Source: Mesostigma viride
Lineage: Eukaryota; Streptophyta; Mesostigmatophyceae; Mesostigmatales; Mesostigmataceae
Length of the DNA: 64,000 bases
Direction: 5' to 3'
Assembly: GCA_009746045.1 (NCBI GenBank)
Contig: RPFO01000050.1
Coordinates: 754,349 to 818,348, forward strand
Shown: positions 1 to 64,000 of the stretch, in pieces
How the letters are laid out: each line of letters begins with the position of its first letter
How positions within the stretch are numbered: the stretch's first letter is position 1
Notes under the pieces: model-generated
The model's database searches: none
The model's input: the letters and a program-made list of their open reading frames with translations, nothing else
What the model was told of the DNA's origin: nothing
Translations under genes and position numbers: made by a program

Positions 1-180
1 ATCTGCCTTGGTGTCGTGCCTCCGTTTGGTGGCCGGTGGTCACGGGATGCACAAACGGGAACGCTATCAGTTTTCGTCCCCCCGCCGCCGCTGCCCCAGG
101 CCGGCTTAAAAATAAAAAAAGAAAAAAAGGTACGAATGGCAGCCCCCCTTATTCATTTGTTGGAATCAATGCATTATTGG
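1..180. repeat. Spacer unit between minisatellite arrays, copy 1 (partial)
   Basis: This non-minisatellite stretch is nearly identical to 1510-1728 and to the first part of 8177-8372. It contains a C-rich tract, an A-rich run (around 107-130) and a short unique tail leading into the 30-bp array. The left end is cut by the window. No coding sense is visible; the open frames through it only extend from the adjacent array. Confidence 0.85.
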
Positions 181-1509
181 CATGGATGGGTGTAGTGGGG
201 TGCTTGCATGCATGGATGGGTGTCATGGGGTGCTGGCATGCATGGATGGGTGTCATGGGGTGCTGGCATGCATGGATGGGTGTCATGGGGTGCTGGCATG
301 CATGGATGGGTGTAGTGGGGTGCTGGCAAGCGTGGATGGGTGTCATGGGGTGCTGGCATGCATGGATGGGTGTCATGGGGTGCTGGCATGCATGGATGGG
401 TGTGATGGGGTGCTGGCATGCATGGATGGGTGTGATGGGGTGCTGGCATGCATGGATGGGTGTCATGGGGTGCTGGCATGCATGGATGGGTGTAGTGGGG
501 TGCTGGCATGCGTGGATGGGTGTCATGGGGTGCTGGCATGCATGGATGGGTGTGATGGGGTGCTGGCATGCATGGGTGGGTGTAGTGGGGTGCTGGCAAG
601 CGTGGATGGGTGTCATGGGGTGCTGGCATGCATGGATGGGTGTCATGGGGTGCTGGCATGCATGGATGGGTGTGATGGGGTGCTGGCATGCATGGATGGG
701 TGTCATGGGGTGCTGGCATGCATGGATGGGTGTGATGGGGTGCTGGCATGCATGGATGGGTGTCATGGGGTGCTGGCATGCATGGATGGGTGTAGTGGGG
801 TGCTGGCATGCGTGGATGGGTGTCATGGGGTGCTGGCATGCATGGATGGGTGTGATGGGGTGCTGGCATGCATGGGTGGGTGTAGTGGGGTGCTGGCAAG
901 CGTGGATGGGTGTCATGGGGTGCTGGCATGCATGGATGGGTGTCATGGGGTGCTGGCATGCATGGATGGGTGTGATGGGGTGCTGGCATGCATGGATGGG
1001 TGTCATGGGGTGCTGGCATGCATGGATGGGTGTAGTGGGGTGCTGGCATGCATGGATGGGTGTAATGGGGCGCTGGCATGCATGGATGGGTGTCATGGGG
1101 CGCTGGCATGCATGGATGGGTGTCATGGGGTGCTGGCATGCGTGGATGGGTGTAGTGGGGTGCTGGCATGCATGGATGGGTGAAGTGGGGTGCTGGCATG
1201 CGTGGATGGGTGTCATGGGGTGCTGGCATGCATGGATGGGTGTCATGGGGTGCTGGCATGCATGGATGGGTGTGATGGGGTGCTGGCATGCATGGGTGGG
1301 TGTAGTGGGGTGCTGGCAAGCGTGGATGGGTGTCATGGGGTGCTGGCATGCATGGATGGGTGTGATGGGGTGCTGGCATGCATGGATGGGTGTGATGGGG
1401 TGCTGGCATGCATGGATGGGTGAAGTGGGGTGCTGGCATGCGTGGATGGGTGTAGTGGGGTGCTGGCATGCGTGGATGGGTGTCATGGGGTGCTGGCATG
1501 CATGGATGG
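181..1509. repeat. 30-bp G-rich minisatellite, array 1 (~44 units)
   Basis: Tandem 30-bp units contain GGATGGGTGTCATGGGG and end in GCATG. They vary mainly at three positions (TCATG, TGATG, TAGTG, TAATG or AAGTG in the middle; CATGCAT, CATGCGT or CAAGCGT at the junction). Because 30 is divisible by three and the unit has few stops, long open frames run through on both strands (WMGVMGCWHA-type and HACQHPMTPI-type repeats). They show no start context or codon signature and are not called as genes. The G-runs could form quadruplexes. Confidence 0.97.
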
Positions 1510-1728
1510 TTAATAACGTCAACGTCCTTGCTGCTTCCTTTGGTGCTTGATCTGCCTTGGTGTCGTGCCTCCGTTTGGTGGCCGGTGGTCACGGGATGCA
1601 CAAACGGGAACGCTATCAGTTTTCGTCCCCCCGCCGCCTCTGCCCCAGGCCGGCTTAAAAATAAAAAAAGAAAAAAAGGTACGAATGGCAGCCCCCCTTA
1701 TTCATTTGTTGGAATCAATGCATTATTG
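1510..1728. repeat. Spacer unit between minisatellite arrays, copy 2
   Basis: A complete 219-bp spacer separates arrays 1 and 2. It begins where the array sequence changes to TTAATAACGTCAACG and ends where the 30-bp unit resumes. It matches copy 1 apart from scattered changes, so array plus spacer behaves as a higher-order unit. Confidence 0.9.
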
Positions 1729-3352
1729 GCATGGATGGGTGTCATGGGGTGCTGGCATGCATGGATGGGTGTCATGGGGTGCTGGCATGCATGGATGGGT
1801 GTCATGGGGTGCTGGCATGCATGGATGGGTGTCATGGGGTGCTGGCATGCATGGATGGGTGTAGTGGGGTGCTGGCATGCGTGGATGGGTGTCATGGGGT
1901 GCTGGCATGCATGGATGGGTGTGATGGGGTGCTGGCATGCATGGATGGGTGTGATGGGGTGCTGGCATGCATGGATGGGTGTAATGGGGTGCTGGCAAGC
2001 GTGGATGGGTGTCATGGGGTGCTGGCATGCATGGATGGGTGTCATGGGGTGCTGGCATGCATGGATGGGTGTGATGGGGTGCTGGCATGCATGGATGGGT
2101 GTAGTGGGGTGCTGGCATGCATGGATGGGTGTCATGGGGTGCTGGCATGCATGGATGGGTGTGATGGGGTGCTGGCATGCATGGATGGGTGTCATGGGGT
2201 GCTGGCATGCATGGATGGGTGTAGTGGGGTGCTGGCATGCATGGGTGGGTGTCATGGGGTGCTGGCAAGCGTGGATGGGTGTCATGGGGTGCTGGCATGC
2301 ATGGATGGGTGTCATGGGGTGCTGGCATGCATGGATGGGTGTAGTGGGGTGCTGGCATGCATGGATGGGTGTGATGGGGTGCTGGCATGCATGGATGGGT
2401 GTCATGGGGTGCTGGCATGCATGGATGGGTGTGATGGGGTGCTGGCATGCATGGATGGGTGTCATGGGGTGCTGGCATGCATGGATGGGTGTAGTGGGGT
2501 GCTGGCATGCGTGGATGGGTGTCATGGGGTGCTGGCATGCATGGATGGGTGTGATGGGGTGCTGGCATGCATGGATGGGTGTCATGGGGTGCTGGCATGC
2601 ATGGATGGGTGTCATGGGGTGCTGGCATGCATGGATGGGTGTAGTGGGGTGCTGGCATGCGTGGATGGGTGTCATGGGGTGCTGGCATGCATGGATGGGT
2701 GTGATGGGGTGCTGGCATGCATGGATGGGTGTCATGGGGTGCTGGCATGCATGGATGGGTGTAATGGGGTGCTGGCATGCATGGATGGGTGTCATGGGGT
2801 GCTGGCATGCATGGATGGGTGTAGTGGGGCGCTGGCATGCGTGGATGGGTGTCATGGGGTGCTGGCATGCGTGGATGGGTGTAGTGGGGTGCTGGCATGC
2901 ATGGATGGGTGTAGTGGGGTGCTGGCATGCATGGATGGGTGTCATGGGGTGCTGGCATGCATGGATGGGTGTGATGGGGTGCTGGCATGCATGGATGGGT
3001 GTCATGGGGTGCTGGCATGCATGGATGGGTGTCATGGGGTGCTGGCATGCATGGATGGGTGTCATGGGGTGCTGGCATGCATGGATGGGTGTAGTGGGGT
3101 GCTGGCATGCGTGGATGGGTGTCATGGGGTGCTGGCATGCATGGATGGGTGTCATGGGGTGCTGGCATGCGTGGATGGGTGTCATGGGGTGCTGGCATGC
3201 ATGGATGGGTGTCATGGGGTGCTGGCATGCGTGGATGGGTGTAGTGGGGTGCTGGCATGCATGGATGGGTGTAATGGGGCGCTGGCATGCATGGATGGGT
3301 GTCATGGGGTGCTGGCATGCATGGATGGGTGTAATGGGGTGCTGGCATGCAT
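1729..3352. repeat. 30-bp G-rich minisatellite, array 2 (~54 units)
   Basis: Same 30-bp unit and variant set as array 1. The array continues on the other side of the retroposon at 3353-4145, so arrays 2 and 3 were one array before that insertion. The six-base ATGCAT at its right edge is repeated at 4146 and is the probable target-site duplication. Confidence 0.97.
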
Positions 3353-4145
3353 TAATTAATTAATTAATTAAACTCGTGCTCCCGTTGGGGAGTCACGGAG
3401 CACCGAAGTGCTTTTAATCCCTGTGTGTGCACTACAGGAGAAAGGGCAGAGACCCCCAGTCTCCTTCATGCCAAAGGCATGCCACAGCTGCAATCGGGCG
3501 CGGCTAGCTAAAAGGACAGGCTAACGATCCGGCAAACTGTGGGTGCAATAAGACCCATGTGAGCATATCATAGCAAGGAGCGTGGGCAAGTAATCTGAAC
3601 ATAGCCAGGGCGTAGCATGGCTGTACTAGGACTAGGCTATGGCTGGTTGTGTACCGTGCGTTGGCGGCACGTGACTAGGTGTGTTGGCACAGCTAGGCAA
3701 CATTCTAGGCATGGCTGCCTTAGCGGCAGTGACGCCAATGGTTACAAGCTAGGGCTATTGCTATTCTAGCCCGCTGGGGGCGTCCACATCTTGTGGTTGA
3801 TCATCAGGTCCCCGCCCCTCCAGTACACCTTGGGCTTCTGGGGGTCCTGCTTATGGCGGAGGTATTCCGGCCACAGGTCGCGTCGCTGCTGTTGCTGAGC
3901 GGGGGTGAGGTCGTCATCCAGCGTCCAGGTGAGGTCGTGCAACCGCTTGCGACGAGAGAGGAACCGCTGCTTATCCTCAGGGGAGGAGAAGGTGAGTAGG
4001 ACTGGTGGGGGAGCCGCCTTGTCCCGTGAGTGGGGAAGGCGGTGGCACCCACGCAGTTCTACCTCACCTACCAGGCCCATGAGGGTAAGAAGCTGGTTCT
4101 TAAGCTCGTCAGCAAGAGAGGTTGACGTCTCACCTGGCTTCTGGG
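3353..4145 (-). mobile_element. Half-LINE retroposon, copy A (5'-truncated)
   Basis: A minus-strand retroposon lies inside the minisatellite. Its 3' end is a TTAA tail at 3353-3371, followed inward by a hairpin (GGGAG and CTCCC around a four-base loop) and a ~390-bp 3' UTR almost identical to 63090-63490. It then carries the C-terminal part of LINE ORF1. It stops at about 4145, where the 30-bp array resumes. ATGCAT is present on both sides (3347-3352 and 4146-4151). It carries no ORF2. Confidence 0.88.
3766..4137 (-). pseudogene. LINE ORF1 protein, C-terminal fragment (copy A)
   Basis: The reading frame on the minus strand ends at 3766 and is homologous to the C-terminal ~120 residues of the intact ORF1 at 42379-43731. 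Shared features are a Leu/Arg-rich stretch, the acidic TWTLDDDLTPAQQQQRR segment, the following LWPEYL and the YWRGGDL motif. L1-type ORF1 proteins bind RNA as part of the retrotransposition particle; here only the nucleic-acid-binding C-terminal half survives. The upstream frame runs into the minisatellite, so the 1500-residue open frame through 8268 is fortuitous. Confidence 0.85.
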
Positions 4146-7100
4146 ATGCATGGATGGGTGTCATGGGGTGCTGGCATGCATGGATGGGTGTAGTGGGGTG
4201 CTGGCATGCGTGGATGGGTGTCATGGGGTGCTGGCATGCATGGATGGGTGTCATGGGGTGCTGGCATGCGTGGATGGGTGTAGTGGGGTGCTGGCATGCA
4301 TGGATGGGTGTGATGGGGTGCTGGCATGCATGGATGGGTGTCATGGGGTGCTGGCATGCATGGATGGGTGTAGTGGGGTGCTGGCATGCGTGGATGGGTG
4401 TCATGGGGTGCTGGCATGCATGGATGGGTGTCATGGGGTGCTGGCATGCATGGATGGGTGTCATGGGGTGCTGGCATGCATGGATGGGTGTCATGGGGTG
4501 CTGGCATGCATGGATGGGTGTCATGGGGTGCTGGCATGCATGGATGGGTGTGATGGGGTGCTGGCATGCATGGATGGGTGTCATGGGGTGCTGGCATGCA
4601 TGGATGGGTGTCATGGGGTGCTGGCATGCATGGATGGGTGTCATGGGGTGCTGGCATGCATGGATGGGTGTAGTGGGGTGCTGGCATGCGTGGATGGGTG
4701 TCATGGGGTGCTGGCATGCATGGATGGGTGTCATGGGGTGCTGGCATGCATGGATGGGTGTCATGGGGTGCTGGCATGCATGGATGGGTGTCATGGGGTG
4801 CTGGCATGCATGGATGGGTGTAGTGGGGTGCTGGCATGCATGGATGGGTGTAATGGGGCGCTGGCATGCATGGATGGGTGTCATGGGGTGCTGGCATGCG
4901 TGGATGGGTGTAGTGGGGTGCTGGCATGCATGGATGGGTGAAGTGGGGTGCTGGCATGCGTGGATGGGTGTAGTGGGGTGCTGGCATGCATGGATGGGTG
5001 AAGTGGGGTGCTGGCATGCGTGGATGGGTGTCATGGGGTGCTGGCATGCATGGATGGGTGTCATGGGGTGCTGGCATGCATGGATGGGTGTAGTGGGGTG
5101 CTGGCATGCATGGATGGGTGTGATGGGGTGCTGGCATGCATGGATGGGTGTCATGGGGTGCTGGCATGCATGGATGGGTGTCATGGGGTGCTGGCATGCA
5201 TGGATGGGTGTCATGGGGTGCTGGCATGCATGGATGGGTGTAGTGGGGTGCTGGCATGCATGGATGGGTGTCATGGGGTGCTGGCATGCATGGATGGGTG
5301 TCATGGGGTGCTGGCATGCATGGATGGGTGTCATGGGGTGCTGGCATGCATGGATGGGTGTCATGGGGTGCTGGCATGCATGGATGGGTGTAGTGGGGTG
5401 CTGGCATGCATGGATGGGTGTAATGGGGCGCTGGCATGCATGGATGGGTGTCATGGGGTGCTGGCATGCGTGGATGGGTGTAGTGGGGTGCTGGCATGCA
5501 TGGATGGGTGTAGTGGGGTGCTGGCATGCGTGGATGGGTGTCATGGGGTGCTGGCATGCATGGATGGGTGTGATGGGGTGCTGGCATGCATGGATGGGTG
5601 TCATGGGGTGCTGGCATGCATGGATGGGTGTAATGGGGTGCTGGCATGCATGGATGGGTGTCATGGGGTGCTGGCATGCATGGATGGGTGTAGTGGGGTG
5701 CTGGCATGCGTGGATGGGTGTCATGGGGTGCTGGCATGCATGGATGGGTGTCATGGGGTGCTGGCATGCGTGGATGGGTGTCATGGGGTGCTGGCATGCA
5801 TGGATGGGTGTCATGGGGTGCTGGCATGCATGGATGGGTGTCATGGGGTGCTGGCATGCATGGATGGGTGTAGTGGGGTGCTGGCATGCGTGGATGGGTG
5901 TCATGGGGTGCTGGCATGCATGGATGGGTGTCATGGGGTGCTGGCATGCATGGATGGGTGTCATGGGGTGCTGGCATGCATGGATGGGTGTCATGGGGTG
6001 CTGGCATGCATGGATGGGTGTCATGGGGTGCTGGCATGCATGGATGGGTGTGATGGGGTGCTGGCATGCATGGATGGGTGTCATGGGGTGCTGGCATGCA
6101 TGGATGGGTGTCATGGGGTGCTGGCATGCATGGATGGGTGTCATGGGGTGCTGGCATGCATGGATGGGTGTAGTGGGGTGCTGGCATGCGTGGATGGGTG
6201 TCATGGGGTGCTGGCATGCATGGATGGGTGTCATGGGGTGCTGGCATGCGTGGATGGGTGTCATGGGGTGCTGGCATGCATGGATGGGTGTCATGGGGTG
6301 CTGGCATGCGTGGATGGGTGTAGTGGGGTGCTGGCATGCATGGATGGGTGTAATGGGGCGCTGGCATGCATGGATGGGTGTCATGGGGTGCTGGCATGCA
6401 TGGATGGGTGTAATGGGGTGCTGGCATGCATGGATGGGTGTCATGGGGTGCTGGCATGCATGGATGGGTGTAGTGGGGTGCTGGCATGCGTGGATGGGTG
6501 TCATGGGGTGCTGGCATGCATGGATGGGTGTCATGGGGTGCTGGCATGCGTGGATGGGTGTCATGGGGTGCTGGCATGCATGGATGGGTGTCATGGGGTG
6601 CTGGCATGCATGGATGGGTGTCATGGGGTGCTGGCATGCATGGATGGGTGTAGTGGGGTGCTGGCATGCGTGGATGGGTGTCATGGGGTGCTGGCATGCA
6701 TGGATGGGTGTCATGGGGTGCTGGCATGCGTGGATGGGTGTCATGGGGTGCTGGCATGCATGGATGGGTGTCATGGGGTGCTGGCATGCATGGATGGGTG
6801 TCATGGGGTGCTGGCATGCATGGATGGGTGTAGTGGGGTGCTGGCATGCGTGGATGGGTGTCATGGGGTGCTGGCATGCATGGATGGGTGTCATGGGGTG
6901 CTGGCATGCATGGATGGGTGTCATGGGGTGCTGGCATGCATGGATGGGTGTCATGGGGTGCTGGCATGCATGGATGGGTGTCATGGGGTGCTGGCATGCA
7001 TGGATGGGTGTGATGGGGTGCTGGCATGCATGGATGGGTGTCATGGGGTGCTGGCATGCATGGATGGGTGTCATGGGGTGCTGGCATGCATGGATGGGTG

Positions 7101-8176
7101 TCATGGGGTGCTGGCATGCATGGATGGGTGTCATGGGGTGCTGGCATGCGTGGATGGGTGTCATGGGGTGCTGGCATGCATGGATGGGTGTCATGGGGTG
7201 CTGGCATGCATGGATGGGTGTCATGGGGTGCTGGCATGCATGGATGGGTGTCATGGGGTGCTGGCATGCATGGATGGGTGTAGTGGGGTGCTGGCATGCA
7301 TGGATGGGTGTAATGGGGCGCTGCATGCTTGGATGGGTGTCATGGGGTGCTGGCATGCGTGGATGGGTGTAGTGGGGTGCTGGCATGCATGGATGGGTGA
7401 AGTGGGGTGCTGGCATGCGTGGATGGGTGTAGTGGGGTGCTGGCATGCATGGATGGGTGAAGTGGGGTGCTGGCATGCGTGGATGGGTGTAGTGGGGTGC
7501 TGGCATGCGTGGATGGGTGTCATGGGGTGCTGGCATGCATGGATGGGTGTCATGGGGTGCTGGCATGCATGGATGGGTGTCATGGGGTGCTGGCATGCAT
7601 GGATGGGTGTCATGGGGTGCTGGCATGCATGGATGGGTGTGATGGGGTGCTGGCATGCATGGATGGGTGTCATGGGGTGCTGGCATGCATGGATGGGTGT
7701 CATGGGGTGCTGGCATGCATGGATGGGTGTCATGGGGTGCTGGCATGCATGGATGGGTGTAGTGGGGTGCTGGCATGCGTGGATGGGTGTCATGGGGTGC
7801 TGGCATGCATGGATGGGTGTAATGGGGTGCTGGCATGCATGGATGGGTGTCATGGGGTGCTGGCATGCATGGATGGGTGTCATGGGGTGCTGGCATGCAT
7901 GGATGGGTGTAGTGGGGTGCTGGCATGCATGGATGGGTGTAATGGGGCGCTGGCATGCATGGATGGGTGTCATGGGGTGCTGGCATGCGTGGATGGGTGT
8001 AGTGGGGTGCTGGCATGCATGGATGGGTGAAGTGGGGTGCTGGCATGCGTGGATGGGTGTAGTGGGGTGCTGGCATGCATGGATGGGTGAAGTGGGGTGC
8101 TGGCATGCGTGGATGGGTGTAGTGGGGTGCTGGCATGCGTGGATGGGTGTCATGGGGTGCTGGCATGCATGGATGG
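4146..8176. repeat. 30-bp G-rich minisatellite, array 3 (~134 units)
   Basis: The longest array of the 30-bp unit. Unit variants are not random. From about 5700 to 6840 blocks of six units (180 bp), distinguished by the CATGCGT junction and the TAGTG variant, repeat several times. This indicates higher-order amplification. A one-base loss near 7322 shifts the phase of the array. Confidence 0.97.
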
Positions 8177-8372
8177 TTAATAACGTCAACGTCCTTGCTG
8201 CTTCCTTTGGTGCTTGATCTGCCTTGGTGTCGTGCCTCCGTTTGGTGGCCGGTGGTCACGGGATGCACAAACGGGAACGCTATCAGTTTTCGTCCACCCG
8301 CCGCCGCTGCCCCAGGCCGGCCCCCTGTTTACAAGAAAAAAAGAAAAAAAGGTACGAATGGCAGCCCCCCCC
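8177..8372. repeat. Spacer unit, copy 3, leading into a different minisatellite
   Basis: Matches copies 1 and 2 at its left and centre. Near 8322-8360 a short stretch is replaced by a different A-rich sequence. The right end passes into a C-rich minisatellite instead of the 30-bp array. Confidence 0.85.
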
Positions 8373-8641
8373 CTAGGTATTTATGCATGCCAGCCCCCCC
8401 CCTAGGTATTTATGCATGCCAGCACCCCCCTAGGTATTTATGCATGCCAGCACCCCCCCTAGGTATTTATGCATGCCAGCACCCCCCTAGGTATTTATGC
8501 ATGCCAGCACCCCCCCTAGGTATTTATGCATGCCAGCCCCCCCCCTCGCTATTTATGCTTGCCAGCCCCCCCCCTAGGTATTTATGCATGCCAGCACCCC
8601 CCTAGGTATTTATGCATGCTAGCATCCCCCCCTAGGTATTT
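8373..8641. repeat. C-rich minisatellite with CCTAGGTATTTATGCATGC units
   Basis: About ten units of 27-30 bp, each made of a run of 6-10 C, then CCTAGGTATTTATGCATG and CCAGC. The length differences are almost all in the C-run. No gene is supported here. Confidence 0.93.
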
Positions 8642-9302
8642 ATCCTTCCCTCCTTCCCTCCTTCCCTCCTTCCCTCCTTCCCTCCTTCCCTCCTTCCCTC
8701 CTTCCCTCCTCCTTTCCCTCCTTCCCTCCTTCCCTCCTTCCCTCCTTCCCTCCTTCCCTCCTTCCCTCCTTCCCTCCTTCCCTCCTTCCCTCCTTCCCTC
8801 CTTCCCTCCTCCTTTCCCTCCCTCCCTCCTCCTTCCCTCCTTCCCTCCTTCCCTCCTTCCCTCCTTCCCTCCTTCCCTCCTTCCCTCCTTCCCTCCTTCC
8901 CTCCTTCCCTCCTTCCCTCCTTCCCTCCTTCCCTCCTTCCCTCCTTCCCTCCTTCCCTCCTTCCCTCCTTCCCTCCTTCCCTCCTTCCCTCCTTCCCTCC
9001 TTCCCTCCTTCCCTCCTTCCCTCCTTCCTCCTTCCCTCCTTCCCTCCTTCCCTCCTTCCCTCCTCCTTTCCCTCCTTCCCTCCGTCCCTCCTTTCCTCCT
9101 TGCCTCCTTGCCTCCTTCCCTCCTTCCCTCCTTCCCTCCTTCCTCCTTCCCTTCTTCCCTCCTTCCCTCCTTCCCTCCTTCCCTCCCTCCCTCCCTCCCT
9201 CCCTCCCTCCCTCCCTACTTCCCTCCTTCCCCCTTCCCTACCTCCCTCCTTCCCTCCCTCCCTCCCTCCCTCCCTCCCTCCCTTCCTCCCTCCCTCCCTC
9301 CA
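8642..9302. repeat. Polypyrimidine tract, (CTTCCCTC)n
   Basis: About 660 bases of pure C/T on the plus strand with an 8-bp period, becoming CCCT-rich after 9180. Such tracts can form triplex DNA and are slippage-prone. The proline/serine/leucine frames through it are not credible genes. Confidence 0.96.
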
Positions 9303-9426
9303 AGGGGGGGCATTTCATTGATCACTCCTTTTCCCTCCCTCCCACCTGCTGGGCAACTTGGATTTAATTCTGTCACCCGGCACAATTTTCTCACACGCAT
9401 GTAGTGGTATTCTTATTTATCTCATG

Positions 9427-9876
9427 CCAACGGCCGTTGGACCTGAAAAACTAAATGTGGAAAATATGTAATCCTTGTAGTTCTGATTGCAACGTTTTTG
9501 CGCATTCCTTGCAGATTCCACGTCGCCACACAAGATTCGCGTCTGTCAACCACCTGCAAGGTACTTGTTTTATTATTATGCGTTTTTTGGGCAGTCGCTC
9601 CCTCTTCTGATTTTCTTGATGCCAACGGCCGTTGGACTTGCAAAATCAGTTTCCATCATTGCTGTTGTGATTTACGTGATGCCAACGGCCGTTGGACTTG
9701 CAAAATCAGTTTCCATCATTGCTGTTGTGATTTACGTGATGCCAACGGCCGTTGGACCTCCAAAAAAAAGTTCTTGCCAATTTTTTTTGCGTTATTGATT
9801 ATACGCCAGTTTTATCAGCCGTTGCATTACGACGTTTTTATCTTAACTTCATTGCTGTAATGCCAACGGCCGTTGG
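9427..9876. repeat. Palindrome CCAACGGCCGTTGG, five copies, with a 60-bp tandem
   Basis: Perfect 14-bp palindromes occur at 9427, 9622, 9682, 9742 and 9863. The middle three lie in a 60-bp tandem repeat (units from about 9619, 9679 and 9739) whose second half reads CAGTTTCCATCATTGCTG. This is the first block of the palindrome family that fills the spacers up to 31 kb. The stretch 9303-9984 holds no other feature I can support. Confidence 0.9.
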
Positions 9877-9984
9877 CGTTGTAAAATAAAATTGTACTCC
9901 GGCTGATGAATTAATCCGCCCCTGAAGGTACTAGGTTTACTTACATTGGTTGTGCCAGTTGTGCTTCACGTGCAGTTTTTTTCA

Positions 9985-10239
9985 ATGGAGAAAGACAAGG
10001 ACGTTTCGGTGTCGAACCAGGAGAGAGAGGCAGTTGAACGGGGGGCCAAAAAACTGCCAGCCGAAGTTGTTAGAGCGATTGAGAAATTTTGGGATTCAAT
10101 TCCAGCCATGGTTGTGATGAAAAAAGATGATGTACAAGCTGAAGTGGACGAAATGCCGGCCTTAATTTCCGACGATGAAGGGGATGGTGTCAACTTTATT
10201 CAACCGGGAAACAAACGTAAACTGAAACGCAAAAAGTAG
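9985..10239 (+). CDS. Small acidic/basic hypothetical protein with C-terminal basic tail
   Basis: An 84-residue frame from the first in-frame ATG after a T-rich stretch. I do not recognise the protein. It starts with a charged segment (MEKDKDVSVSNQE), has a helical middle (EVVRAIEKFWDSI), an acidic stretch (ISDDEGDG) and ends in KRKLKRKK, which looks like a nuclear localisation signal. A GTACTAGG...CGTGCAG stretch just upstream (9928-9975) could be a short 5' intron. It precedes the MYND gene by about 180 bases. It could be an exon of a larger gene rather than a complete one. Confidence 0.5.
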   Translation: MEKDKDVSVSNQEREAVERGAKKLPAEVVRAIEKFWDSIPAMVVMKKDDVQAEVDEMPALISDDEGDGVNFIQPGNKRKLKRKK

Positions 10240-10419
10240 TGCGACCTAAGATGTTTTTAAATGTATATGCCAATTTAATGAAATCATTTTCTGAGGTTGT
10301 GAAGGACCTGACTGTTTTAAAAATGAATGATTACAATAAATTAGGCAAACACACTAATGGGAAAACGCGTTTTTTTGGCCGCGATGTAAATCTTTTTGTT
10401 CGTTTTTTCCCTGAAAAAG

Positions 10420-11179
10420 ATGGAGTCCGAGATCGTGAATGAAGTCTACGGAAGCGTCCTTCAAAACGTTTACAAACAAGTTCGCTTCCTGTCGCGTGTC
10501 ATATTCGAGGAAGTTCGTGTCGCGCAGGAGAAGACAGGCCGCCACTTGGCCGTTTTATTGGCGTTTGATTCGTTCAGCCAAATGGAGAGGGTTATGTACG
10601 CCCAGCTAGCTGATATGAACTTCTGTATTCAACAGGGTTTTTTCGTACCACAGATGGATCTAAGAGCGCCAATAGACCCAACGAGGGAGTTCCGCCTTTT
10701 GGTGTCGTTCATTACAAAGGGGCCAAAGATAGAGTTGGGGGAAGAGGAAGGGGCTCAGTTGGGTGCACCTACGGGCGCGCATTTTACCCGAATGTTACGT
10801 CTTCCCTGCGCGTGAGGGCTGACGCGTGTGTAGGGGCAGAAGTACCCCTCAACATGAACCTTTTCTTGCTCTCTGACCCGATCGTGAGGGATGGGGACCC
10901 ATGCGTGGTATGCGAAATTGCTCCAAGGAGGGGTGTGGGTGCCAAACAGGCCCTCAGAAGTGGTGTAGAGGATGTAGGGATGCCAGATATTGCAGTGAGG
11001 AGTGCCAGCGTGCTGACTGGAGTAGGCATAAGGATAGATGCGAACGTCTGAGGCAAGCAAGACAGGGGCTGGCAGGGGTGATAAGGGGGGTAAACAGGAC
11101 GACCATACTGGATGGAACTCAGGTCGACTTCTCTGAGGTCGACTTCTCCTTCACCTTCTACTACGGTTCTTCCTCATAG
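10420..11179 (+). CDS. MYND zinc-finger protein, frame-shifted (paralogue of 14904-15694)
   Basis: The N-terminal ~110 residues align with the gene at 14904: both have a helical start, then GRHLAVLLAFDSF / GRQFAVLVVYDSF, then a conserved EFRLLVSF/Y. The C-terminal part is a MYND finger: CSKEGC, CRGC, YCSEEC and CQRADWSRHKDRC supply the zinc ligands. MYND fingers usually mediate protein-protein contacts. The two parts lie in different frames. A first shift near 10735-10760 and a second near 10895-10930 are needed, both next to G-runs. The same arrangement in the paralogue suggests one two-domain protein of about 250 residues, broken either by mutation or by assembly indels. Confidence 0.68.
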
Positions 11180-11260
11180 AAAAACTGGAAATGTAGAGTA
11201 ATAATTTGCTTTTGAGGTTGGATAACTGGACGCATTTTGGTTTGAAATTTGTGTATTAGT

Positions 11261-11398
11261 CCTGATTTGTGTTGTAAAATGGTGTAATGGTGAATTCTCT
11301 TTTTACTTTGAAATTGGAATAAAATTGACCTGATTTGTGTTGTAAAATGGTGTAATAGTGGATTCTCCTTTCACTTTGAAATTGGAATAAAATTGACT
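11261..11398. repeat. 68-bp tandem duplication in the 3' flank of the MYND gene
   Basis: Two copies of an AT-rich unit beginning CCTGATTTGTGTTGTAAAAT, starting at 11261 and 11329. The rest of the spacer 11180-11580 has a near-palindrome (CCAACGGCCGTTAG) at about 11448 and nothing else I can support. Confidence 0.85.
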
Positions 11399-11580
11399 TT
11401 CGTTTTCTCTCATGCGACTGTAGTGGGTTAAACAACAATTAGTGACCCAACGGCCGTTAGGGATTGGAAACCTCGCCTAACGTTTGCATATTTTCTTTCC
11501 GACAAAACCTCATTTTTTTTAAGGATGGACGTCGATGTATGTTATGTGCAGAGGGGACAAGTTTGACGTCGGGGCCGATA

Positions 11581-12486
11581 ATGGAAGGGGATATCTCACT
11601 GCCGTGGGAAATTTGGACCGAAGTCGCAGCTTTTATGGAGGCGCCCGACGTAGCCCGCTTTGAAGCAGTTTGTAGAGGGGCTAGGGAAGCGGTGTCGGGG
11701 AGGTATGAACCCCAATTCAGCTTTAAGTTAATTTCTGGGTTCGTGGACGCATTCGGGGATGGTCCTCGTACATTGATAACTGAGTCTCTTTTCCGAGAAT
11801 TGTATGGCGGGCAAGTAAAGTGTGCAAGCGCTGATATCACCCCCTACACACTCGTCACAAGGGGAATGTATTTTAAGGTATATTGTGAAGAAGTTGAGGA
11901 GGTGTTAGGACGCCAGCCAGCACCAGAGGGACATGCACGAGCAAGGACGATGGGAGGGTTGTTCAGGTCCGAGCGTGCTGAGAGGAGACGTGTGTTGGAG
12001 AGGAATTGGAGGGGGTGGACAGCTCGCTTACGCCAATTGGGAAAGGAAATGGATGACTTGTACGATAATTATGAACTATGGGGGTTAAGGAGCATTTTCT
12101 GGTTCTGCGATACTCCTTATGACCCGGATGAGGACATTTTTTTTCCTCCGGGGAGGAGAGCGCGTAGGGAGGCAGAATGGGTGAAGCTTTTGGAGGGGCT
12201 GCCTCTGGAGGGGGGAGGAATGGCATGTGCAGTTCTGATCATGGGATTTGATGAGAACGCAGACATGAAGGCCTTATTAGAGAGGAGGTGTAGGGAGGAG
12301 GATATGGCAAGCGTTTTGGTGGAGTTAGCTATGCAGGTCCTCAGCGGAACAATCTTCACACCGGATTATCTCAAGTTTTTTGGGGGGAAGAAGGCACGCT
12401 TGCTGTATTTGGCCGAGAGTAGTATGTACAAGTGGAAAGGGGACATGATGTTGTGTTTGGATGAGGATTCTGAAGAGGTTGAATGA
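11581..12486 (+). CDS. F-box domain protein
   Basis: A 301-residue protein if the ATG at 11581 is used; an in-frame ATG at 11539 would add 14 residues. Residues ~5-45 (DISLPWEIWTEVAAFMEAPD, then VARFEAVCRGAREAV) match the F-box pattern of LP..I...I..FL...D...F..VCR. F-box proteins normally bridge SKP1 to a substrate in an SCF ubiquitin ligase. The remaining ~250 residues have no repeats (no LRR, WD40 or kelch) that I recognise; they include a charged helical part (RSERAERRRVLERNWRGW) and a C-terminal acidic end (CLDEDSEEVE). The frame is intact, without introns, and is followed by AATAAA-like sequence within 25 bases. Confidence 0.7.
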   Translation: MEGDISLPWEIWTEVAAFMEAPDVARFEAVCRGAREAVSGRYEPQFSFKLISGFVDAFGDGPRTLITESLFRELYGGQVKCASADITPYTLVTRGMYFKVYCEEVEEVLGRQPAPEGHARARTMGGLFRSERAERRRVLERNWRGWTARLRQLGKEMDDLYDNYELWGLRSIFWFCDTPYDPDEDIFFPPGRRARREAEWVKLLEGLPLEGGGMACAVLIMGFDENADMKALLERRCREEDMASVLVELAMQVLSGTIFTPDYLKFFGGKKARLLYLAESSMYKWKGDMMLCLDEDSEEVE

Positions 12487-13344
12487 TGAAACATAAATTT
12501 CATTAATAAATTTTGAATTCTAATATTGAATGAAATTCGCCAATTTTTGCTGATGGTAAGGCTGATGGCTAAAGCTGGATTTGATGATTTAATTATCTCT
12601 AATTCTGTCAACTGTCACATTTATATAAATTTGACATGAATTCGGCATTTTTTGGATTCCAACGGCCGTTGGACCTCAAAAAACATTTCTAGTGTGGTTA
12701 AAAAGTTGTGGGTATTTTGTTAAATGGAGTGACCAATGGTTGTGATTTATTTGATGCCAACGGCCGTTGGACCTTGACAAACATTGCTAGTGTAGCGCAA
12801 CAGTGGTGGATAATTTGTTTAATGGAGGGGCCGTCGCATCTGCTTGTTATTTTTTTAGGCTGAACAGTCACTGAAAATGTCGACATTATTGCTCCACACC
12901 ACGTAGGCCAGCCATCATGTTCCGCACACAAATCTGGCTCGACTCCGATCCCTGGCAGTGCTCTTCGCTTCGAACAGGTCCGGAACGAGTTTCTTGTGGG
13001 GTTGGAGCAATAAATAGTATTTTACCGGGAAGAGGCGTAATGCCAACGGGCGTTGGACCTGAACAATTGTGTGGTTAAATCAAGTGACAGAATATGAATG
13101 TGATTTATTTTACATTTAAAAACATATGTTATTTGGGAGGACAAGAAAGTTGGTTTTTGAGGTGTGTGTATCTTACGGTCGTTGATGGAGGAAACCTCTA
13201 ACAATCGATCGTGTTTTGTTTATGTGATATCTGTCAAGGCATCAAGAAGGAGAGGAGTCGCCCGTTGCTGAGAAGCTGAGGACAACTGTACTGGAAAGGT
13301 ATGTGGACAAGGACAACTGTGGGTGTGGGGGGAATAGCTTGGTG
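12487..13344. other. AT-rich spacer with palindromes
   Basis: No credible gene. It has TTAATAAATTT just after the F-box gene, perfect CCAACGGCCGTTGG at 12659 and 12757, and a one-base variant (CCAACGGGCGTTGG) near 13042. Each palindrome is followed by a GGACCT- or GGACCTG-type flank. Confidence 0.7.
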
Positions 13345-14873
13345 GACACCATTTCTGACTGGTCCGTAAGGCCTCTACCCGAAGGGGGTTGTGAGCCAAC
13401 GGCCGTTGGAATTGGAAAAACATTATCATGTGCTTTTTATTCGTTTGATAGGGTGGCAAGCAGCCAGGATGTGTCTTTCATGCAGCTTAGTGGTGGCTAT
13501 TTACCATTTTTCTCCTAGAAAGGCCTCCAAAAAAACTAGCTGAGCATAAAGATGGGCTTGACTGGTTCGTAAGGCATCCACCCTTCCCAGAGGGGGGTTG
13601 TGAGCCAACGGCCGTTGGAATTGGAAAAACATTATCATGTGCATTTCATTCGTTTCATTGGGTGGCAATAGGCAGGATGTGTCTTTCATGCAGCTTAGTG
13701 TGGCTATTACCATTTTTCTTCCAAGAAAGGCCTCCAAAAATCTAGCTGAGCATAAAGATGTGGTTGACTGGTTCGTAAGGCATCCACCCTTCCCAAGGGG
13801 GGTTGTGAGCCAACGGCCGTTGGACTTGAAAAACATTATCATGTGCATTTCATTCGTTTGATGGGTGGCAATCAGCCAGGATGTGTCTTTCATGCAGCTT
13901 AGTGGTGGCTATTACCATTTTTCTTCCAAGAAAGGCCTCCAAAAATCTAGCTGAGCATAAAGATGTGGTTGAATGGTTCGTAAGGCATCCACCCTTCCCA
14001 GGGGGGTTGTGAGCCAACGGCCGTTGGACTTGAAAAACATTATCATGTGCATTTCATTCCTTTGAGTGGGTTGGCAATCAGCAGGATGTATCTTTCATCA
14101 GCTTAGTGGTGGCTATTACCATTTTTCTTCCAAGAAAGGCCTCCAAAAATCTAGCTGAGCATAAAGATGTGGTTGAATGGTTCGTAAGGCATCCACCCTT
14201 CCCACAGGGGGTTGTGAGCCAACGGCCGTTGGACTTGAAAAACATTACCATGTGCATTTCATTCGTTTAATTGGGTGGCAATAAGGCAGGATGTGTCTTT
14301 TATGCAGCTTAGTGGTGGCTATTTACCATTTTTCTCCTAGAAAGGCCTCCAAAAATCTAGCTGAGCATAAAGATGGGCTTGACTGGTTCGTAAGGCATCC
14401 ACCCTTCCCACAGGGGGTTGTGAGCCAACGGCCGTTGGAATTGGAAAAACATTATCATGTGCATTTCATTCTTTTCATTTGGTGGCAGTAAGGCAGGATG
14501 TGTCTTTCATGCAGCTTAGTGATGGTTATTACCATTTTCCAAGAAAGGCCTCCAAAAATCTAGCTGAGCATAAAGATGTGGTTGGATGGTTCGTAAGGCA
14601 TCCACCCTTCCCACAGGGGGGTTGTGAGCCAACGGCCGTTAGACTTGAAAAACATTACCATGTGCATTTCATTCGTTTCATTTGGTGGCAGTAAGGCAGG
14701 ATGTGTCTTTTATGCAGCTTAGTGATGGTTATTACCATGTGCCTTCCAAGAAAGGCCTCCAAAAATCTAGCTGAGCATAAAGATGTGGTTGAATGGTTCG
14801 TAAGGCATCCACCCTTCCCACAGGGGGGTTGTGAGCCAACGGCCGTTAGACTTGAAAAACATTACTTACGTAT
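13345..14873. repeat. 205-bp satellite carrying one palindrome per unit (8 units)
   Basis: Eight direct repeats of 202-209 bp. Palindrome cores start near 13397, 13606, 13811, 14016, 14220, 14428, 14630 and 14838; the last two are the CCAACGGCCGTTAG variant. Each unit also shares a GGCCTCCAAAAATCTAGCTG stretch and a GTAAGGCATCCACCCTTCCC stretch. The array ends about 30 bases before the ATG at 14904, so it forms the immediate upstream region of that gene. Short open frames within it repeat with the unit and are not called. Confidence 0.93.
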
Positions 14874-14903
14874 TACGCACGTGCCAATTGGCGCAGGGGA
14901 GGG

Positions 14904-15694
14904 ATGGCGGAGACGGGCGAGCTGGAATCTTCGACCCGCGCTGCGATTGCCTGCGTGGCAGCAAACGTACTTAACCGGGCTCGCGAGATCCACGGATGGG
15001 TACGGCAGCACGAGAAGCGCCTGGGTCGCCAGTTTGCGGTTTTGGTCGTGTATGACTCGTTCGCCTCAGTAGGACGACAGATTAATCTCCAGTTGCTGGA
15101 CATGTACTTCGCCTTGGCTGGCGGATTCTACAAGCCCACGCCGGCGGATCGGGTTCCACTCAATCGAGACGTCGAGTTTCGACTTTTGGTGTCGTATGTC
15201 GGAAAGGTTGGGTGGGACCAGTGGGAGAAAGACCAGTGGGGGAAATTTCCAGACGCGAGTGAGGCGCAGCCGAGATTGACCGTATCGGCGAGAGTAGAGG
15301 GGGGGGGTTTGAAGGTTTCCATTTTACATTCGGGAATTCCGAGTCCGTGAAATTGACGTTTTCACGGATGATCGTTCTCCCGGGGGTGGGAGGGCCGATG
15401 CTGGGCTCGCTTCCAAAGTGTTGCTCGAATCAGGCGTGCTCTGTGATGGAGGGTGTCCACCGCAAGTGCGGGGGTTGTCGAGACGTCCGGTATTGTGCTG
15501 CCGAATGCCAGCGTGCGGACTGGGAGGAACACAAGAAGTGGTGTAACAAGTATCGTGAGGCGAGAAAGTCTCTCAGCACTATGCACGGCGACGTTACAGA
15601 CAGCTGGTCTGGTGTCAATTTGGCCGGACTTGTAATTCGGATGGGGGGTGAAGTGCATTTCAAGTTCAAAGGTGAAATGTTCAAGGTTTTTTGA
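14904..15694 (+). CDS. MYND zinc-finger protein with conserved N-terminal domain, frame-shifted
   Basis: Residues ~1-110 share with the gene at 10420 the GRQFAVLVVYDSF and EFRLLVSY motifs in the same order. The MYND finger follows at about 15420-15560: CCSNQAC, CGGC, YCAAEC and CQRADWEEHKKWC. The tail contains a short beta-rich segment (EVHFKFKGEMFKVF). N-terminal domain and finger lie in different frames; a single-base change in the run of nine G at about 15299-15307 would join them (GGFEGFHFTFG follows in the finger frame). Full length would be about 260 residues. It lies directly downstream of the 205-bp satellite. Confidence 0.72.
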
Positions 15695-15716
15695 GGGGAC
15701 TAAATCGTACCCAGGG

Positions 15717-15800
15717 CGATTTGTGAGGCGATGTCCGCGCTGGGGGAACAGTACCCCTGTTCGACTGCGTGAGGGGAATGGATTCTGCGACTGAAGAAAT
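15717..15800 (+). pseudogene. C-terminal remnant of a paralogue of the 16078 gene
   Basis: This stretch is clearly similar to the last ~85 bases of the gene at 16078-16695 (GTGAGGCGATGTCCGCGCTG against GTGAGGTGATGTCCGCGCTG, both ending in GCGACTGAAG). It contains an in-frame stop and lacks the rest of the gene. The downstream spacer is also shared, so a gene-plus-spacer unit was duplicated and this copy lost its coding part. Confidence 0.7.
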
Positions 15801-15804
15801 TTTG

Positions 15805-16077
15805 GGTGTGATTTTCTTGCGCCAACGGCCGTTGGAACTTGCAAATTAGGGTTTGATTTTCTTTGCAACCGGAAGTAGGGTGTGGTTTGCCACGTGGCAC
15901 CATGGATGTAATTAATAAATGCATAATAAAACATTTTTCGTGCGCCAACGGCCGTTGGAGACTGAAAACTAGTGTGTGATTTGTGCGCGTAATAAATCTT
16001 AAAATTCTTGTTGTTTTTTCAAGCCAACGGCCGTTGACGGTGAGAAATGTATATCAAACGGTGTCGGTGGGTTGCAG
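15805..16077. repeat. Spacer with three palindromes, duplicated at 16700-16996
   Basis: Palindromes are at 15823 and 15945, with a CCAACGGCCGTTGA variant at 16024. Shared blocks with 16700-16996 include CCACGTGGCAC followed by ATGGATGTAAT, AATAAATGCATAATAAAA, a TTCTTGTTGTTT segment and the 38-bp stretch directly before the ATG. The spacer was copied with the gene, keeping both the poly(A)-like AATAAA and the upstream elements. Confidence 0.85.
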
Positions 16078-16695
16078 ATGACGTTCTACAGGACGGAGGG
16101 GGGCGAGTGGATCAACTTGGAAGACAGGCTTCTGGGAGTGGTTAAGAGCGCGCTCAGGCTTCTGCCGGACATTAAGCTGGATTTTAAGCCCAAGGAGGGT
16201 GAAAGGTCTCTTTTGAAACCGGATGTCGCGAAGGCCGCGGCTCTTGTTTTCAATATCGAGGGTCGGGGACTCCCAAACCCGACCGTAGAGCCATTTGAGG
16301 AGGTGCTTGTGAGGTGTGGTGCTATAAGGCCCTATGATCCATCAATACCCAGCCCAATTTGTTTTCAGTCGATCGATGCTGATGGTAATGAAAGTTGGAT
16401 ACAGATGACGCGGCCATATGATAGGGGAGAAGGGTTTAAGGGTTTAGGGGAGGTGGGACGGTTCGAATGGGTCATCTTGAAGGACGGCAAGTACTTCAAG
16501 CATCACACTGACCTGATCATCGACCGGCTGTTCGTGTCTGCTGGAGATTGCATGTTCTGGTTGAGGGAATACGTGCATGAGTGGGGACCCGACGGTGTTG
16601 ACGAGTTTGAGAAAGCGGTTCGTGAGGTGATGTCCGCGCTGGGGCAGGAGTACAAGTTCGAGTGCGTGACTGACGCGAATCGATTATGCGACTGA
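16078..16695 (+). CDS. Hypothetical protein, 205 residues
   Basis: An intact frame from an ATG directly preceded by GGTTGCAG. I do not recognise a family. Visible parts are an N-terminal helix (LEDRLLGVVKSALRLLPDI), a middle stretch with alternating hydrophobic residues (FEWVILKDGKYFKH) and a C-terminal helical segment (VDEFEKAVREVMSALGQEY). It has no Cys/His motif, unlike its neighbours. A 38-base GTGAGA...TTGCAG stretch between the upstream palindrome variant and the ATG has intron-like ends and is almost identical to the one before the next gene. A decayed relative is at 15717-15800. Confidence 0.6.
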   Translation: MTFYRTEGGEWINLEDRLLGVVKSALRLLPDIKLDFKPKEGERSLLKPDVAKAAALVFNIEGRGLPNPTVEPFEEVLVRCGAIRPYDPSIPSPICFQSIDADGNESWIQMTRPYDRGEGFKGLGEVGRFEWVILKDGKYFKHHTDLIIDRLFVSAGDCMFWLREYVHEWGPDGVDEFEKAVREVMSALGQEYKFECVTDANRLCD

Positions 16696-16996
16696 AGTGT
16701 TGGGTGTGATTTTCTTTGCGCCAACGGCCGTTGGAACCTGCAAATTAGGGTTTGATTTTCTTTGCGCCAACGGCCGTTGGCAGCTGGAAAGTTGGGTGTG
16801 ATTCGCCACGTGGCACTATGGATGTAATCAATAAATGCATAATAAAAATTTTTTTCGTGCATTTTTCGTGCGCCAACGGCCGTTGGAGGCTGGAAAATGG
16901 TGTGATTTTCGTGCGAGTAATAAATCATTCTTGTTGTTTCAAGCCAACGGCCGTTGACGGTGAGAAATGTGTATCAAACGGTGTTGGTGGTCGCAG
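16696..16996. repeat. Spacer with four palindromes, copy of 15805-16077
   Basis: Perfect palindromes near 16722, 16768 and 16875 and the CCAACGGCCGTTGA variant at 16943. It repeats the upstream spacer of the previous gene, including the GTGAGAAATG...CGCAG segment that ends at the next start codon. Confidence 0.85.
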
Positions 16997-17778
16997 ATGG
17001 CGGTCAAATGCACGGTTGCGTGGTGCCAGGAAGCGAGAGCAGGAGGGGATGACTTGTGCGTGCGTCATGTCAGCGTGCGAACGGGAATGGCAGGGAGGGT
17101 GAAGGATTTGTTTGCAAAAAAGGGGGGTGTATCGCCCGGGATTGCCAGCTTCCATTCGGGACGGATTGCATGCCTTTTTGTGATGGACACGCCAAGTTGT
17201 CAGGGGAGATGCAAGAGGTGATCAAAGGAGGCTTGTTGTTTGTGCATGGCGAGTCCAGTGCTGGTGAAGGACCTCTTGTCCTGAGTTTTGAGGTGGACAG
17301 TGCTGGAAGTCTGGAAAGAATGGCGGTCAGGTCGCGGGAATGGATGTTGAATCACCCTGACTTTGACTCGTATGCCTACTGCCAAGGTTTCGGGGACGCC
17401 GTTTTTACATGGATGCTGTGCTCGGAGGATGACGTGCATGCGATTGTTTCGCATGACGACTTGGATATCGCAGGCGCCATGGGCGCAGACCTGTTGTTGT
17501 ATTTCATGATTGGATGGGGTTGCGGATTTTTGGAAGGTGATTGGTGGGTCCCGCACCTCGCAAGGCTTACTTTTGCGGTCGGCGAATTGCCTGTACCTGT
17601 TGAAGTCTCAAAAACTCGTGTGGAGATGGCTGCCGTTCTGGCATCGGGGGTTAAGCGCCAAGCCCGATTTGCCATGACCGTTGTTGCTGATGCTGAGGGG
17701 GAGGAAATTGAAAAGGTCGTGGAAAGGGTCGTCCTGGCCTCTGCTTTGGTGGAGAGAGCAAGGAATGCATGCGACTAG
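16997..17778 (+). CDS. Protein with two Cys/His zinc motifs, one frameshift
   Basis: Starts at the ATG directly after CGCAG. The first motif, in the start frame, is KCTVAWC...LCVRH (C-x4-C-x10-C-x2-H). The second, CIARDC...FCDGH (C-x4-C-x11-C-x2-H), is in another frame, as is the rest of the protein to 17778. The switch falls at the A6G6 run at about 17113-17127, so a one-base indel there would give a single ~260-residue protein. Downstream the frame is clean, with a beta-type segment (PLVLSFEVDSAG) and a C-terminal helix (IEKVVERVVLASALVERA). The zinc-motif spacing is shared with the genes at 18389 and 19188. No named family was recognised. Confidence 0.62.
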
Positions 17779-17849
17779 GTGTTTTTGGTCGCCAACGGCC
17801 GTTGGACTTGCAAAATGTCCTGTGAGCTGAGTCCGTTTCTTAACTTGCC

Positions 17850-18194
17850 ATGGACGTCGGTTGTGCAGGGGCAGGGTGTAGGATGGAGTGCGGAAAAGAA
17901 GGAAAGGAAGGGGGGGAGACTACAAAGGAAAACCTGATAGAGATTGTGGAGGCCGAACTGGAAGACCTGCCCGATCTGGTTCTCGAAGAGGACGGGCAAT
18001 TGCACGCTGAACGTCTTGATGGCGTGGGCATGATGATGTCGGAGGTTGATGGGTATGGTGGAATTGCTAAAGGTGTATTGCGTAAATTGAGGCGTGAGGA
18101 GGATGTGGGGACTCCGGCTCATGTTTTGGTCAGTTTTATGAACGACAATTGGGGTCGAATGCAACCCACTAAAGATGGGGAGGATGTTGACTAG
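17850..18194 (+). CDS. Small hypothetical protein, acidic, Cys-rich N-terminus
   Basis: A 114-residue frame from an ATG 42 bases after a palindrome (17794). The first residues (GCAGAGCRMECGKEG) have Cys at C-x4-C spacing, like the first half of the zinc motif in its neighbours but without the C-x2-H half. A later segment, AHVLVSFMNDNW, resembles AVLVVYDSF of the MYND paralogues, though weakly. An AATAAA lies within 45 bases of the stop. It may be a shortened member of the neighbouring family. Confidence 0.5.
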   Translation: MDVGCAGAGCRMECGKEGKEGGETTKENLIEIVEAELEDLPDLVLEEDGQLHAERLDGVGMMMSEVDGYGGIAKGVLRKLRREEDVGTPAHVLVSFMNDNWGRMQPTKDGEDVD

Positions 18195-18282
18195 AATGTG
18201 ATTTTAGGATGAATGTAAATTTATTTAATAAAGAAGAATCATTTGGAAAAAATCGCCTGATGGTGTCAAGTTTTGTGCGTCT

Positions 18283-18336
18283 AAGGCCAACGGCCGTTGG
18301 GATGTGTGGAATTTAACAGGGCCAACGGCCGTTGAC
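18283..18336. repeat. Two palindromes upstream of the 18389 gene
   Basis: A perfect CCAACGGCCGTTGG near 18285 and a CCAACGGCCGTTGA variant near 18322, about 37 bases apart and 50-100 bases before the ATG. The TTGA variant also occurs just upstream of the genes at 16078 and 16997, so it marks the start-proximal copy in three genes. Confidence 0.8.
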
Positions 18337-18388
18337 CCTGCTGAATGCGTGCGTTTGCGGGTGGTGTAAAAAATATCGATGTGCACAG

Positions 18389-18961
18389 ATGGACCCCATT
18401 CGATGCGAACATCCGGATTGTCAATGGGAAGGAATGCCGACGGACAGCGAGTGGTTCTGTCCCAAGCATTCTGACGTATGGGGGGCGTTGTTTGCCGAAA
18501 TCGAGAGCGGGCTGATGACGATTGACCGTCACATCGTGACGAAAAAGTGGAAGCCTTGGCCCAACAACATGGTTTTGGTCTTGTACTATGTTGACAAGAA
18601 GCCTCGATTCATGCTGCGTGATGCAGAGTGGGTGATAGAGGAGGTGGGACAGATGCGACCTGGAGAGGGGATAGGCGGAGAGGACAAGCCGCCAAGGCAT
18701 GTGTGGGCTTACATGGGAGACCATCCCGACTGTCCAACGGCCAAAGTGTGGCATGATATGGGAAGGGACCTGGCCACGGAGTCCGCGTATGAGTGCGCGC
18801 GACTCGTGACAGCGCTCTTGAAGGGGGAGGTGAAAGACCTGATGCGCAAGGGGGGGTTGGTAGAGCAGATTAGACAGCAGATTAGACGTGTGTGTGATTT
18901 TGATGAGGAGATTGATGAGAAGCCGGCAAAGAGGGGCAGGATGGACAGAATTGCTCAGTAA
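18389..18961 (+). CDS. Protein with Cys/His zinc motif, 190 residues
   Basis: Starts at the ATG directly preceded by GTGCACAG. Residues ~4-30 hold RCEHPDC and FCPKH (C-x4-C-x12-C-x2-H), the same pattern as at 16997 and 19188. This is followed by helix (LFAEIESGLMTI), a hydrophobic strand (NNMVLVLYYVD) and PRFMLRDAEWVIEEVGQ, then a helical region and a basic end (EKPAKRGRMDR). The frame is intact. It may be extended upstream in frame to include CVCGWCKKYRC, but that region has no ATG. The role is unknown; the zinc motif suggests protein or nucleic-acid binding. Confidence 0.62.
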   Translation: MDPIRCEHPDCQWEGMPTDSEWFCPKHSDVWGALFAEIESGLMTIDRHIVTKKWKPWPNNMVLVLYYVDKKPRFMLRDAEWVIEEVGQMRPGEGIGGEDKPPRHVWAYMGDHPDCPTAKVWHDMGRDLATESAYECARLVTALLKGEVKDLMRKGGLVEQIRQQIRRVCDFDEEIDEKPAKRGRMDRIAQ

Positions 18962-19187
18962 GAAAGAGAGGGAGAAAATATGATTTGATTAATCTGATGC
19001 GTGTAATTGAAACTAATTTATTTTGTCTCATAAAACTTCTTTGAACGGACCTTCTTTGAACCAACAATTATTGCACAAAAAGACTAGATTGAGAATTGTG
19101 TGAGAAAGACGCCAGAGGGGGTTCTGACGGTGCTCATTGCCCCTGTTATACAATGGCTGCTGTATGGGACTCATGGCAATTGCGCAG

Positions 19188-19968
19188 ATGGCAACGAAAT
19201 GCAAAATCTGTACGGAGCCCGTAAGGGTCGAGGGACTGTGCGCGGAACATTACAAGTTCCTACAAGCGCACGACCTCGAGTACCAACATGCCAAGGATCC
19301 ATACGGGGGGTGTGGATTTCTTAGATGTGATAGACCACTGGAGGGATTGGATGTGTATTGCAAGACACATCTACCTTTTGCCGAGAAGTTGGAGGACGTG
19401 TGCGCTCGTGGGATCGCATACGTAGCAAGTTTGCAGATGTTGATGGGGAAGACCGGAATGACACGCTCGGTCCTCCACTTCACGGCAACGCACACTGGGG
19501 AACGGAAAGTTGAGCTGGTGCGCCTCGACAGGCAGGGACTCGAGATTTTGGCAGAGGGGGACAGCGCGTACGGGTTTGCTCATGGGCAAACGTTACCATG
19601 GGGGATTCCTTGCAGGGTGTGGCGCGTGAATGCGCGTACACCTTGATGACGAATAATGGATTTGTGGAAGCACAAAGACTGCACAAGGATATTTTGGAGG
19701 CTCTTCTTGCCGCAGAGCCGGTGGGACTGCCGAGAGGCCTGAGGAGCGGGACCGTTTGATCAGGATGGTGGTGAAGGCGGATATAGATGCAGATGTGGAG
19801 GCCGCAAAGGCGAAGGCAGAGGAAGCGCGTCGTGCAAAGGAGGAATCGGATCAAGAACTGTTGGAGAAGATGCAGAGCTCCAACAAAATTTTGCATCGTT
19901 TGGGGATGGCGGACGTCGCTTATGAATGCGAGTCCGGGAAGGGGAAGAAACAAAAGAGGAAAAGATAA
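19188..19968 (+). CDS. Protein with two Cys/His zinc motifs and coiled-coil, basic C-terminus (frame-shifted)
   Basis: Starts at the ATG directly after GCGCAG. Motif 1 is KCKICTEP...LCAEH (C-x2-C-x9-C-x2-H), motif 2 is CGFLRC...YCKTH (C-x4-C-x10-C-x2-H). The first frame closes at 19646. A natural-looking continuation (GVARECAYTL, then NNGFVEAQRLHKDILEALL) is in a second frame. A third frame from about 19720 gives a charged coiled-coil (VEAAKAKAEEARRAKEESDQ) and a basic end (KGKKQKRKR) resembling a nuclear localisation signal. The gap could be explained by small introns (TTCCTTGCAG before GGTGTGGCG looks like an acceptor) or by indels. Confidence 0.55.
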
Positions 19969-20206
19969 TAATGGGAATGGTCGCCCACTGTTCTTGTCAC
20001 AGAAATGCTTTTGTTAATGCTGGCGAACTTGGGACGGTCGTCCGTATTTCAACATTTCCTTGCCTTTAAAATTGATTGATGGGTAAATAATAATACTGAG
20101 CAAGCCTTCCATTTTATGTGTCTGTGGTCATACAATTTCGTTATTGTTTCAACCCTTGCAACGAGGTTTTTCTTGTCCCATGCATGTAAGTCTCAACCTT
20201 GGTGTC

Positions 20207-20715
20207 ATGGAACTGCTTGTCTTTGCATATTACAACCCATTAATGCTCGGTTTGCATCATCATGTTCCACCAAGGGAATAAATGAAGTAGCTATTGAAGC
20301 TTGCGTTAGAGAAATCCCCAAATAATCGACTTCTTCTGCTTTACTACTAAATTCTGGTTTATATCGCACATGAACATAATTATTTTCAACACTAGAGTAA
20401 CAAGAAAGTAATAAATATTCTGGGGCGAATTTAAATTGATCTTGTTGATCTGGAGGTATAAAAATAGGTATTTCACTTTTAATTACTTGATTTTTTTGTA
20501 ATGTATAAAAAGGACAGGAAAACATATTCATTTACTTTACTATGCGTAGCTAAAGATCCAATTAAACCGGTATTAGGCCCTTCTGGCGTTTGTATAGGAC
20601 CATAATGACTAGGATGTATATCATGTAACGTGCGTGTTTGCAAGTTGGCCGTTGACACTCTACGACGGAGCCAATTTTCGGAAGAACCTGCCTCATTTAT
20701 GAATGCATCGACTGT
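20207..20715 (-). pseudogene. rpoB: Plastid rpoB fragment (nuclear plastid DNA, NUPT)
   Basis: On the minus strand the translation contains hallmark segments of the plastid-encoded RNA polymerase beta subunit: [28 protein letters not shown], then in a second frame [18 protein letters not shown], and [20 protein letters not shown] followed by NMQRQAVP. Compared with the family, the RIC between SHYG and PI is missing (9 bases) and a frameshift follows VNEY. Homology stops abruptly after QAVP at about 20207. The piece is AT-richer than its surroundings. It is a transferred, decayed copy of part of a plastid gene and cannot be functional. The left edge of the homology near 20700 is less certain. 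Confidence 0.9.
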
Positions 20716-20789
20716 GTGCATAAATTGTGATCATTGAATTGAACAAAAAAATTCTCTTATTGCCCCAATCATGGCTATTCTCTTAATGC

Positions 20790-21130
20790 CCTATCATGGC
20801 TATTTGTTTGTGTATGTTTTGCCCATGTTATTACATTAATGGCATGATGTTGTGGATTGCTCTATCTATGATGGTTGTTCGTTTGTGTATGCTTTGCCCA
20901 TGTTGTTACAGTAATGGCATGATGTTGTGGATTGCTAGCTCAATCTATGATGGTTGTTCGTTTGTGTATGCTTTGCCCATGTTGTTACAGTAATGGCATA
21001 ATGTTGTGGATTGCTAGCTCAATCTATGATGGTTGTTCGTTTGTGTATGCTTTGCCCATGTTGTTACAGTAATGGCATGATTTTCTGGATTGCTCAACCT
21101 ATGAGGGTTGTTCGTTTGTGTATGTTTTGC
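20790..21130. repeat. ~80-bp tandem repeat, 4-5 units
   Basis: Units repeat GTTCGTTTGTGTATGCTTTG, then CCCATGTTGTTACAGTAATG and GTGGATTGCT. The units drift slightly in length (70-80 bp). It lies between the rpoB fragment and unique sequence. Confidence 0.88.
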
Positions 21131-21689
21131 GCGCAGATCACAATGGATTGCACCATCTGCCGCAACAAGCGAAGCCCCCTTACTGGTTCCAAGATCTTAT
21201 CCTACTCGATGCCAAGCAGGCTGGCGAAGGGTATCCCAGTACGTACTTTGAAACTTGATGCCGCAAAACAACTACAACTTCGTTTTAACCCTTTAGCCGT
21301 TTTGAGTGATATTTACAGCGGACATTACATTTTTGTTGCTACGGGATGAGAATTGAGCTTTGTAATGCTAGCAGGTGTCACCAACCAAACTGTCCGCTAT
21401 TTGTAGTGGGCATTTATTGTTAGAGCTTGCAGCTGGGTCCCTGCTCCTCCACATGCAACCTTGGTGTTCATGAGCCCTTTACTAGCTTCCTTTATGTCAG
21501 GGGGTGCTATATTCATGAGCCCTTTACTAGCTTCCTTTATGTCAGGGGGTGCTATATTTGGCACCCATAGGACATTGCAATATGACCAATGACATGACCC
21601 CCAAGGTGGTGAATATATGTGTGTGCTTGTGTCCTATAATGGACCATAACTAACTATTAGGTTGGTTTGTGGACATTATCATGGAAAGT
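21131..21689. other. Spacer without a supported gene
   Basis: A short plus-strand frame (21129-21349) was examined and not recognised. A 45-bp direct duplication at about 21468-21557 contains CCCTTTACTAGCTTCC. Nothing else is supported. Confidence 0.6.
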
Positions 21690-21694
21690 GACAA

Positions 21695-22150
21695 TTGCCC
21701 GGTTTTTATAGCGGGCAGTTGGACACGGTTTTAAGGGTTGACCTATTAGCTTTGTCAGATGTGTGTGCTGCACCGCACCGCTTGCTAACATATTCGGCGG
21801 ATTTCTTCTTTGTCGTCTGCGTGTCACAGCGTGCTTGTACGCACAACCACCCGCGTTCCCCTCCGCCGGCGCCCCCGCCGCCGGCGCCCCCACCGCCGGG
21901 CTCTCCGCCGCCACCGGTGTTGCCCCCTCCCGCCGCCGGCCCTTCCGCGCCGTCGGAAGCTGCAGCGGCAGCACAGCAAATGCCCCCTCCCCCCGCACCA
22001 TCGTCGGGGCAAGAGGCGCGCGGCGTTCATGCAGCAAAGGCGGCGAAGGAGCGGAGGAAATCGGCGGCTTCTGGGTCATCGGGTTCCGATGCCGCGACGG
22101 CAGCAACTGGAAAAGCAACCCACCACACACTGCCAGCTGTCCGGGTAGGT
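21695..22150 (+). CDS. Possible exon of a proline-rich protein
   Basis: A GC-rich stretch encodes a plausible protein segment: a proline-rich run (SPPPAPPPPAPPPPGSPPPP), then an Ala-rich part and EARGVHAAKAAKERRKSAAS. The base composition is unlike the surrounding AT-rich spacer, which suggests a real coding exon. No good start is visible. At 22145, CCGG is followed by GTAGGT, a possible splice donor; beyond it the open frame runs only into the hexamer repeat. Either an exon of a gene interrupted by the repeat or a remnant. Confidence 0.35.
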
Positions 22151-22183
22151 GTTACGCACAAGGATGTGATTTTCTTGCGCCAT

Positions 22184-25100
22184 CCTTGTCCTTGTCCTTG
22201 TCCTTGTCCTTGTCCTTCCTTGTCCTTGTCCTTGTCCTTGTCCTTGTCCTTGTCCTTGTCCTTGTCCTTGTCCTTGTCCTTGTCCTTGTCCTTGTCCTTG
22301 TCCTTGTCCTTGTCCTTGTCCTTGTCCTTGTCCTTGTCCTTGTCCTTGTCCTTGTCCTTGTCCTTGTCCTTGTCCTTGTCCTTGTCCTTGTCCTTGTCCT
22401 TGTCCTTGTCCTTGTCCTTGTCCTTGTCCTTGTCCTTGTCCTTGTCCTTGTCCTTGTCCTTGTCCTTGTCCTTGTCCTTGTCCTTGTCCTTGTCCCTTGT
22501 CCTTGTCCTTGTCCTTGTCCTTGTCCTTGTCCTTGTCCTTGTCCTTGTCCTTGTCCTTGTCCTTGTCCTTGTCCTTGTCCTTGTCCTTGTCCTTGTCCTT
22601 GTCCTTGTCCTTGTCCTTGTCCTTGTCCTTGTCCTTGTCCTTGTCCTTGTCCTTCCTTGTCCTTGTCCTTGTCCTTGTCCTTGTCCTTGTCCTTGTCCTT
22701 GTCCTTGTCCTTGTCCTTGTCCCTTGTCCTTGTCCTTGTCCTTGTCCTTGTCCTTGTCCTTGTCCTTGTCCTTGTCCTTGTCCTTGTCCTTGTCCTTGTC
22801 CTTGTCCTTGTCCTTGTCCTTGTCCTTGTCCTTGTCCTTGTCCTTGTCCTTGTCCTTGTCCTTGTCCTTGTCCTTGTCCTTGTCCTTGTCCTTGTCCTTG
22901 TCCTTGTCCTTGTCCTTGTCCTTGTCCTTGTCCTTGTCCTTGTCCTTGTCCTTGTCCTTGTCCTTGTCCTTGTCCTTGTCCTTGTCCTTGTCCTTGTCCT
23001 TGTCCTTGTCCTTGTCCTTGTCCTTGTCCTTGTCCTTGTCCTTGTCCTTGTCCTTGTCCTTGTCCTTGTCCTTGTCCTTGTCCTTGTCCTTGTCCTTGTC
23101 CTTGTCCTTGTCCTTGTCCTTGTCCTTGTCCTTGTCCTTGTCCTTGTCCTTGTCCTTGTCCTTGTCCTTGTCCTTGTCCTTGTCCCTTGTCCTTGTCCTT
23201 GTCCTTGTCCTTGTCCTTGTCCTTGTCCTTGTCCTTGTCCTTGTCCTTGTCCTTGTCCTTGTCCTTGTCCTTGTCCTTGTCCTTGTCCTTGTCCTTGTCC
23301 TTGTCCTTGTCCTTGTCCTTGTCCTTGTCCTTGTCCTTGTCCTTGTCCTTGTCCTTGTCCTTGTCCTTGTCCTTGTCCTTGTCCTTGTCCTTGTCCTTGT
23401 CCTTGTCCTTGTCCTTGTCCTTGTCCTTGTCCTTGTCCTTGTCCTTGTCCTTGTCCTTGTCCTTGTCCTTGTCCTTGTCCTTGTCCTTGTCCTTGTCCTT
23501 GTCCTTGTCCTTGTCCTTGTCCTTGTCCTTGTCCTTGTCCTTGTCCTTGTCCTTGTCCTTGTCCTTGTCCTTGTCCTTGTCCTTGTCCTTGTCCTTGTCC
23601 TTGTCCTTGTCCTTGTCCTTGTCCTTGTCCTTGTCCTTGTCCTTGTCCTTGTCCTTGTCCTTGTCCTTGTCCTTGTCCTTGTCCTTGTCCTTGTCCTTGT
23701 CCTTGTCCTTGTCCTTGTCCTTGTCCTTGTCCTTGTCCTTGTCCTTGTCCTTGTCCTTGTCCTTGTTGTCCTTGTCCTTGTCCTTGTCCTTGTCCTTGTC
23801 CTTGTCCTTGTCCTTGTCCTTGTCCTTGTCCTTGTCCTTGTCCTTGTCCTTGTCCTTGTCCTTGTCCTTGTCCTTGTCCTTGTCCTTGTCCTTGTCCTTG
23901 TCCTTGTCCTTGTCCTTGTCCTTGTCCTTGTCCTTGTCCTTGTCCTTGTCCTTGTCCTTGTCCTTGTCCTTGTCCTTGTCCTTGTCCTTGTCCTTGTCCT
24001 TGTCCTTGTCCTTGTCCTTGTCCTTGTCCTTGTCCTTGTCCTTGTCCTTGTCCTTGTCCTTGTCCTTGTCCTTGTCCTTGTCCTTGTCCTTGTCCTTGTC
24101 CTTGTCCTTGTCCTTGTCCTTGTCCTTGTCCTTGTCCTTGTCCTTGTCCTTGTCCTTGTCCTTGTCCTTGTCCTTGTCCTTGTCCTTGTCCTTGTCCTTG
24201 TCCTTGTCCTTGTCCTTGTCCTTGTCCTTGTCCTTGTCCTTGTCCTTGTCCTTGTCCTTGTCCTTGTCCTTGTCCTTGTCCTTGTCCTTGTCCTTGTCCT
24301 TGTCCTTGTCCTTGTCCTTGTCCTTGTCCTTGTCCTTGTCCTTGTCCTTGTCCTTGTCCTTGTCCTTGTCCTTGTCCTTGTCCTTGTCCTTGTCCTTGTC
24401 CTTGTCCTTGTCCTTGTCCTTGTCCTTGTCCTTGTCCTTGTCCTTGTCCTTGTCCTTGTCCTTGTCCTTGTCCTTGTCCTTGTCCTTGTCCTTGTCCTTG
24501 TCCTTGTCCTTGTCCTTGTCCTTGTCCTTGTCCTTGTCCTTGTCCTTGTCCTTGTCCTTGTCCTTGTCCTTGTCCTTGTCCTTGTCCTTGTCCTTGTCCT
24601 TGTCCTTGTCCTTGTCCTTGTCCTTGTCCTTGTCCTTGTCCTTGTCCTTGTCCTTGTCCTTGTCCTTGTCCTTGTCCTTGTCCTTGTCCTTGTCCTTGTC
24701 CTTGTCCTTGTCCTTGTCCTTGTCCTTGTCCTTGTCCTTGTCCTTGTCCTTGTCCTTGTCCTTGTCCTTGTCCTTGTCCTTGTCCTTGTCCTTGTCCTTG
24801 TCCTTGTCCTTGTCCTTGTCCTTGTCCTTGTCCTTGTCCTTGTCCTTGTCCTTGTCCTTGTCCTTGTCCTTGTCCTTGTCCTTGTCCTTGTCCTTGTCCT
24901 TGTCCTTGTCCTTGTCCTTGTCCTTGTCCTTGTCCTTGTCCTTGTCCTTGTCCTTGTCCTTGTCCTTGTCCTTGTCCTTGTCCTTGTCCTTGTCCTTGTC
25001 CTTGTCCTTGTCCTTGTCCTTGTCCTTGTCCTTGTCCTTGTCCTTGTCCTTGTCCTTGTCCTTGTCCTTGTCCTTGTCCTTGTCCTTGTCCTTGTCCTTG

Positions 25101-27288
25101 TCCTTGTCCTTGTCCTTGTCCTTGTCCTTGTCCTTGTCCTTGTCCTTGTCCTTGTCCTTGTCCTTGTCCTTGTCCTTGTCCTTGTCCTTGTCCTTGTCCT
25201 TGTCCTTGTCCTTGTCCTTGTCCTTGTCCTTGTCCTTGTCCTTGTCCTTGTCCTTGTCCTTGTCCTTGTCCTTGTCCTTGTCCTTGTCCTTGTCCTTGTC
25301 CTTGTCCTTGTCCTTGTCCTTGTCCTTGTCCTTGTCCTTGTCCTTGTCCTTGTCCTTGTCCTTGTCCTTGTCCTTGTCCTTGTGTCCTTGTCCTTGTCCT
25401 TGTCCTTGTCCTTGTCCTTGTCCTTGTCCTTGTCCTTGTCCTTGTCCTTGTCCTTGTCCTTGTCCTTGTCCTTGTCCTTGTCCTTGTCCTTGTCCTTGTC
25501 CTTGTCCTTGTCCTTGTCCTTGTCCTTGTCCTTGTCCTTGTCCTTGTCCTTGTCCTTGTCCTTGTCCTTGTCCTTGTCCTTGTCCTTGTCCTTGTCCTTG
25601 TCCTTGTCCTTGTCCTTGTCCTTGTCCTTGTCCTTGTCCTTGTCCTTGTCCTTGTCCTTGTCCTTGTCCTTGTCCTTGTCCTTGTCCTTGTCCTTGTCCT
25701 TGTCCTTGTCCTTGTCCTTGTCCTTGTCCTTGTCCTTGTCCTTGTCCTTGTCCTTGTCCTTGTCCTTGTCCTTGTCCTTGTCCTTGTCCTTGTCCTTGTC
25801 CTTGTCCTTGTCCTTGTCCTTGTCCTTGTCCTTGTCCTTGTCCTTGTCCTTGTCCTTGTCCTTGTCCTTGTCCTTGTCCTTGTCCTTGTCCTTGTCCTTG
25901 TCCTTGTCCTTGTCCTTGTCCTTGTCCTTGTCCTTGTCCTTGTCCTTGTCCTTGTCCTTGTCCTTGTCCTTGTCCTTGTCCTTGTCCTTGTCCTTGTCCT
26001 TGTCCTTGTCCTTGTCCTTGTCCTTGTCCTTGTCCTTGTCCTTGTCCTTGTCCTTGTCCTTGTCCTTGTCCTTGTCCTTGTCCTTGTCCTTGTCCTTGTC
26101 CTTGTCCTTGTCCTTGTCCTTGTCCTTGTCCTGTCCTTGTGTTGTCCTTGTCCTTGTCCTTGTCCTTGTCCTTGTCCTTGTCCTTGTCCTTGTCCTTGTC
26201 CTTGTCCTTGTCCTTGTCCTTGTCCTTGTCCTTGTCCTTGTCCTTGTCCTTGTCCTTGTCCTTGTCCTTGTCCTTGTCCTTGTCCTTGTCCTTGTCCTTG
26301 TCCTTGTCCTTGTCCTTGTCCTTGTCCTTGTCCTTGTCCTTGTCCTTGTCCTTGTCCTCGTCCTTGTCCTTGTCCTTGTCCTTGTCCTTGTCCTCGTCCT
26401 GTCCTTGTCCTTGTCCTTGTCCTTGTCCTTGTCCTTGTCCTTGTCCTTGTCCTTGTCCTTGTCCTTGTCCTTGTCCTTGTCCTTGTCCTTGTCCTGTCCT
26501 TGTCCTCCTTGTCCTTGTCCTTGTCCTTGTCCTTGTCCTTGTCCTTGTCCTTGTCCTTGTCCTTGTCCTTGTCCTTGTCCTTGTCCTTGTCCTTGTCCTT
26601 GTCCTTGTCCTTGTCCTTGTCCTTGTCCTTGTCCTTGTCCTTGTCCTTGTCCTTGTCCTTGTCCTTGTCCTTGTCCTTGTCCTTGTCCTTGTCCTTGTCC
26701 TTGTCCTTGTCCTTGTCCTTGTCCTTGTCCTTGTCCTTGTCCTTGTCCTGTCCTGTCCTGTCCTTGTCCTTGTCCTTGTCCTTGTCCTTGTCCTTGTCCT
26801 TGTCCTTGTCCTTGTCCTTGTCCTTGTCCTTGTCCTTGTCCTTGTCCTTGTCCTTGTCCTTGTCCTTGTCCTTGTCCTTGTCCTTGTCCTTGTCCTTGTC
26901 CTTGTCCTTGTCCTTGTCCTTGTCCTTGTCCTTGTCCTTGTCCTTGTCCTTGTCCTTGTCCTTGTCCTTGTCCTTGTCCTTGTCCTTGTCCTTGTCCTTG
27001 TCCTTGTCCTTGTCCTTGTCCTTGTCCTTGTCCTTGTGCCAGCACCTTGTCCTTGTCCTTGTCCTTGTCCAGCACCTTGTCCTTGTCCTTGTCCTTGTCC
27101 TTGTCCTTGTCCTTGTGCCAGCACCTTGTCCTTGTCCTTGTCCTTGTCCTTGTCCTTGTCCTTGTCCTTGTCCTTGTCCTTGTCCTTGTCCTTGTCCTTG
27201 TCCTTGTCCTTGTCCTTGTCCTTGTCCTGTCCTTGTCCTTGTCCTTGTCCTTGTCCTTGTCCTTGTCCTTGTCCTTGTCCTTGTCCTT
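22184..27288. repeat. 5.1-kb hexanucleotide repeat (TTGTCC)n / (GGACAA)n
   Basis: More than 800 units of one hexamer, with only about a dozen interruptions (for example TTCCTTG at 22654, TTGTTGTCC at 23764, TTGTGTCC at 25382, and GTGCCAGCACC at 27037 and 27115). No phase has a stop, so frames of over 1500 residues exist on both strands (SL, VL, PC, DK, GQ and TR dipeptides); none is a gene. The array is flanked on both sides by pieces of the palindrome unit: TGATTTTCTTGCGCC at 22167 and 27297. It therefore grew inside a spacer of the palindrome family. Confidence 0.98.
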
Positions 27289-27296
27289 TTCTTGCT

Positions 27297-28012
27297 TGAT
27301 TTTCTTGCGCCTACGGCCGTTGCAATCTGGAAATTAGGGTGTTATTTTTTTTTTGCCCAACGGCCGTCGGAACCTGTAAATTAGGGTGTGATTTTCATGC
27401 GCCAACGGCCGTTGGAACCTGGAAATTAGGGTGTTATTTTTCTGTCGCCAACGGCCGTTGGAAACTGGAAATTAGGGTGTCATTTTCTTGCGCCAACGGC
27501 CGTTGGAACCTGTAAATTAGGGTGTGATTTTCATGCGCCAACGGCCGTTGGAACCTGTAAATTAGGGTGTGATTTTCATGCGCCAACGGCCGTTGGAACC
27601 TGGAAATTAGGGTGTTATTTTTCTGTCGCCAACGGCCGTTGGAACATGGAAATGAAGGTGTCATTTTTCTCGCGCCAACGGCCGTTGGAACCTGCATGGA
27701 AATTAGGGTGTGATTTTTCTTGCGCCAACGGCCGTTGGAACCTGGAAAATAGGATGTGATTTTTCTTGCGCCAACGGCCGTTGGAACCTGGAAATTAGGG
27801 TGTCATTTTTCTCGCGCCAACGGCCGTTGGAACCTGGAAATTAGGGTGTTATTTTTCTGTCGCCAACGGCCGTTGGAACCTGGAAATTAGGGTGTGATTT
27901 TCATGCGCCAACGGCCGTTGGAACCTGTAAATTAGGGTGTGATTTTCATGCGCCAACGGCCGTTGGAACCTGGAAATTAGGGTGTTATTTTTCCGGCGAC
28001 GGCCGTTGGAAC
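27297..28012. repeat. 45-bp tandem array of the palindrome unit (~16 copies)
   Basis: Each unit contains CCAACGGCCGTTGG, then AACCTGGAAATTAGGGTGT, then ATTTTCTTGCG or ATTTTTCTGTC. Most palindromes are perfect while the linker varies; the first two and the last copy have changes (CCTACGGCCGTTGC, CCAACGGCCGTCGG, GACGGCCGTTGG). The array leads straight into the gene at 28039. Confidence 0.95.
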
Positions 28013-28038
28013 ATAGTACTGACCTTCCGGCTATCTGT

Positions 28039-29256
28039 ATGTTTTTTGCATGTGATCAGGGGCGTCCGTCCAGGCCGAGAACGGACGAAGAGCGGAGGAG
28101 GTTGGTTTACAAGATTGAACATGGGGTGGCGGAAAGGGAGGTCACAACATTTTTTGAGGAATGGCGCCAACGAGCACCGGGCACCGACTTATGGTCGGTG
28201 ATTGTGAAGACCTTTGAGAGGAAGGGGCTGCTGACGACACGTGCTGGAAATGCGAAGCCCAGCATTTTGGACTCCTGGGAGCCAGCGCCGTCCTCTCAAG
28301 TGCACGACAAGAATCTAACTGACACCATACAGGCGGCGTTTCATCTGCGGCAGAAGATACGCCTAGTTCCAGACGATGTCGACATCGTGGGGGGGTCCGC
28401 GATTGCGACTCAAGTACGGGCCCCCACGGAGAACTTGTGCCAACTCCCGGAACTCATGCGGCATCGGACGGTGACGGTGCGGAATTGTAGGGGGCTCGCG
28501 CCGTGGTTCGTGGGGGCCGGCACAAGTCTGACAAAAGCAAAATGTGCCGTGCCGATCTTCCGGTTTGCGTGGCAGGTGCTGGCAGACCGTGATCCAGGTC
28601 TCTACAATTTATGGGTGCAGAGGAGTGAAAAGGTTCCTTACCACATTAAAATACTGACGGGGGACGACAGTGACCGTGCCGTGCAGAGGTTCGGATACTA
28701 TCGTTCGCCAACGGCCGAGGAAGCCATGTCCATTCTCCGGACGGACTCCCTGAAGGACATGGCGGCCGCTTGCTCAGACGAGTTGATCACCATGGAGTTG
28801 GATCCGTCCGAGTGGTCAAATGAATCTGAGCGTGAGGCAGTAGTTGACCTGACGAAATCCGCGCTGGGGAGCTTGAACATCTCGGACCATGCCGGCCTTA
28901 AGGGTAAATTTCGAGACCAGACGCCTTGCGTGTTTGTGCAGTTTGCCGTGCTGGACGGCAACCACTACACACAGATGTTGAAGTCCGTGATTTTCGAGGG
29001 CTCTGACGAGCAAGTGAGTACTGCGATAGCTGGCGAGATTGCGGGTAAACAAAAGGGCAAGTTCGTGGAGACAACCGACGAGGCGTTTGATTTGTGGAGG
29101 GGGTTGGTGAGGGACGCGGAGAAGTTCAAGTACACCAATCTGGACGTGCTCAAGGGCTGGGAGGTGGAGGGGGAAGCACTGATCCCGCCCATGAAGGACA
29201 TGCGGACGCAAAAGGTAAATATAACGGATCGGGTGTGGGAACGTTTTAGGCACTAG
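28039..29256 (+). CDS. Hypothetical protein, ~405 residues
   Basis: A long, clean frame with unbiased protein composition. The ATG at 28039 is the first in frame; the frame is open further upstream only through the palindrome. A CATGTGATCAG just after it could be a splice acceptor, in which case the start lies elsewhere. Recognisable stretches, but no known domain: a basic N-terminal region (PRTDEERRRLVYKIEHGVAE), a middle part (CRGLAPWFVGAGTSLTKAK) and a C-terminal charged part (DEAFDLWRGLVRDAEKFKY). No Cys/His motif, signal peptide or membrane segment. It is bracketed by palindrome arrays at 27297-28012 and 29270-29465. Confidence 0.65.
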   Translation: MFFACDQGRPSRPRTDEERRRLVYKIEHGVAEREVTTFFEEWRQRAPGTDLWSVIVKTFERKGLLTTRAGNAKPSILDSWEPAPSSQVHDKNLTDTIQAAFHLRQKIRLVPDDVDIVGGSAIATQVRAPTENLCQLPELMRHRTVTVRNCRGLAPWFVGAGTSLTKAKCAVPIFRFAWQVLADRDPGLYNLWVQRSEKVPYHIKILTGDDSDRAVQRFGYYRSPTAEEAMSILRTDSLKDMAAACSDELITMELDPSEWSNESEREAVVDLTKSALGSLNISDHAGLKGKFRDQTPCVFVQFAVLDGNHYTQMLKSVIFEGSDEQVSTAIAGEIAGKQKGKFVETTDEAFDLWRGLVRDAEKFKYTNLDVLKGWEVEGEALIPPMKDMRTQKVNITDRVWERFRH

Positions 29257-29269
29257 ATGTTATTTTTCT

Positions 29270-29465
29270 TGCGCCAACGGCCGTTGGAGCCTGGAAATTA
29301 GTGTGTGATTTTTCTTGCGCCAACGGCCGTTGGAACCTGGAAATTAGGGTGTGATTTTTCTTGCGCCAACGGCCGTTGGAACCTGGAAATTAGGGTGTGA
29401 TTTTTCTTGCGCCAACGGCCGTTGGAAACTGGAAATTAGGGTGTGATTTTTGTTCGGGAACGGCC
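29270..29465. repeat. Palindrome unit tandem, 4-5 copies
   Basis: Four perfect palindromes near 29275, 29321, 29367 and 29412 in the same 45-bp context as 27297-28012, and a decayed fifth (GGGAACGGCCGATC) at about 29455. The array separates the genes at 28039 and 29490. Confidence 0.93.
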
Positions 29466-29489
29466 GATCTTCCAAAGTGTAAGGACAAA

Positions 29490-30062
29490 ATGTCAGGTCG
29501 TGTGTTGTATGACCGTTTTTTGTCTCAAACACTGATTCACATTTCATGCATGCAGGGGAGAGAGGCGCATCGGAGGGTTGCCCTGATCGGAGGGGGGCTG
29601 AATGCAGAAGACGAGGCCGTTTCCAAAAAGTCGAGGGGGACGGCGCTGCTGGAAGTGCACAACTATTTCAAGACGCACATGGAGGAATCCTGGGATAAGC
29701 CGGAGGTGCCCCTTCAGGACCAGAAAGAAATATGGAATTTGATTCATGGGGTCTCAAGCAGCACTGAGAAGGCAAGGAAGGACGGGGAGGGGGAGGAGGG
29801 TGGTGAGGAGCGGGTTGGAGGGCGATTGAACGAGGGTGGTTTGTCCGAATCGGAGAAAACCCAAGTCTACGACTTCATCTCGGCTGTGAAGGATGAAACG
29901 GTCGCTCCGAACGACGACAGTAGATGTGGAATACCGATTGAGGACAAGCTGGCCAAGGAGCTTGCAGAGTTTCTGGACATCGTGGCAGCGGACAAGCTGG
30001 ACGGGGAGGGAAGGGTGATGAGGAAGGGGGGGGGATCAAACAGGAAGGGTGGAGGAGTCTAG
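29490..30062 (+). CDS. Hypothetical acidic protein, ~190 residues
   Basis: ATG at 29490 lies about 35 bases after the last palindrome remnant. The frame is intact. It has a helical region (LLEVHNYFKTHMEESWDKPE), an acidic low-complexity linker (GEGEEGGEE), a second helical region (EDKLAKELAEFLDIVAADK) and a Gly/Lys/Arg-rich end. No known family recognised. A CATGCATGCAG at 29551 could be a splice acceptor, leaving the exact start open. Only 26 bases separate its stop from the next ATG, with no palindrome between them, so both may belong to one transcription unit or be exons of one gene. Confidence 0.5.
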   Translation: MSGRVLYDRFLSQTLIHISCMQGREAHRRVALIGGGLNAEDEAVSKKSRGTALLEVHNYFKTHMEESWDKPEVPLQDQKEIWNLIHGVSSSTEKARKDGEGEEGGEERVGGRLNEGGLSESEKTQVYDFISAVKDETVAPNDDSRCGIPIEDKLAKELAEFLDIVAADKLDGEGRVMRKGGGSNRKGGGV

Positions 30063-30088
30063 CCCGCTTTCGATTCTGGCCGTCTATC

Positions 30089-32904
30089 ATGGCAACCGTG
30101 AAGGCCAAACACGTTCCTCCTCAGTGCTTGTATGACCTGACATACATGGCCAAGATCTTCTGCGAGGTGATGGTCCAGCTTTTCATGATCTACAACCGCG
30201 ATTTGGGGAAATACCCCGAACCACGCGAACTCGGCTGGTTGCCGATGCAGCCTTCGGAATCCGACAGCGCCCTTCAGAGGGTGGCCGATACGGTCGCTGT
30301 AGCTGCCAAGAGAATAAGGGCGGTTATCAGGCCAACGGGGAGGGACGATTCCACCTTCCCACTTGCACTGCTGGAGAGGACGGATTTTGGACGACCCACA
30401 AGGAGGAAACGAAATGGTGGGTCCTGATTGCGCCCGAACCCCCAACCGAACAGGCTGTGGTGCCCCAACCCGTACAGCCTGTGGCGGGGGCTGTGGTGGT
30501 GACGGGGGCTGTGCCGGAGGAAGGCCAAGCCGAACATGCCGAGGCAGAGGACGTCCAGTCGGGTCGCCAAAAAAAGGTGGGGGAGAAGCGGGAACCCCCG
30601 CGGAAGTTTGGGTCGGAGGAGATGGCATCCGAAATCGAGCAGCAGGGCCCGTGGATTTCTAAGAGAGTTTACACGTCTGACGGGGAAGAGACCTGTGAGT
30701 TCATGATGAAGACTTTCGCGTGGGAGAAAAGCGATGGGCCGACACGGTTGGCTCAAGTGGTACTTAATGCAATGGAGGGGTTCGAATTTGTTGCGAAGAG
30801 GAAGGGGTTGAACCAGCCAGATATCAAGAATGGGGTAGTGCTGCTGAATTTGGAACATCACGCCAAGCTGTGGAATGATGAGGAATTGTTGAAGGGTCGA
30901 ACGGGTTCGTGGGTGGAGAAAAGGGACTGGAAGGCGGCGAAGGATTGTGGAGATTTCAATGGTGTGAAGGACGACTGGTCGTCGTACCTAAGCGATTTCA
31001 CGGGATTCTTCAACCCACCCGTGATCTTCATTGGGTCAAAGGAGCAGGTGGATGGGTTTAAGGTCCTTCTGAAGGTACTTGGGAAGCGGCCACAGGGGGA
31101 GGATATTTCCAATCCCAACGGCCGTTCGGGCAAGGAAATTGCGGGTGCAGCCCAGAAGCGTCAGCTGGAGACGGCAGGCGCTGGCACCAAAAAGAAACGC
31201 CGGAAGCGCGCCGCCTCGGAGACCCCCGCGGCCGAAGACGTCTCAATGGGGACGCCCTACCCTCATGATGGCGGCGTTCGGCCGGAGGGGGATGATGAGG
31301 ATGTCGGGTCACAGGGGGGTGATGATGGGGAAGAGGTTGGTGATGATGGTGACGGCGGTGATGAGGGGGGCGGGAATGAGGGTGGTGATAAGGGGGCGGG
31401 TCGAAGGACGGAGAGGGGGGGGTTCGAAGGGCGGAGAGGGGGGCGGGTCGAAGGGCGGAGAGGGGGGGGTCGAACGACGGAGAGGGGGGCGGGTCGAAGG
31501 GCGGAGAGGGGGGCGGGTCGAAGGGCGGAGAGGGGGCGGGTCGAAGGGCGGAGAGGGGAGGGGTCGAAGGACGGAGAGGGGGGCGGAGAGAAGGGCGGAG
31601 AGGGGGCGGAGAGGGGGCGGGTCGAAGGGCGGAGAGGGGGGCGGAGAGAAGGGTGGAGAGGGGGGCGGGTCAAAGGGCGGAGAGGGGGGCGGGTCCAAGG
31701 GCGGAGAGGGGGGCGGGTCGAAGGGTGGAGAGGGGGGCGGGTCAAAGGGCGGAGAGGGGGGCGGGTCGAAGGGCGGAGAGGGGGCGGGTCGACCGGCGCA
31801 TCGGGGGAAGGGGGGAAGGAGGGGGGGGAGGGGAGGGAGGCTCGAAGGGGAATTCGGGGGCGTCGGGGGGGGGATGCTGGGGCGTGCCGTCGACTACTGC
31901 AAAAAGCTCCTTTCGCCTGGCGGGCACGTTCGATCAAGAGCAACGGCTAGTCATCTGTCAAAGGGTAAGTTAATCTGAGTGAATATGGTCGGTTAAATTA
32001 TGATGTTTGCATATTCCCAAGTTTGATTTGCGAATGTAATGATAACTAATTGCGCCGCTCGTCATTGCTTGTCCCACCCACAGGTGACGAGTCTGAAGAG
32101 GAGCCGCCAAAGGATGTCATGCATGCCGGCCCACCCAAAGGGTTTGTGGAAGATTCGGAAGAATCGGAAGAATCGGAACCGGAGGATCCAGCGCCACAAA
32201 GACGTGTCACAGTTACCGCAACCCAGCCCAAGCCACTAGACAAGAAAGTGCCACCACCAAGTTGGCAGCCGTGGATGGAGAATCTGGAAGGTGTGTGGGG
32301 GGGGAAACGGGTCGTGCCCCGCTCGCCTGTTGGATGTCCGGTTTCGGTATTGTGCAAGCACGGCGGTGAATTTTGCCAGTATCGGAAGAACCAACTCCAG
32401 CGCCTTGATACGTTGTGGAAGCCCACGTGGGCTGCTGATTCGGTGGCTAAACTCAATGCAGACCCAATGAAGCTGGCACACATGCCTGATTTCCACGTCG
32501 ACACGTTCCTGGTGCATGGAGTCGTTCGAAAGGTGGATAAAACGGGCGTGTGGTGCGTTAAATTTTGGGCAGAAGGGTGTGACGAAAAGGGAATCTGGAT
32601 TAATGGGGAGAAGGGGACGATGCCCAACATAATTTTCAAGGTACAAGAAGACGAGATGCGGAACTGTTTCAAGCCACCTGAGGGAACGTATTTGGAGTGG
32701 TGGATGGACAAGGGGTACCTGGCGACCAGATCTTCCCCAGCGACCAGATCTTCCCCACGACTCCAAGAGAAGGGGGGAGACCAAGCCGCAGGGCAGGGCA
32801 AACGAAAACCTCAAGGGAAGGCTGGCGCAGATGTGCGGGAGGGGGGTGTAAAGAAGCCCAGCGGACGGGCACCTGTAAAGAAACGCCTGTTAGTAGGTAG
32901 TTAG
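30089..32904 (+). CDS. Large charged protein with Gly/Ser/Lys/Glu repeats, two exons (frame-shifted)
   Basis: The start frame runs MATVKAKHVPPQCLYDLTYM to 30427. A second frame continues naturally (DGFWTTHKEETKWWVLIAPE) to a basic region (KKKRRKRAAS), an acidic Gly/Asp-rich part and the GGGSKGGE-type repeats. Inside the repeats the reading switches to a third frame (GRAVDYCKKLL, SRATASHLSKG), which joins cleanly through a GTAAGT...CCACAG intron (31965-32083) to exon 2: GDESEEEPPKDV, then CVKFWAEGCDEKGIWINGEK and a basic tail, stop at 32904. The splice restores codon phase, which supports a real gene. The upstream shifts may be indels in G-runs or missed introns. No known domain; a nuclear protein is likely from its composition. 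Confidence 0.55.
31385..31800 (+). repeat. Coding 23-24-bp G-rich minisatellite (GGGSKGGE repeats)
   Basis: About 15 units built on GGGCGGGTCGAAGGGCGGAG and a G-run of 4-8. Length changes in the G-run make adjacent units fall in different frames (GRRAERGAGRR, GGGSKGGEGG and so on). Long frames therefore exist in several phases on both strands. It sits in the middle of the gene at 30089-32904 and probably explains its frame switch. Confidence 0.85.
31965..32083 (+). other. Intron, 119 bases, GTAAGT-CAG
   Basis: Donor AAGG/GTAAGT at 31965 and acceptor CCCACCCACAG/GTGACG at 32083. Joining 31964 to 32084 keeps the reading frame (phase 1). The interior is AT-richer than the exons. Confidence 0.75.
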
Positions 32905-33390
32905 ATAGCTTACTTGATCTGAACTCGTGTACATTTGTAAAGATCGATCTGTACATCTGTAGACCTCCATCTGGAGCATTCACTTGACTATTCAAAGTTC
33001 AAGTGGGAATTACTGGTTGGGTTGTGCACAGGCTTGTGCACAATTTTGGCAATAATTATAATTCGTTCTATAAATAGAACTCGCGGGGTCGTGGAGAGGG
33101 TTGTGCAATTGTAAATAATCTACAACTTGTCTCACTTGCTTACCCTCCGAGTGCATGACACTATGACAAAAACAGCCAATTTTACCCCGACTTGAATAAA
33201 TTTTAATAAATGTTAATAAATTTTAATAAACTTTAAGCAATCTAGTAATGAAAAGTGCACGCGGAAAGCGCACCAGTGACCAAATGGCATGAAATGGTAA
33301 TGATTTCATGTGGAAACGCATTCACAATGAGCATCAATTGTCATGTATTTGTTGAAATGGCGTCTCCTCAAGTAATAAAATTTGGCATGG
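32905..33390. other. 3' flank and AT-rich spacer
   Basis: Contains TTTGTAAA at 32936 soon after the stop and an AT-rich stretch with four AATAAA-like repeats (33195-33235). No palindrome of the CCAACGG family and no supported gene. Confidence 0.6.
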
Positions 33391-33830
33391 GTATTGTAGA
33401 TTGATTGTGGGCCCCCCCTCCTAGAAAGATGGGTAAACCTACCATGACCTATTAATTAATTAATTAAACTCGTGCTCCCGTTGGGGAGTCACGGAGCCAT
33501 GACCTATGCACAGCAGTTGCTGGCCGACCTAGTGGTCCCAGCTACGTTTGAACACCTCTCTGTTGCTTGGACTGCTATGCAGAACAAGAAGAGGTGGAAG
33601 ACGATTGTCCAGGCTCACACGCCGGCGGCCGGCCCCTGTGGGCAAGCCCCCTCCCCCCAGAAGGAAGGGGCGCTTTGCTGAGTAAAGTAGTTAGGGTTTT
33701 CTAGATTAGCTTAGAGTTAGCTTAGTTCGGTTTCGCGGCTTCGCCCACCTCCATCCATCCAGCAAGGGAATACGTGCTACATGATCTCCCAGCGGAGTCA
33801 TATTATAATTTAATTTAACTTAATTTTGGC
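33391..33830 (+). mobile_element. LINE ORF2 C-terminal fragment with 3' UTR and AATTT tail
   Basis: On the plus strand, KMGKPTMTYAQQLLADL...WTAMQNKKRWKTIVQAHTPA matches the last ~80 residues of the RT ORF at 44798-46495 (KHAMTYTQMLLDDLV, WTAMQDKTRWKKIVKAHTPA). The 3' UTR has the same ATGATCTCCCAGCGGAG hairpin region as the LINE at 44653 and ends in an ATTTAATTTAA tail near 33825. It is 5'-truncated near 33391 and was itself broken by a 44-bp insertion. Confidence 0.85.
33453..33496 (-). mobile_element. 44-bp retroposon insertion (tail plus hairpin)
   Basis: The insert consists of a TTAA tail and the CTCGTGCTCCCGTTGGGGAG hairpin region that ends the half-LINEs at 3353 and 63071. It is flanked by an 11-bp direct repeat CCATGACCTAT (33442-33452 and 33497-33507). 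Removing the insert and one repeat restores the LINE reading frame (KPTMTYAQQ). Confidence 0.9.
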
Positions 33831-34382
33831 ATCAAGTCGCGGGTGCCAGATATATCACGACCCCAGTCGTGATGCGCAATCTGCATTAGGCAATCTTGCT
33901 TCTTCCTAGTACTGGCACAGTCGAAGCTTTCAAGTTACGCAGCTCAGGCTAGGTTGTAAATCCCGGGACGTAAAAGCATGTGCATTACCCAACACAACCG
34001 GCATAGCTGGCAAGGCCACCCCCCCACACCCCGCCCTTCCCTCCCCCCCCCAGGCCTCAGAGGCCTGATAGACTGACCTAAAGTTCGCCAGGGTTCCTTT
34101 GTTGGTATGGCCTACGTCACACACGCACCCGGTTTACTTCACCAGAAAGCAGCGCGCATACGACTGATCGGCCAGCATTGGGAACATCCATAACTCCATG
34201 ATCAATGACTCTGTTACTCGGGCCTGTGCCAACCCACGATCCATGAGACAACCACCCACTACACTACTTCTATGTACGCCACAGCAAGCTGACCCTCAAT
34301 GGGACTCTCGTGGGATGTTGTCAGTGACGTCCTAGAGAAATCCCACGAGAAACATTAGTTGTCCCTTCACTTTAAAATGAGA
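33831..34382. other. Spacer without a supported gene
   Basis: Unique sequence with a C-run at 34018-34052 and no recognisable gene or repeat. It is the downstream flank of both the LINE fragment and the coiled-coil gene. Confidence 0.5.
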
Positions 34383-37300
34383 CTAGGGACCAGGGAACCC
34401 GATCGTGCTCGAAGACAGAATTATCGACGGTGCCGACCGCCGGCTGCCACCCCCGGGAAACCCCCCCGAGGAGCCCATGGCCCCTTCTGTGAGCGGTCTC
34501 AACATGGTCCGCATGCTGCCGCCCCCCGAGGGCGCTGTCTGGGGCACGATGAGCGACTGCGTGGCGCGGCCGGGGGATCCTGGACGCCGGGTCGACCCCG
34601 GTGACCCCGGCGTGTGTGGCGTCTTGGGCGTGAGCGGGGACAGAGGGGACCCATGGGGGGAGTGCGGCCGGGCGGTCGTGAAGCTGAGCCCCGGGATGGG
34701 CTTGGGCACGTGGCCCTTGCGGATCGCGGTCAGCGCGGCCCCTCCACCGAGGTCCTTGATCGCCGTCTCGAGCTTGTACACGGTCACCTTCATTGCGTTC
34801 ACATGGCGCGTGTGGTTGGCGAGCGAGACGTCGCTCTCCGCGCGCAGTTCCGACAGACGGGACTCGCACTCGGCGTGCAGCGCATGCTTGTCGGCGAGCA
34901 GCTTGGCGCGGCGCTCTTTTTTCTCCGCGCACCTGGGTGGGCACGCGGGCGGGCGGGAAATGGTGGTAGGTGGGTGGGTGGACAGCAGCGGGCAGCATGG
35001 ACAAATGATAGGAAGGAGTATGAGCAGAGAAGTTACAATCGTAGCGAATATAATCTTGAGTAGTTATCATCTTTAGAAGGGCAGCTACCACAGCAGATAG
35101 GCAGCCCGCAGCGCCCCCCCCCCTCCGCCGCCGGGCTCCACACACACATGCACTCCCTCTTTCAGGAAGAAAAAATGACCACCACCTCAACAGCCACATA
35201 AAAGCCAAACAAGCCACAGTGGTGAGCTGGAATATATTGGTCTCTTTGGCCACCCACTTGCCACAAAACAGCCCACTTGCACCAACGATCCTGACCACTG
35301 CAAGCACCAGCGTGCTTTGCATTGTTACAGGCCACATGCCCACATGATTTTGTGACAAGCCATGGCAAGGCTACCTTTTTGAGATAGCCTCATGATCCCT
35401 ACCCTATCCACCAACCGCTTGCAACACGAAGCCACCCACTCTCATTGCAGAAAAAACGCCACAAACCAGCAAACCAGAGCTTAGAGCTCCCACACTTGTG
35501 TTGCAGGGCCTCCACGCTGGCTTCATACAAACCTTTCAGCGCAGCCAAACATTAACCACCCTTTCAACCACCCACATGCACCACAGCAGCCACCCTATCA
35601 GCCACCCAGTTGCAAGGCAAGAGCCACATAATTGAGCTACAGAACCTGACATTGCACTACACACACCCTCTCAACCAACTATCGATTAACTGCCCTTTCA
35701 ACCACTCTTGTGCACTGCAGTGGTTCCACGCTGGCCATGACTGCAACAGACTAAATACAGCCAGCCCCCTCCCAACGCTGCAAGCCACTCACGGGATAAC
35801 CGATCTTGCATTCGACAACTACACGCACTTGCACTGCCGTGTTTCCACGCTGGCTTTGTAAAATCTGGCTATTCAAGTTTTTTTCTTTTTCTGTTGTGTT
35901 GGAAGGGTCCCGGACACAGCCAGCCACGGGTGCAGCAACGAGAAAAGGGCCAGGGTTTCATAATACTTTGTAGACGCGTACTTTCGTGGCAACACTTCCA
36001 TGCAGCCCGCGACCACAACACTGCCGCCACAGCCCACCCCTCTACCCGACCCAACAAGCCACCCCAGCAATATCCTGCGATACCACGGTCCGGACTCTCC
36101 AGATCTCTGGCCTGCGCTGGTTGTCTCATGGATACAATGGTCAGTATATTACAGTCTTCTGGCCCGCGCTGGTTGTCTCAAGGATACAATGGTCACTGTA
36201 CTACAGTCTTCTGGCCTGCGCTGGTTGTCTCAAGGATACAATGGTCACTATATTACAGTCTTCTGGCCTGCGCTGGTTGTCTCAAGGATACGATGGTCAC
36301 TATATTACAGTCTTCTGGCCTGCGCTGGTTGTCTCGTGGATACTTCCGAGGACTCACTTGCGCTGCAGAGTTTCCACGCGGGCCATGACTGCCTGCAACG
36401 AGATCAGCTCGCTGTGTAGCACGGTGATGCTCATCTTGGCCGCGGTGAGCTGGCTGCTGGCGTCCCGCGCCTCCTTATGGGCCGCCTCGATGGCCCCCCT
36501 GGCCGCGGCACGCTCGCGCGCATTCCTCTCTTCTACCGCACGCGACAGCACAAACGCCTGCTTGGCGCCGCGCGCGCCGTACTCGACGGCCGCGCTCGTG
36601 CGCGCTTGCGCCAGCATGCGGTCGTTGCGGCGCGTCAGCGTGGTGATGCGCTCCGCGTGGCGTGCGGCCTGGCGGCCCAGCAGCGCGTTGACCTCGGATT
36701 CGTAGCTCTTGACTGAGGACAGGTAGACCTGAGGGGGGGGGGGGGTAATAAAATGGATCGGGGTTATGTACGGGTTTGAGATGGATTCGTAGCTCGCACT
36801 GGCGGCTGAGGCACGTCCTTGGCAAAGTCGTCACCTCGCCTTGGGGCAGGGTATGGCACCAGCATTATAATAAAAATTATGTTATAATGAAGGATCAAAC
36901 AATCATAATTATCTGGGAGGCAGACAAGCACCGCCTTGGCGAAGCTCTCACTTAGGGCAGGGGACGGGCACCAGCATCTATGATCAAGGTGGACACAAAC
37001 CGGAATTAACAGGCATTCATTGCCTCCCAAGCACCTCCTGGGCGAAGCTATCACCTCGGCTTGGACACGCTACTGTACCCATAATCAAGGCATAAATCAT
37101 TGCCAACCTGCACACACCTCCTGGGCGAAGCTCCCCTCCATCGCGTGCATCTTCTCCTGGTTGGCGCGCACCAGCCGGCTGGCGACTGTCACGTTGTCCG
37201 TGAGAGAGGCCGCCACCGCGCGCATGTCAAAGTCCCGCACAGCCGCCACGTCCTGGAGCGCTCGTGTGTAGTGCACATCCAGCGCATCCATGAACTTGGT

Positions 37301-37852
37301 GCCCAGCGCGTTCACCTGGGCCGCGTGGGCCGACCACGCGTCTCGGAGTCGCTCCACGACGCTGTCATCAAAGACGTGTTCTGCCAGGGGGTAGGTCATG
37401 TCGTCATCGTCCCAGTCCCAGGATTCGGAGTCACGGCGGGAGGGTGCGGGGGGAGGGGGTGGCGGCGCAGCGGGGACGTACTCGTCCGTGATCGGGCAGC
37501 CGTCCTCATCGCTGTCCCACCCGCCGCAGCCCCAGTCGTCCTCGAAGTTTCGAACGACGCGCTGCCACTCGTCCGAGCGGTGGGACTCAGCGGCGGAGGG
37601 GGGGCGGTGCTCGGGAGGGAGATAAAGCGGCGTTCCCTGCCGCGAGGTGTCCATCTCGGCCTCACTTTTCTGGCGCAACGCAGACCGGAGCTCCTGCACG
37701 GTCGTCCGCACGCGCTGGCGCTCTTTCTTTTGGAAGTCATGGCGCTTCGAGATGTCCGGGCCGAGAGTGGATAGGTTCTCAAAAGTCGGGGAAGGTGACA
37801 ATGAGGACAGGTAGGGTAACAGAATCCCACTTGCTTCTCGGGCGTTCCCCAT
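34383..37852 (-). CDS. Coiled-coil protein, three exons, ~551 residues
   Basis: Exon 1 is 37852-37118, exon 2 36728-36358, exon 3 34932-34383 (stop). Donors are GAG/GTGTGT and CAA/GTGAGT, acceptors CCTCAG/GTC and CCCAG/GTG; both joins keep phase and give SFAQE-VYLSSV and ETLQRK-CAEKKE. The N-terminal part has an early charged helix, an acidic/proline linker (PAAPPPPPPAP) and a helical part. Exons 2 and 3 are almost all coiled-coil (NARERAAARGAIEAAHKEAR), ending in a Ser/Pro/Gly-rich tail (PHSPHGSPLSPLTPKTPHTP). The layout recalls F-BAR or cytoskeletal adaptor proteins, but I cannot assign a family. The coding GC content is much higher than that of the 9-33 kb genes. The start ATG follows CTAATCGCC. 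Confidence 0.8.
36105..36350. repeat. 52-bp tandem repeat in intron 2 of the coiled-coil gene
   Basis: Five units containing TGCGCTGGTTGTCTCAAGG and ending CAGTCT, with gctgg starts at 36116, 36168, 36220, 36272 and 36324. It lies directly next to the donor of exon 2. The rest of intron 2 contains diverged copies of the exon-2 end (TTCCACGCTGGC at about 35513, 35725 and 35848). Confidence 0.88.
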
Positions 37853-38430
37853 GGCGATTAGAAATCTAAGTACACCGCCGGGCTCCTTGAATTGAAGGCC
37901 TAACTAAGGTTCCTTGTCGCCTGCCTACTTACTGTCCCTGTTCGCCAGACGTATGGTTGTATAATTTCCTCATCTTCCCTGCTTTAGTAAAGAAGTCAAT
38001 AATGGTCTCGGCCCCATCGACATCGTTGAATAGCAGGACACACGCCTAAACGAAGCCATCGCCGGCCCGTCCCTCTGGCATAGGTGCAGCCGCGTCAGGT
38101 GGTTTGAAGGGAACGCCCGCTACGTTAGACGCTTCGTAATTGAGGAGAGGCCGATATGAATTTAACAACGCTGAAACTCGGTGCACTTTTACAAACACCA
38201 TATGGGTCTGTTGTTTGGGATTTCATATCTCAAAACGGAAACAAAATTCGATGGTACGTAGGTAGCTCGATCGCAATTTGATCGAGCGAGCGTCATTATT
38301 AGCGCGTGTTGCTATCGTCGTCCTAGCCTGCCACGTGTACCATCGCGGGTACAGGAACGTTGCCTCTGCTGGCATCCCTACATAGGAGTTGAGTTGAGTT
38401 GAGTAACTTGAGTTTATTCCCGCGCCAGTG
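37853..38430. other. Upstream region of the coiled-coil gene
   Basis: No gene supported. Probable promoter and 5' UTR of the minus-strand gene at its left end. A CGATCGCAATTTGATCGAGCG partial inverted repeat lies at 38269-38290. A GTTGA 5-bp tandem lies at 38389-38403. Confidence 0.5.
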
Positions 38431-38444
38431 AACCGACAGGGTTA

Positions 38445-38518
38445 CATCTTGGTACCCTAGGCTTAGCAGGGATTAACTATTGGATATATTTGGAATAAAC
38501 GTACACCTATTTATCTGG
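38445..38518. mobile_element. ~75-bp mobile unit, copy 1
   Basis: This 74-bp sequence, beginning CATCTTGGTACCCTAGGC and ending ACCTATTTATCTGG, is repeated at 44459-44568 and in part at 44629. Here it is flanked by an exact 14-bp direct repeat AACCGACAGGGTTA (38431-38444 and 38519-38532). It contains no coding frame. The strand of mobilisation is not known. Confidence 0.78.
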
Positions 38519-38532
38519 AACCGACAGGGTTA

Positions 38533-40277
38533 TAACCGTGTTTTTTTACTGTACAACGCGATACACCGCGTTGTAGGGTTAGAACGCGATGTATCGCGTT
38601 GTAATCTGACACGTGGCAAACCTATTAAACATGCGATTTTTGGTCTGAAACTTTCAACATAGGTCAGAAACATCTCATAGAATTCAAGAAAAAATCCTGG
38701 TATTTTTGGTATTTTTTTTGTGACAGCTGCAAACAAATATGTACCACTGAAATCAGGCATTTTCGCGGGACGAAGGTGAAGACGACGGCGATGGCGGCAG
38801 GTAGATCTCGCCAGTTTTCGCGCGAATTTAAGTGGCTGTTGGGTAGCACGACCATGATGATGCGTTAAAAGGTTGATAATTAGGTTTCTACGAGTTTGTT
38901 GAGGTACTGGGGCAAAGGAAACGTAGTTTTTTCCAGTTTCTCACCCAACTTTCATGCGGAAACCCTGGAAACCGGCATACATATTATTACGTCAAGACTC
39001 GGGTCTGCTGCGGCACCATGCTTGATATTTCCATGGTGTTTCGACTTCTTAACACATGTTTATTCATTCCGAACGCCCGGACTCCCGGCTAAACCGAGAT
39101 TTGTGCAGACTTTTATTGGGTAGCTCCGGGCATGATGGTGCCTGCAAATAGCGTAAGGCGTGACCGTGGCTATTGCTACGGTATGCTGTATTTTCCTGGA
39201 AATGGCCTCTGCCACCGGCTCAATAGTGCTTGCAGGCGTAAGTATATCGTGTTTCTACCTAGTTTCTGCCAGTTTTCCACTTATTTCTACCGACCTCTGC
39301 CCAGCCTCTCTTAGACCGCCATCCTACTCGACGTTGCTTGCATGTCAGCCATAGCAGGTTGCAGTTGTGCAGTATTTAGGTGCTGTATACGTCGTCAAGC
39401 CGTGCATATATCGTGAGGATTGGATGTTGATGGTTTATACTGCGTTGATTGTGCAAGAAGATCAGCTAGGTGCCCATAATCATGGTGTATAATCATGTGT
39501 TGTTAGCATCTTGCCACCATTTGCTAGCATGCATTCCAGCGTCATCTTTGCCTGCATGTAAGCTCATGGATCACTCAACCTATCCAAGCCTTGCATTACA
39601 CGTGCCTCTTTCTTTCAGTATTGCACGCGTTATGGAATGAAAACCCAGCACCTCCGTTCCCACGAGGCATGTGCTCAACACGTTGTGAGAGTGGATGATG
39701 CTTTGGCTATGGCTGCCTGATTCAGTCATATTAGTCATCCAGTCATGATGTTTGATGCATGTTTGATGCTGTATAACTTATACAACACCTATTTTCAACG
39801 TTTTGACCCTCCAAGCTCACCATGGCCCCGTTTATGGGGCTCGTGTCGTTGCGTAATGTTGTGAAGGGCTCTCATGTTTCCCACTGCGTTGTACTGCGTT
39901 GTAGTTGTGATGCTAATGAAAAATAGCTCCAGTGGCCCAATGGGCCTGAGTTTTGTTTCACAGAGCCTGCATATGTTGCCCATAGCTCGTGCAAGAAGCC
40001 AGATTTTTTTCATGAACCATTTGTGAATAAGCACATGACTTGTGACCTAGGGTCAAGAAATCGCGGTCATGGTCAGACCCCCCTGTATTCAAACAAGTGT
40101 ATCTCTCTAATGAATAAGCATTTTGTAGGTCTGAGTAGCTCAAAAAATCCTTTGATTTATGGGCTTTCAGGAAAGTATATACATGACCATGAAAAAAAAA
40201 ATTCCTTAGGTGCTATACGCGTTCTAAAAAAAGCTTACAACGCGATATATCGCGTTCTAATTTAAAAAACACGGGTT
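38533..40277. mobile_element. Candidate DNA element with imperfect inverted ends (~1.75 kb)
   Basis: Left end TAACCGTGTTTTTTTA and right end, reversed, TAACCCGTGTTTTTTAA match. Both are followed inward by palindromic CGCGATAYAYCGCGTT motifs (two at 38557-38603, one at 40231-40251, plus a half at 40216). It has no transposase. The exact edge and target duplication could not be settled (TTA- or TTAA-like sequence on both sides). The interior holds only short unrecognised frames. Confidence 0.6.
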
Positions 40278-40876
40278 AATACAGGCATTCACGCCTTAAG
40301 TTGGGTTCGAGGGTTTCTTGGGGTCAACCCAACTTAAGGCGTGAACCCAACTTAAGCCGTTAAGTTACCATAACTTGCGCCCCCCAGCCCTGCTGAAGGA
40401 CTTCAGGGTGTCTTTTGATAGCTCTCGTCAAGGCCGATCGAACTGCACTACTGTAAAGAATTCACCATCAAGGTCGTATTTCGGGTCGTAACTTGGATGC
40501 AAGTCCGTCCTCAAACTGGCTGTGGGCAGGTGAAGCACCCCACCGTGCTAGCCAAAACTTCGTGTGCTGCATAGGGCATGCGCGTTCTATCATGATGCGC
40601 GGTAATCGTGGCTATTTACCCTTTAGCCTCGTCTTCCCTAGCATCGACGCAAACAGTAATCCCGTCCATGGCCACTGTCACAAGGACTGGTATAATAATA
40701 ACGGTGAACGGTTCGCACGTGAATGCCAAGAGCGTTGCTGATCCCGGCGAAATATGTCGCCATGTCAGAGAGCGCAGCAACCCTTACGACAAGAAGGCCA
40801 TAGCCGTTCAAAAGGCTGACCACAGCCATATTGACCGGGTGGCCAAACCGCAGGCCGCTGCCTTGAGCCCGTTCAT

Positions 40877-40905
40877 TAATTAATTAATAGACACGTGCAA
40901 GTGCG
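40877..40905 (-). mobile_element. 29-bp retroposon insertion (tail plus hairpin)
   Basis: The insert reads as a short TTAA tail followed by ATAGACACGTGCAAGTGCG. It is flanked by an exact 13-bp repeat TGAGCCCGTTCAT (40864-40876 and 40906-40918). Its sequence matches the 3' end of the LINE at 41693 (tail, then TAGACACGTG), so it is an extremely 5'-truncated copy of that family. Confidence 0.88.
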
Positions 40906-41932
40906 TGAGCCCGTTCATAGTAGACCGACAATGGCATCATGAAAGTTGCAGAGGTTGTCGCTACACAGGACCATGAGGGCTATCGGTACCAAATGTTCAG
41001 ATTTACTTTCATCATAAAAGAAGAAAAGGAGGCGCATGTGCGCCTTGCCTTAAGTCGGGCACAAATTGAACTGCTGTAGCTAGTGGTAGAGCCGACAGGC
41101 ATGGCGATACCCCTTCGGTTGTGCTCAACCGAAACATGTAATCCGTAGGGTATGCTCATTCGTTGCCCCTGTAGTTCGATCGTAATGCTTGCTTGTTGGA
41201 ACTGGTCACCTGGCGAGCATGACGTATACAATGGGGAATGTTTTTAGTTGGATGATGTCATAGCATTGCTGGTTTGACAGCCGCTTGCCCTTGCCACCTG
41301 CCTTCTCGCCTGAGGTGTCTCGTTTCTGCTTTTTGCTGGACGCTAGCGCTGCCCCGCTGCCCCGCTGCCCGAAAACATTGCGTTAATCCATTTCAGTGGC
41401 CATTGTGTCGCATCAGTTTTGTCGGCCATTGTGTCGCATTTATGATGGGTTCTAATGTGACGAACGCGTTTGAACAGCATTAGCCGTTTGCCCATGGATA
41501 TAATACAATGATGACTGATTTCAGCGCCCAACTGACTAAGATCTGCAGTGAATTTTATAGATGCTTAGTGTTGGATGGCGCGGAAACCCTGTCGGACCAC
41601 CCGCGCGGGAAAAAACTCAAAACCCTCAGGTGACAGGTCGCGGCAGTCAAAAATCAGTGCCACACCGCGCTAGAAGCCCCTTCACGCCTTAACTAATTAA
41701 TTAATTAATTAATTAATTAATAGACACGTGACTGCGTCACGTGAGCATAAGTCCTCAGTGGGAGGGGAACATGGGATGGAATGGATGGTATAAGCTATCT
41801 AGGTCCTAGTTACAAGGGTGTGGGCACCGCGGCCCGAATCGCTATGAATGCCATACTTGGTCACACGCGGAGCCCCCACAGGCTTGGGGGTGGTCTCCTT
41901 CATCACTACTTGCCATCTATCCTTGCGCACCA

Positions 41933-43800
41933 TTAATTAATTAATTAATTATCAACATCACTCCGTTGGGAGTCAATGTAGCACATATCCCTGAGAAGGG
42001 GCATATGGCTTTTAATACATTCTGGGCTACTTCATGCAAGGGTGAGAATGTAAGCTACCCGTGCTCTAGGTGCACCAAGGCACCCGCACCACCATGCTGT
42101 CTCAGGTTCAACCCGCCTAAGGGGGGGATCCTGGCACGGGGGAGGAAGGTCATCATGGCTATACAAGAGCTAGGACATGGCTTCTCGACAGAGAGCATCT
42201 CTCTGCATGGCATAGCATGGCTAAATTCTTAATGCAACATCCATGGGGGTCCCATTATAGACAAAGCATGGCTAAATGTTGAAGGCATCATCCATGGGGG
42301 CCATTATGGGCGCACATGCGCGTGGGCCACATGCTAGGCTAAGCCTTATACTAATCTACACTACTGGTATATATATTCCTAGTCTGAGGTGGTAGGAGGG
42401 GGCTGCCAGGGCTTGTGGTCAACGTGGATGACCGCCCCCCTCCAGTATACCGGCTTCCCCCTTGCGCTCTGCCGGAGCTGAAGGTAGGTCGGCCATAGCT
42501 CGCGTCGCCGTTGTTGCTGGGCCAGGGTCAAGTCGTCGTCCAGCGTGAAGCGAGTCTCCGAGAGCTTCTTGCGGCATTTAAGGAACGCCAGCTTGTCCGC
42601 CATGTACTTAAAGGTGAGGAGCACGGGTGCCGGGCCAGCCTTCCCCCGCGCGCGGGGGAGGCGGACAGCCGACATGTCTAGCTCACCAGTGAGTAACATG
42701 GGGGCAAGAATGGCGCGCTTAAATGCCTCAAGAAGGCTCGTGGAGGTCTCACCTGCCTGCTGGTCGAAGTGCTTGACGATGACATTGTGGCTGCGCTTCT
42801 CGAGCTCAGCCGCCTCGCGAAGGTCGAGGGCTTGTTGCTTGAGTTGTGCCGAGATGGTGGAGGTGGTGGAGGTGGTGTGCTGCAAGTCCGCCCAGGTGGA
42901 GGGAGCATCGCCGGCCGGGCCAGCAGGAGCCGGCTGGGCGGCGATGTCCTTCACCGCCTGGGCGGCGAGGCCGGCGGTGTCATGCAAGCTCTCAAGGGCG
43001 TTGGCGGTGGCTTGAAGGCGTTGGTCGAGGTCGAGGAGCTGGGCTTTGATGTCGGCAGTGGAGGCGGAAATGGCAGTGGAGGTGGAGGCGGCGGCGGTGG
43101 AAATGTGAGGAAGTTCAGCAGTCAGCGTGCCGCCGATTGCTGCTATGTCGGCAGCAAGGGGGGTCACGTGCTGCTGAAAGGCTTCCGTGAGGATGGAACG
43201 GAATGCGGGGGCGGAGATGGATGGAGCCCAGATCTCGCCGTCAGACTTCTGGAGAAGAGAGTTGAGGACGGCGTGTTGGAGTTGGGGGCGGGGACACCCG
43301 AACATCTGGCTGATGTTGTGCCAGCGTCGGCCGTCGGGGACGAGGAGGCGTCCAGTGGCGTGGAGATGGAGGCACAGGTCGTAAAGCGAGGCGTAGTCCC
43401 CGAAGAAGATGTGATGCATAGCATCACTCGGAGAAATGGTGGTCCAGTCGTAATCATCGACCTGGAAAGGTTGGGGCCGAAAGCGCGGTTCCGAGAAGCG
43501 TGTTTCCGCCCAGCGTGGCCCTCCAGTTTTGTCGGCGGGGCGGGCGCGTTTAGGGTCAGGCGATGCCGATGGCGAGGCGTTGAGGCCGGGAGGTTGCTGG
43601 GTGACCACCAGTGCACGACTAGTGTCACCGCTGCCTGCCGGATCTGGCGAAGCGGCAGCCTCAGCTGCCGCATTGTCGAAGGCGAGCGCATCCGCCAAAC
43701 TGCGTTGCGTCGACGGGCGTTTGCTCGTCATATATTGCGTTTTAGATTCGGAAAATTATCTCAGCATGTGCGTCTTATTAGAAAGACGAAGCGATAGTGA
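41933..43800 (-). mobile_element. Half-LINE retroposon, copy B (intact ORF1, no ORF2)
   Basis: The TTAA tail at 41933-41951 is followed by an ACTCCGTTGGGAGT hairpin, a ~400-bp 3' UTR and a complete ORF1. ORF2, which in LINE H lies between ORF1 and the 3' UTR, is absent; the ORF1 stop leads directly into the 3' UTR. The 5' end is placed only roughly, between 43740 and 43940, because I could not find the matching target duplication. Confidence 0.8.
42379..43731 (-). CDS. LINE ORF1 protein, intact (450 residues)
   Basis: The best-preserved ORF1 in the window. Residues 1-70 are low-complexity and basic (SPDPKRARPADKTGG). A middle Ala/Thr/Ser-rich helical region (residues ~190-280, DLDQRLQATANALESLHDT) is a likely coiled-coil. 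A conserved C-terminal domain follows (residues ~310-440: SHNVIVKHF, MSAVRLPRARGKAGPAPVLL, FTLDDDLTLAQQQRRRELWP). The order coiled-coil then RNA-binding domain is that of L1-type ORF1 proteins, which coat the element RNA. It starts at the ATG of MTSKRPSTQRS. Its 3' neighbour is the 3' UTR, not an ORF2. Confidence 0.85.
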   Translation of the reverse strand: MTSKRPSTQRSLADALAFDNAAAEAAASPDPAGSGDTSRALVVTQQPPGLNASPSASPDPKRARPADKTGGPRWAETRFSEPRFRPQPFQVDDYDWTTISPSDAMHHIFFGDYASLYDLCLHLHATGRLLVPDGRRWHNISQMFGCPRPQLQHAVLNSLLQKSDGEIWAPSISAPAFRSILTEAFQQHVTPLAADIAAIGGTLTAELPHISTAAASTSTAISASTADIKAQLLDLDQRLQATANALESLHDTAGLAAQAVKDIAAQPAPAGPAGDAPSTWADLQHTTSTTSTISAQLKQQALDLREAAELEKRSHNVIVKHFDQQAGETSTSLLEAFKRAILAPMLLTGELDMSAVRLPRARGKAGPAPVLLTFKYMADKLAFLKCRKKLSETRFTLDDDLTLAQQQRRRELWPTYLQLRQSARGKPVYWRGAVIHVDHKPWQPPPTTSD

Positions 43801-43939
43801 TATTCACGACTAAATTCGGTGCTCAAACGTGAAAGTTATGAGCTCCGACAGCCATGGCTACCTCGTGGCTCGCGACAACCATCTGCCTCCATATTACAGA
43901 CAAACCAGGAGGCTGCCCGGGGGTGTCACCCCCGGCTCA

Positions 43940-44315
43940 GAGCCCGTCACGTCTAGTGTAGCACATGTCCATGCCGAGTCTATCACGAAAAGTCCACGGG
44001 TGGCGGCCCTGCCGCGCGCGGCCGGGGGCACGCCAGGTGAGGACATATCGCCCAGGCTGGGCGGGCTTGGTGCCAGCTAGTCTATCTGATGTATCTACCT
44101 GATCTGTGCGGGCCAGGTGCCCGGCTACATAGGCCCAGGCGCCTGTGCCTAATAATGTGGGAAACATAGGGCAAATCAGCGTACAAATCCTCATTACTAA
44201 TGTGCAAACCAAAGGGGATGTTAAGGGCCTTGCGCAGCATCTTGGTGACGGCGCCGTCGAGTCGTTGCTCCAGCTCCTGCGTCAGTGTCCACGTCTCGGC
44301 GCCGTAGGTCAGGAT
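43940..44315 (-). pseudogene. LINE ORF2 (RT) C-terminal fragment of LINE F
   Basis: The minus-strand sequence contains KTQLKAILTYGAETWTLTQE and LDGAVTKMLRKALNIPFGLH, then after a frame change GHLARTDQVDTSDRLAG. These align with the post-RT region of the ORF at 44798-46495 (LTVLTYGAEAWTLTATL, LDGTVTRMLRQVLNVGF, GHLARTSQVDTALGLAG). It is cut by the target duplication at 44316. Confidence 0.88.
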
Positions 44316-44458
44316 CGCCTTAAGTTGGGTTTTTACTAGTACAGCCATCAGCCTTAAGTTGGGTTCGCCATGCAGCCAACTGCGACCCAACTTAAGGCGT
44401 GAACCCAACTTAAGCTAACCCAACTTAAGGCGTGAATGCATGTAGTGGATCTAGCCCT

Positions 44459-44568
44459 GACATCTTGATTAATTAATTAATTAATTAATAGACATCTTGA
44501 TACCCTAGGCTTAGCAGGGATTAACTATTGGATATATTTGGAATAAACGTACACCTATTTATCTGGAA
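44459..44568. mobile_element. ~75-bp mobile unit, copy 2 (split by a 21-bp insertion)
   Basis: After removing the insertion at 44470-44490 and its duplicated target, this is the same ~77-bp sequence as 38445-38518. It is flanked by a 16-bp direct repeat with one mismatch: TAGTGGATCTAGCCCT (44443-44458) and TAGTGGATCGAGCCCT (44569-44584). Confidence 0.78.
44470..44490. mobile_element. 21-bp tail-only retroposon insertion
   Basis: The insert is nothing but repeated TAAT ending in TA, flanked by an exact 11-bp repeat GACATCTTGAT (44459-44469 and 44491-44501). It interrupts the ~75-bp mobile unit at a position where copy 1 is continuous. Confidence 0.85.
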
Positions 44569-44628
44569 TAGTGGATCGAGCCCTTCATTCTAGCAAGGTT
44601 CATTCTAGCAAGGCTCCGTTTTAGCCAC

Positions 44629-44652
44629 TGACATCTTGATACCCTAGGCTTA
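44629..44652. mobile_element. ~75-bp mobile unit, copy 3 (left part; interrupted by LINE H)
   Basis: ACATCTTGATACCCTAGGCT starts a third copy. It breaks at 44652 where LINE H begins and resumes at 49266 with CCTAGGCTTAGCAGGGA, then breaks again at about 49283 where half-LINE D begins. Confidence 0.78.
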
Positions 44653-44797
44653 AAATTAAATTAAATTAAATTATAACATGTCTCCGTTGGGAGATCATGT
44701 AGCACATATTCCAGGTTGGATGGGTGGTGTGGAGGAAGCCGCGTAATCGAACTAACCTAACTCTAAGCTATATCTAGTCTAGAAAAGCCTATCTACG

Positions 44798-46495
44798 CTA
44801 CTCATCAAAACGGCTCCTCCGTTTGGGGGGAGGCGGCTTGCCCACAGGGGCTGGCGTGTGCGCCTTGACAATCTTCTTCCACCGCGTCTTGTCCTGCATG
44901 GCAGTCCAAAGACGGGAGAGAGAGTGGATGCGGTACTCAAACTGGGCTGGGACCACTAGGTCGTCCAGCAACATCTGGGTATAGGTCATGGCATGTTTCC
45001 CTACCTTTTTAGGAATGTTCTTGGGGCCAGGCCAGGTCAAAATGTGCCGCCCCGGTTGGCCGAGCCGCTGGGGACCGGCCAGACCAAGGGCGGTGTCGAC
45101 CTGGCTGGTGCGAGCAAGATGTCCTACAAATGCTATCCTACGTTGTCTAATCTCGTCCGAAATACGCGGCATACCGTGATACAAAGACTCTAAGGACCTA
45201 CGCTGAGAAAACCCGACATTCAGGACCTGTCGGAGCATCCGGGTTACCGTGCCGTCTAGCTTGGCTGCCAGTGTTGCCGTGAGTGTCCACGCCTCGGCGC
45301 CATACGTGAGCACCGTGAGGACGAGGACCTTGAAGAGCATGCGCTTGCGGTGCTCGTCCAGGCCCTTGGAGCGCCAGTAGGTGTTGAGCGAACGGAGCTT
45401 GGCCCAGGAAAGGCCGATGCGGGTGTCCACATCGTCGGCAGTGTCCGGAAGCCAACTCCCCAACAGCTTGAAGCGGTCGCGGAGTGGGACCTCCGTCCCG
45501 TCGAGCAGGCGCGGCAGCGGTGGGCGACTGGAGGCCCCAATCACCATCGCCTCAGTTTTGACACTAATCTCCAACCCCACCGCCCTCGCCTCCAGGCCCA
45601 GACAGTCCAGCCAGGTCTGAATGTGCTCGGGGCGCGCGATGAGGGTGGTGTCGTCCGCATAAATCAGGTCAGCCAGGCGGTAACCCGTGCTAACCCCGCC
45701 GTGCCCACGCTCGTTAAGGATGTCCAAGCCTGGCTCGAACCCCTTAAGAGCAGTAAAGCGCGCACGTGCCTGGCGCATGACGTGGTCCACGACAATAATG
45801 AACAGGTATGGAGACAGGACACAACCTTGCCACACCCCGTGGTGAAGGGGGAATGGTGGGGTGGTGCCTTCCGCAGTCCGCACTACTGCCTGTGAGCCCT
45901 CATACAGTCGGCGAATGGCAGCAATAAACGCTGGTGGCACGCGGTCCAGAGCTAGGATGGCCCAAAGAGCCTCCCAGAGGACCGTGTCAAAGGCCTTGAT
46001 ATAGTCAACAAAAATGAGGACCAGCGGCAAACTGTCAGGGGGAAGGCGACGCACCTCCTCCATCAACCGGCGCGCGACAAACACAGCCATGACAGTGTTA
46101 CGACCACTACGGAAACCCATCTGAGACTCACCCAGGTGTGGGTCCAGCGCGGCGCGGAGCCTGTGCAGCATCATGCGCATGAAGACCTTCAGCGCGGCGC
46201 TCTGGAGGCAGACACCCCGGTAGTTACCGGGGTCAGCAGCAGAGCCCTTCTTGTACAGCATGACGCGGATGGCCGTCTGCCACTCAGCAGGCGGAGGCTC
46301 GTCAGAGAGCAGGACACGGTTGCAGAACGCCAGCAGAAGATCCCTAACCGCCAGATCAGGGGTCTTCAGCAGCTCAGCAGAAAGGTGGTCGGCACCGACC
46401 GCCGCATCGTACCGCAGGCGAGCAAGGGCGCCGTCCAATTCCTCCAAAGTGAAGGGGTGGACGACGTCGTTGGTGGCAAGGCAGCCCTCCTTCAA
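44798..46495 (-). CDS. LINE ORF2, reverse transcriptase half
   Basis: 565 residues continuing the endonuclease frame after a shift. RT motifs in order: AVGADHLSAELLK (motif 1/2 area), LVLIFVDYIKAFDTVLWEAL with the first catalytic Asp, HHGVWQGCVLSPYLF, and LIYADDTTLIARP with the catalytic YADD. After the RT core come KLLGSWLPDTADD and TYGAEAWTLT, typical of LINE ORF2 C-terminal regions, then a basic end (PPPPKRRSRFDE). No clear zinc knuckle is visible at the C-terminus. The enzyme would prime cDNA synthesis on nicked target DNA. Confidence 0.93.
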   Translation of the reverse strand: MKEGCLATNDVVHPFTLEELDGALARLRYDAAVGADHLSAELLKTPDLAVRDLLLAFCNRVLLSDEPPPAEWQTAIRVMLYKKGSAADPGNYRGVCLQSAALKVFMRMMLHRLRAALDPHLGESQMGFRSGRNTVMAVFVARRLMEEVRRLPPDSLPLVLIFVDYIKAFDTVLWEALWAILALDRVPPAFIAAIRRLYEGSQAVVRTAEGTTPPFPLHHGVWQGCVLSPYLFIIVVDHVMRQARARFTALKGFEPGLDILNERGHGGVSTGYRLADLIYADDTTLIARPEHIQTWLDCLGLEARAVGLEISVKTEAMVIGASSRPPLPRLLDGTEVPLRDRFKLLGSWLPDTADDVDTRIGLSWAKLRSLNTYWRSKGLDEHRKRMLFKVLVLTVLTYGAEAWTLTATLAAKLDGTVTRMLRQVLNVGFSQRRSLESLYHGMPRISDEIRQRRIAFVGHLARTSQVDTALGLAGPQRLGQPGRHILTWPGPKNIPKKVGKHAMTYTQMLLDDLVVPAQFEYRIHSLSRLWTAMQDKTRWKKIVKAHTPAPVGKPPPPKRRSRFDE

Positions 46496-48273
46496 GGCGG
46501 GGACTTGGTAGTCCGCGGCCGAGGAGGGGGGCGCTGGCGGCGGCGGGGGTCCGGCGACCCCGAGGCGGGCGGCCGTCTCGGGGTGAAGCGGCGGGGGGGG
46601 GCGCGAGCCCCACCGGTCAAGGAAACATTGTGGGCCAACCAGCGGTCAAGGCTTACCGGCGCCGTGCCGTCCCCCGTGTGCTCCACCGGGGTGCGCTGCC
46701 GCCGGCCGCCGAGCCGGTCGAGGTGGTACCACATGTCCTTGCCCTGGTTGCGAGCCTGGCAGGCCTTGGCATCCGCGATGCACTGGGCCGCCTCCGCGTC
46801 CTGAGCGTGCTCGTAGGCCTCCACAAGGGCGGCCTTGAGCAATGGTTTCTGCAGCGGGTCCCGGTTACGCTTGAGGCGGTGCCGGGCGGCCAAGACCTTG
46901 GGGTCCTGGCGGTAGAGCGGGCCGGGGCGGCGGCGGGGCATGACCGGCAGGTGCCGGGCCGCCAGCAACGGGGCACGGGCCGCAAAGCCCGCAAAAATGG
47001 CTGCGTTGGGGGCACCATTGTCCAGCTCGTCGACGTCCGCCCGGGCGTCCAGTGCCGACAGGTACTTCCGTCGGCACCAGTTCCGCTCGTGCTCGGCGTC
47101 CGTCCAGTCCTCAGGATCTCCCTTGACCGGACGTAGAGCAGACCAGTCAGGGCGGACCACTGGGGCGCGGCGCGCGGGGACGTGGAACCGGAGCCGAAGG
47201 GTCGCGCGCACCAACCGGTGGTCAGAGCACACCGTGGGCGTGTCAAACACTCGGGTGTCCAGAACCGAGGTACACCTGGGCTGCCGTACCACCACGTAGT
47301 CCAGACAGGCCTGACGGCCGTTAGGGCCACGAAAAGTGACCAAGTCCTGGGAGGGACGTTGGAAGTGGCAGTTGACAGCAACCATCCCGCTATCCCGCAA
47401 AAAGGCAGAAAACAGGGGGGTGTTGTCATTAGCAGCAGTGTCAGCAGGCGCAAAGCGACTGCCAGCAGTACCCACGGGGAGCGTGGCATTGGCGTCTAGC
47501 AGCATAACCAAAAAGTGGCGGGCCGGGGTGGCCCCCTCAAGGCTATGCAAGTCCTCGAAGAACTTCTGGCGTTCCAACGCAGGTAGACCACTATGGGGTG
47601 CGTAGCCCACCCCCACCGTGAGGTGGTGTTTAGACCGCCCCTCGACGGAGGTGAAGTGTGCTACCATAAGGCGTGGCGTTAGAAACTTAAGCGTGCTGAG
47701 GCTAGCAACTGCCAGCGGCGAACACAAAAGACCAACACCACCTTGGCCAGACGTACCGCTGCCAGCAAAGTAAAACCTCCAGCCACCCGCCAAGCGAGCA
47801 GTGCTCACCATGCCAAGTGGCACCGTGCGGCGGTGTTCCTGGACGCCTAATATAGATACACGATGCTCAATGCAGAATGCGACTAGCTCCTCTACCCGGC
47901 AGCTATGGTCGTCATCTAGCAGTGTGCGGGTGTTAAAAGTGGCAAGGGCCAAGGATGCCTGCTGGCCCACCAGGGGAGGACGACGATGGATGATGGGGGT
48001 GGATGCGGCGGGGGGTGGAGGTGGGGGTGAAACGGAGGGGGGAAGTGAAGCGGTAGAAATAGTGCTTTTCATCGCATTTATTTTGTCCTGCAAGCGTAGG
48101 ATGCGAGCCTGCCGCTTGCTCGGGGTATTCGGGGTTGGGGCTGATTGCACAACGCCGAGGCGTAGGTAATCGAGCAAACGCTGGATTTTACGAATCTGAC
48201 ATTTGACAGATGAGGTTGTGGCCCGAAATACCGGCACCACCATGGCTTTCACCCGACGGTTAGGTCGAGGCAT
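46492..48273 (-). CDS. LINE ORF2, APE-type endonuclease half
   Basis: 593 residues from the ATG of MPRPNRRVKAMVV. The first ~100 residues are a basic/proline-rich leader. The exonuclease-endonuclease-phosphatase fold follows: LATFNTRTLLD, ILGVQEHRR (catalytic Glu), GGVGLLCSP, LLDANATLPVG (Asp-x-Asn), QACLDYVVV and CSDHRLVRATL (Ser-Asp-His). The linker to the RT is proline-rich. The frame ends at 46492 because of a shift in the run of ten G at about 46594-46603; reading past it gives a linker that joins the RT half (DYQVPALKEGCLATN). The two halves are therefore one ORF2 of about 1150 residues with one indel. Confidence 0.92.
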   Translation of the reverse strand: MPRPNRRVKAMVVPVFRATTSSVKCQIRKIQRLLDYLRLGVVQSAPTPNTPSKRQARILRLQDKINAMKSTISTASLPPSVSPPPPPPAASTPIIHRRPPLVGQQASLALATFNTRTLLDDDHSCRVEELVAFCIEHRVSILGVQEHRRTVPLGMVSTARLAGGWRFYFAGSGTSGQGGVGLLCSPLAVASLSTLKFLTPRLMVAHFTSVEGRSKHHLTVGVGYAPHSGLPALERQKFFEDLHSLEGATPARHFLVMLLDANATLPVGTAGSRFAPADTAANDNTPLFSAFLRDSGMVAVNCHFQRPSQDLVTFRGPNGRQACLDYVVVRQPRCTSVLDTRVFDTPTVCSDHRLVRATLRLRFHVPARRAPVVRPDWSALRPVKGDPEDWTDAEHERNWCRRKYLSALDARADVDELDNGAPNAAIFAGFAARAPLLAARHLPVMPRRRPGPLYRQDPKVLAARHRLKRNRDPLQKPLLKAALVEAYEHAQDAEAAQCIADAKACQARNQGKDMWYHLDRLGGRRQRTPVEHTGDGTAPVSLDRWLAHNVSLTGGARAPPRRFTPRRPPASGSPDPRRRQRPPPRPRTTKSPP

Positions 48274-48466
48274 GGTAGTGGAACGGGACTGTTTAGAGGC
48301 TGTCTCCGAAGCCTGTTAGCCGCGAGCCGACGAGGAAGGTTGTCTACCTACTGGTCACCACCAGGGGCAGCACGCTTCTCACCACGAGACTTCTCACTAC
48401 GAGACTCTGCACCCGTGGTGTTAATCTCAACACCTTCAAAGTAGGCAACCCAGCGACCATCCGTCT

Positions 48467-49263
48467 TCAAACGCATCTGCACACGCTTCCCCCCTGTACG
48501 TACCCATCCCGGATGGCCACGACCTTCGCGTGATTCCAGACCTTGCTCCTTGCCGCCAGCTGTGCAGGGGTGTAGTCCTCGTCCATGCTGATGGGGCTGC
48601 CCTTGAGCAGGCGACGGGCGCCCATGACCCGTTTCTGGTCGTTCACGTGGGCCATGGTGACCAAAACCAGGCCAGCTGGGCCTGGCAGGCGAATGGCCCT
48701 TTCAATGGTCACGTGATCCTGCAGCTGCAGCAACCCCAGGAACGCGGGTCCCCGCAAGGCCTCGGTAAGTGCGCGTGCGGTGTCATGCTTGCCCCTCTCA
48801 AAATCCTTGAGAATGATATTGCGTTGGCGGAGCTGAGCCACATTCTGTGACGCGACTGCGGTGGCAGCCGACTTAGCCGCCTGGGCGACTATGGCATCCA
48901 GGTTCTTCCCCGCCGCATCCGCGAACGTGACCCGCTTGGGGGGGGAGGTGGCCATGGCCGCCTTTAATTCCAGCAATGTGGCTTGGGTGACAGCAGAGTT
49001 AGCAGCCAAAGACTTGAGCGCACCTTGCACAGACTTGAGCTCAGAGGTGAGCGCCTGCAGCTCAGTGGAGTCGGCTGCGCCGGCAGGGGTGTCGGCATCG
49101 GCCGAGGTGTCGGATGCGGCCGCGATGGTCGCCAGCGGTTTGCAGAGTTCAGGGCAGCATGTAAAGAGGCAGGAGGTGCGTAGCTGATCGTCTTCCCATT
49201 TCAGCCACTCCGCGGAGGGGTCATCCGCAACTGCGCCGGTCTTGGGGTGGCGGATGCTGTCTG
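48467..49263 (-). pseudogene. LINE ORF1 protein of LINE H, 5'-truncated
   Basis: The frame is open from the LINE's 5' break (EWLKWEDDQLRTSCLF) to the stop at 48467, about 265 residues, without the true start. Its middle is helical (TELQALTSELKSVQGALKSL). The C-terminal domain has NIILKDFERGKHDTARAL, AIRLPGPAGLVLVTMAHVND and SMDEDYTPAQLAARSKVW. These match the half-LINE ORF1 domain (VIVKHF, VRLPRARGKAGP, FTLDDDLTLAQQQR), so the two families share an ORF1 ancestor. A gap of 193 bases separates it from ORF2. Confidence 0.82.
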
Positions 49264-49373
49264 ATCCTAGGCTTAGCAGGGACTAATTAATTAATTAATT
49301 AATTAGAAACATAACTCCGTTGGGAGTCAGTACATGTAGCACATATCCCTGAGAAGGGGCATATGGCTTTTAA

Positions 49374-50713
49374 CCCATGGTCCGCCGATGCGGTCCATTT
49401 GGACCACAACTCACGTAACGTAAATGTAACGCGTAATTCCGTGACCTCCGACGTAAGTGACGTAACGTAAATATGTCCGGCCGGTCGGGGCAGACCCAAC
49501 GTGAATGAAAATGCTTAGGTTGGGTAGGTAATTGCTCCATAGCCCAGTAAATACCACCACTTTCTTGCAGGCAGTCACGTGACTTTTGCTAACATTTTTT
49601 ACCGTTGCGCGCGCGCATAGCGAGATATGGCTGTCAGTGTGCCATTTTGTGGCAATTTAGGGTTCCGCGGCGTGAAATTGGTCAGATGATGACCCCTGAA
49701 CGATGATGCATTATTTTGGTACGTCAAGAATGATCAGATGTATGCTGTTGAGGAAACACGCAGTGGCTATTACCTCTATCTTGGTAGTCACTGTCAGACG
49801 AGACTTCCCGTTTGGTATCGCCGGTTTCCTTTGGTTCTTGGGAGTTTCCGTCTGCCTGGGCCTCCCGCGTCTTTACGAAAGTCCGCTGCGCCATTTGCTG
49901 GGAACGTGGAAGCGTTAGACGTCATCTTTGCACATATCTTCAACATGGTAATGATGACGGATGCATGGATAGAGCGGCTATGGCCGCATCTCCCACTAGT
50001 AGCTGCATACGTGACGTATGAGCATGCCGGCCAGCGGAACCCGGCCAGGTCATGATCGAGGCAGGTACGGCAGTGCGTTTGCACGTTGTTTGCAGGGAAA
50101 CTCGTACGTTCTTACATGTCTTTTGATGAGTAGGATAGTGGTTATTGCAACAGCTTTCCATGCCTGCTCTAGGAGGGGTATTAGCCATTATGGTGCACAA
50201 TTTGTGGCACCTCTTGGGGGGATATCGTTCAGTGATGGCAAGTTGGCGTCATGTTTGGATTCCAGCAGGTTTGGCACTCTATTGTGGTCATTTATATTGC
50301 ATAATTGTGTAGCATGGCATAGTTGGCTGTTTGCGCGCGCGTAAGCCACACATGTACACGCGAGCATTATACATGTCAATTGGGGTGTCCGGGTGGTTTG
50401 ACCAAAGGAAAGCACCATTGGACTATCCAACTAAATTGTCCAATGTTGGTATTGAGGTTTCTGACCCCCCCTGAGAAAAATGGGGGGTGTACTTTTTCTT
50501 GCACGGAAACGATCGTCTTTTGGCCAACTTTGGTTGGAGCTATTATCCAAATGCCTTGATATACCAATGGTATTATTGCATATTCTGAAAGCCCTTGAAG
50601 TGTAGATATTCCTAGTACCGGGGTTGAGGGTATTTGGAGTTGTGGTCTAGGAGTTATGATTTTTTTCATTTTCAGGGGTCAAAAAACCAAAAAAAGTGCT
50701 GGCGGACCATGGG
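49374..50713. mobile_element. 1.34-kb DNA element with TTAA target and 13-bp inverted repeats
   Basis: Ends are CCCATGGTCCGCC (49374-49386) and its exact inverse GGCGGACCATGGG (50701-50713). TTAA is present on both sides (49370-49373 and 50714-50717), and the uninterrupted target is seen in copy B (GGCTTTTAATACATTCTGGG). The TTAA duplication and CCC terminus fit the piggyBac superfamily. No transposase is encoded; the short frames inside are not credible. It is a MITE-like derivative. Confidence 0.93.
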
Positions 50714-50915
50714 TTAATACATTCTGGGCTACTTCCTGCAAGGGTGGGAATGTAAGCTACCCTTGCTCTAGGTGCACCATGCAGGGCACATGCACCCTCA
50801 TGATCTTCACACTATGCCCAGCTAAGGGGGAGTATGTCATGTGGGGAAAGATCATCATGGCTATACAAGAGCTAGGGCATGGCTTCTCGACAGAGAGCAT
50901 CTCTCTGCATGGCAT

Positions 50916-52387
50916 TAATTAATTAATTAATTAGGAACATAACTCCGTTGGGAGTATATGTAGCACATAGCCCTGAGAAGGGGCATATGAGCCTATAATA
51001 CATTCTAAGCTACTTCCTGCAAGGGTGGGAATGTAAACAACACTTGCTCTAGGTGCACCAAGGCACCTGCACCCTCATGCATGATGTATCGCGCTATGCC
51101 CAGCGGTTAAGGGGGAGCGTGGCATGTGGGGGAAGATCATCATGGCTATACAAGAGCTATGGCATGGCTTCTCAGCAGAGAGTGACTCCCTGCATGGGCA
51201 CAACATTACTAAATAAGGCTAGGCATCGTCTGGAGTGTGGCTCATCATAGGCACACATGTACATGATTAAATAAAGCGCGTGGCTTAGCTGGGATAGGGC
51301 CTCTAGGAGGCGTACATGTACATGGCCACGGTCTATCTATTCTACACTACTATTGCTGTATTCCCCTAAGCTGGGGCGTCTGGAGTCGCTGGGGCCGCGG
51401 GGGTCGCCTGCCAGGGCTTGTGGCCGACGTAGATGGCCGCCCCCTTCCAGTACACCGGCTGCCCCGGCCTTGGTCTGCCGGAGCTGGAGGTAGGTCGGCC
51501 ATAGCTCCCGTCGCCGTTGTTGCTGCGCCAGGGTCAGGTCGTCATCAAGGGTGAAGAGAGTCTTCTCGAGCCGCTTGCGGCGTCTGAGAAAAGAAATCTT
51601 GTCCGCCGGGGTCTTAAAGGTGAGAAGGAGCGGGGGCGGCCCTGCCTTACCCCGCGCGCGGGGAAGGCGGTGGGCGGCCAGCTCGATCTCACCAGTAAGG
51701 CCCATGCGATCAAGGATTTCTCTCTCAAAAGCACGCGCAAGCTTCTCGGAATTCTCACCTTCCTCCATCTTGAGATTCTTGACAATGACGTTGAGGCTGC
51801 GCTTGGCGAGCTCGGCCTCCTCGCGGAGGTCAAGCGTCTGCCGTTGAAGCTGGGCTGCGACGGCGGAGGTGGTGGAGGTGGTGTGTTGCTTAAGCATGTC
51901 CGCCCAGGTGGTGATGGGATGAGCATCGCCGGCCAGGCCAGCCGGGGCTGGCTTGGCGGCAATGTCCTTCACCGCCTGGGCGGTGAGGCCTGCGGTGTTC
52001 TGCAGAACCTCGATAGCAATGGCGTTGTCCTTAAGACGCTGGTCGATGTCGCGGAGCTGGGCGGTGGTGGAGTCGGTGGAGGCGGAGGGAGGGGGGGGGT
52101 GGAGGCGAGGAGGGGCGGCGGTGGCGGTGGGGATGGTGGGGAGCTCAGCAGCCAGCGTGCCGCCAAGTGCCGCCACATCTGCAGCAATGGGCGTCACGTG
52201 CTGTGAGAGGGCGGCGTGGAGGTGGTGGACGAAGGTGGATTCGGTAATGGGGGCGGGGTGCAGAAGGTCCTCGGCCGAGCGCTTAGTGAGGGTAAAGAGA
52301 GCGGCGAGCTGAAGGCGGGGGCGAGACCAGCCGGCCAGGTTGGTCGACGAGTCTGAGACGCGGTGGGAATACCGGCCGTCAGCTCCG
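50916..52387 (-). mobile_element. Half-LINE retroposon, copy C
   Basis: It is flanked by an exact 12-bp repeat TCTGCATGGCAT (50904-50915 and 52388-52399) belonging to half-LINE D. It has the TTAA tail, an AACTCCGTTGGGAGT hairpin, a 3' UTR and ORF1 truncated at the 5' side. Length 1472 bp. Its ORF1 is a diverged subfamily compared with B. Confidence 0.93.
51337..52387 (-). pseudogene. LINE ORF1 protein of copy C, truncated and frame-shifted near the end
   Basis: Most of the 355-residue frame aligns with the ORF1 at 42379: LQLAALFTLTKRSAEDLL, LNVIVKNLKMEEGENSE, LAAHRLPRARGKAGPPPLLL, FTLDDDLTLAQQQRRRELWP. It lacks the N-terminal ~110 residues. Near 51468 a shift converts the expected YWKGAAIYVGHKPW end into an unrelated tail (VLEGGGHLRRPQALAG). 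Confidence 0.85.
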
Positions 52388-53151
52388 TCTGCATGGCATA
52401 GCATGGCTAAATTCTTAATGCGACATCCATGGGGGTCCCATTATTATAGGCAGGGCGCCCGTGGCTAAATTCTGAAGGCATCATCCATGGGGGCCATTAT
52501 GGGCGCACATGCGCTGGGGCCGCGTGGTAGGCTAAGCCTGACTAATCTACACTACTGGTATATATTCCCTAGTCTGAGGTGGCAGGGGGGGCCTGCCAGG
52601 GCTTGTGGTCAACGTGGATGACCGGCGCCCCCCTCCAGTATACCGGCTTCCCCCTTGCGCTCTGCCGGAGCTGAAGGTAGGTCGGCCATAGCTCGCGTCG
52701 CCGCTGTTGCTGGGCCAGGGTCAAGTCGTCGTCCAGCATGAAGCGAGTCTCCGAGAGCTTCTTGCGGCATTTAATTAAGGAACGACAGCTACTGAGCTTG
52801 TCCGCCATGTACTTAAAGGTGAGGAGCACGGGTGCCGGGCCAGCCTAATTCCCCCGCGCGCGGGGGAGGCGGACAGCCGACATGTCCAGCTCACCAGTGA
52901 GTAACATGGGGGCAAAAATGTCGCGCTTAAGGGGACTCGGCGCGGCGAATATTTTCCGCGCCAAAAAAATTCCGCGGTACCCTCCGTACCGTGAAAAGTG
53001 GGTGCACGGTGCGCGCACCCCTTGCGGAAGTGGCCATGGCGACTGCTTTTAGACGAAACGTGACAAATCTGGCTCGCGGAAAGCAGAAAAAATGCTCGAT
53101 TCTTGGAGAAAATTAGTTACTGATTCTAATTTATGGTGGGATAGTTGCGAT

Positions 53152-53736
53152 CTATAATGTCGCGGGCTCTTTTTCTTTACCATCGGCAGGGGGGGTCCGG
53201 CCTGAATTCTGTCGGGATGAATAAAGTATAATGGATGCCTGCAGGTGTGATTGTCGATTGTCGCCAGTTTTGATGGTCCTAATGGAAGCTAGTTTAATGA
53301 TGTTTCTAAAGCCGTAAAAATTCCCGCTGCTATCTTTACCTTTCCCGTCATTTTGCGGTAAGATAACATTCGGCCTGCACGATGCGCGCCCGACCTCTCC
53401 ATGAAAGGGTGGCCTTTCTTGTGCGCCTGGGCACGAATAAATGCCCGTTATGGTACGTTCTTGTATTAAACGTCCTAAGAGAGCGCTTTCCTGCTTTCTT
53501 AGCTCGTTGAGCGTAAGCTTTTTGCCTTCTTTCCGGCCAGATGCAGCCATGAAGTTGCGGGTCCTGGCGCTGCATCGCTGGATTCCTGGATGTTTTTTAG
53601 CAAGTTCGTCTGTGACGTGGCTGGCTTGCTGCAGCGCGTGGCCCACAACCTGTCGGGAAGGTGTAATGCTTTTATTTCCATGCTTCTCTGAAATTTCTTT
53701 TGCTTTATATAGACAGTTGTGTTCGAGGAAATTCAC
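53152..53736 (-). CDS. Hypothetical protein in the 9.36-kb element
   Basis: A 194-residue open frame with normal-looking composition (RNFMAASGRKEGKKLTLNEL, then ALLGRLIQERTITGIYSCPG). It lies between the left end of the TTAA element and the nested element. No catalytic DDE/D signature or known domain is visible. It could be a remnant of a larger protein; not established as a gene. Confidence 0.35.
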   Translation of the reverse strand: MNFLEHNCLYKAKEISEKHGNKSITPSRQVVGHALQQASHVTDELAKKHPGIQRCSARTRNFMAASGRKEGKKLTLNELRKQESALLGRLIQERTITGIYSCPGAQERPPFHGEVGRASCRPNVILPQNDGKGKDSSGNFYGFRNIIKLASIRTIKTGDNRQSHLQASIILYSSRQNSGRTPPADGKEKEPATL

Positions 53737-54490
53737 GCGGTCTTCCTATTAAAGCAGCGGCATCATGATTTTCCCCAGACACTGACGAGCTGGCACCTGT
53801 CTCGACTAAAGAAAGTGGCTCGTGCTTGTTAGAAAGGAGGCAGTGTGCATATTGCGGGACACAATGCTTTGGTGGCACATGCGTCAGGTAGGTTGTTCTA
53901 ATGGTCTCTTCACCTTTCCCACTGAGTAAATGATAGCCTTTGTCATGCTAGCCAGAGCAGCTACCCACAGGTTGGCTGGATAAAAAGTCAGCTTATTTTC
54001 TCTTTATATACAGTCTGCGTGTGTGGTCCTCCACATGTCCGGCTTGTTGGGCATTTTGGAAGAGGGTTTTTAATGTGTTGTTGGGTGGAACAACTTGGTT
54101 GTTGGCACAAAATCACACATTATTAGCCTGAGATACACTAGGAGCCGGGTGTTGACAAAGTGTGACAATGCTTGACATGTCAGGTTGATAAAGTGTGACA
54201 AAGTGCACGACAAAGTGTGACATGTGGTGTGACAAAGTGTGACAAAAGCTATACAAATGTTGACAAAACCATGACATATCAGGTCGATTTTACAAGACAA
54301 TTCTTGACAAATTATCAAGGTGAAAGTGTCAAAAAATGTCACACATTGTCAACGTCACGCATTGTCAACATGAGAGTGAGATTTTATCACATTTTATCAC
54401 ACCACAATTAGTGACATTTGTGCACATTTATCACAACACAAACGTTGATATATCACAGACAATCCTGAAAATTTATCAGGACTATAAAAC

Positions 54491-54588
54491 AGACAAAAAG
54501 TGACAAAAAGTGACAAAAAGTGACAAAAAGTGACAAAAAGTGACAAAAAGTGACAAAAAGTGACAAAAAGTGACAAAAACCAGTGAAA
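54491..54588. repeat. 10-bp tandem repeat (GTGACAAAAA)n
   Basis: Nine near-identical decamers within the left subterminal region of the 7.4-kb element. They share the TGACA core with the surrounding diverged motifs and look like a local expansion of them. Confidence 0.92.
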
Positions 54589-54599
54589 TTTTTCTTTTT

Positions 54600-55329
54600 A
54601 TTACAAAATAAGCATTACTTCATGCTGACAGCAACAACGATTGTCTCGTAGGCAAAGTTCGGACGGCAGCCCATTGCGTTGCGTGCAGCCCGTTGTGAGC
54701 ATGACTTCCACGGAAAGCTCTAAATGCTTGCAAAGAATTTGCAGGCAGCCGCCCGTTGGGTATATTGTGTGCAGCCGTCATTTGCGGATGTCATTTTGAT
54801 TAAAAGCTCTCGACTCTCCTGTAAAACACAGAAAAAAGATGCAGAGGTGGAAATAACATCAATGTATACATGGTTGTTGTCAGTTGTGCAACATTAAAGA
54901 GGCAGATTACGTTAAAAAACCTGTACAAAAACTTCCCTCTCTTGCTGCAAATGCAAAGAAGAAAGCACTGATCTATTTGGAACAAAAAAGGTAGCTGCAG
55001 GCAAACATACACTGCGCAAAGAAAACACCTCATCACACAGATTCAAAGACAAACCTGAGCAACCCGTGCATGGACCCTAGACGAGTCCGCCGGCTACGTC
55101 GATGACGACGATGGTGAGGATGCATATGGCACCAGAACAGCCGAGACTTCCTGCAGAAGAAAAACAAAAATTATGAATGTTTATTCGTAGTCAATAACAA
55201 ATTTATTACGGTATCCATTGTGTACGAAATTTGGAGCATATGTTATGTTAATCGATTAGCTGCGCAAGCACACTTCCTTAAGAGGGCATAACGATTGCAA
55301 GGTGCTTAAAACCCACCACAAGGAATTAT
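54600..55329. other. Interior of the 7.4-kb element, no gene seen
   Basis: AT-rich, with short frames only. Some segments resemble the 56215-56380 stretch (GTATAGGGTCCATTG-like and AGAGCATATG), indicating an old internal duplication flanking the minisatellite blocks. Confidence 0.5.
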
Positions 55330-57225
55330 AAAGCTGCCCCACCTGCCCCCCATGACAAGGAAAAACTAACCCATTTGCCTACCCCCATGACGCGGAATAA
55401 TCTCCCCCCCATACCTGTCCCCCATGACAAGGAACAAGCCCCCCTGCCTGCCCCCCATGACAAGGATTAAACCCCCCTGCCTGCCCCCCATGACAACGAT
55501 TAACGCCCCCCGCCTGGCCCCCAATACAAGGAATAATTACGCCCCCTACCTGCCCCGGGCATGACAAGGAATCATTGACCCCCCCTGCCTGCCCCCCACG
55601 ACAAGGAACAACTAACCCCCGCTACCTGCCCCCCACGACAAGGAATCATTGCCCCCCCCTGTCTGCCCCCCGTGACAAGGAATAATTAACACTCCCTGCC
55701 TGCCCCCCACGACAAGAATCATCCCCTCCCCTGCCTGCCCCCCACGACAAGAATCATCCCCCCCCTGCCTGCCCCACATAACAAGGAACACTTGACGCCC
55801 CCTACATGCCCCCCACGACAAGGAATCATTGCCCCCCCCTGCATGTCCCCCATGACAAGGATCAACTACCCCCCCTGCCTGCCCCTAATTACAAGGAAAA
55901 ATTACCCACGCAGCCTGCCCCCCATGTGACAAGGATTAGCCCCCTCTGCCTGAACCCCCATGACAAGGGATAATTACCCCCCCCCCGCCTGCCCCCCATG
56001 ACAAGGAGTTACCCCCCCCCTGCCTGCCCCCCATGACAATGAATCATTACCCCCCCTGCCTGCACCACATTACAAGGAATAATTAAGCCCCGGCCCCTGC
56101 CTGCCCCCCATGAAAAGGCAATCAACCCCCCTGCCTGCCCCCCATGACAAGGAGTAACCCCCACCCCTGCCTGCCCCCCATGAAAAGGCAATCAACCCTC
56201 CCTGTCCGCAACAAGACAAATGTAAAAGAAAAACAAAAATGATGAATGTTTGAAAGTAGTCGCCAACAGAAATATAACGCGGTCCATTGCTACAAGATTT
56301 AGAGCATATGCTCTGTTAATCATGTAGCTACAAAATCGCCATTTCGTAAGGGAGGACAACTGACTGTGAGGTGCTTTCAATCCCATGACAAGAAATTTTT
56401 AAGCTTTTCTGCATGCCCCCATGACAAGGAATAATTAACCTGTCCTGCCTGCCCCCATGGCAAGGAAAAATTATTACCCCCGCCTTCTCCCACCCCACGA
56501 CAGGAAATCATTTACCTCCCCTGCCTTCCCCTCATGACAAGGAATAAGAAACCCGTCCTGCCTGCCCCCCATGGACACAAGGAATCGTTAACCCCCCCTG
56601 CCTTCCCCCACCCCATGACAGGGAATCATTAACCCCCCCTGCCTTCGCCCACCCCACTACAGGGTATCATGAGCCCCCCCTGCCGTCCCCTCATGACAAG
56701 AACAATTAACCCGTCCTGCCTGCCCCCCATGACAAGGAATAAATGTATATGCAATGCGCCTGCCCCCCATGACAAGGAATAAGTAACCCGTCCTGCCTGC
56801 CTCCCATGACAAGGAGTGATTAACCCGTTCTGCCTGTCACCATAAAAAGGAATAATTCACCCGCCCTGCCTGCCCCCAAGACAAGGAATTACTAACCCGT
56901 CCCGCCTGCCCCCATGACAAGGAATAATTAACAGGTCCAGCCTGCCCCCATGACACGGAATAATTGACCCGTCCTGCCTGCCCCCATGACAAGGAATAAG
57001 TGACCCGTCCTGCCTGCCCCCATGACAAGGAATTATTAACCCGTCCTGCCTGCCCCTAATGACAAGGAATAATTAACCCGCCCTGCCTGCCCCCATGAAA
57101 AGGAACAATTAACCCGTCCTGCCTGCCCCCCATGACAAGGAATAATTAACTTGTCCTGCCTGCCCCCATGACAAGGAATAAGTAACCCGTCCTGTATGCC
57201 CCCATGACAAGGAATAATCCTCACC
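55330..57225. repeat. Irregular 30-38-bp minisatellite, ~50 units
   Basis: Units combine CCTGCCTGCCCCC, CATGACAAGGAAT and AATTAACC in variable lengths. Two blocks (55330-56210 and 56395-57225) are separated by ~180 bp of AT-rich sequence. Minus-strand frames of SWGQAGRVNYSL type are repeat artefacts. Confidence 0.93.
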
Positions 57226-60200
57226 CCTCGGCAAAAATGCCAGGTAAAGGGAGTTAAAAACAACAGGAGGCACTGCATGCGATTCCACCTACAGCACGGT
57301 GATATCCTTAGTATAGACCCTATGTATGGGATCGTAACCACTACTCACCACAAGTCTCAAGCAGGAGCCAGTCTCAGCCATTCGCGGGTAGGCCGCATGC
57401 CCGTCCGACGGTGTCAGTCACCCGCAAGTACACGCGCAAAATGGAAGAGGAAACGGCAACACAAATGTATACATATGATGACGAGCACGGAAAGCACCAT
57501 GGTAATGAAAGCATTCAGAGAATACACATTAAAATCTCTGAAATACGTGGCAAGCTTTACCCGCAACGAAACGGCCCTACACATTCGAGCACGGGATGCT
57601 AACTATATTCGTGTTGTTAGTTAAACCGTACGACAAAAATTCGCTGACCGTGGTGCCGTTGAAGGAGCTTGGCGCGCTCCAGACGTCCTGTTCGAGCTGC
57701 GTTACAGCGTAAAGAGCTGCTTGGCTCAGGACTGCACACGTTTCTCCCTCAATGGCTACCACCATGTCCTAGCTCAGCATACATACATCGACAGTGCACC
57801 TACATCGTTACTGATAGCGGTTGCTGAAGAAATCACATCACTTCGAGGGCCTGCAACATCTCTTATTGCACAATCTTGGATGGCGCTCACTGCTTACATA
57901 GAACTTCGGTGAGTGGCCCCGTTGCTCGAGCCCTCTCTGCCCGGCGGCCGGCGCTAGCCCCAAGCACTAACCGTAGACATGGTTTTTCCTGCGCGCAACA
58001 CCTATGCCTTCGTTGAACGCTGGCCTTTGGCGCAAACTTTGAATTTTGGGAAAGGATGCTGACGGGCAACTGTTGCGCAATGCAGTTTTTCCGGGTACGG
58101 CCGCTCCCTGAATGGTACGGCGATCAAGGACGCGATTACGCCAGCAGCAAGCGATCCCAACCAAGCGATACTGTAGAGTGACGACTGTTTCTCTACCACT
58201 GGTAAATACTCGTCATAAGTACTTTTACTTAATTTACTGGACGTCATCTGATGGCTGTCGGATGACTGGCATGGCCAGGGCATGGCCACAAACTTACGGA
58301 CCGCCGATAAGAGTCAGCAGACTGACAGACGGCCGCAAATGCGTGGACAATACTAATAGACGACGCCAACTATCGTCTTGCGCAAAGTCTTGCAAGCTTG
58401 TGCAAGTGATTCCCGTGGTGGCGACTTGCGACTTGCGCGGGTGTTCCCGTTGAAGCTAAACGATGACAAACGAAAGACGTGCTTGTGCTCCAAGGAAAAG
58501 CTTGTGGCCGGGGAAGGTGGAAGACGGAAGCTACGCCAAGGCTCGCAGCCAAGGTGGGAATTACATGCTGTGACTTTTTCAGCAATGGCGGTATGGTAGG
58601 AACGAATAACTACATATAAGGAATAGGATCATAGACTCACTGATGACCGTCATGATTTTCTTAGCAATTAAATCGCCGTCCTTGATGAAATTTATCTAGC
58701 TAGCTCGGAGGGCCAGAAGAAGCCATCGGGGGAGAAACACAGCCAGGATCTAGAATTAAGTTGTCATCGATCTGTTCGCTGGTAGGCACAGCGCCATTCG
58801 GACATCCAGAAGCTAACCCACTCTTAACCGTTTGAGGTGAGTAAGTAATTCTTCGTCCGAAATACTGACAGTCTTGCATCGACTTGAACACGCCGTACGC
58901 ACGTGACATTCTCGTGCATTGCCCTAGGGCCCACCGCCCATGATGCTACATGGGCCGCCCAGAGTTTCCCGCCAAGTTAGCCATGCTCGCAGTACATTCA
59001 TTTTCTCCTAGATACACAAGGTCAATTGTACTATTCAAACCAAATCTGGTTCAATTCTTATGAAAGGCATCGATATCAAGGAGACAACCAGCGCATGGGA
59101 GAATCCGGACCATGGTAACTCGAGCCTGCCGATGTGTACAGGTTGCGTCACGTGCTTATGAATTAGGTATTTAAATAATGTACAGGTTGAGCGTATCATG
59201 TATGCCACGGTCTGCTATTGCGTCACTTTCCTTCTTTTCACAAACTTCCGTTGTTTAAGCTAACGGTTCTCCATACATTCGTATGTTGCATCTGTGCTGC
59301 CATTTCGATGTCAATTTCGCGCGTGTACTTGTGATGCCTGATACCGTTGGACTTGCACGTGGCCCCATCGCATGTGGCAGCGGCGTGGTCGGCTGTCCAG
59401 CGCGGCCAATTTTTTTATGGTGAGCAACTGTCATCATTCTTCATCTAGTGTCCATTCACGAAGCTGTAAACATGCTGTGCGTTGCAGCCACCATTGGATG
59501 TCCGCATTGTAATTCAGTCCAGGGGCACCCAAAGGCCTTCGGGACTTGATAATGATGTTTTATCGGTTGCAATTCCCTCATGGGAACGCCTTCTTTATTT
59601 GAATATTCAACTCCGGTTTGTTTGTTTGTTCGTTTGTTTAGTACTTTACAACGGTTCTACTGACTGTGCCGTTTAATAGTTCTTTGTGTTCTGGTATAGC
59701 CCAGCCGGCAGCACTGTTGTTACCGCCAATGAAGCACAATTGTGAGCCGAAGAATTGTATTTCTTTGTTTTTAACGCTAAAGAGGCACATTGGAGAGCCA
59801 AAGAATGTACACTTTCTTTGTTTGTTTGGTAGCTAGAAAGCAGGCAGGAGAGCACACACGGGAATAATTTGTTTTCTGCATTCTTGTTTTATTGAGCGTT
59901 TGTAGGTGGTGATCCCTCCAGCATTAATAATTGGAATTAAATGTAGCAGTTTGGAAAGTGTATTTTGTGCTTCCAGCTTCTATGCATATTTTTGGAGCCC
60001 TGCTTTTAGCTACAAATCATACGAACTCCTTTGCCGTTGGGAGACTCTTCTGTGAAATCCAGAAGCCTTGGTTGACATGCGTGGCATGGATAGATTTTTT
60101 CTTTCTTTCTTGCCTTAGTAGCGTCTTTTTGCTGATAATCACAGGATTTTTTCACCCACCCCCCACACCCCCCACACCAAACGACTCCTTTCTCTGTCAA

Positions 60201-60525
60201 CTTTAGTTATGATGCCTTCTACCTCGTTAGATTTTATTCGTACCCTGTACGGGGCATATATTCAGTTGATTGGCCTAACTTTTCCTTCGCATGGATCTGG
60301 CGTCAATCTTTCTTCTTTCTTTCTCAGAGTGCCGTATTCACCATAGTAGTGAGATTGCAAGAAAGTAGATCGTAAAGCATCCTGGCATCTTGGAGAAACT
60401 TTACAGCTCCCACTTGTTTTTTCGGCAGTTTGCAACGCAACGCTCTTCTCTAGGGATTCCTGGGGTTTCGCTGTTCTCCACATCTTGTGAGGTACATGGG
60501 GACGAGTTAGGTGAGAATACCCGTC

Positions 60526-60528
<3 letters not shown>
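57226..60528. other. Interior of the 7.4-kb element, no gene seen
   Basis: Unique-looking sequence of mixed composition. The longest frames are 60-115 residues and none shows a recognisable domain. I found no transposase catalytic motif, though a fragmented one could be missed. Confidence 0.5.

Positions 60529-60612
<84 letters not shown>
60529..60612. repeat. (TC)n microsatellite, 84 bp
   Basis: An uninterrupted TC dinucleotide run. Confidence 0.98.
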
Positions 60613-60614
<2 letters not shown>

Positions 60615-61194
60615 CGCTATCTCACTTTCTCGGTCCTAAAATCAAGCCATTACTCACAAACAGCCACGCGACTGCTGTGCTCTCACGACGTCTCATTACA
60701 CACAGCTGATTTCGGGTATTCATCTCACTTAAGATCTTTGTGTGTTCCCTTTGCTGCTTTGCCGGATAACGCATGTATCCCTTGCATGCAGGCGATCTAC
60801 CTAACACAACCATGGCGGACACATTGGCCAGCATGGCGGGGAGGGCACCTGCGGACACAGATTTTGTAGGCTCTGAGCCCTCGTCACATCGCTGTAGCAC
60901 TGGACATTGTCATGCGATAAATTTCTAGAGAGTCCATTTTTTTCAGCAATGATCGCTGGGACAGCCCTATGACGGATGTTATACTGCATTTGTGAGATGC
61001 TTGCGGTTGTACATCTTGCACGCCACCCTCGGACTGTGATTGAGTGCACTCTTCATTCATGTGTTTTGTCAGTAAAGTTTGTCATGCTAATGTAATGCAG
61101 AAAACCGCAATTCAGGCAGCAAGGCAGCAGCCATATTGATTTTAATGAAGTAAGTTTACCTGTGCGTGGTGTTGATTTGTCAGTTTGCTATGCC

Positions 61195-61521
61195 TTTGTT
61201 TATCGTGTTGACATTTTGTCATGTTGACATTTGTTGACATTTTTCTTGCGTTTGGCCTGCGTTTGTAAACGTCTTGACATTTGTTGACAAATCACCTTGG
61301 CTTGTCAGTGTTTTGACATTTGTTGACATCAACATAAAGTTGACATGTCAACGATTGTCAACGTTTTGTCAACATTGTCAACATTCTGTCAAGTTTTGTC
61401 AAGCTGTTGACATTTTTTTGTCTAGTTTTGTCACACTTTGTCACACTTTGTCACACTTTGTCAACAATTTGTCAACAAGTTGTCACACTTTGTCAACAAG
61501 TTGACAATTGTTGACAAAAAT
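61195..61521. repeat. Right subterminal repeat region of the 7.4-kb element
   Basis: Dense repeats of TTGACATTTGTTGACA and TTTGTCACACTTTGTCAAC, the reverse orientation of those at 54150-54430. Such paired subterminal motifs are commonly transposase-binding sites. Confidence 0.85.
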
Positions 61522-63070
61522 TTGTCACACTTTGTCAACACCCGGCTCCTAGTGTAGGCATGACATATGCTGCTCAGGCGTGTCGTCCTACCAGCCTTGT
61601 TGTTAAGGGTAGACTCACAAGGCTGGCTGTGCCGATCGATGGAGGGGTGGGGCGTATGACGCTCCGGACATCCTCCTCACACTCCGTGATCAAAGTGGGC
61701 ATGTTTTTGGGTGTCTAGGGTAGCAAAACAGATGTCATTTTGGCTCAGCACTAGCTCAATTCTCTTTTAGCGTCTACCCAGGTGGCATCACAGGAAAATC
61801 AATAACTTGAGCCGGCTACGCTTGTCAGAATGAGCTCAAACTTTGGGGTTGCACATGTTTCCCCCCACTCAGTGAAATATAAAATGTATGGATGACCCAT
61901 GATCTGATGTGTTAATGATTTGATTTTTTTTTTTTTGCTCAAAAAAGTACCCATTTTGCGGGAAAATTAATAACTCAAACAAATGTGACCATTTTGGCCA
62001 TGTAAATAGCCCAGCTTTTAAAAAAGTGGGGGAACTTTGCAGAAATGTATGGGCAGGTCATTTGGATAAGTGATTTGTCTTGGGCAAAATATCTCATAAA
62101 TAGCGTCTTTTTCTATTTTTAGCTCGCCACCGGTGCGTGGTTGGGGGTAGTACCCCCAACAAGTGGTGGCATGAATGTCCAAACATCATATTTATAGTAC
62201 TCAATCATCACTAGATGGTTCCCGAGTGCATTGGAACTGATATTCATTTAAGTCAGTTTTTCAGGCTTTTGGACGTGCGAGTCCCCTTAAATGCCTCAAG
62301 AAGGCTCGTCGAGATCTCACCTGCCGGCTGGTCGAAGTGCTTGACGATGACATTGTGGCTGCGCCGGGCAATGTCGGCTTCCTCGCGAAGGTCGAGGGCT
62401 TGTTGCTTGAGTTGTGCCGAGATGGTGGAGGTGGTGCATGGAGGTGGTGTGCTGCTTAAAGCAAGTCCGCCCAGGTGGAGCCGGGGAGCATCGCCGGCCG
62501 GGCCAGCAGGCGCCGGCTGGGCGGCGATGTCCTTCACCGCCTGCTGGGCGGTGAGGCCGGCGATGTCATGCAAGCTCTCAAGGGCGGTGGCTGTGGCTTG
62601 AAGGCGTTGGTCGAGGTCGAGGAGCTGGGCTTTGATGTCGGCAGTGGAGGCGGAAATGGCAGTGGAGGTGGCGGTGAGGTGAGGAAGTTCAGCAGCCAGC
62701 GGGCCACCCATTGCTGCGACGTCAGCAGCAAGGGGGGTCACGTGCTGCTGAAAGGCTTCCATGAGGATGGAACGGAGGGTGGGGGCGGAGATGGATGGAG
62801 CCCAGATCTCGCCATCAGAGCGCATGACGGAAGGGAGTTGAGAATGGTGTGCTGGAGTTGGGGGCGGGCGCACCCGAGCAGGGCGTCGGGGTTAAACCAT
62901 TTGCCGTCTGGGGTGATATGAGGCGATTGATGCTGTCGAGATGGAGGCACAAGTCGTAAAGCGAGGCGTAGTCCCCGAAGAAGAGGCAATGCATGGCAGT
63001 TGCCGGGGACATGTTGGTCCAGTCGTGATCATCGACCTTGAAATTAAGGTTCAGGCCGAAAGCGCGGTTC

Positions 63071-64000
63071 TTTAATTAATTAATTAATTAAACTCGTGCT
63101 CCCGTTGGGGAGTCACGGAGCACCGAAGTGCTTTTAATCCCTGTGTGTGCACTACAGGAGAAAGGGCAGAGACCCCCAGTCTCCTTCATGCCAAAGGCAT
63201 GCCACAGCTGCAATCGGGCGCGGCTAGCTAAAAGGACAGGCTAACGATCCGGCAAACTGTGGGTGCAATAAGACCCATGTGAGCATGTCATAGCAAGGAG
63301 CGTGGGCAAGTAATCTGAACATAGCCAGGGCGTAGCATGGCTGTACTAGAACTAGGCTAAGGCTATGGCTGGTTGTGTACCGTGCGTTGGCGGCACGTGA
63401 CTAGGTTTGTTGGCACAGCTAGGCAAACATTCTAGGCATGGCTGCCTTAGCGACAGTGACTCCAATGGTTACAAGCTAGGGCTATTGCTATTCTAGCCCG
63501 CTGGGGGCGTCCACATCTTGTGGTTGATCATCAGGTCCCCGCCCCTCCAGTACACCTTGGGCTTCTGGGGGTCCTGCTTATGGCGGAGGTATTCCGGCCA
63601 CAGGTCGCGTCGCTGCTGTTGCTGAGCGGGGGTTAGGTCGTCATCCAGCGTCCAGGTGAGGTCGTGCAACCGCTTGCGACGAGAGAGGAACCGCTGCTTA
63701 TCCTCAGGGGAGATGAAGGTGAGCAGGACTGGTGGGGTGGCCGCCTTGTCCCGTGAGTGGGGAAGGCGGTGGCACCCACGCAGTTCTACCTCACCTACCA
63801 GGCCCATGAGGGTAAGAAGCTGTTTCTTGATCTCGTCAGCAAGGGAGGTTGACGTCTCACCTGGTTCTTTGGGGCGTGAAAACCCTCCTGTGTTGTTGGC
63901 TGGGCGGCTGCGTTTAGGGTCAGGCGATGCCGATGGCGAGGCATTGAGCCCGGGAGGTTGCTGGGCGACCACCAGTGCAGGACTAGTGTCACCGCTGCCT
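63071..64000 (-). mobile_element. Half-LINE retroposon, copy E (continues beyond the window)
   Basis: A TTAA tail at 63071-63091, the CTCGTGCTCCCGTTGGGGAG hairpin and a 3' UTR almost identical to copy A, then ORF1 to the window edge. It is inserted in the ORF1 of copy D after GCGCGGTTC. Confidence 0.9.
63493..64000 (-). CDS. LINE ORF1 protein, short form with internal deletion (partial)
   Basis: The frame is open from the window edge to the stop at 63493. The N-terminal part (SGDTSPALVVAQQPPG, SPDPKRSRPANNTGG) matches residues ~30-72 of the ORF1 at 42379. It then jumps directly to KEPGETSTSLADEIKKQ, equivalent to residue ~310 there. About 240 residues, including the predicted coiled-coil, are missing while the frame is kept. 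The C-terminal domain is intact (TWTLDDDLTPAQQQQRR, VYWRGGDLMINHKMWTPPAG). Confidence 0.82.
   Translation of the reverse strand, partial: GSGDTSPALVVAQQPPGLNASPSASPDPKRSRPANNTGGFSRPKEPGETSTSLADEIKKQLLTLMGLVGEVELRGCHRLPHSRDKAATPPVLLTFISPEDKQRFLSRRKRLHDLTWTLDDDLTPAQQQQRRDLWPEYLRHKQDPQKPKVYWRGGDLMINHKMWTPPAG

Follow-up and report, generated by a model that had tools for sequence, protein, structure and literature searches.

The 14-bp palindrome CCAACGGCCGTTGG, which recurs in the spacers of a gene cluster in a 64-kb stretch of Mesostigma viride DNA (the window, analysed over its whole length), forms the centre of a larger dyad. We tentatively read this dyad, with somewhat less than even confidence, as a site close to promoters where a dimeric DNA-binding protein would bind and switch on a compact, probably virus-derived cluster as one set. 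The reading rests on the number of copies, their restriction to the cluster, mirrored flanking tracts, placement 29–64 bp before the ATG in seven of nine spacers, a single orientation, and the presence of copies at both block heads with none after the last frames.

Copy number and distribution of the palindrome

Perfect copies of CCAACGGCCGTTGG numbered 37 (9427–29425; 0.00 expected from 100 shuffles of the 64-kb window) and copies with up to two mismatches 48 (0.31 expected), the final one at 31115–31128; all are related by descent, so that these counts are not independent. The original prediction had given about 37 perfect and ten near copies; the first figure is confirmed, while the near copies are 11. 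A weight-matrix scan of both strands of the window returned the identical 48 copies and nothing extra, in agreement with the earlier claim that none lies elsewhere: the rest of the 64-kb window, beyond 9.4–31.1 kb, contained no copy, and cluster specificity is accordingly a statement about this window. The copies were also correctly placed between genes, with 47 of 48 outside the drawn gene loci and the remaining one, at 31115, within a frame. Among the 14-bp self-complementary words of the window, CCAACGGCCGTTGG ranked first (37 occurrences), followed by a ATTAATTAAT tract (18). The motif AACGGCCGTT was kept in 44 of the 48 copies, and all copies had one orientation, the same as the genes. 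No Rfam family matched, no tRNA genes were found, and a plasmid search with 9400–20000 gave no match.

Organization of the cluster

What had been described as one cluster consists of two blocks, 9.3–20.0 kb and 22.16–31 kb, and the DNA between them is of another kind and contains a plastid-type rpoB fragment. The palindrome copies, their arrays and the 13 reading frames (g1 to g13) described here are given on the forward strand. The first block opens with five copies (at 9427, 9622, 9682, 9742 and 9863; span 9427–9876), two of which form a 60-bp tandem, before g1 (9985–10239), an 84-aa frame with a basic C-terminus and no Pfam family. It is followed by g2 (10420–11179), a MYND-finger gene broken over three frames and without an upstream copy. 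A lone near copy (11447–11460) precedes g3 (11581–12486), a 301-aa frame with a weak F-box match under the Pfam cut-off (E 0.0021). Three copies (12659, 12757 and 13043; span 12659–13056) and a 204/205-bp satellite at 13384–14864 with eight copies (13396–14849) then lead to g4 (14904–15694), a MYND-finger paralogue of g2 with a broken frame, the pieces of which are 41% and 48% identical to g2. Three copies (15822–16037), in a spacer duplicated with that at 16721–16957, lie before g5 (16078–16695; 205 aa, no Pfam family), and four copies (16721–16957) before g6 (16997–17778), a broken frame in which C-x4-C...C-x2-H motifs were recognized by eye. A single perfect copy (17792–17805) occupies the 71-bp spacer between g6 and g7 (17850–18194; 114 aa), two copies (18287–18335) precede g8 (18389–18961; 190 aa), and g9 (19161–19968), a broken frame, has no upstream copy.

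At the start of the second block, a truncated unit read from the sequence, GGATGTGATTTTCTTGCGCCA (22162–22182), has its palindrome cut where a TCCTTG array begins. A 46-bp tandem array of 16 copies (27297–28012) precedes g10 (28039–29256), a 405-aa frame, and another of four copies (29258–29466) precedes g11 (29490–30062; 190 aa). Neither g12 (30089–30427) nor g13 (frames 30430–31950 and 32050–32904) has an upstream copy, and g13 itself contains the near copy at 31115; g11–g13 may be one gene. The tandem forms reported earlier were thus all confirmed, as 60-bp, 204/205-bp and 45/46-bp arrays. Structure prediction from single sequences gave a pLDDT of 38 for g8 and g5, and these models were set aside.

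A longer dyad around the palindrome

The palindrome of the original prediction is real, but the constrained element exceeds 14 bp. CCAACGGCCGTTGG is the core of a dyad, TTT-N7-CCAACGGCCGTTGG-N7-AAA, with T and A tracts at mirrored offsets. AAA was present at +21..23 in 42 of 48 copies and TTT at the mirror position in 29 (both in 27), against backgrounds at those offsets of 3.8% and 4.9%, respectively, and the two peaks share the mirrored offset. The full 34-mer occurred 24 times, with 0 expected. Single-linkage grouping of 47 copies by their outer flanks, with the tract positions hidden, gave seven groups, in which AAA was the majority state in five (p 1.5e-6) and TTT in three (p 0.004). The right arm (the AAA side) is the stronger, but the mirrored outer tracts make the flank signal two-sided. 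The mirror fails at two positions (-1, G; +14, A), and the central GGCC varies no more than the stem does.

In IMG/VR the full dyad was absent, and the 14-mer matched 108 stretches, with one site each among the 80 matches listed, in line with chance. The one-sided composite GCCAACGGCCGTTGGANNTGNAAA had no match in prokaryote genomes, and no published occurrence of the 14-mer was found in the literature searched.

The tandem arrays invite the view that the palindrome is a selfish or passive satellite, spread without function through spacers of shared ancestry by tandem duplication and segmental copying. The duplicated spacer (15716–16080 versus 16615–16999, 81%) and the unit cut by the expanded TCCTTG array fit this view, as does the 205-bp satellite, in which 41 of 195 14-column windows were as conserved as the palindrome. 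The earlier statement, that of variable linkers around a conserved palindrome, is not clear within that satellite. It is clear within the 46-bp arrays, where 3 of 266 palindrome cells deviated versus 84 of 608 linker cells (linker register uncorrected), and between arrays, where the flanks have diverged and the dyad positions are retained. This retention despite flank divergence, together with constrained placement and orientation, argues against a functionless satellite, which we consider distinctly unlikely.

Placement relative to genes

Copies precede nine of the 13 reading frames. The distance from the last copy to the ATG was 54, 40, 39, 44, 53, 64 and 29 bp in seven of the nine spacers, and the distance from the preceding stop was loose. 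With gene starts being the analyst's choice, a sliding null gave p 0.015–0.03 for placement on the ATG side and 0.71 for the stop side (seven spacers). Two outlying gaps, of 108 bp (g1) and 120 bp (g3), count against a promoter reading, as do the four of 13 frames without an upstream copy. The block heads are rich in copies, with five before g1, 16 before g10 and satellites upstream, and downstream of g1, g8 and g11–g13 no copy occurs before another frame begins or the cluster ends. Every locus points in the same direction, and the upstream-versus-downstream comparison rests on block heads and tails.

Imperfect copies made up six of the nine start-proximal copies versus five of the 39 others (p 0.002), a result that speaks against simple symmetry. 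Since start-proximal copies are mostly imperfect, the perfect dyad looks odd as a promoter driver; perfect copies mostly sit away from gene starts. The ATG-side A tract was present in seven of nine start-proximal copies.

Some spacers are compatible with a mark of transcript 3' ends, that is, an RNA hairpin or 3'-processing signal after each gene, as in mimivirus and marseilleviruses: a copy lies 13–25 bp past a stop in three of seven spacers, and AATAAA occurs 20–43 bp before a copy in 7 of 15 cases. Noumeavirus transcripts are likewise reported to end at intergenic palindromes (PMC5413956). However, the core hairpin reaches just -5.7 kcal/mol, two single-copy contexts folded like their shuffles (z +0.53 each), and strong folding was confined to tandem pairs (z -5.8 and -4.3). 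In addition, the would-be GGCC loop does not vary, the stop side is unconstrained, no copy directly follows g1, g8, g9 or g11–g13, and copies precede the first genes. We regard such a 3'-end signal as improbable. The single orientation and the weak single hairpins also disfavour a mobile hairpin or recombination site, the alternative named in the original prediction, and no target duplications or open ends were seen.

The arrays also resemble the homologous regions (hr) of baculoviruses, in which tandem palindromes in the spacers of a DNA virus are bound by a dimeric activator, IE1. An enhancer or replication element of this kind, bound by a dimeric viral activator and also serving as an origin, would account for the tandem palindromes in spacers and for perfect copies lying mainly far from starts. 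The hr elements, however, are longer, imperfect palindromes at few loci per genome and are not fixed before each gene, whereas placement near the ATG is constrained here, and we rate this as the least probable of the readings weighed.

Under the promoter-proximal reading, a protein dimer would bind the full dyad, the start-proximal copy, often imperfect, would serve as the promoter element, and the perfect tandem copies upstream would add binding sites in an enhancer-like manner. The cluster frames would be transcribed, and the genes are predicted to be turned on together by the common dyad. Of the co-regulated set proposed originally, the part that stands is a symmetric DNA-level site kept in spacers, with an orientation and position that fit cis-regulation of a single set of genes.

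Half-sites and MYB factors

According to the original prediction, each palindrome is a double, head-to-head MYB site. As in the MSA and MYB sites of plants, an AACGG core is present in each palindrome half, the half-site being CCAACGG. A host R2R3 or MYB3R factor could thus recognize two head-to-head cores and bring genes, whether native or captured, under cell-cycle control; the promoter-proximal placement of the copies suits this. Two independent MYB sites per palindrome were not supported by the masked spacers (5,135 bp, 48 copies masked), where lone half-sites were not enriched: CCAACGG was absent, AACGG occurred at 1.36/kb versus 1.55/kb in 33–64 kb, and CAACGG at 0.39/kb versus 0.65/kb. 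Half-sites by themselves are therefore unused in the spacers. The abutting cores without a spacer and the fixed, mirrored T and A tracts are foreign to the MSA element, and its consensus, YCYAACGGYYA, differs from the palindrome half-site at both ends (flanking G and G). Three R2R3-MYBs have been reported in the Mesostigma genome (PMC6947507). A host MYB is a possible reader of the palindrome and not the favoured one; the full scenario of MYB control strikes us as unlikely, to the same degree as the satellite.

Comparison with known viral and organellar palindromes

By analogy, the dyad is best read as built like the immediate-early motif of medusavirus, the palindromic GCCATRTGAVKTCATRTGGYSRSG, which is reported for 40 of 42 immediate-early genes, 40–70 bp upstream of the start (PMC8557863). 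Both are intergenic palindromes flanked by GCCA...TGG, and both lie tens of bp before the ATGs of genes of mostly unknown function, with an A-rich start side (PMC8557863). The letters differ, however, and the available text of that report mentions no tandem arrays; the medusavirus motif is tied to expression data (PMC8557863), whereas the dyad is described here from sequence. In IMG/VR, the medusavirus motif was found in 17 scattered stretches.

The palindromes of the hairpin rule in mimivirus and Marseilleviridae are likewise concentrated between genes, but are described as having long stems and diverse sequences and as following stops (PMC5413956); here one sequence with a weak hairpin precedes starts. 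The LIMP palindromes of Lobosphaera incisa mitochondria likewise recur between the genes of a green alga, yet they are reported as organellar and looped, with stems of variable length in both orientations (PMC4524435), whereas the present element is fixed, loopless and in one orientation. An organellar origin was rejected, as nuclear-type genes and retrotransposons surround the cluster.

Character and origin of the cluster

The cluster frames are short, packed and uninterrupted, with several broken, unlike Mesostigma viride genes; the breaks in g2, g4, g6 and g9 may reflect either decay or errors of the assembly. Nine loci with uninterrupted frames occupy 10 kb, whereas the mean host gene is reported to span 5.9 kb with 4.8 exons (PMC6947507), so that the cluster looks foreign. 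Pfam at E 1 gave no family for 13 of the 16 cluster pieces scanned in this window, and none of the 16 matched a family for a core viral gene (capsid, polymerase or packaging ATPase). For g3 and g10, the two cluster proteins searched, no homologues were found in a 5.8-billion search, and five IMG/VR protein scans confirmed no viral relative, giant viruses included. A Polinton-like or virophage origin was discarded, as the Pfam scan showed no hallmark family. The cluster probably derives from a large DNA virus that was endogenised, and it may be a decaying remnant of that virus.

A more specific proposal, which we consider rather unlikely, is that the cluster is a whole co-regulated, fossil early-gene block from large DNA viruses of an unknown lineage that replicated in the nucleus and infected a basal streptophyte alga, with the 34-bp dyad as its early switch, preserved in Mesostigma together with the switch copies. 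In the literature searched, no paper on viruses of the earliest-branching streptophyte algae was found and none joined Mesostigma viride with an endogenous giant virus and Nucleocytoviricota; among the matches listed, Mesostigma appeared only in a general review.

The longer dyad, its start-proximal placement and the lack of enrichment of lone half-sites are new. If the proposed reading is true, the question of a dimer becomes testable by a single binding assay, regulatory syntax could reveal blocks of viral genes that were endogenised and no longer encode proteins with any detectable relative, and the cluster would offer an entry to the viruses of the earliest-branching streptophyte algae.

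Copies and structure of the palindromic element

The palindrome signal is real and strongly non-random. The self-complementary 14-mer occurs 37 times exactly in the whole window and 48 times at ≤2 mismatches (shuffles gave 0 and 0.31, respectively), upholding the count in the original prediction, and all 48 copies lie within 9427–31128. A weight matrix built from 17 representative intergenic copies recovered the identical 48, and no others, on both strands of the 64-kb window. All but one (47/48) fall outside the 13 drawn cluster frames (g1–g13, all on the plus strand), the sole exception, at 31115, lying within g13. The tandem arrays were likewise present as described. The claim that linkers vary while the palindrome is kept was borne out between arrays, where the 34-bp dyad (the palindrome with mirrored TTT and AAA tracts) is conspicuous as the kept part, and in the 46-bp arrays, with 3/266 deviating cells in the palindrome versus 84/608 in the linker, the latter figure being too high since the 45- and 46-bp units had not been brought into a common register. 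It failed within the 205-bp satellite, where the palindrome had no special conservation and 41/195 windows were equally well kept.

The element is also longer and more structured than first described. Alignment of the flanks of the 48 copies showed G at −1 in 44, A at +14 in 40, and A at +21, +22 and +23 in 43, 46 and 46, respectively. AAA at +21 to +23 was found in 42/48 copies (spacer background 3.8%) and TTT at −10 to −8, its exact mirror place, in 29/48 (4.9%), with both profiles at their maximum at one common mirrored offset. Because the copies are related, 47 of them were sorted into seven loose groups by flanks excluding the tested places; AAA was present in 5/7 groups (p = 1.5e-6) and TTT in 3/7 (p = 0.004). 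Some three turns (31 bp) separate the tract centres. Of the two arms the left (T) one is weaker, and the bases at −1 and +14 do not mirror each other, so the element is a pseudo-dyad. In leave-one-out scoring, the forward flank score exceeded the reverse for 17/17 representative copies, and this direction is that of all cluster genes. With the 48 copies masked, the 5,135 bp of spacers showed no excess of lone half-sites (AACGG 7, CAACGG 2, CCAACGG 0), which points to the complete dyad as the unit. Given the invariant palindromic centre and mirrored tracts three turns apart, a homodimeric protein would be expected to read it. Tandem palindrome pairs fold strongly as RNA (z −5.8 and −4.3), as paired palindromes must, but the core reaches just −5.7 kcal/mol and two single-copy contexts gave z +0.53, making it unlikely that single copies act as RNA hairpins.

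Gene content and origin of the cluster

The first palindrome block holds nine loci in 9985–19968 (g1–g9), with uninterrupted frames apart from g2, g4, g6 and g9, which are broken by frame changes reflecting either decay or assembly error. For M. viride, PMC6947507 gives a mean gene length of 5,941 bp, with 4.81 exons per gene and 1,142 bp per intron. A Pfam scan of 16 cluster pieces found MYND fingers in two (7e-9, 2e-8) and a below-threshold F-box in one; 13 had no family at E 1. The g2 and g4 genes are paralogues. The g3 and g10 proteins, the two searched, had no homologue among 5.8 billion sequences, and five protein scans found no relative in IMG/VR. The cluster is foreign-looking; fast-evolving native genes are a possible alternative. 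By eye, finger-like C-x4-C...C-x2-H motifs lie near the starts of g6, g8 and g9 (16997–19968; partly C-x2-C in g9), possibly one diverged family. Past the g4 stop, 15690–15790 contains a relic of a g5-like gene 3' end with an in-frame stop, a sign of unequal duplication and loss.

Repeats and inserted DNA around the cluster

A 5.1-kb TCCTTG hexamer array (22183–27288) begins inside a palindrome unit: a 46-bp unit breaks off after CCA, leaving its left half, GGATGTGATTTTCTTGCGCCA, at 22162–22182, and complete units start again at 27297. The hexamer array thus likely grew inside the palindrome array. Immediately upstream of the cluster, 180–9301 holds an 8-kb satellite of 30-bp units, followed by arrays of a 29-bp unit and of TCCTTCCC. 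The GCCACGTGGC palindrome (G-box core) occurs at 15889 and 16805, in both duplicated spacers. Between two palindrome copies (12880–13015), a loose inverted repeat surrounds TTGCTCCA / TGGAGCAA and ends at AATAAATAG. A 36-bp CCTGCCCCCCATGACAAGGAA satellite (55342–57215) has strong strand asymmetry.

Between the two palindrome blocks sits an rpoB fragment (20205–20531, minus strand; a second piece in another frame reaches 20730). Its closest PDB enzymes are cyanobacterial-type; this plastid-type fragment is a plastid insertion in nuclear DNA. A non-LTR retrotransposon occupies 44798–48315 (minus strand; reverse transcriptase RVT_1, 1.6e-23), with an adjoining endonuclease-like sequence in another frame, judged by eye, and further partial copies near 33.5, 42–43, 51–52 and 62–63 kb. 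Its reverse-transcriptase frame (44798–46495, minus strand) matched EukProt jgi/Mesvir1 proteins, presumably from Mesostigma viride, at 98, 92 and 90% identity over 58, 57 and 47% of its length.

Position relative to gene starts and predicted function

Copies lie upstream of 9/13 cluster frames; g2, g9, g12 and g13 have none, and g11–g13 may be a single gene. In seven spacers the last copy ends 54, 40, 39, 44, 53, 64 and 29 bp before the ATG; the distance is 108 bp for g1 and 120 bp for g3, which has an in-frame ATG 42 bp closer. Random sliding of copy blocks in the seven spacers, a test on small numbers with gene starts chosen by the analyst, gave p = 0.015 (count in 20–70 bp) and 0.03 (spread) for clustering on the ATG side, and p = 0.71 on the stop side. 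Five copies precede g1 and 16 precede g10, with only satellites and other non-cluster DNA upstream of them. Downstream of g1, g8, g11, g12 and g13 the DNA is free of copies up to the following frame or the end of the window, and the nearest listed copy downstream of g9 is 7.3 kb off. There is some evidence for palindromes as terminators, 7/15 AATAAA lying 20–43 bp before a copy; this is not decisive because so compact a cluster would put one gene's poly(A) signal just before the next promoter.

The palindrome is likely a dimer-binding site close to promoters, in a cluster of foreign origin. Start-proximal copies are imperfect in 6/9 cases versus 5/39 elsewhere (p = 0.002), with the mismatches mainly at the two final bases (TTGA, TTAG), and keep the A tract in 7/9 and the T tract in 4/9. 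This tells against simple symmetry: either the start-proximal copy functions asymmetrically, with perfect upstream copies auxiliary, or selection for the perfect dyad does not act at the start. The nearest described analogue is in medusavirus, for which PMC8557863 gives a palindromic motif 40–70 bp before the start of 40/42 immediate-early genes; both palindromes stand tens of bp before starts. By this analogy of organisation, a viral origin of the cluster is plausible but unproven. The imperfect start-proximal copies lower our confidence in the combined statement, and we propose only tentatively that the dyad may be a promoter-proximal dimer site switching on a cluster that probably came from a large DNA virus.
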